From: Chiua virens | Taxonomy: Eukaryota > Basidiomycota > Agaricomycetes > Boletales > Boletaceae | Length of the DNA stretch: 64,000 nucleotides | Assembly: GCA_019787685.1 (NCBI GenBank) | Contig: JAHNUO010000004.1 | Location: 2,046,001 to 2,110,000, forward strand | Direction: 5' to 3' | Shown here: positions 1 through 64,000 of the stretch, piece by piece | Layout: each line of letters opens with the position of its first letter | Numbering within the stretch: the first letter of the stretch is position 1 | Made by a program: the position numbers and the translations under genes | The notes under the pieces: model-generated | Database searches by the model: none | Seen by the model: only the letters and a program-made list of their open reading frames with translations | Told to the model about the DNA's origin: nothing

Positions 1-1197
1 ATAAGACATACGGGCGCGAATTGTTGAGCTCTTCAATGAAAATATGATTGAGATCACCTACCCGATTCGGACAAGGGAATCATTCCGCCCTTTACTGCCG
101 ACGAGCTTGGTTGCTGTGAGAGACGGGGCGAAGTAGGGTACAGTGAGGGCATTGACGGAGATGATGCGGTACCATGGATATTTTGAAACATCGTTCCCAC
201 AGCACGTGAACGAAGACGCCACGCACTGAACCGGGACTCGGACGATGCCTTGGATGGCAGAATTGATGGCAAGAGGGATTCACCATCCTCATAGAATAGC
301 CCATGATGGTAGGGTGTTGATAGAGGAACAGGTGTAGTAAGAAGACACATTCTACAGTGAGCGGTCAGTGAGAAAACCGCCGGAACCTACGGTACATCGA
401 CGTCTGAGATAGATGCAGAGACTGCCACAAAGAGAAGCATGAGGTACAAAAGAACTGGGAAATTTCTCATGGTAGGGAAGCTTGGAGACTTGTGCTTCGT
501 GAATGACAAGGTGGACCACCTGAAGGTAAGGTGAGATCGCCACGGGATGGTCGAGGGAACACATATAGCCTAGGACTGCGAGAGGTCAGGGTGGACGGAA
601 GAGGTGAGACAGCGCCTCGAGAGATGAAAGTGTTGTAATGAATGAGGGTCTGATAAATCCTTTGGCACAGATTCGTGCCACGGCGAAGCCTATTGTTGGC
701 ATACTATGAGCAACGTGCCAGTGAGGGCGAGGAGGCCAAGAGAACAGACCTGGTTGCACAAAGAGTTTACTGGGGATATTTGAGTGAATTATCATCGTCG
801 ACAACGACATAGTAACTTATCATGAATGCTATCAGCGTCGTTCGTGTCATGTCGGATAATTAGCATGTTCAGATGGGGGTAGGCAGAGTGTGGATTGCTC
901 CTGGTATCAGTTGGATCGACGTCAGAAAGGTCAAAGACCTCGGCAGAGGAGGTGTGAAGTTCCAAAGGCCAGCGGGAGACACGGCGTGGAGGCGTCTGGG
1001 GTGTGGTCCATGCGGATGGTCATCGTGGAAGGAGACACCACAGAGGGTAAAAGTCTTCGGTCAAAAGAATGATCGATGATCGATGAGTACTGAGAGAGGT
1101 GACTTGCAACAAATGGTATACTAATATCCGTTCAAACTGCCAGTGGGTCGTAATCAACGCCCGCGTAGTACTATAGGCTGGTGGATGAAGAGATGCG
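1..1197. other. no confident gene
   Basis: Only short open frames on both strands (up to about 100 codons) with no recognisable domain and no exon chain that I could join with matching phases. The stretch lies 3' of the Plavaka transposase gene and may include the end of that element, but no terminal repeat could be identified. Confidence 0.4.
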
Positions 1198-1224
1198 ATA
1201 TATATATATATATATATATATATA
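1198..1224. repeat. (TA)n microsatellite
   Basis: An uninterrupted run of TA dinucleotides about 27 bp long, roughly 35 bp 3' of the transposase stop codon. It may be a target-type AT tract or simple slippage. No function can be inferred. Confidence 0.95.
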
Positions 1225-1260
1225 CTGGCAAAACCCAACCTTTGCAACATCGAAGGTAAC

Positions 1261-4200
1261 CTAAAAATCGTCAAACTCGGAGTCACAACCACCGTCAGAC
1301 GAAGAGTCGTCAGAGCCACAGCTAGGTGAGCTCCCACTGGCAGTTTCCTCTTCCTCTGTATCGCTTTGCCAATCTTTGTCCTGCTCCTCACCGTCAGTGT
1401 GCCCCACACAATATTCTGCATGAGATGTTTCATCGCCCGATGCCTCATCGCTGTATGCTGTCGGGTTGCTCCAGCCGCGGCCATGGCTAAAGTTCACCCC
1501 AGCCTCACCATTCTGGCGGCTGTGCGTGTATGCATGACCCACTGCGAGGCCCCAGTGATAACGAAGAAGTATGTCTCGATCAACAAATCTGTCGTTGACG
1601 TTGAACAAGTTATTTCGTGACCTCTGTTAAGAATTATTAACACTCACCTATTGACGTAGTAGTTCTTCCAATCATCTGCGTCCCCCGCAATCCGTGATAC
1701 CGAAATACCATCTGAACGCGATCGACCTGTACAAAATCTGGGAATGATGTGGCACCCTCTCAGGACATCATCTGGATTGACAAATCCAAAAGCGCCTGGA
1801 GCTGCCATTGGTGCGAACTTGAGGATATCCAGGCTGCTCTGCTGCCACCCCGAGGGCTGTTCCAGTTTTTCAAACCAACGTACCCACAGGAACTCCATGC
1901 GACGTGCCCAATAATCCCTAGAACCCTCACCAGTGTAGATGACATTGGCATGGAAAATCCCGATGACACGTGCATAATAGAAAGGATGTTCTTCAGACCC
2001 TCCGGGTGATAACATGAGGATGTCACACTGATCTGACTTCGGTTTGATGACATCAGCTTCCCTGCGCAAGTCGTAGGTGGTAAAATTCACGCGGAAGGTT
2101 CTATGACGATAAATGCGGTTGTTTTGGATAATCACATGACCAGGATCACCAGCGACCGGGAGCGACTGAGCAGTCTCGTTATGACCCAGGAGTCTTCTAT
2201 GCATCTCTGCTATGCGTGGCAGCAAGTGTGCTTTGAGGTCCGGGATGAAATTCTGGATAATAAGAGTGTCGTTATCATGCACTTTGTCCTGAGGCTCGAC
2301 ACACGAAGTAACATACCGCAACAGCTGGATCGTCACAATTACGACGCACAAGAAGCATCAAGTCCTCAGGGTCATTATGTGAACTACCAATGTAGTGGTG
2401 GAACTCCGGGATATCATCGGGCGATGCTCCGGCTGGAGGCGCAGATGGAATTTGCAAGCGAATGCGTCGAATGCGGTCTTGGCGATGCTCGATGGCAGTC
2501 AGCTGAGGTATGTATTTTTTGCGACTTGTCCTGATATAACGGCCTTTGCTAGTTCGATGCTCCAGCTCGCCCTGAAACATTTCAGTAATTGGATCTGACC
2601 TGTAAAACCGACATACTATCTGTGTGGAAAACGAGTCTGTCGTACCATACGTCCTGATCTGCGCAGGATAATCTGCAAGAGCATGTACTTTGTACGTCTG
2701 AAGGTTGAATACCTTCTGGCGACGTGTGCCGCAGGCTTGTGAACTAGGGCGGCTGGCCCCGTTGGAAGCTTGCTTGGCCCCCCGTCTCGCGCGATTCACT
2801 GCCTCCTTTCGAAGTTCCTTCGTTTGAAATGCAGAGCATGTTCGTGACTGAAATTTGCGAAGAAAGTTTGCCAATTGTGGGGTAATGGTCTCCATGATGT
2901 CCAAAGTATCGTCAGTATGCAACCGGAGCTTCGCAAGTCCATGCCAATGGCATAATATGAACAGGAGCCGCAATACACTATGATTATGGGGCTCTGGTAA
3001 AAGTCCTTCAAAGACAGGTATCGCACACTGAACCAAATGATTCTCAGCAATCGGATAATTCAAACTGGGTTGCAATACTCACCTGCAAAAGGTCTTCAAA
3101 ATCGCGTGCGGTTGTTCGTTTCATCTCTGAAACGTTTTTCCTAAAGCGTCGAACGGTGTCACGACCGAATTTCGGCACTTGGCGGTAGCTGAGTAGCGAA
3201 AACTTTAGGCTAGAACCACATGGTAACTGGGGCTGCAGCAATCTCACCGTTGGTCTAGCTTTGCGAGGCTAGTCCCCGCCTGACTATCCAGCATCCTAAG
3301 CAAGTGAGTAAACAAAGCTTTCCAGATCCCAAGCTCGAATTCGTGCAGTAAGTCAACAACAAGCATCCGAAAGAAGTCAAAACCTGTATGACCGAGTCGC
3401 GCAGAAAATGCATTCTGTGAAGACGAGAAACTTTAGCCTCGGAAGCACCAGTCACTAGGTTGGAGCGTACAATTGTTGGAACGAGAGATTCAGCTTTCAG
3501 GATGTTTTGCACCTTGGCGCTATCAACAGCGTAATTCTGCTGATAAATCAAGTCACGGGCCAAGGATATTTTGTCCTTTCGTTCCTGCGAGTCACTTCGT
3601 GAGAGTAGATCGCGTTGCAGCATGTCATGACAAGTGGCGACCAGCTCAATCTGTGATTTCGGGATCAAACAGCGTGGACATGGATATTGTCCTAGATTTC
3701 GTATGTTGGCTATAAGCACTCTGTTTGACTGGTGTGAGTTAGAGTTAAGGAAGGAAGCTATGCGTACTTCTCGGGATAGTCGGCAGAATAGGTGAATATG
3801 CGGGGATATAACTGCCTGTCCACACCATCACAACAGGTTACAATGAATCCATGTTCGTATGCGGATATAAAATGTTCATCGAGTAGCTTCTGCCATTGTA
3901 TGTGGAACAACTCTCTGTGACAATGCGTAAACAGTGGATCACCTGGAACCTTGTTTCCCGCATGCTCTGTCGCAAAATCCTTGAATTCGTCCGGTAACTA
4001 TGAGAAATATTTGCAGTCAGTCCCATTTCCAGGTAATAATCTAATGGTACTTACAACCTGGAAGTATGCAACGTGCATGCTAAGGCCGGAGGATGGTTGG
4101 CCTCTCGTATATTTGGACTCGTTCCCGAAATACATATAAAGCGGCCACAGTTTGGCGTCTCCGAAGGACGTAAGCTGGGTCGAGTCGGACCAGAACATTA

Positions 4201-5439
4201 ATCCCACGATACGGCAAGGTAGATCGCATCCGGGCTCTCCAGGCGATGCCTGGAGCTGTTCATGCGCTTCGAGAAAGATTTGTGATGTGAACAGCTCACC
4301 ATATACCCGGACCGCAGTGGTCTTGTGCGGGGGCTGCCAACGTAACTCGTACGGTTCGTAATGGAACTGAGAATGGTGGTTTGGATGCGAAAGGTTGTCG
4401 CGTATGATGGATAACAAAGAATGGGAATGAAAACCAGGGACAGAGTAAATCTTGGGACCGGGGTGCTGGCAACGATTGTGAAAGGGGACGGAAATGGTGA
4501 TGGTGGTGTGATTCCACCCAGAAGCGTCGTCTGGCCGCTCTTGGCGCGGGTTCCCCAGTTCATGATCAATTGCAATCCACCTAGTATCCCGCACGTCTTC
4601 TGGGCGGAAATTTGGACTCCCGATGATTTTCACCAACTCCTTGAAGCTCTTTCTCGACTTCTGACTCCCATGGTTCCAGTACCAGTCGCCGAGCAAAAAT
4701 GAGTTCTCATTCGGATAAGGGTGGAATGGATTATCCGCATGGGTCTTCGGAATCACCTCATCCAAGCGCGGGGTTGCGTAGGAAACGGAAGAAGTGGGAT
4801 CACGAGACGGGAGAGTTTGATGATTATAAACACGGAATATTCCAAATCCATTTTGCTGAGTTCTGAACGTCCGACACGAAGGTGGGACCGGTGCGTCTCG
4901 GGTCGTGGATCTGGGCACAGTGGAACATGGTGGACAGTCTGGATTCACGTCGGATTCACGAGGTAGAACGAGGGGTGGGGGCTCGGGAAGGACATCCCTG
5001 AACCGTGCAGGGAGCCGTCGATGTACTCGCCGGGGTCGTCGTTGGGCCAGAGACAAGTCTGGGGCATCGGGCTCTATCCCAGGGTGAACATCGGTTGTAT
5101 CGTTGGTCAGAGGGGTAGTATCAAGTGACGTTTGTGGCTGAGCACATTCCGAGTCCTATTAGCTATTGCTAGTGGCTAGCTGCCAGTAATGTTGCTTACC
5201 TCGTCCGGGTCATTCGTGTTAATGTGACCTGGGGCCTCTTCCGAGCCAACTGATGAATCGACAACCTGAGTGTGCATCTTCTTACGACGATAAACCTCCT
5301 TGGCCATAGTGAGAGCGCCAGCCAACCGTTTTTTGCCCTTCGTGCAAGCTTTCTGATGCCGGCTTAAGTGGGCCAAATCAGTAAATGTCTTATTGCAGAC
5401 GCATGTGGCAAGGAATGTCCGAGGCAGATCTGCATTCAT
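1261..5439 (-). CDS. Plavaka-family transposase, apparently intact
   Basis: Transposase of the basidiomycete Plavaka group (CACTA/KDZ-related DDE transposons). Ten exons join in phase: 5439-5200, 5155-4058, 3997-3768, 3720-3471, 3414-3248, 3188-3083, 3027-2617, 2571-2317, 2252-1648, 1621-1261, giving about 1240 codons without a stop. Order: an N-terminal Cys/His zinc-finger-like segment (CVCNKTFTDLAHLSRH), a low-complexity linker, then family blocks I recognise: VRVYGELFTSQIFLEAHE, GLMFWSDSTQLTSFGDAKLW, NIRNLGQYPCPRCLIPKSQI, VVDLLHEFELGIWKALFTHL and the C-terminal RFVDRDILLRYHWGLAVGHA followed by an acidic Ser-rich tail. The start is the first ATG of the exon holding the zinc finger. The boundary of exon 10 (acceptor CAGAG) is the least certain. 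The open frame suggests a recent or still autonomous copy. Terminal inverted repeats were not found by eye. Confidence 0.88.
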
Positions 5440-6239
5440 TAGAGTCAGGACCGTAACTGCGGCTTCGCCTTACTGTGGACCGGGATGAATTGGGGATGAA
5501 GGTACCAATAACGACTTGGACGGATTGGTACTATCAACCCGGATGATTCCGAATTTTGCAGTCACGGTGGGCATGCCTCACGTACAAAATCATGATCTAG
5601 GTAGGGATCGGTTAAATCTAATGCGGTGTGAAACATACGTCAACCTTCAAGTTGCTCTGTCGCAGTCGCCTTCAAGTTAGGTCGTCACGGTTGTGTTATT
5701 GATGGCCGGCCGGCCGATCAGTGGGAAAGGGCAAAACAAGTAGCGCGGGTGGAGCGTGAAGATCAGGCAGATCGGAGTAGTGAGTGGCAGCGCCCACTGC
5801 CAGTGGCAGGGCCACAGCTTAAATGAAACTTTCTTTGAGTTTCCATGGAATGGGGAAGCTGCGAAGTGGGGGTTTTCATTGGCTTATTGAATGCCAGAAT
5901 TCCTTTTTCCGACTTCAAGTTCTTTTTGGAAGGAGCCATCAGCACCCTCAGATACTGGCAGTCCGAGTTAAACTACAACACAGTGACAAGTAAGAGCAGG
6001 CCATCACGTACTTCAGATGAATAAAATTCACAGCAGTGACTCTACTAGTAATCATGCTTACTTCGACGGGCCGGGCCTCGGCTGTGATTAAATTCATGTC
6101 GCATCGAAGTATATGATTACGGGCTGCAAACGGACTGGCGCCACAACCCTTGGGAACGAACTTCAAGTTGAACGCACGGCGTCGGCAGTGTCACTGCTCA
6201 GTGACTCGCTTTATTCGCTTTTCCACTGACCGTCACATC
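5440..6239. other. intergenic; GGCC-rich palindrome
   Basis: No gene supported. Contains the 12-bp palindrome GGCCGGCCGGCC at 5704-5715 and one exact TTCAAGTTG motif (5646-5654; a second, at 6162-6170, lies just before the next gene). It probably holds the 5' region of the transposon and the promoter of the gene starting at 6240. Confidence 0.4.
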
Positions 6240-6915
6240 ATGTACTCTAACAATTTCTCTTCAACACCTCAGTCGCCTTCTTCCGTCCTCTCCCCTCGGC
6301 CAGTCTTTGAACTGCCATGTGCCATCCCCCACAGCGATTCACATGATCCAGAGATCCCTCTTATTTTCAGCGCTGCAGCCGAGCCAATTGTATCGGTAGA
6401 CGGTGGAAAAGATGCTCCCCACGCTACTCAAGCGTTGAATACACCTGTAAGTTCTTCAAGTCAATGCAAACCCAGTCACCGTACTGAGCTATGTGTGTCC
6501 AAAGTCCAACACTGATCGAACCCGAGAGGTTAATACGTACATGAACCAAAAGATGCTCAGTCTGGCTCGACTGAGTCGAAGCGTCTGCGCGGCGAAGATG
6601 CATTATCAACGTCTCCGTATGCAGGAATTGGAGATGATGAAGGAGGTTGTAGAGAACCAGTACGAAGATACTCAGTTTTCTCTCAACCAGACACATCGCC
6701 AGATTGGTGAAATCCGCAGACAATTGTACAACAACGGCAGTATAACCGCCTGCGGGGAAACAGGTCCATGGTCCTCCCTCTTTAATAGTTCAACCTCTCG
6801 AGCTTGTGGTTTCGATGAATTTTCCAGTTCCGCCTCGTGTTCTTCTGTCAGTATTTCCGGTAGCGTCCCTCCTTCGCCAGTGTCCGTTAAGGTCGATCAA
6901 CATGTACAGGTGTAA
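6240..6915 (+). CDS. hypothetical protein with a central coiled-coil-like helix
   Basis: Two exons, 6240-6446 and 6529-6915, joined in phase 0 across an 82-bp intron (donor GTAAGT, acceptor CGAGAG), giving 197 aa. The N-terminal third is Ser/Pro-rich. The middle (about residues 75-135) is charged and helical with heptad-like spacing (MHYQRLRMQELEMMKEVV and on), and the C-terminal part is Ser-rich and low in complexity. No signal peptide, membrane segment or catalytic motif is visible. I do not recognise the family. It lies upstream of the Plavaka gene in the opposite orientation; it could be transposon-associated or an ordinary fungal orphan. The start is the first ATG in a frame leading to the splice donor. 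Confidence 0.5.
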
Positions 6916-8588
6916 ATTGTATTACTGTAGTGCTTATCGCGCCAAAACCGCAACGAACTTGTTACTTCTACGAAATTTACCTAGGCCTCTTTATGTAATC
7001 TGTGACTGTGAGGGTGACCCTGGCAGAATTCGAACATACACCATGGGAGTTTGAATTCAACGGCCCTCCGGGCAACCCTGGACCCGAACAATGCTGACTC
7101 GGAGTGAAATATAGAGTCGGAATACAAAGGAGAAAGTATTACAGTAAGGAGTGAAGGATACAGCACAAGCATAATCACTAACTCCCCTTTCCACCTTGTG
7201 CTCCCACGAACAGACATAAGGAAAGGGGAAATCATTGTCTACGCTCGTCACGGCCCGCACCTCTGCCACAGATTCAACGCTCAGACTCGACATCTCGCAA
7301 CGCTCCTCACGGCAACGAGGCGCTTGAACACGGCCCAACGGCGCTGTCGTACCCTCATCGGGGTGTATACGCGACCTAGCAAGCATGCGAAAGAGATAGG
7401 CCCGATCAGGGCACAAGCATGATCGATGGGACTCGCCTTGTCACCAAGGCTGGACGACGGTCCGCGGGGGAAGCAAGCAAAGTGTGATCATCGCAAAGGA
7501 GACGCAAATGCGTGCAAGTGAGATACCGAAACTGCTCCACAAAGACGGAGACATCATGCAGAACAGCTGCAAGATCATGATAAACACCACACAGGAATCG
7601 ACGTGCATCATTCACCAGCGCCGAAAGCGAACCTACAAACTCAAAATCTCGTCGTAACTCTGAATACGTTACAGCATCACACTAAACCAGCAGTACGCTC
7701 AAACACCGCCCATCTTGTCCCTGGCATGCAGCAGAAATTAACGACAACTCTGGAAAACAGAAAAAGTAACACACCATTCACGTTCATAGGCGTCGCGACA
7801 GAGATGCTGAGGAGAGCCGCATCCCCACTCGCCAGCTTTCCCACACCATCCAACTCCCACGCATCCGTCAGCGATTGCGAACTTCCGACGCCCTCCCAAA
7901 CCTGTCCCCTAAAGGGTCCAGGAATTTAGCAGCTGGATCCCACATCTTATGATACGGCGCCCACAACCCCGAAAGAACTCCGAGTAAGCCCCGTGCGTCC
8001 GCCATTCCGATGACTGAATGATACCTGAATTTACGAACCATTGTATTGGTCGAAACTCTAACTTATGTAAGCTCCGCAGCGGCAATCACTCCTCCTGTTA
8101 TATTTCCTCGCTTACGCGGCTTCAACTTATCGACGCGACTGCCTGTGGTTTCTCTCTGCCTCAAGTTCTCCCATGACTTCCGCATCAGTACTTATTGTAT
8201 GGTATGATGAAATCGGCTGTTACTGCCACGTAATGGCACAAGTTGAAGGACAGTGAGTAATGATAATTTCCGCTACATTGAACTCGATCATACTACTTAG
8301 TATTCCCTGCCCATTCTATTCGACTCGGATATCCCCATTGAGGCTCAGTATCGCACCTGACCATTCGTGAATGATAAAACGAGGACTGTCGACAATTGGT
8401 TAGTACTCGGAGTCACCCCCGCCAGCGGTCTTTCTCCATCGTACTCTCATGTCTCACTTTCTACCGCCACCAGATTTTATTTTCGAAGAATCTGGGGGCA
8501 TGCACGCCTCAGTGTATCCTGGACACCACTCACAGGCTTTTGAATTTGATCAGGTATGAAATTCCATCGTTTTCAGGAATTCGCACAA
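6916..8588. other. gene-poor spacer
   Basis: Several open frames of 60-120 codons on both strands without family motifs or joinable exons. The longest (7603-7929 +) is Ser/Thr/Pro-rich and looks like chance coding. I see no RNA gene; a tRNA-like T-arm near 7020-7040 was considered and rejected. Confidence 0.4.
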
Positions 8589-9864
8589 ATGACACTTGCC
8601 GCCGATGGGTCGGCTCAGCTCGGTGTCCCACTTCAAGTTACCGACATTGAGCTCGCCCAGCAGAACTACAGTAGTCACTCATATTCCCTGGCCTCATCAG
8701 CCCTGAGCATAGTCGGGGGAGCTGGTCCTGAATACCAGAAGTTTTCCATTGAACATAAGGCTAACGTGCGACGCGCTTGCGATCTTCTCATCATGGAAAT
8801 CATCGAGAACATTGGGTGGGGTTCAACTGCAACGGAGTTTAGCGACGCTGAGACGGAGTGCCTGAGCCAGGCATCCGCCGAGTCTAGCCATAGTTCGTTG
8901 TTCGTTATATTTTCCAACCGAGCATGACTGATTCTCACATTTTCAGTCACCGAGTGGGATGAGAGGGTACATAAGACGGTAAGTCGACCTCAGTTTTCGA
9001 CCATCCATGTTTTAAACCTGCATAATTTAGTACATGGAACATGTACAAACGCTTCGGGGTAAGATGGCTACCAAAGCAGAGGCGTTTGCAAAAAATTATG
9101 ATCTGTCTACCGCTGTTGATCCGAAAAATTTACTCCCTCTTTTTGAAAGGAGGGCCGCAGCCGTGGCACGCTGCGAGCAAATGCTGAGGAACACTCACTG
9201 GAAAACTTATTATCTCCATCGCTTCGACCCAGTGACCGTAAGCCCTTATTTTCGCACTCATATTTTTTTTCCCACTAACAAGTCCATCCCTCTAGAATAC
9301 ATGTACCCTGTTCGGGAATCAAATTCTCAAGGATTATCATTTAGCTTTTTGGTACAAGTCTTCTCTGTCGCCTTTCCGTCGAAACGAAAACTGGAGAATG
9401 TGGGAGACCACACCCATTCGCCTCCTATCAACATCCGCAGCTGCGGTAAGTGACTTCATACTGCACCTTTTATCACTCATTGTCTCTTAGCTCGCGTGTG
9501 GTCTACGTCGTGTGGCACAATCTGTGGGATCAACCACAAGGCCGTCGAGGATCGTGCGTTATAGCCAGGAAGAGTATAACCCCATAGAAAAACAGATCTT
9601 TGAGGGGATGGAGATCGTGCATGGCCACCGAGTCGATGCCATCCGACTCGGATTCAGAGAAATATTGGACGAATATCACAGGGAAGGGTGGTGAGTCAGC
9701 ATGTCGGAATCCACCTAGGCTACCCTTCTCACGCCTTCAACAGCAGCATGCTGAGCAACGCCTCGTTCTCCAGCTTCTACGTACCAACATTGCAGCAGCT
9801 GCAGGGGTTGGAAGAGAGCAATGCTGCTTCCGGTTCACAGCAGTACGCACTCGCCAGTAATTGA
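8589..9864 (+). CDS. hypothetical protein, possibly DUF6532-like
   Basis: Six exons join in phase: 8589-8892, 8947-8978, 9031-9237, 9296-9445, 9491-9690, 9744-9864, giving 337 aa. Consistent phases across five introns support a real gene. The C-terminal half (WETTPIRLLSTSAAALACGL, then IVRYSQEEYNPIEKQIFEGM) resembles the helical DUF6532 proteins that are abundant in Agaricomycetes, but that is an impression from memory and uncertain. No signal peptide or membrane helix is seen; the protein is probably soluble and helical. The start ATG is provisional: an upstream in-frame segment exists from 8556, and a further 5' exon cannot be excluded. Function unknown. Confidence 0.55.
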
Positions 9865-12800
9865 GCGTTTGCCAGTGGCGAAGAAGTTCCAATGTCATAC
9901 CTCCCATCTGATCTTGTACTATTTGTATTACCAGTACATATCTGTAACATTTACCGCATCGTGTTGGAATCCATCAACAATGTTGTTTGTTTATCGCAAA
10001 TATTGTCACGCGTCGTTCTTGCTATTGTGGTGACGTTGGTTCTGATGTAACTCGCCACTGACAAGTACCGTCATCATTAGGAGCACTTGGACTCGCCACA
10101 GTAACTCGAACTAACTATGTCGCGTTTTGAAGCGCCACAAAGGGACGACCCAACTGTCAGCGGCTGCGTAGTACATCATGGCTCGCGCAGACCGCTGGGC
10201 ATGGTAAGTATGTTCGGTACTTGTTAATTATCATACCCTAACCAAGACAGAAAAAAGTTCCGTGCCATAAAACCGCAGAGTAATGCATCTACGCAGAGTG
10301 ATGACCATCGCTTTGCTGGCCTGGGTGGTAAAATGTTCGTTGCTGATATCCAGAAGGTATGCTGTATCTGATTTCCCTCACCGCACTTCTCGCAAATATT
10401 TGCAGTTCTTCGACGGACTGCTCGGTCCATTCGAAATCATTGCCGCGGACGCTGTATAGGCTCGCTCGCGAAGAGTACTTTCATTACCTGCAGAGCCGAA
10501 CCGATTGGCCGCAGTCCTACATCTGAGAAGGCTGCGTAGACAAGAAGGCACTTGCGTCCAACGCCCGTAACGGCTTCGACCGAATTTGTATTGTTTATAA
10601 TAGACGATATGATCGTCACTCCGAGTCGCAGCCATGCCTTCAGTAAACCGAGGACGAGTGATGTTTGTCGAGGATGTCCGGAAATCGGTAAAGAGATCCG
10701 TCTGTAGGATTGGAAATCCACGTCGATCTTCTATTGGTTCTCGCGAGTCCACGGAGAAGTAGGCAAGACCTGGGTCTGTGCGCCTTTGTGGTGATTCGCA
10801 TATATTCATTAACTGAACAGTGAATCAACGTAATCAGTCGCGATGTGACGATGACGGTGCATCACACTTGGGTATACAGATTACTGGTAGGTGTTTGACG
10901 GCTATCAGGAATTCCCAGACGGTTAGGGAGAAAAGTTTCAACTGCACTGCCGTCACGGACGAGGCCAAAATTAGAATCATTGCTCATCTTCGAACCCCGG
11001 ATCAGACAGCGATAATGCTAAATTTCGAAAGAGGAAATCAAAGGGCCCTTCGGCGAGGCAACGTGGTAATGGTGAGTAGCACACTTCATGGCCACATACT
11101 ACCAATCCAACGTAACATTTCGCCTACAGACGCCAACGCGATTGCACCTCGAACATAAGGTGTGCTTCATGTTATGTAGTTCGAAGAGTGTTTATGTTTT
11201 TCCTAGAATCGCACACACTCGATGCAACACCTATCACTACCCACTCATGACCATGGCCCAGACTTAGGGCGAGTTCAACTGGTGTTCAAAAAGGTACGTT
11301 GAATCGTTACTACAGTTATTGCGTACTTAATACACACATAGATGAATGATTGGTGGCTTCAAATCTTTGTACGTTGACCCATTCCATCCGAGTCCGAGTT
11401 CTGGCATCCTTACTGATGTGCTTCTCAAAGGGATGCTTGTCGCACGGAGGCAGCAACGGGTCGGTAGTCTAGACCGTAGTACTAGTATATCGTCTTGCGT
11501 GTCTGCTCAGGGGACTTTCCAAATAGAGCATTTTTCAATTTTATCTCGAAGTTCGAAAGGCCTAAATTACATAACAGTGTTCGATCGATCACTTTTAGTC
11601 TCACTGGCACGTGCGCGTGTTACCTTGCTTGGCCATTTCTGCCAAGTCACCCTTGTATCACCCAAAAATTGTGGAACTGGCACAGTAGATCCTCTCAACG
11701 CCACATCCCACATCCCACTGGCAGTCTATGCCATTCCCGCTCGCTAATGGAGTCGTTGATTTCTGGCCGTGGGTGTGGAACTTCATCACTAGCAGCTACA
11801 GCCAAGGTAAATTCGTTATCATGGCGTATCTGGAAAGTACTCCTCAATTATTCCACCGTGACCGTGCCACACGACACCTTGAGCGGAATTATATCCACTC
11901 CTGTGTGTCTTTACCCCCCCTTCAAGTTGGACAGACCAGTGTCAGCTGGGAAAGTTTCAGTGAGTCTTCTGCCCAGCTTCCCGCATTCTTATGGACGACC
12001 TTTACTTCAGATTTGATTCCGAATACGAGCTGGAAGTACGATTTCCTGCCACATCGACAATTTACTCGGTACACCCACTCATCGCGACCTCTCGTGTATT
12101 ATAAACACGACAGTCATCGCATCAGAACCGCTCTGAACTAGCAATTCAAATTCATCGAAATTCTTGGCGGCCATTGTTGATGGCCAGTCACGGAATATCC
12201 GGGGTTTGGCCTCCAACACCGTGGGCGATACATGATACTCTGTCTATACTTCTCTTGAGATTAACGACTCAACCAGCGATGTGAATGCCGCCTTCTTAAC
12301 AGAATCGGCGAGCTTCTACGGTCTCTTATGTCAAATTATACAGACGACGTCGAATTCAGGCGCATTACTGGCAGGGCGTCATCGAGTTCTCCGGTACGGT
12401 GCGTCTTTATCCCGTACATACCCACATCCACCCATGTCCTAAACGGTGCCCTAATCTCTATTCACTTTCCCAGTTCTTCCGATCCACGTTTTCTGTGCCC
12501 CGATATAACATACCACAGGAAGAACAAGCCCATCTGAGCGGTGGCGCCAAGTCAATTACAATGCTAGGATGGTCATTCCAATCACCCTTCCCCGGGTACA
12601 GGTGCACGATCGTCACGTTAATGGCGTACGCCACCGCCGGGTACACACTCTGGAACATCTTCAATGAAAAGGGCCACGAATGCTCGACCGTTTCCAATCT
12701 GTTCAATCCCATCCACTTGATGATGGTATGTACCTTTGGCGAGAGATTTATCCGGGGCGAGTTAGGGACACGAAGGGGCCAAGCACCACTCGGTAAACCA

Positions 12801-14180
12801 CCATACAGAATACCAGAAGTCACGGGTTGCCATATATCTGCGTGCGGTTCTCTCTGCTCGACCTCTGTCAAGTTGGTACTTACTATCCCCTCGTCTCTTA
12901 TAGATTGTACACAGCGTGTTCAATACGTCCGAAGTGGTCTTGACGTGATCGTTTGACGTCTGCATTCTTGGGACTAACTAACTATTCTCTCTTGTAGCAT
13001 CCATTCTGATTCGTCCTCAATGACGCTGTAGGGAATAGGTATTCCCTGTGCTCGCATAGCACGTTTCCGCACCCCGTCGTCACCCGATCCCGATCCTGAT
13101 CTGTCTGCTTGTGCGAACTCATCCGGATTGCTGTATCCGCGCCCATTTTGCCTTGGACTCTTTTATTTTATTTTGATGCTCCTTATTCGTACTTAGCATT
13201 GGCTAGACCATGTCATGCAGCCCTTGCAGGGACATTCGGGTGCCTCTCGAACTTTATACCGTACGAAAACCTTCTTTTTATTATTATCCTTACTTAGGAC
13301 AAGTCTGAGGGTATTCCCGAGGACTATAAATTCACTGTATTGACAAAATACAGTAGCTTTTGCCCGTGCGCATCTGTCTCACATCGTTTTCGGTCGACGT
13401 TCGTTTTCTCCCGCTCTCCTCGTGTTTTATCGATCCGGTTTCGGACTGCCGTGTCCGCCTTTCTATCCGTTTTAATCCGGATTCGCCCCGGATTCATCTC
13501 GGACTACTCAAAAACCATTATTCGTCGTTCACCAACTCAGTGTTGTCCCTGGGTCGAACGGAATCGCATTCCTTCACCCTCTTTCAATTTCTTTCAATCC
13601 CCCTGAGTATTGCACTACAGCCAGGATATATTACCTTCAACGCGGCGGGTTCAGGTGATGCAGAGGCTGTCTGGGATTGGTTTGGAGTAGATTGGGTGGC
13701 TCAGGTACGTGCGTGTTCGTATTCCCGGATCGGATTCATCACGAGTGACTCTAGTACAGTTATTAAACGAGGCGAGTACTGTCACTCAATCTTCCTTGCT
13801 GGCAGCCTTCGTGTCTCGCTAATCCATTGCCATAAATCGGCGCTCACGCCCACACACATTCCCAGCTCTATCGACTGTTCCCTGTAAGCCATGATTATTA
13901 TCTATCTAGACTCATTTTCTCCCCTGACCTGAGTGCATTTTGGCTGGCCTGTCCATGTATACTATTCGTATCTTGATTGTGGAGGGCTTTCTGCCGCCTG
14001 CCTGAGTTCTTTGTCTCGTAGTACTAAACGTAGTTAGCCCACTACTGGTGCTCTCAATTGAAGCTGAATGTCCGAGTCGGCGGTCCGAGTGCGTGACATT
14101 AGCGTGACCCACGATCGTGACCATCCGTGACTCCGACGACTCCGAACTTGAAATCGTACTACTCTACTACAAGCCCTAGT
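9865..14180. other. 4.3-kb stretch with exon-like pieces but no solved gene
   Basis: Exon-like pieces occur on the plus strand. One is at 10250-10465, with a clear donor (AAG/GTATGC) and acceptor followed by FFDGLLGPFEIIAADAV and a stop. Others are at 10820-11158, 11346-11747, and 12561-12732 (MLGWSFQSPFPGYRCTIVTL and on, ending in a short His/Met segment). None joins into a frame that I can defend. They may be one or two lineage-specific or decaying genes. 13000-14100 is pyrimidine-rich on the plus strand, like the long 5' regions of fungal genes. One exact TTCAAGTTG motif is at 11921-11929. Confidence 0.35.
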
Positions 14181-16246
14181 ATGCACACTTCGGTAAGCCT
14201 GTTGCAACCTGAGGCAATCGTGGTACCAGCGCATCATCCGTCGCCTCCGACGGGTCACACGGATGTCTACGAGACGCATGGAATACCTACTTGGCCTTCA
14301 CAGCTGAGGAGGTATAACCGACCCACATTGCCACGGAGCCTGGTGACGACGACACCGAGCGCTGACTCGCCCTTCGGGTGGCTTTTGACGGAGCATGACA
14401 TTGAGCAGTTTGGGGATAGGTTAGTGTTCCTTTGACGCAACTGCTCAAATAAACTTACGTATCACGGCGAGTAGAGTTATTACATGCATTGATAACTGGA
14501 AGGTACTGCCTCATCCGTGTGGTGTAACCTATTGTTACAATGAGGTGTTGGTAAGTAACTAGACGTTGTGTACTCACATGTTATTGATCCAGCGATCAGA
14601 ACACTATCACTGGATTCAACATTCAGCGGTGTGACTCAGTGCAACGGATACGTGATTTCGAGGAGTGGATTACTGCGGCGCGAGCACGAGCCAACCCCAA
14701 ATGGCTCATGTACGCGGAACCTATCCACCTGGCCGATAGCCCGGATCAAAGTGATATGTACGAATATTATTATGTTGACTCCGTGCGGCGGCTCGTTACC
14801 TGGAAACAGAACATCTCTGCAGAATTGTTGTTTCAAGAATCTGCTTATATCCACGACAAAGAGCACCTGCGTGAGTTTTTCTGATAAATTGTTTTCTCTA
14901 CGTGTATTGATATCTCTTTCATAGGACGGGAACTTGAGGCACAATTCTGGAAACACGTCGAATACTTCCCTTTTGAACAATCGTTACCTCTGTCCGAAAT
15001 TCAATCTCTATGCCAGGAGCTTCGCTACCTCTGTGTTGGTAAGTTCCTTTGTAGAGAAAGATGAGTCACAACACTCAGTCCCTTCGCCGATAGAAGCCGC
15101 TACTATGGAGGGCACTGTGGCTGCCTCAATATTTGGCAACCCAGATACAACGGAAAAGCTTCTGAGATACTTAAGCGAAGCTGGTATGCTTGTCCGGAGC
15201 GTATCATGATCCACCTTACATTGACATTTCATCAGTTGAATCATGCGGGGGCCCAGCGGACGAATTCACTGTTGCACTGTTCGGTGAGGGAACAACTTGA
15301 AACAACTTTTTTTTTCCGAACTAAATGACATCTTCGACGGCCAGGCAGAATTAAATCCACACTCTGTAAGTAATGCATGTCAACGATTTTGGGTATTTAT
15401 TCCACGTCTCAACAGGTCACCACCAGTTCTTGCATATGCATGGTTTCCCAGAAGCCCGACTTATCCGATCTCACTCTTTGAAGGTGTCACAGATGATGGC
15501 GCAACGAAGCGTCATTACTGGAAATGTCATGTTCCTCTTTCCGGCGATTGTGGAACGTTTGAAAGCCATTTGCGTTGATAATATTGTCAATGCAGTGGAC
15601 GTGAAAACGTTTGTGGATGACATGAGTTATCAAGTCAATAGTCAGATAACGCTAGTAGGTCGCATAATCACGGACTAAATTTACCTTTACTCATGAGCGG
15701 TCATTAGTCTGGAGTCCTCATGGCAGTTGATTGTACAATCATGAGCATTCCGGTCCTTGGTACCCTGACTGCTACCAAAACACTCTGCGCAATATCTTTC
15801 CTTCTCGGGGCCGTTTCCTTGTTCGTAGGGTTGTTGGCTCAGCGCTTCGGCGAACGGATGAGGTCTATCGCATTTTCGGTATGTCGGTGGTATCCATCTT
15901 GTTTAGTTGTCGGTACACGATCGTGACCACTACTATTACAGGAATTTGTATTGAATGAAGGCATTGACAAAATTATGCTCATATTCGGCCTACCGGGCAT
16001 TTGTTGTGTCATAAGGTGAGCGATACATTCACCACGTTATTTTTGTTTTGTTGAGAATGATCCGAAAGTGGTGCTTTTACGATTTCCGCCTTTGTGGCGG
16101 GCCTTCTGCTTGATCCATCGAGTTCGTGGGGTACAAGTGGCGCTTACATCGTGACCCTTGTGCTCGTTTCGGGACCATTTTGGTTGTCAGCGACTGCAAC
16201 CTTTCGTACTGGACTGGTTTATCCGGATGATGCACGCCATCTATAG
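14181..16246 (+). CDS. basidiomycete multi-exon membrane protein of unknown function
   Basis: Matches a protein type common in Agaricomycetes: a soluble N-terminal half with a WW-like segment (DNWKVLPHPCGVTYCYNEV), a middle part with ELEAQFWKHVEYFPF, and a C-terminal half with FPEARLIRSHSLK, then VKTFVDDMSYQVNSQITL, then several hydrophobic helices (MSIPVLGTLTATKTLCAISF; LLGAVSLFVGLLAQRFGE; and GLLLDPSSSWGTSGAYIVTL to the end). Exons read so far include 14181-14418, about 14470-14550, 14591-14871, about 14925-15039, about 15053-15182, 15416-15655, 15714-15879 and later short ones ending DDARHL-stop at 16246. Some internal boundaries (15183-15415, 15880-16075) are not settled. No enzymatic motif is visible. 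The likely location is a membrane, with the helices at the C terminus. The role of the family is unknown to me. Confidence 0.6.
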
Positions 16247-16906
16247 CATTTTCTCAGTGGATACAGTAGGCCCAATGTCCGAACGCTCCAACTCGTGATA
16301 GCATTGACGCGTAGACGTTGAATGATTTGAATCGTTTATATTTCTGTTTCTCATTGTGTGATTTCTTGTAGTAATGCCTCCGTGTATGCATATATACTAC
16401 CATGGCATTCGCATTCACGATGTTTTCCCCGTTACCTAAAATCCGAGTCGTCCGATTCAAAGGACCACCAGCTACACCGCGGCCTATATCGCCAGGAACG
16501 GATTTTCGTCAGTGTTTCCTTAGTACTCCAGCCTCTTCTGTTTTCATTGCAACTGTTGATACTCATTTATCTGCCATTTGCCATATCATACCTGCATTGT
16601 ATTTAGTTGTAATAATCATTTACTCATGCCTGCTTGTTACCAATTCTGTGCCAGCATGCTACAAGCCAGATAATACTGAACTCATTATATCGAAGCAGTG
16701 ATCCATGCTGACAACTGTCCACCAACTGTATCAGCACTGAGATAGCATTTCTATCAACACATGCTTCTTCTGTCCTCTTTTCATACCCTAGCTTTCTGCT
16801 GCCCTTGTTGCATGTACCATATCTGACATTATTCTATCAGCATCAGCTTTGCAATTGTTTGTCATATCTGTCTGGTTATAGCAGCTCCCTCACAGTTTCC
16901 TGATGT
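16247..16906. other. spacer, nothing supported
   Basis: Only short open frames up to about 100 codons (16402-16701 +), without domain or splice support. AT-richer than its neighbours. Confidence 0.4.
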
Positions 16907-17100
16907 CACAGAACAGTGGCAACTCAGCCGGTACATAAACCTACTCGTCGAACGGGGTATTAACAGCTATTGTGCAAGTTGTGCCCGCGTACACGTTAAC
17001 TCCTCGGTTCATTATTAGCACACGGGAAGTGTATGTACACGATGTTCAAGGCAGTCGTGGGGAGGCAATCGACAGTGGCTTTGGCTTAGCCACGTTATTA
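16907..17100 (+). pseudogene. DUF6533-family C-terminal relic
   Basis: Nucleotide-level resemblance to the last two exons of the intact gene at 18742-20589: a copy of the segment coding for QWQLxRYINLL is followed almost directly by the segment coding for VPxYTLTPRFIIS and the GxDSGFGL motif. The intron and the first part of the last exon between them are missing, so an internal deletion fused two exons out of frame. No upstream exons are recognisable. This is a third, dead copy beside two apparently intact paralogues. Confidence 0.75.
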
Positions 17101-18741
17101 ATATCCGGCCATGGTGTATATGTCATAATCTTCTCACGCCATCCATCATCATTCTTTACTCAATGCCAGTCTGCCACTCTCCTCAACCTACGACCAGCAA
17201 ATACCTCCAAAGATCCAGATGTAACCAACTTTCCCCTACCCTGTCCGGCAGCCTTTACAGTCACCGTTTTCACAGCTCGAACGGCACGTGTGCGACGCGC
17301 CCCGAGGATGGTGTCGAGAGCTCACAAGTTTGGTCTGACTTCCAGTTAGCAGACGGTGCATCTTTTGCCCCGGGAGTGATTCGGGCGCGGAGTGGATGCG
17401 TTTTGCCGTGTCCGCCGTACGTGCCAAGTATTGGACCAGTTAGAGAGCCGACAACCAAAGACAGTGTGGCTGATATCTGTTGGATGAATGTTTGAGGTAC
17501 GTCCATGTCATGTATGTTGTGACTTGCATATTGACAAGTGTTCCTCGTGGTATGGCTAGGTCCGCGCCAGAACTGGCGTGTCTGAGGGCACACAGTCGAG
17601 CTGACAATGTCAGTAGTACCAGCGTCCCATTCACTTCGGGACATGTCAAGGAACGTGAGGAATGGGATGAATTTGGAAAGGCAATGCGGAGCACGGGCTG
17701 GTTTGATTGAATGGACCAAGTTGACGATTATATGTGAGAATGTCTACGCCGTTGTAACTTTTAAACTCTTGATTCCCACTCAGGACACGATCGATCATAT
17801 GATATACCCACGTTGGTATCACACTTTACGAAAACTACGCAGTCGCGACCTTTTGAATACGAATACTTGCATCCCGCGACGTGTCAATGATGGGCCAGGT
17901 TTGAATTTGAAGTGCAACGCAAACCAAGATCGAGGCGGTGAGGAACGCAAGATTACATCGATCTCAACAAAAGCCTTCCAACTAGCTCGTCCCTCCCATT
18001 GAGTGTTTTATTGTGCAGCGCTTCGGCATGATGCGTCGTACGATGTCCACGGTTGGATTTTAGATCTTTTGAATACGAACTAGATGTGATCCCAGCTGAT
18101 GTTTGCGTGGGGGTTGATCTCGGGCGCATTTAATGAGGCGTCTAGGTTGCGCCATCCATCATGAGAGATATTTCACGATTGGTAGCGACTGACAGGAGTC
18201 TTGACAACGCATCTCTCGGACTCGATTGCTAAACGGCTTCTTATCTGAATGGTTCTTCTGCGCCGTTCCGTCTCTCGGATCACCACCTTTCCCCCCGTCT
18301 CTCACTACTCTAACGAGTCTAACCCCTTCAGAATTCGTTTGCTTTACGTGCTATGCTTCTCGATGAACAGATAGGGCCATGGGTCACCATAAAGATGAAG
18401 GCGTTTTGACCCAATTGTCAATCAAACAAACGTGGAATTCTTTCCATAACCCGTTGAAAATAAATTGCTCGTTTTTGGCCCATTCCATTCCCTATCACCG
18501 CAGATAATCAAATCTCCGCCATACACAGGTTTTGATGGTGAGCATGATCGGGCTGGAAGGTATGCAGTGAAATCCCTGAGGCTGCCACATGCAACGTTAA
18601 TTTGCTTACAGCCGCATGATCGCCATAACGCGGTGTTCTCCGAAAGAATGCATCCAGTGCTCTTATAAACTAATCACTTTGCAGTGTGATTCTGATAGTG
18701 TCATACTATCTTGCACTTCTGACCGGCTTTCCATCAAGACC
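17101..18741. other. spacer, nothing convincing
   Basis: Open frames on both strands, the longest at 17270-17719 (-), which has one hydrophobic stretch (FIQQISATLSLVVGSLTGP) reminiscent of a transporter helix but no supporting exons. Short pieces at 17607-18002 (+). I cannot assign a gene. The last 300 bp should contain the promoter of the DUF6533 gene. Confidence 0.35.
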
Positions 18742-20589
18742 ATGTCTTCTGATCTACAGTCGACCATCGCGGCAATTCTGGAAAACAACTATGCTTCCCG
18801 TACGTGCATCTGTACCCTTGGTAATCAGCCTCACAGGCTCAGGCTTTCACAGTCGCTGTCCTAATTGCTGTCGGATATGATTACAGTAAGATCCAGGATC
18901 TATTCCGGTGTAAGCCTGCAAATTGACTATTGTCAGTCCTTCTCTTTCCAAAGGAGGTATACTCGTGGACTCTGCCATAAATAAAATTTGTCGCTAATTG
19001 ATCGCCGATGAAGATAGAGTACATCTGGGTCGGTACACACCCATTTCCCGCGTTGACATATTCCTAACAAAAACGCAGAACAAACCATGGTCTTGGGTTT
19101 CGACCATGTTCCTTCTTGTGTGTACCTCCTTTCAAGTTGTACTTTGGCACAGATGTCTTCTAACAAGACATTGATAGGTCCGTTATTGTGGCCTATTTAA
19201 TTTGGCGTGAGTGTATAATATGACTCCTGTAACGCATTTACTGTACTCTGACCTTGAGCCGTGTGCCAGGTACACTGCCCTGAGTAAGTGTGAATGATAA
19301 ATTATAGATTTAATCGAGCATTCAATGACCGTTGCAAAGTGGGGAGTAGTTTCGTGTCTGATCCTAAAGTATGTGCCCCAATTTCCAAGGTATCAGTAAA
19401 TCATTGGATGTTCTCATGATCGTTGTGTTTCCCTAGTTGTACGTATTCAAGTTGGGCTCACTACCATCATCACACATTTGGGATGTGTCTGATACCAGTG
19501 GCATAGCTGTGAGTATTCACTCGAAGCATTCACCTGCTTTCTATTCATGAACACTTGAAGGCGACATATGGACCTATAGCGAGCACTGGACATACGTGTT
19601 GTTCATCGGCGCAGCCGATTGTGAGTAGTTGAATTATTCTAATCCAGAAATGAATCGTATATGACGGCGATTTGTAACAGTTGTCATGATCCTGCGCGTA
19701 TGGGCAATGTACAGTCGATCAAGACTGATCCTTGCCTTGCTTCTTATCATGCTTTGTATCGAAATGATCACTGTCGTGGTAGCTGCTGCTGTCTATACCA
19801 TCCAGAAGAACGACTCGGAATCATGTGTGTACACTTTGACGCGATAAATTCATTGCTAGACTAACCTGCGGTTAGTTTTCACCGTTCAGATACTGGAATA
19901 TTCGTTGTGCACGGAGCAAGCTAAAATGCCTATTTGGAGTTCTGTGACTGACATTTCGCAATTGACATTTGGTGCGGTGTTGTGCACGGTAGCCATCGCG
20001 CAGTTCGTGAGGCAGTCACTTCGAATGCACCGCGCCACAAAACAGTGGCAACTCAACCGGTACATTAACCTGCTCCTCAAGCAGGGCATCCTCTACTTCA
20101 TAGGGTAAGTATGTCTAGTCCACCTCCCTATCCCACTTTTGTCAACCTGAAAACTATTTACATCCCTGACGGAGTTCAAGTTATGACACCGCTGAAACTT
20201 TCTGTCACAGAATCCTCCTGCTGAACCTCATCAACGTACTGGGGGTCACTGGACATCTTCCAAACGCCGGGTGGAAGCTCATACTAGCAGGCATCTTGGA
20301 AATTGTGCCCGTGTACACTCTAACGCCTCGATTCATCATCAGCATACGAGAACTGTATGCACACGATATTCAGGGGAAACGTGAGGGTGGAATCGACTCC
20401 GGGTTTGGCTTGTCTACATTATCTAACCGCGATGCTGCTCGAGGACCGATGGTATTTGCAATCGGTACGCAGAGCGAGACCGTGGAGAAGGTGGAGGCAG
20501 AGGTGGTGGTGGTGGATGATGCGCCGAACGAGGGGACGGGCGACATTGAGTTGGTCCCAAGGGAGGTGGAGCCCGTTCAGCTAGTGTAG
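18742..20589 (+). CDS. DUF6533 domain multi-pass membrane protein
   Basis: Member of the 7-TM DUF6533 family found widely in basidiomycetes. Recognisable pieces in order: start MSSDLQSTIAAILENNY; AVLIAVGYDY; LLFPKE; IEYIW; NKPWSWVSTMFLLV; RYCGLFN; EHWTYVLFIGAAD joined to FVMILRVWAMYSRSRL and a long hydrophobic helix; QLTFGAVLCTVAIAQFV; and a last exon with VYTLTPRFIISIRELYAHDI and GGIDSGFGL before a charged acidic tail ending at 20589. The very short exons (IEYIW, 15 bp; others about 30-45 bp) have good splice signals. Early exons (18743-18900) and the region 19370-19570 are not fully resolved, so a small defect cannot be excluded. Function unknown; a plasma-membrane sensor-like role is only a guess. 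An inverted paralogue lies at 24856-26638. Confidence 0.72.
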
Positions 20590-20817
20590 TTCGGAAGGTG
20601 GTCGTTGGTCCAGTGTATTCCAACTTCTACTAGGGCGGTAATTTTCATATACCGGCAGTGTCCCTGGAAGCTCGTCGTACTATCATAAGTACATGTACCA
20701 TATGCGCGATAAGTAGACAACACCGAAAGTGCCGCCCGAGATATGAGACTACGGCATAATTTGGATGCTACATGAACAGTAAAACATATGGTTGATGATA
20801 ATGGCCTTCACCAACTC

Positions 20818-22946
20818 TTATAGCTTGGAAGGTATCGCGTGCCAATCCACGCGCTCGACCTTTAGGATTAAACGCTCAAGATCGTGCAATCTCGCGTACC
20901 ATAGGAGCACTCACCATTTCGGGAGAAAGTTGGTCAATTGACGAGACACCGAGAGACTCCATGCCAAATTTGATTTCGCGCTGCAATATTTGCACTAAAT
21001 GAACAACGCCAGCTTCGCCATAAGCCTGGAGAGCTTTCAGCCTGATGTATTCTACACGGGAATCGGACTCACACTCTGTGCATAGAGGAAGGCGCGACCA
21101 AGTCCAACGGCCTTTGCACCGAGGCACAGAGCCTTTAACACGTCTTGGAGGGAGCATGAATCCAGTGGGGATGAGTGATATCAATTCAATTTTCACTGAC
21201 CAGTGCCACGACGAACGCCGCCATCCATATAGACTGCAATTGTCTGTCTTGTGAGAGGTCGAAACTAACCTGATCAACTACGTGCCTTCAGTTTTCCGAA
21301 ATACTTCCGGATGTTCCTGGCGAAGCTTGTAAAGTACTTCCAAGGGGGGAAGCGAACTAAATTCGTCAAATGTGATTGAGTAACTTGTCGAGCGTTTTAA
21401 TGCTCACTATTCAAGCTGGCGGCCTGAGACAGGGAGAATGGATTCGTTCAATTGACAGTTTGTGAACTTAGCGCTCACCACCATGATTCGACAACACAAT
21501 GCCTTCGCAACCAGCCTCCACGGCGAGAACGGCATCCTTTCCAGGCTTAGAATCGAATGAAAGCGAAATAGAGATAATATTACCGCAATACATTGAATGC
21601 CTGCACGGATATAAGCACATGTAGAAGGTCTGCAAAAGACCGCACCTTTGACAACTATGGGAAGCTTTGTGATGCTTCGTATCCACGGTATTGTCTGGAG
21701 ACAGAGCATGTGAAAATTCAATGCAAACTTATTGCAAAATGACTCACTCGTTCCCAAGTGATTTCAGTATCTTTAACGGTGATATGATTGATAGTAGCGC
21801 TTAATACATCGAGTTTCTCTTCATCCTCGAGGTCCGGGTGACGCCTGATTCCCTGATTCTCGAAATCCTCTATATAACGAGGAGCACGGATATCCATCTC
21901 CCGGTTTGGCTCTACAATAGCATCGACGGTAAGGAAGATTGCATTGTAGCCAAGCGCCTCTACTTCCTGAATGCGCTTCACGAAAGCCGCATCGTTCCTG
22001 TATTTGTACAACTGGAAAAAGATAGGCTGATCGGGTGAACCACGAGCAGCAGCTATGTGACCATACGAGAGTGAAGAATTGCTTGAAACCATTTGAACGA
22101 TACCGGATTTATAGGCCCCGCGCGTAAGATTCACTTCGCCGAGAGGGTGCCCGAGTCGAGCTAGTGCAGAACCACTGATGTATACGGGTATTGATGTTCT
22201 GTAACCAAGAATAGTTGACGAGGTATCACAGCCAGAGACAACCCTCATGACTCTGGGGTGGAAGAAAAAGCGACTAAATGTACGAGCGTTTTCGGCATGC
22301 GCTTCAATCGCTTCAGAGACCAGAAACCCACGTTGAAAATGATACATACCGATAGAATCGTCTGCGGCGGATTCGTAGTAAGCAAAAGCTTTGTAAGGGA
22401 GAAGCTTCTTGGCAGTTTCCTAAAAGCAACGAGCGGTGAAGTCGGGTGAGAGTACAGATTATACCTCCATATCTTGAATATTGAAGATTCGGCTGAGGGG
22501 TGGTCTGTTCTTGCGAGCTTCCCCTACTCGGATATCATCCCTTGTCTTGGTCTTATTCTGCCTTGCCCGTTGCAGATCGAGGACTGAAGTTTCGTCAAGG
22601 TCGCCGAGATGATTTCTGGGGGCGATGTTCTTCTCTAGTGCGTCTGCAGGATGGATGGGTACATATGCTGCGGTAGCATCCCTTCCAGCGAACTCCAAGA
22701 TCACTTGAGGTCCTCCAGGGTGTTCCTAGTAGGAGCGGTGAAAAGCGAGAGGGAGGAGGTATGTATAGAGGCTCACAAATAAAAAGTCAGTGACATCGTA
22801 AACCTTGTCCCTTATGATAAGCCAGCAAGAACTGTGCAGGATCGTTGGGGTAAGAATCGTGAACAATCATGAAACTAGTGGGTAAGTGTTATTATGTACC
22901 TCCTGGTCTTGTGTTTAGCGACTTGCGCGAGATTGTAAATGACCAT
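20818..22946 (-). CDS. CYB2: flavocytochrome b2 (L-lactate dehydrogenase, FMN-dependent)
   Basis: Oxidises L-lactate (or a related 2-hydroxy acid) to the 2-oxo acid, passing electrons through FMN to a b5-type haem. Thirteen exons join in phase: 22946-22900, 22831-22777, 22725-22465, 22419-21748, 21694-21646, 21600-21584, 21536-21479, 21423-21408, 21356-21286, 21233-21201, 21143-21073, 21025-20915, 20859-20818, giving 500 aa, the usual size. N-terminal cytochrome b5 domain: start [13 protein letters not shown], haem ligand motif EHPGGPQVI, second ligand in IHPADAL. FMN-dehydrogenase domain: [28 protein letters not shown], active-site SNHGGRQLEY, phosphate-binding [23 protein letters not shown]. 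No mitochondrial presequence is visible, so a cytosolic enzyme is possible. Two exons are only 16 and 17 bp, and one intron (21285-21234) begins with GC instead of GT. The start is the ATG that continues directly into the b5 fold. Confidence 0.9.
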
Positions 22947-23226
22947 GGTACAACTTGAAGGGAGAGAAGCTCCCTGGCATAGTCCATTTTTAACATTGAC
23001 CCGCCTGCCCGGCGGCCCGCAGACCGATGGTCAGCCCAAAACTTGGTGGTTTCTCGAGTCAACCCTACGCTAAGGTTAGAATGTATGTGATGCATGTGAT
23101 GTTTGGGCTTGCTGTCGTCAATAATGCTTGAACTTCAACCACAATATCAACTACTAATGGATTGGTCAGAAGATTCCTTTCAGAAACTCGCATTGACGAC
23201 GCAGATGGACCATCTTTGGTTGCGCT

Positions 23227-24384
23227 TAGGGAAATGCACGGGTACCAGGTACCCACGACGGGTCACGGTACGGGTACGGGTTGGACTCCGTACCCGTACC
23301 GTGTCGAGCCCGGGACCCGCAGCCATGCCATGGGTATTGGTACCACGGGAACTTATAGGCTATCAACGCTGACGCACACGTGACACAGCCTCACCATCAG
23401 GCTTCCACACCTCACCCGCTCTCCTTCGTGCCACCTACTACCAGCTGTGCACAATGACAACGACACCGACGCACATGACACAACGCGACATCGACAACCC
23501 TCGCCCTCCTACACCTCACCCGGCCTCCTACACCTCACCCTCACCCTTCCTTTTACTTCCACATGATGCACGACGGCAATGACACCGACGCACACGGCGA
23601 CGCGACGTCGGATCGACATGCTGACGACACGCCGTGTCCGAACAACCCTCGCCCTCCCACATCTCACCCACCCTCCTACACTTCACCCGCCCTTCTGCAT
23701 CTCACCCGCCCTTCTGCACCTCACCCGCCCTCCTGTGCCACCACCCCATTGTGCCACCACCCCTTGCCACCACTCAATGCGACACTGGCATCGACACGGT
23801 GCGCCCGACGACGCCGTCTTGTCGACGGTGATGGTGGTGGCACCACCTGGCATGCTCAACGACACACCCAGGCCAGCGACAACGCGCATGACGAGGACCA
23901 CGTCAGTGCTTGCCCTCACTCTCGCCTTGTCCCCTCGCCCTCGCCCTCGTCCTTGCACCTGTACTCATGTGTAAACACGAACGGGAACCTGTTGTCACGC
24001 TCCCGTTCGCGTTTACATGTGAGCGCTTATGCTCGCCTCTTGCCCTCGCCTTGTCCTCGCCTTGTCCTCCAACTCTTGCCCTTGCGCCTGCACTTGTGCG
24101 CAAATGCAAAACGGGAACGTGTTGTCACGTTCGCATTTTCCCATGAATGTTTGTATTTACCTCTCGCCCTCGTCTTGCCCCCACCCTCACCCACTTGCCT
24201 TACCACCCACACCCCATTGGCGTGCAAACGAACACGTTCGCATGCCCAGATGATCGTCTGGGCATGCAAATGTGTTCGTTTTACAAGTCCACATCCGTGT
24301 AGTAACCCACAGATATGGGTAAGGCGCGGGTACGGGTACGGGTCAGCACTCCAGTACCCGCGGGTTTACCCGTGCAGTTCCCTA
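23227..24384. mobile_element. non-autonomous hAT-like element with hairpins and minisatellite interior
   Basis: The left end begins TAGGGAAATGCACGGGTACC and the right end, read on the other strand, begins TAGGGAACTGCACGGGTAAA: imperfect terminal inverted repeats. Subterminal regions are full of CGGGTACGGGTA blocks in both orientations (23263-23310 and 24318-24375). TAGGG termini followed by ACGGGTAC-type palindromes are typical of hAT transposons. A TTGCG direct repeat lies just outside both ends, but an exact 8-bp target duplication is not seen. There is no transposase. The interior is C-rich CACCC/CCCTC minisatellite (about 23400-24200, several degenerate units) with large hairpins. The long open frame 23563-24417 is a by-product of this composition. 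Confidence 0.7.
24222..24284. repeat. long perfect/near-perfect hairpin
   Basis: An 11-bp perfect inner stem (GCATGCCCAGA at 24240-24250 with its complement at 24257-24267, 6-nt loop) is extended by an outer stem (AAACGAACAC at 24226-24235 with its complement at 24272-24281). It lies near the right end of the hAT-like element. A second hairpin of similar design is at about 23970-24022 (GTAAAC..CGAACGGGA arms). Confidence 0.9.
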
Positions 24385-24855
24385 GAGCCTTGCGAATCGG
24401 CTGGCGTCTCGTGGTAGGCCATGGTAGCATTTCGTAGTGTAGCACTTTCAGGTTGTTGTCTCAACTATGTAGTATAAACATGAATCACGTACTATGTAGC
24501 ATTCGTGAAGTTTCCTGATGACTCCCTTGTCGCACCTGGACTCAACCCACATCAATACCTTTCTCATTGCACATTATCCCATTTAGTATACTACATCCCA
24601 ATCACTTCACTTTACTAATGACTTCTACGGGTACACTACGAACCCATGTATCTGTTACTATGAATCCGGTGACCTAAGAAGTGATGGATGTTTTGGATGA
24701 TGTTTACAATTTTATTCTAAGTTCAACTGTGCGCGCCGAATAAAAGTGCACTTTGACCACCATATCTTCCGATCTATTGCACATTTCCTACATCAAGTTT
24801 GAGACACCACCGGGATGAAAAGTATCATCACTCTAAGAATTGGAATACACTGTCA
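24385..24855. other. spacer between hAT-like element and DUF6533 gene
   Basis: No gene supported. It probably contains the 3' untranslated region of the minus-strand gene that ends at 24856. Confidence 0.4.
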
Positions 24856-26638
24856 CTAAGCGGACCAAACCTGCATCGGTATATCTTCGATGTCTCGCTT
24901 CCCCTTCAAGTTGTTCTGCCCATCGTCCCCCTCCACACTCTCCGCCACCTCGCTCTGCATACTATCAGCTGCAAATACCATGGGTCCACCGGGGATGCTG
25001 CGGCTGGATAGCATAGTGAAGCCAAACCCAGTGTCGACACCACCCACATGTCTCCCTTGAACATCGCGTGCATACAATTCCCGCACGCTAATGATGAATC
25101 GAGGGGTTAGAGTGTACACGGGCACAAGTTGCATGATGTTTGATGCTATAAATAGCCAACCGGTGCCCAGGAGGTTTCCAATGTACAGTAGACTGATGAA
25201 GTTCAACAGGAAGATTCTGCGACAAAAAAGTTCAGTTATGTCGTAACTCCATCAGCGACATATAATTTTCAGGAGATGACAGAGGAGTTAGGATGAGGAT
25301 CGGACATACGCTGAGAAGTAGAGCATTCCCTGGTTGACGAGCAGGTTAATGTATCGGCTTGGTCGCCATAGTCTTGTGACGCTGTACATTTGACGTGACT
25401 GCTTCACAAACTTCGCGATGGCGAGACCGCACAACACCACACCAAATACCATTTGTAAAATGGCAGTGACATAAGCCCCAGGGTACGATTTGTTTTCCTC
25501 TGCGCAAAATGAATAATCCAGTACTTGAATGCTGACCCCTGACTGAGTGTTAGTGTGGCATACATTTTTCGAGTCAGTGCCTACATACACGTATTGTTCT
25601 TTGGATTGGTGGCGTGAACAACAACTACCAATATGGAGATGATCTCGACAAAAAACGTGACAAGAAGGACTCCAAGGATTGGTTTTGATTGACTGTACAT
25701 TGCCCATACGCGCAGGATCATGACGACTGTAATCGCCGTTACAAAATTCTTTTGTGGATCAAAGGAACTCGATTACTCACAGTCGGCCGCGCCGATAAAT
25801 GGGACGTATAACCATTCCGAGCTAACGGAAAATAATTTGCCTTCAAGCACTCGTCAGTAGAAAACAGGTGGAATGCTTCAAGCCTGCTCACAGCTGTTTC
25901 ACTAGTATCAGACACACCTCAAATGTGACATAATAGCGAACCAAATACGTACATCTAAAGGAGCACAACGACCCATGGGCACGTACATGAGTTGCTGATA
26001 GCTTGGGAGACGTACATTTGTAGGACCAGGTAGGAAGCTACTCCCCACTATTGACGCGGTCAAAACTTGATCAAATTTATGATTTATTATTCAAACTTAC
26101 TGATGGCGCTGTATCTGGTGCACACTCGAGATCAGCATACAGTAAATGCGTTACAACGGCCATATACTCACATCAAATTATATATGCCACAATAACGGAC
26201 CTGTCCAGGTATTGTAAGAGGACGTCCTTAGTGCCTAGTGAAGTAGAATTTAGGTACATACAACGAGGTACATGGTCGAAACCCAAGACCATCGCTTGTT
26301 CTGCATCCTTGTCAGGAATGTATCAACTCGAGAAACGGCTGTGTACCAACCCAGATGTACTCTATCTTCATCGAGTATCAATCAGCAAAACTTTTCCGCG
26401 CATGACATAGAGTACACAAGTTATACCTCGCTTGGTAAGACGAGAACTTCCAGTGTGGGTTAGTTTGAGTCTTACATTGGAATAGAACATGCATCTTACT
26501 GTAATCATATCCGACAGCAGTTAGAATGGCGACTTTGAAAAGCCTGTGAGACTGAGGAAGACGAGTGCAGACGAACGTACGGGAAAGACAGTTGTTTTGC
26601 TGAATGGCCAAAATGGCCGACTGTAGATCAGAGGACAT
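24856..26638 (-). CDS. DUF6533 domain multi-pass membrane protein, inverted paralogue
   Basis: Paralogue of the gene at 18742-20589 on the opposite strand. First exon MSSDLQSAILAIQQNNCLSR through LFKVAILTAVGYDY, then ILVLPSE, IEYIW, NKRWSWVSTMYLVV, RYCGIYNLM, YSAI and MGSSFLPGPT as short exons; later EWLYVPFIGAAD joined to FVMILRVWAMYSQSKPI and a hydrophobic helix; then ILQMVFGVVLCGLAIAKFV, RYINLLVNQGMLYFSA, and a last exon with VPVYTLTPRFIISVRELYAR, GGVDTGFGF and a charged tail ending VWSA at 24856. It has the same exon pattern as the plus-strand copy, including the 15-bp exon. The segment 25800-26000 is not fully resolved. The pair encloses CYB2 and the hAT-like element, so the block may have arisen by inverted duplication. 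Confidence 0.72.
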
Positions 26639-29478
26639 AGTCTTGATGGGTTCGAAATGAGTGCTGATCGGACTCGGAAGTGCGATAAATAGGAAGATGC
26701 GAAGAGAATGACGGCAGGTATCGGATGCAAGAACGAGAGTAAGCCAAGAAAATGCTGCGTGATAAAAGAGAGACGTGGCAAGATGGGTGCCTATTAGGAG
26801 ACTGTCATGGGTCAATATTTCAATCACAAGTAGCGGCCCGTGGGAAGTATGTAATGGCTGCTTCAAGTTGATGTTTCGAGCTGACATTTGACATTCAATG
26901 ACATTTTGTTTGTTCCACCTTGAAGTTTGCGTCAAGAGCCCCATCAAGACTCGGCCTGTCAATGCCGGTCGGATGCGTTATCCACTTCGCATGAGTGAGT
27001 ATCTTCACCTTGCTAATTACCACTTCCAGGGAAACCCTTCTGGATCCAAGTCTGCAGGAATGCAACAGCCCAACGGGCCCCGGGCCGCTGCACCATAGAT
27101 CGCTTGCTTGTCAGTGTGGTTGTTTATTTATTTCATTTTCACCCGATCTCGTTCTCGACATGTCCGAAGTTCATTCGCTGTTCTTATCCGAGGCTCGGCT
27201 GAATCCGATCAGCGGTTTTCATAACTAGTTGTTCGCCCGCGTGCTACTTTTGAATGGTTGCTGTCACATCTTTATGTACTTACTTTGTACCTGCCCCCGT
27301 GCGGCGCTGGTGACGTGGCACAGGTGCCAGTGTGGCACCTGCTAAAGACAACTATTCCCGGTATTCATATAAAATGAAACTCGTGGCAGCAAGTCTGATG
27401 TATAGGGAGTCTCCTGTGATCGCGGATTCGGACGTGGAAGCCTAAGAAAGGAGTAGCTGACATAATACAATATGACGGTCGACATATTAGTACGTAGTTC
27501 GAATGAGGTAAGTATGTACCTCAACGCCACTGGATGGCATTACTACTAGTAGAACACGGGGCTTGTGCCACATGGACGTGCAGGGGTGGTAACCGCGGTC
27601 GTTGTTGAACGATGATTAAGGTTATGATTGATCCAGCTCAGACATTAGACACAAGCTGGCACTGGCAGAATCCTCAATGGAAACAGTACCCAACAATTGG
27701 CTTCAGGTACGATGGTGCATTGACGAGTCTTGGGCTCTCTCTCTGAACAAACCACAGCCTGATGTGGAGACGCATAACATTGGCGACTCTTGCTCATTTC
27801 CCCATGTACTAACCGACTTATCTCGAAGTGGTGGTTGAAAGCGAGTGTAAATCCGAACTTCCGAAGACATGTGGATGTCTGTCAATTTGAAAAAGTGTGT
27901 AGCCGCTCCGCTCGTCACGCTTCCCCCTAGCGTTGGGCTGGTCTTTCCCGATCCAACGTTGGCTTCGGTGTTCGTGACAACATTGTCAACATCCTCACTG
28001 AGGTACAATTTACCACATATTATACATGATCGAGCGGACGTGATATGTTACATGTGTGATGCTGTCATACGAAAACGTAGTCCAACTTGTCAATGATTAA
28101 TGTTAATGATTCACCAGTGTCAGCAGTAATTGCATATAAAACCATCGCACTTAGCACGAAAATATGATCATGGTCGCTTCAAATAGTCCCTGATTCTCCA
28201 TGGTAATGTCTCAGTGATATATCACTGACCCACACTGTGAAGAGTCTTCGGACCTGCCAGTACACAGCCGCTTTTTTTATTAGCTCATCCATATGTATCA
28301 GTGATGCCATTGATCATCGGGCTGATTCGGAAAGACTCATCCCCGCCTCCGAGTCCCACGTAGTGGGAAGGAGGTTTTGTCTGCAGCATTAATATTCGTC
28401 CAGGCACCTGCAAACGGACCCGTGGGAACTTTTACCCACTCTAGTAGATCCACCGTTCACAACGGGAATGGATGGCGTGTTTGCCAGCTTGTCTTGAAGC
28501 CAATGTGTATGCCGAGCACAACAAGGAATCGTTGTTGCACGTCCATGAATCTGTGGCTAATGGAAAGAGGAAGGCGGTCTCAGACAGTGAGCTGGAGCAG
28601 TCGCATGTCAAAAAGGTGCCAGTGGTCGTTGCGACCGAGGAACATGGGACTGTAGGACACTTTTGAACACTGTCCCGTGGATACGTGTACTTCAGCGCTT
28701 TTTGTCGTTAACTAAGCCATAAAAATTGGACTCAGGAGTCGGGGATTAGTGACTCTGGTGCCGCCAAAAAGTCCACGTAATGGAGTTTCCAAACATCCCG
28801 AACATCCGAACGTCCGAGCAGTCCGAACAGTTCGAAACAGTTCGAAACAGTCCGATCACGCCTGTCACAAGCACACGTGACACAACATCGCGCCCTGCTA
28901 GCCGCCACTGTCCCGCCTCACCCCGCCATTCCCGCTGCGTACTCATTCCATCGCCGCCGTTTCCTCTTCTGGCTTGCCTTCAAGCCATTGTAGCCTGTCA
29001 GCCTCTCGTAATTTCGGTCCTTTTTTCTTGGGAATGTAGGACTTTAGTAATATATTGTGTAAATTGAGCCGAATACAATTCTTCCAGCACACTACCCAAT
29101 ACACTTCACGCTATTTTACGATCATTCATGCTGCTGCAGAATCATGCATCAATGTCAGCTTCCGATCGCACTACAAGATATTGGTCGTCGTATCAATGAA
29201 ATTGCATACGGCGCTTTCGCCATTGTTAGCATGGTCTGCTACAGCCCATGGAAGCACAAATCGTTGTAACACTATAACTCCGGTAGTAAATATTAGTCCT
29301 CAGCGTACCATGGTCCCAGAATAATGTATATATCATGCAGCACAATGAACTAATAGTCTAATGTCCGTGAGGTACAACAAGCAACCACAACCCCACAATA
29401 CTGAATTCTCGGAGCACTAGGGAGGTATCAGGTATTGAACTGCGTTCAAATCCATCGCAGGTGCCGCATCACATCGTC
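26639..29478. other. 2.8-kb gene-poor stretch with short repeats
   Basis: Small frames only (27869-28096, 28472-28666, 29055-29324 and others), none with a domain. At 28790-28860 there are near-tandem CCGAACAGTT / CGAAACAGTT units, about ten bases each, of the kind seen in subterminal parts of DNA transposons, but no inverted ends were found. One exact TTCAAGTTG motif is at 26862-26870, about 220 bp upstream of the DUF6533 gene. Confidence 0.35.
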
Positions 29479-30625
29479 CTAAGCTGCATCACTAACTTTC
29501 GCTTGACTTTGAAGACAAGCAAGTTGCCAGAGATCCTGAATCGATCCCCAATATCGCTTGGGGTCGAGACGCATGTGAGCAACGTGTGCGCTCTCCTCGT
29601 ATAGTTCACATCGTACGGTGAGTCTGGCCATTTTTGCAGCCTCTGCGTGTCTCTGAACTTCTTGCCATGGCACTACCTCATCTTTCTTTGAAAAAACGTA
29701 CAATCGCGGTGTTTGCGAGTTCGTCCAAGGAAGGAAGTGAGGCTGCTGAAGCGTCTTGATGTACTGGACCGCCATCATATCCATTCCCAACACAATTTGC
29801 AGAGTGAGACGGAGCGCATGCAAGAAATAAATGATAGCCAGGGAAATGTAACGCGCGACGGGATTCCGGATAGCGATACTGAAAGCCAATCTAATGGTGC
29901 GGAAGTTGCCGATGGAAGGAGCTGAGTCTATGACGAGTGCGCTGACGAACTGTTTTGAGAAATCCGGTATCGAGGGGTATTTGGATGACAGGAGTCGCCC
30001 GAGGGTAGTTAGCTGTATTCCGCCTCCTGATTTGAAACGTCAGGTGATATTCGGGGGGCTGAGAGACTTGACCTCGTACCGTTCGAGAAAGAATGGACAA
30101 GAATCCGTGGACGAATGCGAGTAGACTCCTGGTTGGCACTGTTGGTAGTGGGAAGGCAACCGAGTCCCTCGAGAGCTTCGACGACAGGGAGGAGTCGGTT
30201 TTTCTATGACAATATGTAAGTAGATGTCGGAAAACCCATTCTTTCCTCACCTTTGCCTTGTCAAAGGTCCAAACGAAGGATGCCCCGCATTTGACGATGA
30301 TCTGGGTAGCAAGTGGGTATAATTCAGCGTATTTCCGGGAATAATGTAGCAGATGGCGTGTTAGAGCTCCCACTAGGAAAACGGTCAGTTTGCTTCGTGG
30401 TCGAAGGGTAAAAAGAGCTTAATCAACGCACTCCAACCAAAGATGAGGATAATGCTGTGAGAAGAAATCGTCATCCGAGACAGTCGCAGACGTTAGACAA
30501 CCCACATACTTTGGTGCGGAATCATTCGAACCCAAGGCTACTCCTGAACCGCTTGTGGGAGTGAGACTGATGTAAATCCCTGGACCTATTGTCACGAAAC
30601 CTGCAGGAGCTTGAGGACGTGGCAT
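29479..30625 (-). CDS. TMEM53/DUF829-family alpha/beta-hydrolase-like protein
   Basis: Five exons join in phase: 30625-30510, 30454-30432 (23 bp), 30372-30251, 30203-30080, 30026-29479, giving 310 aa. Order of motifs: IILIFGWMGALTRHLLHY (the Met of GWMGA is split by an intron), YPLATQIIVKCGASFVW, the nucleophile-elbow-like RILVHSFSNGGG (H-S-F-S-N-G), then VSALVIDSAPSIGNF, a hydrophobic segment (YISLAIIYFLHALRLTLQIV), TPRLYVFSKKDEVVPWQEVQ and the C-terminal ESAHVAHMRLDPKRYWGSI. This is the complete DUF829 layout; the family is conserved in fungi, plants and animals, and members are linked to nuclear or ER membranes. Substrate unknown. The start is the first ATG in frame; the initial Pro/Gly-rich stretch is not a clear signal peptide. 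Confidence 0.88.
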
Positions 30626-30719
30626 TATGGCTAGTCACCTGGAAAGAGAAAACAGTACGCAGCCTAATAGTAAGAATGGTGAGACCGTCGTGTGAAATTT
30701 GGTGACTGCACAACTTGTT

Positions 30720-31459
30720 ATGATACTCTGTCCACGTACTCTGCGACTCTCCCTCTATGGCCGACAGCTCAGCCTGAGATGGGCTCATCGTTCTACCAGT
30801 CTTCCGCAACCACCCCCGATCGTTTCCTTGTCTCCCCAACACCAAAACGAGGCACGCACTTGGTTGACAATCTTCCAGGCAGCGGCGACTGTCCCGAAAC
30901 ACTTGGTTGAACTCTCTTTTTCTCGTAGCTCTGGTCCTGGTGGTCAAGTTGAGTACCCGATCACACCATTAAGAGTTTTTAAACTTGATGCCCTGCTTAG
31001 AATGTCAATAAAGTGTCGACCAAAGTGACCGCTCGATGTCGTGTTGATGCTTCGTGGATACCAGTATGGGCTCAAGAAAATTTAATCCGGACGGTACGTT
31101 CACCTGTACCATCGCTCAACAGACCCTCTGGACCAGTTCTTTTCAGCCATACTATGTGAAATCAACGCATTCTCTCTTGGTGACTTCTAGCGCTTCCCGT
31201 TCTCAAGCATCTAATGTGGATGACGTGCTCGCAAAGGTTTGTTCGACCTAAACGCACCCTTTGGACGCTTTAATTATTTCCCATTCAGCTGCATACCTTG
31301 GTTGCGGGGTCAGCCAAGAGTCTAATCACAAGGTCTCCGACGGAGGAACAGAAAGAGCGCGTAGTCCGCTTCCAAAAGGCTGATGATGCACATAGACGGA
31401 TACAAAAGGATAAACGGAGTGCCGCGAAGAAAAGCAGGTCCAACAAACATTGGGACTGA
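30720..31459 (+). CDS. mitochondrial ICT1/ArfB-type peptidyl-tRNA hydrolase (class I release-factor domain)
   Basis: Releases the nascent chain from stalled mitochondrial ribosomes; homologues can also be large-subunit proteins (mL62). Four exons join in phase: 30720-30947, 31001-31063, 31123-31236, 31289-31459, giving 191 aa. The N terminus is Arg/Ser/Leu-rich without acidic residues (MILCPRTLRLSLYGRQLSLR), typical of a mitochondrial presequence. The domain holds ELSFSRSSGPGGQ with the catalytic GGQ, NVNKVSTKVTARCRVDASWIP, SRSQASNVDDVLAKLH and a basic C-terminal tail (DAHRRIQKDKRSAAKKSRS) that would enter the mRNA channel. An intron sits directly after the GGQ codons. An alternative donor at 31094 would leave a 29-bp intron and was judged unlikely. 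It is divergently placed to the DUF829 gene, with 94 bp between their start codons. Confidence 0.9.
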
Positions 31460-31914
31460 TCTCGGACTTCCTTGTGTTGCCCCCCAATAGTCTTCCTCGG
31501 AATTCCAACCACTAGATCCAAACCAAGGTCGGACAATACAACGCCTTCGGACTGCGTGGGGGGAGAACAATCATTTCCCCTCCTTTTCCTTGTTTCAACT
31601 TTCACATCCTCGCGGATTGCTCCCGTTATAAGGGCTCCTATCCCTCGTGAATGCGTCATAACCTGTCGGAAATGCAGGGAGGGCGTCACGCGAAAATACC
31701 TTGCTCTACTTCGGAGATGGATCACAAACATCCCTCTCGATGTAGAGACACTGTCTTAGCTTACAATAAACTGTGCTGGCAGTGAACAGCACGCATAAAA
31801 TTGCACGTGAAGACAGTCTACCATCCACTTTCGGAAGAGATCATACTTGGGCCAGTTTCGAATGCCGGACGTCAAGAAAGGCCCCTAATTCTGGAACACT
31901 TACTTACTACCATC
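31460..31914. other. intergenic, probable aquaporin promoter
   Basis: No gene. A frame open upstream of the aquaporin ATG (from 31801) starts with TTG and adds residues without membrane character, so it was not used. Confidence 0.5.
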
Positions 31915-33036
31915 ATGACCTCACATGAGACCACACTCTCCTACTGGAGCTCACAGCGTCTCTTCCAGTCACTTTTCGTAGATGCCAAGGCCGCCTGTGT
32001 CGAGTTTGTGGGGACCACCTTTTTCCTACTTCTTGGTCTGGGTGGAATTCAAGCGGCAAACGGCGAGGCACTTGAAAATGGATCTGTCGTAGAGCGTAAT
32101 CTCTACATCGCAACGTCCATGGGTTTCAGTCTCCTCGTCAGTGCTTGGTTGTTCTACCGTGTAACGGGTGGGCTATTTAACCCGGATATTACGCTGGCGC
32201 TTTTTCTCGTTGGAGTTGTTGGTCCCGTCCGATTCGTCTTGTTCTGCATCGCGCAGATGGTGGGGGCGATCGTTGCATCCGCCATTGTACATGGATTGAC
32301 CCCTGGACCACTCACCGTCAAGTGAGAGTGCAAACATTTCCCAAACGAGCATAGCTGACACATTCGTGTTCATCTAGCACGGTCCTGCAGCCGGGAGTCA
32401 ATTCTGCGCAGGGTGTGTTCATAGAGATGTTTACCACGGCTGCATTGGTCGTCGCCGTGCTCATGCTGGCTGCCGAGAAACATTCCGCCACCCCATTCGC
32501 TCCTGTGAGTTTTATGTGTTTGTCCGGGCTCCAAGTGGCTGACGATTTATGACATAGGTTGGTATCGGGCTGACGTTGTTTGTTGGACATCTGTGAGTCA
32601 ACAACATTGGTATGATCACAGAGATACGAGGCGTTCATCTTCCATATCAGGTTCGCGCTTTTCTACACTGACGCGAGCATGAACACCGCTCGTTCATTTG
32701 GTCCCGCGGTGGTCACCAGTTTCGATTTTCCGGGACACTCTCATCACTGGGTGGTATGTCTTGTCATCATCTTTTTAGTCATTTTCTGACCTTAATCCGG
32801 TTCTAAGTATTGGGTAGGTCCGTTCTTGGGCGCGCTGCTTGGGGCGGCCATGTACACATCGCTTAAGTGGTTAGTCGCATGCTGATTGTATTTCTGATGA
32901 TGACATCTTATAACCCTGCAGGATCAACTACCTGGAATTAAACCCTGCGCAGGCGTCCACCAGAACGGAGGATTCCCCTCCCGCGCCGAAGATATTCGGA
33001 ACACGGAGAACTGTGGAGGACGGCGGAGTCGCTTGA
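31915..33036 (+). CDS. aquaporin (MIP family) with NPD and NTA pore motifs
   Basis: Water or small-solute channel of the plasma membrane or vacuole. Six exons join in phase: 31915-32321, 32378-32504, 32558-32592, 32651-32753, 32808-32869, 32922-33036, giving 282 aa. Six helices: CVEFVGTTFFLLLGLGGIQA, ATSMGFSLLVSAWLFY, first half-helix GGLFNPDITLAL (NPD instead of NPA), FVLFCIAQMVGAIVASAIV, GVFIEMFTTAALVVAVLML, VGIGLTLFVGHLFALFY, second half-helix MNTARSFGPAVV (NTA where NPA is usual), HWVYWVGPFLGALLGAAMY. Divergent NPA boxes are common in fungal aquaporins, so this is unusual only against the textbook form. The exon-4 donor was placed at GTATGT because it restores HWVYWVGP. The C-terminal tail is short and charged. 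Confidence 0.9.
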
Positions 33037-34257
33037 AGTAGATCCACTGCGTCGACAAAGTATAGAGTTATTGCTAGTCAGGCTGCTTTCCGGATCCTGT
33101 ATTCCGGAACATAGATAAGCGCCAGTGTCAGACAGTACTGTCATATAACCCTCTAAAATTCTGGCTTGGAGTATGCTGATTATCAAGCCTGAGCAGATCC
33201 GTCAGAAGCTGCGTTTCACTCACTATATGCTGTGACATCGTCTTAGTCTGACGAGAAATAACTCCGTGTGTTAATGCGTAATCAAGTATCGTTTGCCTGA
33301 CCTACGATGACCTACGACGATGTGCCACGATCCATTATCGTTAGAGGCCAATTTATGCCCACAAATCGTGGCGACCACCAATTCGTTTCCCGCGGTTAGG
33401 CCAATTCGCACACGCCGTCAGAACTTAGAAGACTGTTTCTCTCCTCCATCATCGAGTCCAAGTCACGTTACTGATCGACTTGCAAGAGTCTCGAAGTTGC
33501 ATCCACCGAATCATGTTTCGCTTTAGCAAGTATGGTCGGCATCCCACTGACAACTAATTTGATATTTCTGGTAAAGGTCTGGAGGATAACAAAAGTTCAG
33601 GACTGCCACTGCCTCCGCTGTGAGCACAACGTCTCAGACCACTGGCACTTACTAAACAGCATCAGCTGACTGCTCTGTCAATAGAGGAAAGAGAGAAGGT
33701 TTACACAGCGCAGAACCAGGCATCAATACCTGGCGTGCCTTACACTCGATAACAGTGCTGTGTCGATGAATGGTGAAAACTTGAAATCTCGTCAATGAAC
33801 ATGTCAATGTCACCAGTCTCCACCCGATCAATTCACTTCTAGCCTGCCAACGTGTTGATGAAATCAGATCAACTTTCCTCGATTAAGCGATAACCCGAGC
33901 ACTCCAGAATAGGTATGTACGAGACAACCGTCGGTATGTGTCATGGAAGCCGTCGGTTCATGTGAACGGGATCAAATGATGACAGGCAGGCTTCTACATA
34001 GTCGGGACCATTTGTCAGTGCCTACGATTTGTGTTGTCGCGTCGCTGATCCGTTGCCAACCAACTCAATACCTTTCTGTATGGTCTCGTCACATACCAGT
34101 TCGCGGTGTATTATTGGATAAGTAAGTACATTCCATCGGGCGAATTCGAGTTCACGAATATTCATTCCTCGGTCTAGAATTCAATGATGGTGCAATCTTG
34201 AGGCCGCCGGATCCCGATTCACGAGCACACAGCCATGATGAAGGAGAGATTATAGGC
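33037..34257. other. spacer, nothing supported
   Basis: Short frames only; no domain, repeat or RNA gene recognised. Confidence 0.4.
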
Positions 34258-34520
34258 ATCTGATGCTCTTCCTGTTCGTTCTGGACACGTTCCATAGTAT
34301 CTTGTGAGTGGCAGCGATCCGTCATTTTGGAAATGGCTCAACTGTTCTACAGGGCCATCCATCTGCTGTCGTATTATATGTAAGTAACTTGGTTTTATTT
34401 TATTTTAACCTTTTCACGGTTCACTTCATTTCAGAGTGACAAAGTATGGTGATTTTGGAGTTTTCGCACATAAGTACCCACTGTACCCTTTTGATCGAAT
34501 TGTAGCAGCTTTAAAGGGGG
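34258..34520 (+). pseudogene. possible DUF6534-like membrane protein fragment
   Basis: Two pieces separated by a GTAAGT...TTTCAG intron (34380-34435): a segment reading LFVLDTFHSIL, and after the intron VTKYGDFGVFAHKYPLYPFD. The pattern D-T-F/V-H ... V-T-x-Y-G-D-x is characteristic of basidiomycete DUF6534 proteins. A stop codon and missing upstream and downstream helices make this a remnant at best. The identification is from memory and tentative. Confidence 0.3.
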
Positions 34521-35121
34521 CGTATGACCATACGAATCCACCTCCCTGGGCACTGCACTTGCAGCCTTGGCATCCTAGCTATTGTTGGGGTACAGGCAAA
34601 TACATATAAACGTTGGTCGACACGTTCGCTTCCGCGCCAAGGACCATAGAACTAAAGACTTCGGAGGGATCTCCGATCACTCGGCTGACGAACATGGGGA
34701 ATCCAAAGTCGTCCGACCAACGGTCTAAGATTGCCTCTGGGGTGGGGGCTCGCGATACACTTGTTGCACAAAACGATATTTTTGTCGAATTTCTTCCTAA
34801 TTTTGCATTCGGGTCATATATGATGCGGAATAATTCTGTCAGATCGGTCTGTGACGCATGATAGACGAATCAATCGAACTGGTACAGTATACCTGGGAGG
34901 CAATTCTGGTTCTATTTGCAAGTACACATGTTGAGGTTCCGTTGGCAATCATGACTGTGTCTGGTCAAGTTGCCGAGAAAGCTGAAGCACAAATAGTATG
35001 TTATGTGGGTCGTCACGCGTCACGCGTTGGTTGCTACGATGGAACAAGATCTGACAGATCGAATTTCACTGACGGCAGTGCATCAGCCACTTCTAATTTT
35101 TCATAAGCTCCAAATCCACCA
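34521..35121. other. spacer, nothing supported
   Basis: Frames at 34613-34861 and 34858-35106 (+) lack domains and splice support. The end is probably 3' untranslated sequence of the hydrolase ending at 35122. Confidence 0.4.
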
Positions 35122-36026
35122 TTATTGCATCTCTGTGTCTAATCCCCCTACGCTCTTCAATGCCTCCTCCACGATCACTTCAGGAAACTCGCACTGAATC
35201 CAGTGCCCCGCACCTGGAACCACGACAGCTCGAATATGGGGGAATGGATGAAGGTTTTCGACTCGGCAAAACTGACTGATCGCTGGATCTGCGGCCAAAA
35301 TCGTAATCTTCCACTTGTCAGGGACCGCAATGATGTTATCCAACAGTTCTGGTGGTTCCTGCTGTTGGGTGAAAACAAGATTGAACTCAACAACATCCTA
35401 TAATGCACTAGCAAGGGCGACAATTTGAGAACATAATCACTTACATTCATGATACTACGAATGCCCTCGATCGAACAGAGGCGTGTCGCCAGCTCCCTAT
35501 AGATGGCGTCTTGGGGAGTCCACAGTGGATTTTCAGCTGCGTGAACCTCCGGGGGTTTCACGCTGAGATAAGATTCCATGATTATACGTCTGAAGGAGTC
35601 AAGTTCATCGTCTGGAATTCGTTGCGTAAGAGGATCGATGAGGAGTACCGCTGTCGGGTGTGATCGGGGAAGATGTGAAAACAGTGATAGAGCAACTACT
35701 ACACCAAACGAATGACCAATGATCAAGGAATAATTCCTTGCCTCGAGGTAAGGACGGAGGTCCTCCACGACGGAAGTAAGGCCATAGTCGCTTGATACTC
35801 TCAATCCGTGACCGATCAAATCGGGAGCGGTCACAAAGTAGCCTGGTGCGGTCGAACGTTATCGAGCTTGAAAACGCAATACGATGACAGAAATTTTACC
35901 TTTGGCAGCCAAGGAGCACCCAACTCTGTACCACGTATGGGAGGAGGATGTTAATCCATGGAGGAGAAGTGCGTGTTTGGTAGCAGAGGGTGAACCCCAG
36001 GTCGTCGCGGACGGAACACTCGTCAT
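35122..36026 (-). CDS. alpha/beta-hydrolase, copy 1
   Basis: Small soluble alpha/beta-hydrolase-fold enzyme (esterase/epoxide-hydrolase-like), substrate unknown. Three exons join in phase: 36026-35900, 35842-35445, 35361-35122, giving 254 aa. Oxyanion motif ALLLHGLTSSSHTWYRVG, strand GYFVTAPDLIGHGLRVSSDY, nucleophile elbow LIIGHSFGVVVALSLF (G-H-S-F-G), acid region WKITILAADPA, catalytic His in VVPGAGHWIQCEFPEV. No signal peptide. Compared with its head-to-head partner (same exon positions, same length, near-identical N terminus) the elbow is GHSFGVV rather than GHSLGGL, so substrate range may differ. The start is the ATG shared by both copies. Confidence 0.88.
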
Positions 36027-36528
36027 TATGGTACGGAGTGAAGAGGGAAAACGTTTCATTTGCCTGTTACTATAACATAGCCTGTCTCAGAGTGGCGTGT
36101 CATCCCGTCGGATTCGAAAGGGTGGGCGCATCATAGTGTTCCGAGCTTGTCACAGCAATCTAGGGAGTGGCGAACTAGAAGGCGTAGTAGCGCGCGTGCA
36201 ATGAAGTATCGCTTACATAAATAGTCTGGTACGACTCGTCACCAGACCGCGTCGGCCTACATAAAAGTTCCCTTACGGTCCCTGTGTGCAACATGATCAA
36301 TCCACTTCCGCTTTTACTACCGTACTGCCCTTCGGAAACCTTAGCGATCATCTGAATCAAACTTTACCTGTTTGTAGTCAGGATGAATCGGAGCAATTTT
36401 GTGCATTTCAAGGTAAGCCGACGAACTTTAAGTCTGTAACAAGACTTGCCAGCAGACGGGGTCCAGCACTCAATAAGTATAAAAGATCCCAAAAATGAAT
36501 GGAGCATTTACCCTCACATCTTAATATA
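36027..36528. promoter_or_regulatory. shared divergent intergenic region of the hydrolase pair
   Basis: Both hydrolase genes start outward from this 502-bp spacer. A good TATA box, TATAAAAG at 36478-36485, lies about 45 bp upstream of the plus-strand ATG. On the minus side only a weak TTATAGTA-like stretch is seen near 36070. Because the two genes are inverted duplicates, the duplication centre lies in this spacer. Confidence 0.55.
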
Positions 36529-37400
36529 ATGACGAATGTTCCATCTGCGACGACCTGGGGTTCACCCTCTGCTACCAAACACGCACTTCTCCTCCACGGA
36601 TTAACATCCTCCTCCCATACGTGGTACAGAGTCGGGGCCTCCTTGGCTGCCAAAGGTAGCGTCTCGATCACTGTATTGGAATTTCAGGCTTGACAACGTT
36701 TACTGTCGCAGGCTACTTTGTGACCGCTCCGAATATGCTCGGTCATGGCTTAAGAGTGTCAACTGATTATCGCATCAGTTCGTTCGCGGAGGACCTCCGT
36801 CCATACCTGGAAGAAAGGAAGTATTCCTTGATCATTGGACACTCCTTGGGTGGATTAACTACCCTGGCGCTCTTTGCACACCTTCCCCCGTCACACCCAA
36901 CTGCAATCGTCCTCGTCGATCCTCCTATGCATGTCTCGAAGGAGGTAATCGATGCTGCAGAAGCCGTGTTCGTCGACTCTTGCATTAATGTTAAGCCAGC
37001 AAAAGTCTATGGCGCTGAAAATCCCCTGTGGGCTCCTGAGGATAGCATCTATAGGGAGCTTGGGACTCGTTTATGCTCGGTTGACGCAATCCAAGGAGTA
37101 TTCAAGGTACGACTGGCTGTCATAAAACTGAATTGAATCCATAATGTAATTTTGTAGCATAACATACCGTGGTCCTTTTTAGATCTTCTCAATGCAGCGT
37201 CAAAGGAGTGGAAGGTGACGATCTTGGCCGCGGATCCTGCGATCTATAACGTTTGCCCGTTTGAACACATTCAGCCCTACCCTCACGTTCGTACCGTTAC
37301 GGTCACCGGAGCTGGACACTGGATTCAGTACGAGTTCCCTGAAGTCATAGTTGAGGAGGCGATGAAGACTGTGATTGAATTAGAAAGAGCCGGATGCTGA
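36529..37400 (+). CDS. alpha/beta-hydrolase, copy 2
   Basis: Head-to-head paralogue of the gene at 35122-36026. Exons 36529-36655, 36712-37106, 37158-37400 join in phase, also 254 aa. ALLLHGLTSSSHTWYRVG, GYFVTAPNMLGHGLRVSTDY, nucleophile elbow LIIGHSLGGLTTLALFAHLP (G-H-S-L-G), ENPLWAPEDSIYRELGTRLC, WKVTILAADPA, catalytic His in VTVTGAGHWIQYEFPEV. The third-exon acceptor was placed at TTTGTAG (37155-37157), which gives HNIPWSFLDLL; a second acceptor 33 bp downstream is possible. It converges on the laccase-family array, which begins 240 bp downstream. Confidence 0.88.
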
Positions 37401-37639
37401 AATCGTGCATGCCCTTAGGCGATGCAAGTGCTTCGATTGACTTCATTTACTTGTATATGTACAATGACAATGACTCGAGTCCGACAAGTTGTTTTGAACT
37501 TTGAAACACTTCCATTGGGAGGGGTATACGGAAAACAGAGCAATATAAGTGATACCACCATCTATCTGCCCGCATCTTTCCTACGAGGGAAATTGGTCTC
37601 TCGATAATACTCCTTACTAACGAGGACATTATCTCCTGA

Positions 37640-38005
37640 GCGTTTGTGTGTCATTATTGGCCACGTCAGGATCTCCGATTGCTCGACGTTGGACGCGTCG
37701 GTATCGACCTCGCTTCCGTCGGCTGAATCACCGTTGTCTGTCTCGACTCCCATTGAGTCATCTGCATCAGTCCCCGCTACCATGCGCGCTGTCATCGTCT
37801 CCGTTTTTGTCGGCCGAACCAGTAGTATGGGGATGTGGGACCAATGTCAAGCTGCCATCTGTCCTGCTGTAAGCAACCCAATTATGTACGATCAACAATG
37901 CTGGGGAGGCAGCGTGACCGAGGATGGCCGTGTGTCACGGATATGATCGGATTGATAATACATAAAAAACGACCAGCGAAGCATGACTAAAGGGAGGAGT
38001 AATAT
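37640..38005 (-). pseudogene. array copy A: dead acidic N-terminal domain of the laccase family
   Basis: Clear nucleotide similarity to the first exon of the laccase-family genes: promoter with TATA region (about 38063), leader codons, the HPH-x-TG repeat core and the Asp-rich stretch. The start codon is ATA instead of ATG (38005-38003), the signal-peptide region is interrupted, and frames shift inside the repeat. The oxidase body and 3' exons are absent. It is the outermost and most decayed member, next to the hydrolase pair. Confidence 0.75.
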
Positions 38006-38795
38006 CTTGAATGTTACGAGGACGTTCGGATGAACGCCAGTGGGCTGCTCGTATTTCATCCATCGTTTATACTGGAGAGCACCAAGGATCGACGGAGTAT
38101 TACCTTGGATCTTATGTAGAAGAGCTCACCAGTATATCTCATCGCGAGTCTGGTGAGGTACCAGAACAAGGCTGAATATGGAGTTGTCGAATTGTAAATG
38201 GCCTGGAGCCGGAGTGGATCACTTCTGGTTGCAACTTGAAGGACGGACACGAACGGGTTAGTTCGCTATGTGATGTTGAGCAGGACGAGACATACTACCA
38301 TCCGACTCGTCTGGAATCGCAGGAACAATCATGAGGTCCCACTCGGATGTACGTCTGGACTGTGCATACCTGGCAATGAGAGCATCAAGTGGGCCACTGG
38401 GCAGTAGGCTCAGGTGTGTGGCTGTGTTGAACCGTTCACTTGGCGTTAGGATTTGCATAATAGGTTGCATCCGAAATTCCTGTGCTGATCCTTTCCTAGC
38501 ATCCGTCGGTAAATTATACTTAGAAATGAATCCATCCTGGATCTGTCCCACTGGCAAGATAGCAAACAAAACAGATGCCATTCCAGTGGCAATACAGACA
38601 GTAAGTATGACACGCCAAACATAAATAACCATAATCATGTCTTCCAGAGACAACAAAACATCGAGAATGAGGAACAAATACTAGTCATGAGCGATTTCCT
38701 TTGTCAAAAACACCAAACCATAGACCTAACAAATAGCACAAATAGAGAGGTTTGCACGGAAGGCTTGACCGGATCCCTGGGTTGATTTCCCCAGG

Positions 38796-39556
38796 TTAAT
38801 TCTAGTTTGAGAAGTCCATAAGCTGTATATCGTGAAATGAGCTGCATGATTACTTACGACGCTAGTATTTACGTCCGCGGCGGTATTCGTGAGTTGGTTC
38901 GCCTAAAAGGACATGAGTAAGCGATCTCACTATCATCGTAGTCTCACCTTCACGGTCGTAGGCTCCCCTGTGCTGCTCGACGGGCCCGCACCTAGGTCTA
39001 GCAGCCCAGAGAGTGCATGAATCCGTGGTCTACACTGACGTCTGCAGCGACGTCTGCAGCGACGTCTACAAGGAATAGACCGAGGACGCAGACATCCAAA
39101 ACGATGGCACCGACGCCTACACCGACGACACCGACGTTTTCTCCCAAACGCTTCTGTGTCATTACCGTCCACGTCATTATCGGTAACGATGTCACTGGCT
39201 GCGTCGGTACCGGCCACGTCGACATCAGTATTCCTGCCGTCGGCCCCGTCACTGTCGTCCGTTCCATTGTCACCGACCAACCCAGTGGCCTGGGGGTGTG
39301 GGATCGACGCCAGGGTGCCATCTACCTCGCCGTCATCATCCCCAACATCATCAAGCGCGTTGTCATCGGCTTCGTCATCATCGACCAACCCAGTAGCATG
39401 GGGATGCGAGACAGAGGCAAGGGTGCCATCTGTCCTGTGGTCATTAACCCCGCTACCATCAACAACGCTCTTGGTCGACCCGGAAACCTCGGGGGGCGGA
39501 ATCGATAAAGCATTCGAAGCGAACAGTGAAAGCATGAGTAAAGGTAAGAGCAACAT
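38796..39556 (-). CDS. array copy B: secreted acidic-repeat / Cys-Arg-rich protein (laccase body deleted)
   Basis: Exons 39556-38948, 38902-38858 and 38801-38796 join in phase and end at a TAA, giving about 219 aa. Signal peptide MLLLPLLMLSLFASNALS, then two repeats with the core TLASxxHPxATGLV followed by Asp-rich runs, then a very basic Cys-rich block (RKRRCRRCRRRCHRFGCLRP, then further RRRC units, about a dozen Cys in total) and a short tail homologous to the end of laccase exon 2 plus laccase exon 3 (NQLTNTAADVNTSV). Laccase exons 4-10 are absent; the 3' untranslated tail of the laccase genes follows. Either a new small secreted protein or an early pseudogene. The long open frame and preserved promoter and splice sites favour expression. 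Confidence 0.6.
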
Positions 39557-41545
39557 CTTGGATGTTTCGAGGATACTTGAAATGTGAAGGCTTGTGGCCT
39601 GCTTGAGCCTTCTTTATATTCAAGAGCACCAAGGATCGAAAAGGAATCACCTTAGATCCTGTTGCGAAGAGCTCAGCCTCCACTCCCTTGTTTTCGTGTC
39701 ATGCTCGCTCCCCCTATCTCTTTGTGGGGTAGATTGTAAGGACGAACATGAATGGGTTAGTTCTGTATGTGATACTGAGCAGGACAAGACACACCTGCCG
39801 ATTCATCAAACCATACGGGAACGTAGGAACGATCACAAGGTCCGACGTGGGACGGACATGAGAACTAGGGAGTCAGTGGAATCCTGGTAGCCGCGCAATC
39901 CGGATGATTTAAGGAGGTTCAATGGTTGGAATGATCCCCGTCAGTGGTCCTGTAACTTGATCCAGGTAAGTTCGGCTAGCTGTTTCCCCTGAACGGCGAA
40001 TGATGAGGGTACAATACTATCACTAGCAGTAATTCAAAAACCTGTGCAGCATTGGCGCATTGACTGGTACCGACAAAGCAGAAATGCTGGTGATGGGTCG
40101 GGATTCAGAATTGTTGATACCGATTCAATCAACCGAGTTGACCGTAAGAACCTGACAGACTCGGAGACGAACAGGCCGTAAAATTTCATGCTCGAGGTGC
40201 CACTGGCAAGGAGAAGTAGCTGCTACTAGACGCAGAAAACGTAGTTTAAGGCCTGTCAATGTGGTGGGGTTTGAAACCAAGAGCGAAGGGGCCATGTGGC
40301 CTCGAGGAATGAGCAGGACACCTGGGCATATCAGAAGTTTAGGACTTGGACTCAAAGGAATTGACACGCCATCATGAATATGCGGGTTTGCTTGTTCCTC
40401 ACACGATGGTCGATCGCTCAGTGCAATGCTGCGCCATTGGCACACTCAATCGACCAAATCATGCTAAAATCAATCGTTCCATCATACATTTCTCAATTTT
40501 GCAAAAAAAACCTTCGAGGCTCCCTACAGGCTACAGCCTCAGCTATACGCCACTTTAGAGAAACACTGGCACACTCACCTGTCGTCGGACAACGGCATGG
40601 CAAAGTGATGACAAATTTGATATCAAACACGCCTATCGGATGCGTCGGATGAAGTAATTAGCTTATGTAAGTATTCCCAGGAATGAATCTCGCAACCCCG
40701 GCGATGAAACACGCCGCCGCTTTGCACTAGATGTATGCTTTGGAGCGATGCAAACTATCCAAGTTCAACTTGATTCAGAGGTATTGCCAGCAGATCATTG
40801 TCACCTTCGCAAGATAGCCAGTACGAGAGGATGTACAGGTTGCGTGGCCCCGAACCAGAATCACCGTGAAGAATCAGTGAGATAAAGAACTTCAAAGTAA
40901 TGTGTTGGGCACCTAGGTGCAGCGTGCCTCAGCATAGTCTACAGACTCGGAAACTCAGGCTGAGCGCTGAAGGCAATTGGACGAGGGTTTTATAGATTAA
41001 GACAGCTAGTAAAGGTAATCAAAGTTCAAACATAGCCGCGGCACAACTCAGACTCAGACGTGATGAGACAAATGTCATCCCCAGGTCACCAGCTGACGTT
41101 GCTGTATTTGTCGACTCCTAGTATACGCCGGCGAATCCAAGATTGAATCCATTCCTCAATGATCCAAAAAACCCAAGTAAAATAGATGTCATTTCAGTGA
41201 CAATATAAACGATAAATATCACGAGTCAAACATAAATAACCATAATGTCTTTCAGAGACAATAAATATATCGAGAGTTGGTAATAAATATCCTTGAGCGA
41301 TTTCCCTTGTCGAAAGCACCAAACCATAGACCTAAGAAACAATGCAAAATAGAGAGTTTTGCATGGAATGCTTGACCGCAGAGTTGATTGTCCCAGGTTA
41401 ATTCTAGTTTGGAAAGTCCATAAGCTCATGTATCGCGAAATGAGCTGTAGATACTTACGCCAGTGTTTACGTCTACAGCAGTGTTCGTCGGTTGGTCCGT
41501 GACTTCAGCAAGACGTGGATGACACCGACGCTTACAGGGACGTTT
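39557..41545. other. array spacer B-C: promoter module, spacer and 3' tail of copy C
   Basis: 39600-39990 carries the upstream module shared by all copies (TATA at 39612-39618, a block around AAGAGCTCAGCCTCC, and the GGTCCTGTAACTTGATCCAG motif near 39950). 41180-41545 is the 3' tail of copy C, with AATAAATA-rich sequence like that after each laccase and the CAAACTAGAATTAACCTGGG deletion junction near 41390. No gene is supported in 40000-41150. Confidence 0.55.
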
Positions 41546-42028
41546 TCACGGATGGCAGCACGGACGGCATGGACGTTTGCATGGACGTTTGCACCGAGAT
41601 TTCTTCTTAAGCTTGTCTATCCTCCCGTCCGAGTCACCATCAGCTATACCAGCATCAGACACTTCGCCGTCGGCCACGTCGTCACCAGCTAAATCGACCT
41701 CAGCCTTGCGACCGTCGACCGCATCACCATTGTCCGTCCCATTGTCATCTACCAACCCGGTGGCTTTGGGGTGCGATGACGCGGCCAGCCAACCATCTGC
41801 ATCGTCGTCATCAACCCCGTTTTCGTCAACCGCAGTTTCGTCAGCTTCATTGTCGTCGACCAACCCAGTAGCATGGGAATGTGGGACCGAGGGCAGGGTG
41901 CCATCCGTCCCGCTGTCAACCCCCCCACCAGCAACAACGCTCTTGGACGACCCAGTAGCCTGGGGGGGAGGGATCGACAATGCATTAGAAAAGAAGAGTG
42001 AGAACACGAGTAAAGGGACGAGGAACAT
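41546..42028 (-). CDS. array copy C: secreted acidic-repeat protein with Cys-rich tail (laccase body deleted)
   Basis: Single open exon of 160 codons. Signal peptide MFLVPLLVFSLFFSNALS, proline-rich IPPPQATGSS, two Asp-rich repeats with HPKATGLVDDN-type cores, an Asp/Ala stretch, then a basic Cys tail KKKSRCKRPCKRPCRPCCHP and stop. The Cys-rich tail corresponds in position to the Arg-rich block of the complete laccases but has been remodelled. Downstream laccase exons 2-3 survive only as fragments; exons 4-10 are gone with the same junction as copies B and E. TATAAAAG lies at 42081-42088, about 55 bp upstream. Probably a small secreted protein; function unknown. Confidence 0.6.
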   Translation of the reverse strand: MFLVPLLVFSLFFSNALSIPPPQATGSSKSVVAGGGVDSGTDGTLPSVPHSHATGLVDDNEADETAVDENGVDDDDADGWLAASSHPKATGLVDDNGTDNGDAVDGRKAEVDLAGDDVADGEVSDAGIADGDSDGRIDKLKKKSRCKRPCKRPCRPCCHP

Positions 42029-44782
42029 CCTGAAGATTGCGAGGATCTTTGTGTGATGGCTTGTGTTCTTCTCGAACTTCTTTTATACTCGAGAGCACTG
42101 AGGATCGAGAAAAGTTGCCTTGGGTCCTGTTGCAAAGAGCTCAGCCTCCATCTCCGTATATTGGTGTTATATCATTCGAGCTCCACTCATTGATTCCCTA
42201 TCTCTGTCATCACAGGATTGGCAAGGTACCAGGAAAGATCTAAAGAGATGACAAGTTGTAGACTCGCCTGGTGGGTGGAGTGGACCACTCCTGGTTGTAA
42301 GGACGAATACAACAGGCCATCTTAGACATACCCGCCGCCTCGTCAGGCTATACGGTAACGCAGTAGGGACGATCGCGAGGACCGATGGGCATCTGTATAC
42401 CGCAAGGAAGCGCCTAGCAGCAGTTGAGATGGAGTGAGTCACGATTACCTATAGGAATACGACTGAAAAATAAAGGAGCTCGAAGATTCCTACATGACAC
42501 GGGTATGACAGCTGTAAAGAGTCATCCGAAACTCAGTAGCCGCGCTACCGGTCCTGTAACTCAATCAAGGTAATTTTAGCTAACTTTTACACTCCAGGGA
42601 AAATGATGGTACAGGATAATTCAGAACCTTGTGGAGTATCAGCGCACTAACTGGCAGTGCTCCCACTGATACAAACGGAAGTGTTGGCTGAGGGTCGGGA
42701 AACTATGGAGCTCGGACATTATGGAAACCATTTACAGTCATTACATAGCAGGCCTTTGAAACGAAGTTGAGATAGCAGCATGCGGCACTGACTTGTAGAT
42801 CAAATGATTTACCAAGTTACATAATTGCTGTGGCCAAAAAGGTTAAATTGGTCGACGTTGGGCCTGCTCGCGCTTTTCTAGTTCAGTTACCCACCAATCA
42901 TGAGTGACCCAGTAGGTCCCATCATTTACTAGTACACTGAGATACGGATGGGGGTACTTTTGAGAAGAAGCCTCAGGCTGTTTTTGGATGTTGCTATGGG
43001 TGTACTATGGCACCGTGGCATTGGCACGGGAGGCATATATGGCGAGCGTGAGTTGCGAGGGCAGGAGAACCTAGCATTACCTGCATTCTAGGTAGTGTCA
43101 CGCAGGTAAAGGTAACTGTGGTGTGCCAAAAATGTAGTTTGATGGCTCAGTGGGGTAGTGAAAGGTGGGAGACAGCGAGGCGTTGATGGTGGGGGATAAC
43201 TTGAATGTCAGCCCAAAGAAGTGGCGGCTCCTGTGGCTGTGCTTGTTCCTCGCGGCCGCATTAGGCTGGCACAACCTTGTGCTCAATCCATTGAACCCTG
43301 TTCCTTGGACAATTAATTGGACTTCCCAAGCTGCCCAATACAGTTTGAGCTCTCGTGAAATCAGTGATCCCATCACATTTCACAATCTTAGAGAACGGAA
43401 ATTACTTACTTCCCCCCTCGTATTAGGTACCGTTTTCTGGGTCCCAGTTTGGAAAAATAAATTCACAACACTTCATATCTAGCCTCGACTGGCATCTCGT
43501 TACATTTCGTGTCGTCATTTTTATTCTTCACATCTAGCAAGGCGAATCAGAAGGGGATGTTTCATGTCTTGCCAGTGTACGAATTATGGATACAAGAGGT
43601 ATTCCCCCGAGTCTTTGGGAAACGTGAAATCCATCCCTTCCTATTAGTTCCCTTGACAGTTCAGGCCCAGGCTTGCTCCATATGGACCTGCAGAGTGACC
43701 CATATATATGAGCCTAGGCCCCTAGTAGCGGTAGCACTGGCGTATGGTAACAAGTCCATCAAACACAGCCGTGCTGTTGAGCGTGTGGGGATTCAGCTTC
43801 GCACTTTCCTCTGTTCATTACTTGTTCAGTCCCATAGGTTCTTCGATCAGTTTACTATTCTCCACACCAGTGTCCCCTCTCGCTCGGTCGCTCTGAGTCG
43901 GGTTTCGTCTTGTTGTGTTTTTGTGATCGTGCGTTTTCCATGCGTGTTTCCTCCCCACCTTCCTTTCCACCGATGTATAAGTATCTCGGTCCGATGATTT
44001 ACTCACTGTTAATAGTGTCATTCCGAGTCCTGACTTTATGTACTACTAGTACTTGGTCGGATTTCGATGCTATCCCCTCGTATGTCACGGTCCTCACGGA
44101 GTGTCACACCGCTGAATTCACATTCCGCCAGCATCGATGTACAGAATCGATTAGACTAAGTATTGGGCGAGTGACCACTGCGTGACAGAGGCCAAGTGCA
44201 CGATCTCAATGCATATTCCTCATAATGCCCAGGTCCCTACTGTAGACTGTAGTATACTTAGTCCTGTGATCGCGCCTCAGACTAGCTCTTCTCGTGCTGA
44301 GACTGTTTTTCGTCATAGTGCATGTCACCTTGAATGTTAATGTCATCCTTTTCAGTCATGCATCCGGTGAACGTACTTGAACTTCACCGTCGGCGGCTCA
44401 GATTTAGTACAAAAATTCTGGATATCACAGGTCCACCACGATAATCATCCTATAGCTGTCTCAGGGAAAACAGATGCCATTCCAGTGACAATATACTTAT
44501 AATAAATAAATAACCTAGACAATAAATATGACGAGTCAAGCATAAATATCCACAACCTTGTCTTCCACAACTTCCAGAGACAATATAGAATTAGTAATAA
44601 ATAGCCTCGAGTGATTTCCCTTGTCGAAAGAACCAAATCGAGGATCTAGGGAACGGTCCAAGGCCGAGAGCTTTTCCGGAGCTCGCGTCACAGGGTTGGT
44701 TGCCTCAGGTCAGTCTTAGTTGCACAATCGACGCCAATCGACTAAAATGAAAATAAAATAAAATAGAATAAGCGTTTGCAAT
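42029..44782. other. array spacer C-D
   Basis: 42029-42600 holds the shared upstream module of copy C (GGTCCTGTAACT near 42550). 44440-44780 is the AATAAATA-rich 3' tail of laccase D. In between, frames such as 43165-43482 and 43509-43997 (+) have no domain or splice support, so I see no gene. Confidence 0.5.
42081..42088 (-). promoter_or_regulatory. TATA box of copy C
   Basis: TATAAAAG on the minus strand, 53-60 bp upstream of the ATG at 42028, at the same place as in the other copies. Confidence 0.6.
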
Positions 44783-47209
44783 TTACCTGGCACGTTGACG
44801 TGACGTACCAGGAGGCCGCATCTTGGATGTTTGACCGGTCGATTCAGCCATCACGACAGCGAATCCGCTGGAACACGCGTCAGTTCGTAAACCCGGTATC
44901 CGTTGGATTGAACTGAACGTACTGGTGGAGATGCCAATCGATGTGACTAGAAATAGAGCATGAGATTATAACCTGGTTTGACGAGACCCTTGATAATACT
45001 TCACTCACCAGTGAATGATCCAAGGTCCCGGGTTGTCGGTGCGGAAACGGATGGTCACATTGTCTGAGGGGTCAGTCCCCATGGACACGACATCACGTCG
45101 GACAGGATTTACGAAGTTGGTAGTTTTGCTACCGGAAACCCTCACAACGGAGAAATCGTGCTGTGAAATTGTCTGAATGACCAGGAAAAAAGAGTCAAAG
45201 TTGGCCACATACGCCATGCAAATGGATAGGGTGCTAAAGAAGAAAGAAAAAGTCAGTTTGAACCGACATTTCAACAGTGTTACACTTACGGGCTTGCCAG
45301 GTAACAAGGGAGCATTGTTGGGGAAGCTTATCTCTATGACCTTGTTCGGAGGAAGTTCATAGAGACTTCCGCTAGGCATCAATTGTGAGGGATGCAACTT
45401 TCCACTGAGAATCTGGAGAAGAACGGGGGTGGAAGGGTCTTTCCAGGTCACGTTGTTGATTTGCCACAATCTCGTCGACGGGTCGAGGCTAGGCGTAAGC
45501 TGAAGGCTCACATCCGCATTTCCGATTCCGGGCCTCCCAGGAGCACGTGGGTTGCGCAGTGGGTGGAGTTTGCCCTCATCGAACGCGAGCTTGTAAGGCC
45601 CAGGCCTGGACCTGGGTTCCCTCCTTGGTGCTCCAACATATCGCAAGATAGCTGAATTTATACCGCCGGTAAAATTGCCATTCTGGTTCGTGCTGGCGCG
45701 AATCCAGTAGTTCCCAACGGGTCGGTTTGCTTTCACAACCACTGAGTAGCGTTGACCGGCGAAAACGGGTAACGAGTCCACTCGTACGGGTTTCACTTCA
45801 CTCCCATCCGCCTCGATAATGGTCATTCGGTGACCATCGATAGTGAAGTTGAACCAAGGATCGCAGGACATGCTGATAACACGGAAGCGATAGCGTAACC
45901 CACGGCGAACTCGGATGACCGCGAGCGATGATCTTGGACCCCCAGGATAACGGCCACGGCCATTGATCAGAGTCGAATTTGCAGGCACCGCAGCGAGGAT
46001 ATTTCCAAGTTGGGGACCCAGGTTATGATACCTGATTCTGGGTCAACCAAGAGATTTTGCACAAAAAATTGCTCACCAGTCCGACAAGGTTATAACTGTC
46101 CTCGCTGTTTGCAAGTTCAAAATAAAGAACGTACAACGTGATGGAAACGTACCATTATCGACGTCGTACCTTCGCCTGTGCGGGTCACGAGGGTCATAGA
46201 TTACCAGTGGTCCTCGAAGTCCGTCGCAGTATTGAACTCCATAGTGTGAGTGGTACCAGTGTGTCCCAGACTGCTTCCCGATGTTGAATCGATACAAAAA
46301 AGATTTCTGTTGTTTGATCGGGCACTGAGTCACCCAAGGAACACCATCAGCCCAATTGGTCCTTGTTTGAAAGATTCCATGCCAATGCTTTGGGAGGTCC
46401 ATGAGGATGCAGATCGCGAAATCAGCTGTATGATTACTTACGACACTAGTTTCTACGTCCATGTTAGTATTCCTGAGTTGATTCGTGACTCGAATGGCCG
46501 CTCGACGGCCCTAGAAGGACATAAGTACGCGATCTCGCTGTCATCGCTATCATCATCTCACCTTTCTGGCTGTGATCAATGGCCCCGGAAATACGCCATT
46601 AGCGAGGACAGCTCTATGGATTGTCAGAATGTACCAGGAGCAGTAATCCACATCAACTTACGATCGGCGAAACCCATCCGGAGCGATGTTACGGTTCACG
46701 ATTCTAAGCTGACGTCTAACCGGACGACCTGGTCGCGGACGTTTTCTTGCAGAAGGCTCTGTGTCGTTACCGGCCACGTCACCGTCGTCCACGTTGGCAT
46801 CGTCGTCCGCGTCGGCATCGTCGTCCACATCGGCATCGATCACATCGACATCGGATACGTCGGGATCAGCTTCGCTGTCATCCACATCAACGTCGTCTAC
46901 CTTGTCGTCATCAGTGATTCCGGTGGCCTGGGAGTGGGAGATCGAGGGCAGGCTGCCTTCTGCCTCGCCATCATCGTCCACACCCTCATCATCCCCGCCA
47001 TCATCAACCGTGCTGTCATCGACTTCGTCGTCATCGGCCAACCCGGTAGTATGGGGATGTGGGACCGAGGCCAAGTTACCGTCCGTCCCGCTGCCCTCAG
47101 CCGCACTGCCATCGACAATGTCCTTGGTCGACCCAGAAGCCTGGGGGGGAGGGACCGATAACACATTAGAAAAGAATAGTGAAAGCACGAATAAAGGAAG
47201 GAGTAACAT
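44783..47209 (-). CDS. laccase-like multicopper oxidase with acidic N-terminal extension (copy D)
   Basis: Secreted oxidase of phenol-type substrates using O2. Ten exons join in phase: 47209-46662, 46613-46562, 46510-46442, 46387-46153, 46104-46077, 46031-45290, 45233-45213 (21 bp), 45160-45009, 44946-44923 (24 bp), 44867-44783; 651 aa. Signal peptide [18 protein letters not shown]; residues about 20-165 are Asp-rich repeats with HPHTTG and HSQATG cores; a basic link [13 protein letters not shown] leads to [20 protein letters not shown], the usual laccase N terminus. Copper motifs: HWHG (224-227), HSH (269-271), HPIHLHG (559-565, alone on the 21-bp exon) and HCHIDWHLHHGF (615 on), with Phe at the usual axial position. 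The laccase core is normal; the insertion before it is not. TATA 50-60 bp upstream. It looks functional. Confidence 0.9.
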
Positions 47210-49519
47210 CTCGGATGTTACGAAAGTGTTTTGCTGGATGCTTGTGGGCTGCTCATGCTGCCTTTATACCCAAGAACACCAAGGATGGATGAGGCATTTT
47301 CTTGAGTCCTGTTGCGAAGAGCTCAGCCTCCATTTCCTTGTGTTTTTGCCATACCGTTTGAGTTCCACCATTCATCCCCCCTGTCTCTTTGATCACAGGA
47401 CGGATAAGGTACCAGTGAGGACTGAATAAAGTGATGGCAAATCGCAGTGGGTGAAGTGGATCACTCCTGGTTGTAAGGACAAACACGAAGTGGTTATTTT
47501 GCTGTGCAATATTGAGCAGGACGAGACACACCTCCGGGTTCATCAGACTAAGTGCAAACGTAGGAACAATCACGAGGACCGATGTGCATCTCTATAGCAG
47601 GCAATGAGTAACCACAAGGAGACATGCAGAAATAGTTGAGATGGACTGACAGTTCCGATTACCCTCATAGCACGGTTTAAATGGAAAATTAGACAGCTTG
47701 CAAGTTCGGACGTGATGGCCATTGAACCAGTCGAAGTCACAATCTCGTTGGCCGCGCGACTGGGTTGGTTTCCGAAAATTATGGCTGGAATGATCCCTGG
47801 AAGTGGTCCTGTAACTCGATCTGAGTGAGTTCGGCTAGCTGTCTCCCCTCAGAAAATGACGGTGATTCGGACCACGTACAGCATCAGCGTGTCGACTGCT
47901 AGTGTTCTCATTGACAAAAACAGAAGTATTGTTTGATAGGTCGAGATACGTGGCGCTCCGAAATTATTGAGACAGGTTTAATCGACCGACTCGTTGGCCA
48001 CAAGGACTTGACAAGGACAAGATGGTATGACTGTTGTGCTCGAGATGCCAGCCTGGGGAGGTGGCTCGGAGGCGCAGAAAACATAACTTGCCAGTTGGGT
48101 GTTGGTAGGTGGAGCGGAAAAGGGGTAATGGGGCCTTGAGGCCTCGAGTCTCATGGGCGCTGAGTAGGGGACGAAACCCGACTCGAACTTCACTAGGCTT
48201 GATTGACAGGTCCGGCCGCTTGGCTGCATCATGATGGCTATGCTCATTCCTTATGAAATCATTACATACTTACTAGTCTGACTCGAACCCTGCGTACTAA
48301 GTACTCAGGCTAATGCTGAGCGGGGACCTTTGATGAGCTTTCAGATTGAAATCGTTCGCAAGGGAGATGCAACAAGATTGATATCAAGTCAGCCATCTCC
48401 TTGCATTTTCAAGTTGTGTCGTCACTCCTGTTCTTCACATATAGTCAAACAAAATTTCAAGGACCTAAATCAAGCCATACCAGCCAGTAGTAGGGCCGTA
48501 ACATATTGATCGTGACATGGATATGGTAGGTCCGGGTAGGAAGCCCATAAAACACACCCCAAGCTGTCGACCATTAGGGGATCCAACACTTCACACTTTC
48601 TCCACTCGCTACCTCCAGGTGAGCCCCTAGTAAATCACACATAATGTCACTTCTATGAGGTTTACGGTCACTTTACCCTGCCACTTTCCTGTTTCTCTTC
48701 TCGCTTGGGCTTTCTACCTTTTGTTTCTCCGAGATTCCATTCATTTGTGTCCCTGACCATATGTACTTATTGGTTTCTGTCCTCGTGTTACAATCCTGTG
48801 TTCCGAGTCGCACACTGCCGTGTTCGATTCGGGTTCTGTGCCTCAGATCAAATTTCTTGTGCTAAGATTATTCTTAAGATCTCCGTCACAGGTTTTATAC
48901 ATTCGTGCACATTCGCATTGAGCAACTTGAATGTTACCATCCGAGTCTTCCGCCGATCTGACCAGATCATTGTCGGAGGTGCTTGGCCATGACGTTCTCC
49001 GTGCTGTATTTCTGCGGCCACTGTACAGTGTCATGTTTTATTCGTCTCCTGAACTCCAACCCAGATCGTCCTTCTTCTTCACCATTACCTTGCAATCGTT
49101 AGTGATCGATTGCGATCGGTTTTGGGAACTACATTCATAGATGCAGTTGCCAGTTCAAAGAAAAACTTTTCCTCGTCCTCAGGCTATGTAGTATACATGA
49201 CGATCGAACATGACGAGGTGAGTACCACGTTCTTCTTGACTCCAAACTACAATGACCAACATTTAATCCTCTACGACAACATGAGTGTCACCTAAGGTTG
49301 CTGTCACTAGACATATGCACCTCATTTAAGGATTACCCTCGCCGCTGAGTCTGTGTCGCGACTTCCGTTCGATGATTCCTCAGAGTATGTCTCGATCACG
49401 TCTTGAATCTCCGAGTCAGCTCATGAGCATTAAGTTACTTTCCCTGGCGCTCTCCCGTATATTCACTCGTTGCACCCGACGCCAATCATCTACCCAAGAT
49501 AGCGGAATTTGATACCACT
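47210..49519. other. array spacer D-hydrolase relic
   Basis: 47260-47860 is the shared upstream module of laccase D, including the GAAGAGCTCAGCCTCC block and GGTCCTGTAACTCGATC near 47810. 48600-49300 (+) is pyrimidine-rich with short frames and no recognisable product. One TTCAAGTTG motif is at 48408-48416. Confidence 0.45.
47261..47268 (-). promoter_or_regulatory. TATA box of laccase D
   Basis: TATAAAGG on the minus strand, 52-59 bp upstream of the ATG, inside a block (GGTATAAAGG and the preceding CCTTGGTGTTC) conserved before every array copy. Confidence 0.65.
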
Positions 49520-49784
49520 GAGAATCCTCTGGGCGCGTGAGAGTGGCATCTATAGGGAGTGAAATGGGTTTTCATCGACTGCATCTTTTAGGTCTTCCCG
49601 ATACGACGTTGAAAAGTCACGGTCTTGGCTTCAGATCATGCAACCTCCAAGTTTTTCCCCCAACCGGTCCTACTATGATGTTCCTATTCTCACCACTGGA
49701 GCTGGGCACTGCATCTCAAATAGCTTTCCTGAAGTCGTCGTTGAAGGGGAATTGAAGACACTCAGTGAATTTGAAACAGCCTGA
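49520..49784 (+). pseudogene. alpha/beta-hydrolase C-terminal relic 1
   Basis: Resembles the end of the intact hydrolase at 36529-37400: a degraded ENPLW..SGIYRE segment, then PILTTGAGHCISNSFPEVVV and LKTLSEFETA-stop. The catalytic GAGHW has become GAGHC, frames shift, and the N-terminal two thirds are missing. It is followed by array copy E, the same order as hydrolase copy 2 and array copy A at 36.5-38 kb. Confidence 0.75.
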
Positions 49785-51279
49785 ACATTTGGTCAATGAC
49801 AATGTCTGACAACAAAGGCGAGGAGCCTATGCAGCGACCGCACTCCAAGGTTAAAAGATTGACCACCTCGCTCGATCTTCGATCAAATAACCCTAGTACG
49901 CTCCACATCGCTTCTTTGAGTTTCCGTGTTCCTTGACATGTCCAGAGCAGGATTGTTGATCAGCCCGGTTATGTGCACCCCAACTCAGTTGCGAATTTGC
50001 CATGACACGGGTCAAGTTCGTCAGTATAGCTTCGGTAAACGACGATGTGACTGCGCATTTGAGTGTTGCGTCTGCGTGACGTGAACGAGGCATTTGTGGA
50101 TGCACGGTCAGCCCGGACATCCGATCCAGACCATACGCTCTCGACGCTGTCCTAGAGGTCCAGGAGCGTCATATGGGTGCTATTCGAAGAGTTGGAGATG
50201 GTGCCATGACTGTGACCGTATTCAGGGAGACGGGGAACAGGGTGGTGGAGGCTAGATGGGGCGAGGGGAGGTGGTTGCATTTGCCAGTGGAGGTACGTAT
50301 TCGTTGGTGGGGAGGCTGAGAGGAGCCGTTGAACGTTGAGCGCTACAGCTGCTTGTGCTTTGACTCACGCGATCGCAAGGTATGGGCTCTACATTTCAAT
50401 TGGAAAGGAGGTTTGGCATATTCTGGACGAATGGCTATCGCGGCGGGCTTACGTACTAGGTCCATCTGTCAGTATAGAAGCTGTCACGGCTCATCTCATC
50501 CCCAGCTCTCCAGACGTTGTGGTCGCCGTCGTCCCCTATTATCTGCCGGCGAACCACAGGTTCCACTGACAGGACAACTTAAGAGGTAAGCAGTAAGATC
50601 GGATTGGAATAGGTTATCACGGCGGGCTTGATCGTGATTGCACCGTGCCTCGGAGTCATGTACTAGGTGACTACTAGTACTAGTCTAGTAGGTTCATCTG
50701 CTAGTGGAAGCTGTCATGGTCATCTCATCCTCAGCTCTCCAGATGTTGTACTGGTCCGAGTCGTCTCCTAGTATCTACCGGCGAACCACAGGTCGGGTCT
50801 GAGTCCATCCTCAGGCTACCGCTGTCTCAAGAGCGCAAGTAAAACAGTTGTCATTCCACTGACAAGACAACTTGAATAAATATCACGAGTCAAGCATAAA
50901 TAATAAGAAACCATAATCATGTCTTCCAGAGACAATAAACATATCGAGAGCTAGTAATAAATACGCTCAAGAAATTTCCTTTGTCGAAAGCACCAAACCA
51001 TAGACCTGAGAAATAGTACAAAACGGAGAGGTTTGCACAGAAGGCTCGACCTGCACATCCTAGGGTTGATTGCCCCAGGTTAATTCCGGTTTGGGAAGTC
51101 CATAAGGTTATGTATCGCGAAAATGAGCTGTACGGTTACTTACGACACTAGTGTTTACATTGGCAGTATGATTCGTGAATGAGTTCTCCTAGAAGGACAT
51201 GAGTATGCAATCTCAATTGCCATTATCGTTATCTCACCTTCACGATCCCAAGCTCTTCTGCGTTGGCCCAGACCCAGAT
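49785..51279. other. spacer with a local duplication and the 3' tail of copy E
   Basis: 50173-50569 (+) has exon-like frames (GRWLHLPVE before a GTACGT donor; IARYGLYISIGKEVWHILDE and on to a stop), but the phases across the intron do not match, so no gene is called. 50840-51260 is the AATAAATA-rich 3' tail and deletion junction of copy E. Confidence 0.45.
50430..50792. repeat. degenerate tandem duplication
   Basis: Two copies of a roughly 130-180 bp block, about 50430-50563 and 50610-50792, both containing GCGGGCTT, GAAGCTGTCA, CAGCTCTCCAGA and CGGCGAACCACAGG in the same order. The second has a small AGTACTAGT insertion. Similar CCGGCGAA blocks precede copies C (about 41130) and F (about 53920), so it belongs to the array spacer. 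Confidence 0.7.
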
Positions 51280-51681
51280 CTAGACCCGAAGTGGACGGCG
51301 TTCACACTCATTTGTGCCGGGACGTTTAGTACATTGAGGTGAACTTCCGCCACCGCCGCCACCACTACCTCCTTTACCTCCATGGTCACGATCGCGACCC
51401 CCACGACCCCCATGACCACCGTGACCACCACCATGACCACCACCATGACCACCACCATGACCACGATCGGGAATACTGTCATCAGCCGTGTCACCGTCGG
51501 CTGTATTATCATCGACCAACCAAGTGGCCTTGGGGTGTGGGATCGAGGCCAAGGTGCCGTCTACCCCGCTGTCATCAACTCCACTACCATCAACAACGGT
51601 CGATCCAGAACCCTGAGGGGACGGGATCGATAATGCATTAGAACAGAAGAGTGAAAGCGCGAGTAAAGGGAGGAGTAACAT
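51280..51681 (-). CDS. array copy E: secreted His/Gly-rich protein (laccase body deleted)
   Basis: Open exon of 133 codons. Signal peptide MLLLPLLALSLFCSNALS, one acidic repeat (TLASIPHPKATWLVDDN), then a tail not seen in the other copies: DRGHGGGHGGGHGGGHGGHG, followed by RGGRDRD, a poly-Gly run and a Cys-containing end (CTKRPGTNECERRPLRV). The His-Gly repeats are encoded by a 12-bp CCACCATGA-type minisatellite (plus-strand view). Runs of HGGG can bind Cu(II) or Ni(II); a metal-binding role next to copper oxidases is attractive but only inference. Laccase exons 4-10 are deleted at the same junction as in B and C, although here the last acceptor AG is lost. TATA at 51733-51740. Confidence 0.6.
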   Translation of the reverse strand: MLLLPLLALSLFCSNALSIPSPQGSGSTVVDGSGVDDSGVDGTLASIPHPKATWLVDDNTADGDTADDSIPDRGHGGGHGGGHGGGHGGHGGRGGRDRDHGGKGGSGGGGGGSSPQCTKRPGTNECERRPLRV

Positions 51682-54236
51682 CTTGAATGTTGTGAGGATC
51701 TTTGTGTGAAGACTTGTGGGTGGCTTGTGCTTCCTTTATACGAGAGCACTGAGGATCAATAATACCTTTTTTTGCCTGCTGCGAAGAGCTCAGCCTCCAT
51801 TTCTTTATCCTTGTGTTGTATCATTTGAGTTCCATTATCATTCATTCCCCCTATATCCCTCATCGCAGAACTGGTAAGGCACCAGCAGAAGACTGAATAT
51901 GGTGATGGTGAATCATTGTGGATGGAGTACATCGCTCCTGGTTGTAAGGACAGATACGAATGGGTCAATTCGCTATGCAATATTGAACAGAACGAGACAC
52001 ACTCGGCGGCTCATTAGACTATACGGGAACGTACGAGGTCCGGTGTGGACCCATACATATATCTGCCAATGAGCAGCAAGAAGACACGCAGTAACTTGAA
52101 CAGTCAAGATGGAGAGTCCCAACCACCCTGACGACACTGTCGAAACTGAAAATCGGAGAGCTTGAAGGAGTCGTATGCATACTATGATGCACAAACGGAC
52201 CTGTGACATGACCCAGGTGACTCTGGCTACCGTTTCCCCTCGGAGAAGATTATACAATAATATCCATGCCGGTATACACGCTGACTTGCTGTGTTCCCGC
52301 GGACAAAAACAGAAGTAGTGGTTGATACATTGATGCGTCGGACATTTGTGAGGTTCCGAGTTGAGATCATTCGACATGCGTGTCAGTGGCTGTGCTCGTA
52401 CCTTCGTCGCCCCATCACATTTTTGATGATTTTGGAGGATGGAAAATTCTTCTCCCTGGTCAACCCCTCTCCTAAGGTACAGCCTGAGTGTCCCGGTCAC
52501 CGAATTGTGACCTCAGGCTTGCTGTCCAAGCTAACTGCACTGTGCACTACCTCGGAACTTCCACCCCGTCATCGCGCATTGCATACCCGCCATCGCGAAA
52601 TCCACTTTGAGCGCGCCTGCTACTAGTCACGGTATCGTCTTGAACCAGTCACGAAAGTGATCGTCCACAGCGTCTTCCAGTGTGTTCTTCTCGTGATCCC
52701 AATCTCGGTCTTCACGCGCCGGCTCCCGCATGTCCTGCAAAGCAAGCATCCTTGGAGATCGCAATGCTACCCCCACGCGGACATGCAAAAACCTACAGCC
52801 CATCGGGAACCCCCAAGGCTTGCACTCCGAGGAACATGAACCGATATGCAGAACTGCTTTATTGGCATCAAATCCTGTGACTGCTTTGGTACTTATCTCG
52901 CACCACATAGATCTCGAGCGACTCACCCACGGACACCACCTCCACGTGCTCCATGACTACCTTCAAGCTCTCATTATGAAGCTTAGCCGCCTTCTCCTTG
53001 ATGGCCACTTCTTCACTTTGAGCACCGGTGCGTGACGAGTCTCCGAGTCAGTAAAGTCCTTCCCTTGAAGCTTGTGAAAGGGGACATGATGATCAAGGGG
53101 CGGTACTCGGTCAACTTGAGCGCTCTCGCCGTTCTGCGAGATAAGGATGAGTTTGACACGCATATAGGTAGGTACGACGAACACCAGCCAGAGACAAACA
53201 CGACGGGCTGGAGGCCACGGAGAACCATTCAAATCGAGTATATGAATCAAAAGGTATGACCCCATTTCTATTCGACGAGCGGACGTGTTAATTGTCCATG
53301 TAGCTCGGCGCAAGCGAACGTGCCCAAAGATCAGGCTGACATAGTGTATGATTTCGGGTTCTTGTCCATGACGTGTGTCAAGATAAAGCCAGAATATACC
53401 TGTGAGCGCTTAGATGGGTGAACGATTGGTCAATCACTAGGACCCTGTAGCCATCTTCGATTCGTAAAATGATGAGTTCTTTGTCTGTGTAATCCTATTA
53501 ATGTACTTATCGATTGAGTTGGCACTGGTCTGTCAAGTCGTACATTTAAAGTGACTGCCTGACAAACTGGATGCTCGCAATCGTGCACCACATCGCAGAA
53601 AAACATTGTCGTTGCGTGGGGTCCGCGCAGATTCTTTCTCAATTACAACAACTCGCAGTATCCAATAGAATCGTTGCCACCTCCACGAGAAAATCATTCT
53701 CCAGGATTGCGTTATCGTAGAGGTGGTATCCCAAGTCCACATGCTCAGACAGAGACTTAGGAACGTGGACAAGGGGTTTGGTGGGGGACTACGGTGGTCA
53801 TTTATTAAAGGCGGTCAAACTCAGCATCGTCGACTCAGGCTCAGACTCGAGAACTTGACACGCATATGAGACATGAGGAATTAGGTCTTCAGACGTTGCT
53901 AGGTTCGTCATGCCCAACTATCCGCCGGCCACAGCCGTCCTAGGAGCGCAACCAAACTAGTTGTTCCAGTACTAGTGACGATATACAATATCTCATCATA
54001 AATAAATAACCTAGACAATAAATATCACGAGCCAGGAATAAATAACCATAATTATGTCTTCCAGAGACCATATATGCAGAGTTAGTAATAAATAGCTTGA
54101 ACGATTCCCTGATAAAATAGAACTAAGAAACAGTGCGAATGAGAGTTTTCACTGGAGCGTTGATTGGCGCAAGTGTTGATTCTAATTACACAATTGACGC
54201 CAGTCGACTGCAATGACAACAAATCAATACTACAGT
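51682..54236. other. array spacer E-F
   Basis: 51730-52240 holds the upstream module of copy E. 53950-54236 is the AATAAATA-rich 3' tail of laccase F. Between them are open frames of 60-120 codons on both strands (for example 52627-52926 -, 52963-53313 -), some with coding-like composition, but stops and frame changes prevent a model. Probably decayed sequence. Confidence 0.45.
51733..51740 (-). promoter_or_regulatory. TATA box of copy E
   Basis: TATAAAGG on the minus strand, 52-59 bp upstream of the ATG, equivalent to the element before laccases D, F and G. Confidence 0.6.
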
Positions 54237-56686
54237 TTATCTAGCATGTTGAGGCAACGCACCCGGAACTGGTAGCCTGGACGCTTGAGCGGTCGATTCA
54301 GCCATGACAACAGCAAATCCGCTAGAACAGGCGTCAGTACTTAACTCGGCATCTGTTGAAGCGAAGCGAACGCACTGGTGGAGATGCCAGTCAATATGGC
54401 TAGAAATGGGGTTCGAGATCATCACATCGTTTGACAGGAGTCTTAGTGGCAATTCACTCACCAGTGAATGATCCAAGGTCCTGGATTATCTGTGCGGAAA
54501 CGGATGGTTACGTTGTCTGAAGAGGCGCTCCCCATGGACACGACGTCGCGTCGGACAGGATTCACAAAGTTGGGAGTGTTGCTGCCAGAAACTCTCACAA
54601 CGGAGAATTCGTGCTAAAAAGATGTCTGAATGACCAACCATAAGAGTCAAAGGGGGCCACATACGCCATGCAAATGGATGGGATGCTATAAAGAAATCAG
54701 GAATCAGCTAGGACCGACGTTTCATGAACGTTATACTCACGGGACCACCAGGTAAAAAGCCATTATTAGGGAAGCTTAATTCTACGACCTTATTCGGAGG
54801 AAGTTCATAGATACTTCCGCTAGGCAGCAATTGCGCGGGATGCAAGTTTCCGCTGAGAATCTGGAGAAGAACGGGGGTGGGAGGGTCGTTAAAAGGTACG
54901 CCGTTGATTTCAAACAATCTCGTTGATGTGTTGAGGCTAGCAGCAAGGCGGATGTTCCCGTCCGCATTTCCGATTCCGGGCCTCCCAGGAGCAGCTGGGT
55001 TGATCAGTGGGTGAAGTTTTCCCTCGTCGAACGCGAGTTGATACGGCCCAGGGCTTGACGTGGGTTCGCTGTTTGGCGCTTCAGCATATCGTAAAATGGC
55101 AGAATTCACACCGCCCGTAAAACTAGGGTTCTGGGCCGGCGTACTGGAGCGAATCCAATAGTTTCCAATGGGCTGGTTCGCTGTTACAACTACGGAGTAG
55201 CGTTGACCAGCGAAGATGGGTATCGAGTCGACTTGTACGGGTTGCACTTCACTCCCATCTGCCTCGATGATGGTCATCCGGTGGCCATCGATAGTAAAGT
55301 TGAACCAAGGATCGCAGGACATGCTGATAACACGGAAGCGATAGCGCAACCCACGGCGGACGTTGATAACCGCGAGCGGCACCGCTGGACCACCAGGATA
55401 ACGGCCACGTCCATTGATCAAAGTCGAATTTGCAACCACATTGCCGAAGATATTGCCAAGAATGGGTCCCGCGACATGATACCTAAACCCGTGTCAGCAG
55501 GGAGACTTCTGTGCAGTGGAAATTGCTCACCAGTCTGACAGGGTTACAACCGTGCGATCTATTTGCAATTTCAACATAATGAATGTTCACAATGCGTGGA
55601 AACGTACCGTCATCAACGTCATACAATCCTTTGTGAGGATCATTAGGGTCATAGATAATCAGTGGTCCTCGCAGTCCGTCGCAGTATTGAATTCCATAAT
55701 GTGAGTGGTACCAGTGCGTCCCCGTCTGGCCGACATTGAATCGATACAGAAAAGATCTTTGAGGTTTAATTGGGCACTGAGTAACCGAGGGAACACCATC
55801 AGCCCAGTTGGTCCTTGTTTGAAAGATCCCATGCCAATGCTTTGAGAATTCCGTAAAAATTCAGATCACGAAATGAGCTTATAGATATGACGACTCACGA
55901 CGCTAGTGTTTGTATCCATGGAGGTATTTGTGAGCAGATTCGTGACTCGAATGGCAGCTTGACGGCCCTGGAACGACATGAGTGCGCGATCTCACTACCG
56001 GGGTAATCTCACCTTTGTGAGTCGGATTATTGGCCCGGGAAATACACCATTTGCAAGGACCGCTCTATGGATTGTCAGACAATGTACTAAGAGCAGAAAT
56101 CAACATCAACTTACGATCGGCTAAACCCGTCCGGTGCTATGTTACGGTTCACGATCCTAAGTTCTCCATTGTTAACGAGTCCCGGTCCCGGTTGACCTGG
56201 GGGTCCTGGTCCCGGACGGCCTGGAGGTCTTGGTCCCGGACGACCCGGAGGTCCTGGTCCTGGTCGACCCGGAGGTCTTGGTCCTGGACGACCCGGAGGT
56301 CGTGGACCCGGACGGCCTGGAGGGGTTCTAAACGCATCTGTATCGTCGTCGTCGGCATTGCTGCCATCAGCTGGGTCGCTATCATCTGCCCCGTCGTCAT
56401 CTGGCAACCCGGTGGTCTGTGGGTCTGGGACCGAAGCCAGGCTCCCGTCTGCCTCGCTGTCATCATTCCCACTATCACCAACTGCGCTGCCGTGGACTCC
56501 GTCGACATCGGCCGACCCGGTGACCTGGGGGTGCGGGGTCGAGGACAGGCTGCCATCTATCTTGCTGTTATCAATCCCATTGCCATCCACGATGCTGTCA
56601 TCGGTCGACCCGGAAGTCTGGGTAGGCGGGATTGATAATACATTAGCAGCGAAGAGTGAAAGAACGACTAAAGGGAGGAGTAACAT
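54237..56686 (-). CDS. laccase-like multicopper oxidase with acidic and Pro/Gly/Arg N-terminal extension (copy F)
   Basis: Same ten-exon design as copy D: 56686-56115, 56064-56013, 55967-55899, 55839-55608, 55558-55531, 55482-54741, 54685-54665 (21 bp), 54613-54462, 54399-54376, 54321-54237; 658 aa in an unbroken frame. Signal peptide [18 protein letters not shown]; acidic repeats with HPQVTG and DPQTTG cores; then about 50 residues of [24 protein letters not shown] repeats encoded by a 24-27 bp minisatellite (about 56180-56325), leading to [16 protein letters not shown]. Copper motifs HWHG (232-235), YHSHYG, HPIHLHG (566-572), HCHIDWHL with Cys at 623, then [11 protein letters not shown]. 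Exon sizes equal those of D except exons 1 and 4. Expected to be secreted and active. Confidence 0.9.
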
Positions 56687-58959
56687 CTCGAATGTTACGA
56701 GGGTGTTTCAAGTTGAGTGAATGCTTGTAGGCTGCTCGTGCTTCCTTTATACCCGGGAACACGAAGGATCGACGAGGTATTATTTGAGCTCCTGTTGCGA
56801 AGAGCTCAGCCTCTGTTGCCTGTGGCATACCATTCCGTTCGAGTTCCACCACCTTCATGTCCCCTATCGCTCTGATCACAGGACGGCTGTGGTACCATGC
56901 AAGGATTGAATAAGGAGACGATGAATAGTTACTTGGCTTGGATGGCGGAGCAGATCAATCCTGGTTGTAAGGACAGACACGAATGGGTACGTCTACTATG
57001 CGATATTAAGCAAGACAAGACATACCTGCCAACTCATCAAACCATACGGGATCGCAGGAACGATTACGAGGGCCGATGTGCCTCTATATACAACGAAACG
57101 AGTTGCCACAAGGAAGTGTGCGGAAATAGTTGAGACGGAGTAAGAGTCCGAATTGCCCCGTGACACGGTTTAAATTGAAGGAGAGCTTGTAGCTTCCGAC
57201 ATAACACGGACGTGACAACTGTAGAGTATCGATTCTCGGGAACTGCGCGACTCGTATGATTCCTAGAGATGGTCCTGTAACTTGATCCAGGCCAGGTGAC
57301 GTCAACTGGGTGTCTCCCCCGGAGATAATGACATGCCAAGTCGGAACCCTATGTACAACCTGGGCGCGTTGACTGGTAGTGTCCCACTGACATAAACAGA
57401 AGTGTTGGTTGGCACTGGCAGATCAAATAATTTACCAACTTACATAAATGACGTGGTAACACATAGGTTATAGTTATATTGGCCGACCTAAGTAGCCTCC
57501 GAGTCGATCTAGGCATACTGGCACATTTTTCTAGTTCACTTCATCAGCCATTTCACCAGCCGTGACCGACTCAACAGACCGTGATCCGAGTCCTCAACAC
57601 TTGACGGCGCAATTTCGGGGAAAACGCTGTCTTTAAACATCGCTGCGTGTGTGGAATGGCAGGGGAGATGAACGGAAGACCAGTAGAAAGAGTAAGCAAT
57701 CCCCAACCCCAAATCATGGCAGCATAGACGAGCATCACGAGGAGATTGCCTACTAGTAATGTGTTGCTGTGAGACAAAAATGTTGTGAGGCCTAATTGTG
57801 ATGGATGGTGTAAGGAAGAGAGAACACGGAGGCTCTGAGCTTGATCTGAACGCTCGAGACGCGGCAGTCGGTTCCGAATCGCTTAGCTCTGTGGCTGTGC
57901 TCGTCGTATCTTCCGAAGTCATCACCGTGAAAATATGATGATGCCACCAACTACTAGATGGGCCACTAGCGACAGTCCACTGGCCGGCCCCGTGCGTGTG
58001 GGGTAATAACTCGGACAAGTCACCGCGATATGTCACCTCCTGAACCAAACACTCGACCGCAGCCCATGAATCATATTAAGATTTACTCAGTGACTAGCAA
58101 ACAAAATTGGGGTCAAGCATCACCAGTGGCTGGTTTTGTGGACCCCAGATCTAGTCGTTCTTACACACGGACGTATGAAGGACTTTTGCCGGTAGGAAAC
58201 TCGAATGTATGTTATTCACTATCATGTAACATGCCGCGGCGTTGCTCCCCCAACGCCATGGTCTAATTCCAATATTGGTGATCTCATTCGCTACTGGTAA
58301 ACCCACCCCATTGTAGTTGCGCAAATCCCGCCCTCCTCCCGACTCGGATATCGCGTTTCATCCCTCCGTGACATACACTCCCGCATCGGTGCTGGCGCTG
58401 TGTTCTTACACTCACAAACTGACCTGAACCATCATTGATATTATGCACAATCCGGCTAGCGCCCCCTAGATTCCGTGCACCGTCCTCCTGGCAACGGAGG
58501 CCACAGTTCACGCTGGGCCCCGCTGCATTGGGGTCGGAAAGTACTGCTAATACACACTTTCACCCGAACTCTCCATCATCTGGTCTCCCTGTTTGCCTCC
58601 TTTGTCGTACACCCGTAGCGACGTCGCGCCATATTCAAGCCATGGTCTATTCGGCACTCCGGTTTCTTCTGCGGTAGCCCCTTCAAGGAGTGTCAGTCAC
58701 CATCCCTCGATTGGAATCATTGGATTCCAGGTGCATGCTCCTGTCCTTGAGACTTGTAGGGGATCTGTCACGGTCAAGTTGTTATCGTTCGCGATTATGG
58801 AGAACGAGTAGTACTCCCTCCCCAAACGTACTGTATGTTCGAGTTATCTCGCACGTCTGACAATAGCACACAGCGAAATGACAAAATTTTGATCAGAGGG
58901 ACTGCCATGTCCTTGCATTTCATGCCATTATTCGTGTTATTCATTAAAGCGCGTCCTTC
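56687..58959. other. array spacer F-G
   Basis: 56740-57330 is the upstream module of laccase F (GGTCCTGTAACTTGATCCAG near 57270). 58300-58800 resembles 63050-63530 downstream of unit G, so spacer and gene were duplicated together. A 170-codon frame at 57536-58048 (-) has no domain and was not called. Confidence 0.5.
56744..56751 (-). promoter_or_regulatory. TATA box of laccase F
   Basis: TATAAAGG on the minus strand, 58-65 bp upstream of the ATG, in the conserved promoter block. One TTCAAGTTG motif (56707-56715) lies between it and the ATG. Confidence 0.65.
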
Positions 58960-58974
58960 ATCGATTTTTATCTT

Positions 58975-59130
58975 CTAGGTTCAGTACGACGTCGGAACAA
59001 AATATTGAGAGTGACGGTCTTGGCTGCAAGTCATCCAATCTCCATGCCCTGCATGATCGAAAACATTCTGCCTTGTTATCACGTTCGCCTGGTCGTCGGC
59101 GGGCCATACATTATCCACCAAGAGTGGCAA
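58975..59130 (+). pseudogene. alpha/beta-hydrolase C-terminal relic 2
   Basis: A short stretch reading RVTVLAASHPI...ILPCYHVRLVV matches the WKVTILAADPA...IQPYPHVRTVTV segment of the intact hydrolase. It stops before the catalytic His and runs straight into the 3' tail of laccase G. It is a second relic in the same position relative to an array unit. Confidence 0.65.
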
Positions 59131-59427
59131 GCAAAACGACTGTCATTCCAGTGACGACATACACATAATAAATAAATAATCAAAACAATAAATATCACGA
59201 GTCAAGCATAAATAACCATAATTATGTCTTCCAGAGACAATATACTGAGTACTTCGAAATAAATAGCTTAAAGTGAATCCCCTGGTCGAAAGCCCAAAGA
59301 AACAGAAAAATGGAGAGCTATGAACGGAAGGTTTGACCTGCTCACACCTTAGGGTTGATTTCCCCAACTTAAGCCTGGCACAATTGACGCCAGTCGACTG
59401 TAATGAGAAAAAATCAAGATCTGCAGT

Positions 59428-61916
59428 TTACTTGACGGGTTCAAGTGACGTACCCGGAGGCTGTAGTTGAGACGCTTGAGCAGTCGATTCGGCCATTACA
59501 ACAGCGAATCCGCTAGAACACGGGTCAGTTCTTGAACTCGATATCCCTCGAATGAAACTGAACGCACTGGTGGAGATGCCAGTCGATGTGACTAGAAATA
59601 GGACGTGAGATCTTAACCTGGCTTTACAGGATCCTTGATGGTAATTCACTCACCAGTGAATGATCCAAGGTCCAGGGTTATCGGTGCGGAAACGGATGGT
59701 GACATTGTCGCCGACATTTGTCCCCATGGACACGACGTCGCGGCGGACAGGATTCACGAAGTTGGGGGTGTTGCTACCAGCAACTCTCACGACGGAGAAC
59801 TCGTGCTGTAAAAATGTCTGAATGATCAGAAAAATGGTCAATGAATGGGCCACATACGCCATGCAAATGGATAGGGTGCTAAAGAAGTAAGCAAGAGTCA
59901 GCTTGTACTAATGTTTCGTGAGCATTATACCCACAGGACCACCAGGTAAAAAGCCACTGCTCGGGAAGGGGAAGTTTATCTCTATGACCTTGTTGGGAGG
60001 AAGTTCATAGATACTTCCACTAGGTAGCAATTGCGCAGGATGCAAGTTTCCTTTGAGAATCTGGAGAAGCACAGGCGTGGGAGGGTTACTCCAGGTCACG
60101 TTGTTAATTTGCCACAATCTCGTCGAATTGTCGAGGCTAGGAGCAAGCTGAATGCTCACGTCCGCATTTCCAATGCCGGGATTCCCGGGAGCTGCTGGGT
60201 CAATCAATGGATGAAGGCCACCCTCATTGAAGGTGAGTTGATACGGCCCAGGCTTTGACGTGGGTTCACTGCTCGGCTGTCCAGCGTATCGCAAGATGGC
60301 CGAATTTATACCACCTGTGAAATTGCCATTTTTGTTTGTGCTGGCGCGAATCCAATAGTTTCCAGGTGGCTGGTTTGCTGTTACAACAACGGAGTAGCGT
60401 TGACCAGCGAGGATGGGTATCGAATCAACTTGTACAGGTTGCACTTCACTCCCATCTACTTCGATAATGGTCATTCGGTGACCATCAATGGTGAAGTTGA
60501 ACCAAGGGTCGCAGGACATGCTGATGACTCGGAAGCGATAGCGCAACCCAGGTTGAACATTGACAACCGCGAGCGGGGCCGTTAGATTTCCAGGATAACG
60601 ACCGCGACCATTGATCAGAGTCGAATCTGGATCCACATTACCGAGGATCTCGCCGAGTTCAGGACCCAGTGTATGGTACCTAAGTTGGGGTCGGCCAGAA
60701 GACCTTGTTGCACAAAAATTTGCTCACCAGTCTGACAGGGTTATAACGGTGTTCGCTGTTTACAATGTCAACATGAAGAATGTTTATAGAGTGTGGAAAC
60801 ATACCGTCATCAACGTCATACAATCCTTTGTGAGGGTCATTAGGATCATAGATAATCAGTGGTCCTCGCAGTCCATCACAGTATTGAATTCCAAAATGTG
60901 AGTGGTACCAGTGTGTCCCAGTCTGGCCGACATTGAATCTATACACAAAAGATTTCTGAGGTTTGATCGGGCACTCAGTAACCCAAGGAACACCGTCAGC
61001 CCAGTTGGTGTTTGTTTGGAAGATTCCATGCCAATGCTTTGGGAAGTCCATAAGGACACGGATCACGAAATGAGCCGTATGATTACTTACGATGTCAGTG
61101 TCTACGTCCATGGAATTATTCGTGAGTTGATTCGTCACTCGAATAGCAGCTTGATGGCCCTGGAGGAACATGAGTCCACGACCTCATTATCGTTGTAATC
61201 CCACCTTTGTGAGGCTAATTGTCGGCCCGGGGAATACACCATCGGCAAGGACAGCTCTGTGAGTTGTCAGCGATGTGCGAAGAGCAGCAATCAACATCAA
61301 CGTACGATCTGGAAAACCCGTCCGGCGCGATTTCACGGTTCACAATACTAAGTTCTCTACTGTCAACCAGAGTCTGAACTGGTTGCGGACCTGGCGTTGG
61401 CGGTTGTGGTCCCGGTCCCGGTCGCGGGCCTGGGCGTGGGCGCGGACGTGGACCCGGACGTGGGCGCCGACCTGGGCGAGGGAATGGACGTGGGTGAGGG
61501 CGAGGGCGTGGACCCGGACGCGGGCGAGGTAGCGGTCTCCTAAAGGTGTTTGGGTCATCACCGGCCCCGTCATCATCATCCGTTTCATCATCGGCCTCGC
61601 CGTCACCGGCTGGGTCACCGCCGTCGTCAGCGAACGACCCGGAGGCCTGGGGGTGCGAGATGGAGGCTAGGCTGCCAACTTCCTCGGCATCATTAGTCCC
61701 ACTGTCATCAACCACACTTCCATCTACTCCGTTCTCATCGGCCGACCCGGCAGCCTGGGGGTGCGGGATCGAGGCCAGGCTCCCATCTATCCCGCTGTCA
61801 TTAACTCCGTTACCGGCGACGATGCTGTCATCGGTCGACCCGGAAGCCTGGGGAGGCGGGATCGATAATGCATTAGAAAGGAACAATGAGAGCACAACTA
61901 AAGGGAGGAGTAACAT
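59428..61916 (-). CDS. laccase-like multicopper oxidase with acidic and Arg/Pro-rich N-terminal extension (copy G)
   Basis: Ten exons: 61916-61306, 61256-61205, 61159-61091, 61036-60805, 60755-60728, 60679-59935, 59878-59858 (21 bp), 59805-59654, 59591-59568, 59512-59428; 672 aa in frame. Signal peptide [18 protein letters not shown]; acidic repeats with three HPQAxGS cores; then a strongly basic block of about 60 residues made of [24 protein letters not shown] units, leading to [24 protein letters not shown] (245-248), YHSHFG, HPIHLHG (580-586), HCHIDWHL with Cys at 637. The GTACGT donor of exon 1 and the GTGGGT donor of exon 6 are slightly weaker than in D. The start was placed at the Met of the signal peptide although an open frame extends upstream, because the TATA box lies only about 60 bp before it. 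Confidence 0.9.
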
Positions 61917-64000
61917 CTCGGATGTTACGAGGGTGTTTGGGTGAATGCTTCTGGACTGCTCATACTTTGCTTCCTTTATACCCGAGAACACCAAGGATCG
62001 ACGAGGCATTACCTTGAGTCCTGTTGTGAAGAGCTCAGCCTCCACGGCCTTACCCTTGTGTCATACCGTTTGAGTTCCACCACCAGTTATTCCGCCACTC
62101 TCATCACAGGATCAGTAAGGTACCAGGAAAGGACTGAATAAAGAGTTAGTGAATCGCGATTCAGCCCGGAAGGCAAAAAGCATCACTCCTGGTTGTAAGG
62201 ACGAGTTAGTTTGCTACCCGATATTGAGCAGGACGCCGAGACACATCCGCCGATCCATCAGACGATAAGCGAATGTAGGAACAATCAAAAATTGAGGGCC
62301 GATGTGTATCTGTATACTTGACAATGAGTGGTAACAAGGAGGGAATCAGCAATAGTCAAGATGGAGTGAGCGTTGCATACCCTAATGACTGGTTATGTAA
62401 AGTCGGACACCAGAAACTTGAAGCTTGAAGATTCCCATATAATAGCTGTAAAGAGCCGATCGAATCTAGGTGGTCATGCCACTATGATTCCTGGAGCTGG
62501 TCCTGTAACTTGATCCAGGTGACTTCGGCTAGCTACCCCCCCACTGGCACGGAGCATGATGTTGGTATATGTACGATAATTCGGAATCTCATGTGCGGTA
62601 TCGGAGCACTCTAGCACTGACGAAGATTCAGACTTGCTAATGCTGCCACTGACAAGAACGGAAGTGTTGGTTAATGGGTCGGGATTTGTGGCTCCCAACG
62701 AGATCATCCAATCGACCAAGACATTACTTAGCTGGCCACAAAAACTTAGGACAGTAGCAGGCGCCCACTGACTGCAGATCAAATGATTTACGGACTTGCA
62801 TAAATGCCGCAGTAATATACGTTCGTAACGTTCCTATTTCCATCAGATTGAGCGATTCAGCTAGTCTCATAATTTACAGTCCTAAGCGCTTGGATTCAGA
62901 TACGGTCATTCAATATTCAGACACCTTCGAGAGTTGTATTATTTTTCACACGGGCTGGGCCAATATGACTTCCTCGTAAATCAAATCGCCATAAGGCAAC
63001 CCATTGACAATCTCAGCCCATCCACCACTGGTGATTAGTTGACTGGTGACCGTACTCACCCCATTTTCATTGTATAAATCCTGCCCTCCTCCAAATCCTC
63101 ATGTCGTTCTATCCATCCGAGTGACATTTTGTCCGCACCACGGTCTCACTCCCACGGACATATACCTGACCTGAACACTCCTCTTGGCCCGCGGCCTGCC
63201 ACGTCAGTGATATTATGCACATCTGGGTAGCGTGGGGCTGGTGTCTCCTATTGAACTCCTTGCACGCCCTAGAACACAGCTCACGGAGAGAATAGCGAGT
63301 GAAAGCGTACACTAGTGCTTGCAGAGCCCTGGAAAGCTGGGGCTCAAATACAGCAGGGTCCGAACCCACTGCCATCTGGTCCCCGTTCGCCCCGTAGTGA
63401 CGCCACATTCAGGCAAGGTACGGACTCTAGTTTCCCCTGCGCCGGCCCTTTCGAGATGTCCGTCAATCAACCTTCTGTCCCTCGGAGACCTGCGGGCGAT
63501 CTGTTATGGTGAAATCAATTCAAGTTCTCCTGTATCTTTCACACCTGTGGAAAACGAACCAGTACTACCCCTCGCCAGACATACTGTACGACAAGCAAAC
63601 ATCACTTGTCTTACAACAGCATCACGCCGAAGTGATAACAGAATGGATGCGAAGTACCGCTACCTCCTTTCATTTCCAGTCGTTGCTCGTGTGATTCATT
63701 ACAGATAGCTCATAGGACTCGGCGGAAGCCATATCAAGCCACTGTCGTCTTGCCGGATCAAATTAAACCCCATAAGATCCAAACAACTTGCAGAGTAGTG
63801 ACGTACCAAGACCCTAGCTAGGCAACACGAATACAATAGGAAGCCATTAAACACAGCCCATGATGTCGATCCTTTGCGCTCGCCTCGCCCTCCTGCACTC
63901 CGACATCCCGACCTCACATACGTGGCGAGCCAATTGTTATTCACCCCGTCTGGTTTTTTATCTACAACGTCAGACAAGTACAGAGTTTGTCACAGGGCTC
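61917..64000. other. upstream module of laccase G and outer spacer
   Basis: 61970-62560 is the shared upstream module (GAAGAGCTCAGCCTCC, then GGTCCTGTAACTTGATCCAG near 62500). 63050-63530 repeats the 58300-58800 spacer. The frames present are short, with no domain. The array may continue beyond the window edge. Confidence 0.5.
61973..61980 (-). promoter_or_regulatory. TATA box of laccase G
   Basis: TATAAAGG on the minus strand, 57-64 bp upstream of the ATG, in the block conserved before all array copies. Confidence 0.65.

What the first reader, a model, noticed from the sequence alone, without database searches (positions are those of the whole stretch)
37640..62560. Tandem array of laccases carrying a long acidic/basic low-complexity domain before the first cupredoxin
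Three complete multicopper oxidases (D, F, G) insert about 150-190 residues between signal peptide and laccase domain 1: Asp-rich repeats with a TLASxPHPxATG-like core, then an Arg/Pro/Gly block. Ordinary basidiomycete laccases go from signal peptide almost directly to the domain corresponding to [10 protein letters not shown]. All four copper motifs are kept, so a working oxidase seems to be fused to a secreted disordered polyampholyte. Possible roles are wall or melanin anchoring, phase separation, or substrate or metal recruitment.
Basis: partly seen in the sequence, partly recalled or inferred. Interest (0 to 1): 0.85.

Follow-up and report, generated by a model that had tools for sequence, protein, structure and literature searches.

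The report
Laccases wearing charge-balanced disordered coats
A mushroom genome holds three laccase enzymes with a long, floppy, strongly acidic front end that offsets the positive charge of the rest of the protein, and the same front end also lives on in small predicted secreted proteins that have lost the enzyme, which suggests a new way to build and switch charged secreted proteins.

Summary
Confirmed and extended. The window is from the bolete Chiua virens. Units D, F and G encode complete laccases of 651, 658 and 673 aa. Signal peptide, acidic repeats, basic block and the start of cupredoxin 1 lie in one open exon 1. The extension (about 150-170 aa) is predicted to be disordered (tested on D) and was not found in the other relatives examined. 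(1) Units B, C and E, and five more gene types elsewhere, look like laccase genes that lost the catalytic body in one shared deletion. They kept promoter, signal peptide and acidic domain and carry exchangeable tails (Cys/Arg, His/Arg, Pro-rich, Gly/His). (2) Charge is balanced. D's laccase domain is pI 10.6, net +30, against pI 4.5-7.0 in 117 relatives. Of its 28 private charge changes, 27 are positive. With its -38 extension, whole D falls back into the normal laccase range. A second copy of the region keeps D, F and G open, and all six coding indels found are multiples of three. Best reading: an acidic, disordered pro-region that neutralises a cationic partner during secretion and lets go at acid pH or after cleavage, as proposed for defensin and cathelicidin precursors. 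The mechanism is inferred.

The parts
44716..47209 (-). Laccase D, 11 exons, 651 aa; extension net -38, laccase domain net +30 (pI 10.6)
   Evidence: identical to public protein P0002
46751..47155 (-). D acidic domain (net -45), predicted disordered, two LASxPHPxATG-like cores
   Evidence: (pLDDT<50 for residues 1-157)
46703..46750 (-). D short basic block with the only dibasic site not followed by Pro in the D/F/G extensions (RR-Q, residues 165-167), close to the laccase domain start
54182..56686 (-). Laccase F, 11 exons, 658 aa; extension net -16, laccase domain net +4
   Evidence: public annotation P0005 starts at an internal Met and lacks the extension
56330..56632 (-). F acidic domain (net -24)
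56156..56329 (-). F Pro/Gly/Arg block holding the 24-bp tandem repeat (56179-56323); the C5 copy is 48 bp longer
59369..61916 (-). Laccase G, 11 exons, 673 aa; extension net -12, laccase domain net -10
   Evidence: equals P0001 minus 31 N-terminal residues
61542..61862 (-). G acidic domain (net -26)
61347..61541 (-). G Arg/Pro block (net +14)
38936..39556 (-). Unit B: laccase-less derivative; signal peptide, acidic domain, 8-Cys Arg-rich tail; remnant of laccase exon 3 downstream. The public model of its C5 copy (P0122) leaves the tail out as an intron
41549..42028 (-). Unit C: laccase-less derivative; signal peptide, acidic domain, Lys/Arg/Cys tail
   Evidence: C5 copy annotated as P0121
51283..51681 (-). 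Unit E: laccase-less derivative; signal peptide, acidic domain, Gly/His-rich tail
37600..38100 (-). Unit A: decayed copy with promoter-like and acidic remnants, frame disrupted in both copies of the region

Best explanation
D, F and G are basidiomycete laccases in which the short linker between signal peptide and cupredoxin 1 has grown into a disordered, charge-segregated polyampholyte: Asp-rich repeats, then a basic block. The acidic part acts as an intramolecular counter-charge (a charge-neutralised pro-region). It covers the Arg-rich block and, in D, a catalytic domain that has become strongly cationic, keeping the protein near-neutral and soluble on its way out. Near pH 4, where Asp side chains take up protons (or, in D, after cleavage at the dibasic site close to the enzyme), the cover lets go and a cationic laccase sticks to polyanionic surfaces such as walls, pectin, melanin or humic matter. 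The laccase-less relatives carry the same acidic pro-region with short cationic or His/Pro/Gly tails instead of the enzyme. Shown: gene structure, open frames in two copies, one clade, one shared deletion junction, charge balance, directional charge change in D. Inferred: disorder in vivo, secretion, processing, pH release, what is bound.
For: Complete models and copper motifs. D, F, G open in the second copy of the region; laccase pN/pS 0.04 (D) and 0.02 (F), extension 0.40 and 0.08; six coding indels found at DNA level in nine compared pairs, 6 of 6 multiples of three. Residues 1-157 of D below pLDDT 50, laccase blocks mostly 70-96. Laccase domain: D net +30, pI 10.59; F +4, pI 8.80; G -10, pI 6.03; 117 public relatives outside the array, some truncated, pI 4.52-7.04. 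D private charge changes 27 plus, 1 minus; net +26 against 109 other rows with mean 0.2, SD 4.1, maximum 11. Whole-protein charge at pH 7: D -6, F -10, G -20, all inside the range of 107 control domains, -35 to -1; at pH 4 D reaches +59 against a control maximum of 45. Acidic and positive parts anticorrelate over 11 family members, r = -0.86, permutation 0.00099. D, F, G one clade 100/100 next to a non-extended paralog 95/91. The same charge-balance pattern is described for defensin and cathelicidin precursors (PMC4571063, passages).
Against: No RNA or protein data. F and G have no dibasic site outside a Pro context, so cleavage cannot be the common step. G's laccase domain is not basic (net -10) and its private charge changes run the other way (4 plus, 17 minus, measured against its two nearest rows). 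The charge correlation weakens without D (r = -0.65, p = 0.04, n = 10; Spearman p = 0.09) and without D and B (r = -0.58, p = 0.10); members are related and the split point was chosen to maximise segregation, so p-values are optimistic. G's extension has 5 nonsynonymous and 1 synonymous differences, so constraint is not shown there. Public models disagree with mine: F is annotated from an internal Met; P0123, whose first residues match the C5 copy of G, is a 168-aa product without laccase; P0122, the C5 copy of B, drops the Arg/Cys tail as an intron. The pH figures treat every side chain as free and exposed, and all control laccases are also positive at pH 4 (15 to 45).
Confidence: 0.45

Rival explanations
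1. Oxidatively cured coacervate: laccase-bearing and laccase-less polyampholytes are co-secreted, condense by opposite charge into a sticky extracellular phase, and the laccase cross-links phenols inside it, much as in glues that pair oppositely charged proteins with a catechol oxidase (glue comparison recalled; search listing only).
For: Strong charge segregation in the extensions; promoter regions of 14 family sequences align with each other and with the non-extended laccase L022, so co-expression is plausible; both forms sit side by side in one array.
Against: The laccase-less proteins have 0 or 1 Tyr and 0 or 1 Trp each (11 of 11 sequences), so they offer little for direct oxidative cross-linking. 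Whole proteins are charge-balanced internally rather than being separate polyanions and polycations.
Confidence: 0.2
2. Low-complexity drift: repeat slippage lengthened a tolerant linker, it does nothing much, and the laccase-less copies are debris of unequal crossing over.
For: 24-bp repeat number differs between the two F copies; the extension is less constrained than the laccase (pN/pS 0.40 in D; not constrained in G); laccase-less pairs reach 0.84; unit A is decayed; tails differ strongly between members; some charge segregation is modest (E 8 and C4:2144142 27 of 1000 shuffles).
Against: Six of six coding indels in frame (the laccase-less frames were chosen because they are open, so this is weaker for them); no internal stops in the second copies of D, F, G; extension pN/pS 0.08 in F; laccase-less pairs all below 1, from 0 (E, on one difference) to 0.84; 27 of 28 private charge changes in D positive, far outside 109 comparison rows; signal-peptide-like starts in 8 of 8 laccase-less gene types.
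Confidence: 0.25
3. Metal or substrate recruiter: Asp-rich and His/Cys-rich stretches bind Cu, Mn or Fe and feed or localise the oxidase.
For: Asp-rich domains in all members and His-, Cys- or Gly/His-rich tails in several laccase-less ones.
Against: The D, F, G extensions have no Cys and only 2-3 His each; it does not explain the charge shift of D's catalytic domain.
Confidence: 0.08

Closest known systems
Basidiomycete laccases (three-domain multicopper oxidases; best PDB match of G is 9gly chain A, then 1hfu and 1a65)
   Same: Three Cu-oxidase Pfam domains in D and G, four copper motifs in all three, intron-rich gene, strong purifying selection on the domain in D and F
   Different: About 150-170 residue acidic/basic block before cupredoxin 1; D's domain is pI 10.6 instead of 4.5-7.0
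Defensin and cathelicidin precursors (charge-balance hypothesis)
   Same: Signal peptide, anionic pro-region, cationic remainder, opposite charges that scale with each other
   Different: No sequence relation claimed; here the cationic partner can be a 480-aa enzyme; processing and antimicrobial action untested; Asp-rich repeats
LPMOs with disordered polyampholytic C-terminal regions (PMC8615602, passages read)
   Same: Secreted copper oxidase with a disordered polyampholyte
   Different: There C-terminal, weakly charged and neutral; here N-terminal and strongly segregated. That paper states that, to its authors' knowledge, no such C-terminal region had been seen in laccases

Membership tests
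Basidiomycete laccase | Three cupredoxin domains | tested here: met
   Cu-oxidase_3, Cu-oxidase, Cu-oxidase_2 above cut-off in D and G; for F only the precomputed domains of its truncated public model P0005
Basidiomycete laccase | Four copper-binding motifs (motif letters recalled) | tested here: met
   3 of 3
Basidiomycete laccase | Domain 1 starts soon after the signal peptide | tested here: not met
   167 (D) and 219 (G) residues before the domain in the public models, 175 in my F model, signal peptide included; 106 of 112 aligned relatives have 58 or fewer
Basidiomycete laccase | Oxidase activity | not testable with these tools
   no enzyme data
Charge-neutralised cationic-peptide precursor | Signal peptide, anionic pro-region, cationic remainder | tested here: met
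   signal peptides by eye only; the public model of B's C5 copy lacks the cationic tail
Charge-neutralised cationic-peptide precursor | Charges of the two parts anticorrelate | tested here: met
   r = -0.86, n = 11; -0.65 without D, -0.58 without D and B, -0.85 for the eight laccase-less genes alone
Charge-neutralised cationic-peptide precursor | Proteolytic release of the cationic part | tested here: inconclusive
   Dibasic site not followed by Pro in D and in B, L014/L015, L017b/L018b, L019; none in F, G, C, E, L016, L017a/L018a; cleavage itself not testable
Charge-neutralised cationic-peptide precursor | Antimicrobial activity | not testable with these tools
   no assay
LPMO-type disordered C-terminal region | Position after the catalytic domain | tested here: not met
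   N-terminal; charged fraction of the extension 0.38, 0.23, 0.26 in D, F, G

The most novel reading that the evidence does not exclude
A laccase gene turned into a platform for charge-neutralised secreted proteins: an acidic, disordered pro-region arose in a laccase, the enzyme domain was driven to the opposite charge in one copy, and one deletion removed the enzyme altogether, so that the pro-region was re-used in at least eight gene types with swappable cationic, His-, Pro- or Gly-rich payloads resembling the main composition classes of antimicrobial peptides (resemblance recalled, not tested).
Probability: 0.3. Interest if true: 0.85.

Novelty: new variant of a known kind. Interest (0 to 1): 0.64.

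Why it matters
It gives a natural case in which an enzyme domain and a disordered tail appear to have co-evolved in charge, and in which loss of the enzyme created a new family of predicted secreted proteins while the regulatory and targeting parts stayed. It makes a concrete, testable claim about how disordered charged segments tune secreted oxidases, and offers a natural supercharged laccase of possible biotechnological use.

Tried and rejected
Frame or assembly artefact: rejected, since a second copy of the region (C5) keeps D, F and G open over their full length while differing from the window by 18, 2 and 5 nonsynonymous changes in the extensions and one 48-nt in-frame indel in F.

Correction made on checking: the indel lengths printed came from a protein-guided alignment and are multiples of three by construction. 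I recounted on plain DNA alignments: six coding indels in nine pairs, all multiples of three.

Extension common in laccases: not found. Of 112 relatives with an aligned domain start, six have more than 58 residues before it: D, G, two whose N-terminal part looks like laccase itself (P0003, P0006), and two that are not acidic (P0048 with 9 acidic and 13 basic residues, P0062 with 3 and 6). An extension search over 7964 scored candidates and a family search over 7989 found only Chiua proteins. Both candidate lists were truncated, and rests on the best 120 of 4427 listed relatives. Unannotated ORFs in other boletes were not searched.

Known domain in the laccase-less proteins: none above cut-off in 8 of 8 sequences; two weak matches (E 0.052 and 0.25) are below their cut-offs. 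A weak Trypan_PARP match in G (E 2.3e-4, 21.6 bits against a cut-off of 100) is read as composition bias. Single-sequence structure of B: mean pLDDT 52.5, not used. G+C drift as the cause of D's Arg gain: GC3 0.557 against 0.519 and 0.517, judged too small.

Literature: ten searches, of which some aimed at charged, disordered or extended laccases. I saw listings only, some cut (20 of 31 papers, 15 of 128, 25 of 37). No listed title or abstract opening described a laccase with such an extension. Most subscription papers are not in that library. Passages were read in two papers only (PMC4571063; PMC8615602).

Not done: surface mapping of D's gained Arg/Lys; signal-peptide prediction by a dedicated program.

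Full report
What was checked. The finding describes three laccases with a long low-complexity N-terminal block. Reading both strands of the window and a second copy of the region in the same genome confirms it. The protein database names the organism: the matching public proteins are from Chiua virens and sit on a contig of 2,635,601 bases, the same length as contig C4 that holds the window. A nearly collinear copy lies on C5; two haplotypes of a dikaryon are the simplest reading (inference).

Gene models. D (47209-44716), F (56686-54182) and G (61916-59369) each have 11 exons joined by GT-AG introns and give 651, 658 and 673 aa. D equals the public protein P0002; G equals P0001 minus 31 upstream residues. 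F is annotated publicly only from an internal Met (P0005). All four copper motifs are present in 3 of 3, and D and G score above the Pfam cut-offs for all three Cu-oxidase domains. Signal peptide, acidic repeats, basic block and the IVNR start of the enzyme lie in one uninterrupted exon-1 frame.

The extension. After 18 residues of signal peptide (assigned by eye) there are 151, 159 and 172 residues before IVNR (149, 157 and 170 if the domain is counted from two residues earlier). Acidic parts have net charge -45, -24 and -26, basic blocks +7, +8 and +14. Shuffling each extension never reached its charge segregation (0 of 1000 in each). AlphaFold puts residues 1-157 of D below pLDDT 50 and most of the laccase domain at 70-96 by ten-residue block, with loops down to 51. 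F and G were not modelled.

Is it coding? Between the two copies the laccase domains show 3 nonsynonymous and 22 synonymous differences in D, 1 and 20 in F, 0 and 1 in G. The extensions show 18 and 14, 2 and 9, 5 and 1. Corrected for sites, pN/pS of the extension is 0.40 in D and 0.08 in F; G has too few changes and leans the other way. Six laccase-less pairs run from 0 (E, one difference in all) to 0.84. On plain DNA alignments of these nine pairs there are six coding indels, all multiples of three, one of them the 48-nt difference in F's 24-bp repeat. The laccase-less frames were picked as open frames, so the indel test is weaker for them. Both forms look like maintained coding sequence, the extension more loosely than the enzyme.

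Laccase genes without laccase. A search of the whole genome with G's exon 1 gave 22 matches. Besides D, F and G they include B, C, E in the array, the decayed A, a partial match at C5:216878, and five further laccase-less gene types: C5:2252657/C3:2666086 (His/Arg tail), C5:2207817/C3:2595262 (Pro/Phe tail), C5:2213535/C3:2601013 (8-Cys Arg tail), C5:1944608 (Pro/Arg tail) and C4:2144142 (Gly/His tail). Their promoter regions align with those of D, F, G and of the non-extended laccase L022, TATA-like stretch included. At or after their tails they keep remnants of laccase exon 3 and intron 3, joined to sequence that begins about the laccase stop codon. By eye, the same junction (AAACTAGAATTAA and close variants) is seen in 8 of 8 types. 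One ancestral deletion of the catalytic body, followed by duplication, is the simplest account (inference). The 8-Cys pair also carries two further acidic-basic exons that read on in frame if the introns are as I place them. Against a simple reading of the tails, the public model of B's C5 copy, P0122, removes the Arg/Cys tail as an intron, and P0123 gives the start of G's C5 copy a 168-aa product without laccase; whether these models rest on transcripts is not known to me.

Origin. In a tree of 28 laccase domains D, F and G form one clade (100/100), next to the non-extended Chiua paralog L022/P0008 (95/91); D's letter make-up departs from the model's assumption. In L022 the same position holds a short linker, SIPQLSGDINLKSRATLGPNAQ. 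Thus the extension most likely grew once, in a lineage leading to Chiua (inference).

Charge. Laccase domains of 117 public relatives outside the array, some of them truncated, have pI 4.52-7.04. D's is 10.59 with net +30, F's 8.80 with +4, G's 6.03 with -10. Compared with F, G and four Chiua paralogs, D has 28 private charge changes, 27 of them positive. Repeating the count for each of 110 rows against its two nearest relatives below 85% identity gives D +26 net; the other 109 rows have mean 0.2, SD 4.1, maximum 11. In the same test G is the most negative row (-13); if its two nearest rows are F and D, as their identities suggest, part of that mirrors their change. With the extension added, whole D, F and G have charges of -6, -10 and -20 at pH 7, inside the range of -35 to -1 for 107 control domains. 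Over 11 family members the acidic and the positive part anticorrelate (r = -0.86; permutation 0.00099). Without D it is r = -0.65, p = 0.04 (Spearman p = 0.09); without D and B r = -0.58, p = 0.10; among the eight laccase-less genes alone r = -0.85, p = 0.008. Shared ancestry makes these p-values optimistic, and the split point was chosen to maximise segregation.

How it may work. The pattern matches the charge-balance idea for defensin and cathelicidin precursors, where an anionic propiece is thought to neutralise a cationic mature peptide (PMC4571063, passages read). I propose that the Asp-rich segment is such a cover, here for an Arg-rich linker and in D for the enzyme itself. Two release routes are possible. 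Near pH 4 the Asp charges fade and D's computed charge rises to +59, above the control maximum of 45, although control laccases also turn positive there. Or D is cut at RR-Q shortly before the enzyme; F and G lack such a site. Neither is shown. A coacervate glue, a metal recruiter and simple drift are the rivals; the scarcity of Tyr and Trp in the laccase-less proteins counts against direct oxidative curing of those proteins.

Comparison with what is known. A survey of LPMOs reports disordered polyampholytic C-terminal regions and states that, to its authors' knowledge, none had been seen in laccases (PMC8615602, passages read). Ten paper searches, five of them aimed at this question, listed no laccase with an acidic disordered N-terminal extension. 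Closest solved enzymes are ordinary laccases.

Verdict. Observation confirmed; interpretation partly supported and extended. The anatomy is firm, the mechanism is an inference at about 0.45.

Noticed in passing
L017:7631-8190 and L018:7615-8170: The 8-Cys laccase-less genes carry two further acidic plus basic exons (Arg/Gly type, then Arg/His type), each starting with a laccase exon-3 remnant: exon duplication with change of payload.
   Followed up: partly
window 56179-56323: 24-bp tandem repeat in F's Pro/Gly/Arg block is 48 bp longer on the C5 copy: a length-polymorphic disordered linker.
   Followed up: yes
L014 and L015: The paired His/Arg-tail genes on C5 and C3 keep the composition of the tail while its sequence is rearranged by in-frame indels and many amino-acid changes.
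   Followed up: partly
window 38936-39556 and L017:7035-7601: Tails of B and of the C5:2213535 gene share eight Cys, mostly spaced CxxxC; no Pfam family matched.
   Followed up: partly
window 35175-35858 (-) and 36660-37136 (+): Two alpha/beta-hydrolase fragments in opposite orientation, similar in sequence, next to the array.
   Followed up: partly
window 21718-22419 (-) and 31786-32325 (+): FMN-dependent dehydrogenase fragment and aquaporin-type (MIP) channel exon elsewhere in the window.
   Followed up: partly
P0003 (Gymnopilus dilepis) and P0006 (Pyrrhoderma noxium): Public proteins of 1042 and 965 aa in which the part before the matched laccase domain looks like laccase itself; real fusions or merged gene models.
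   Followed up: no
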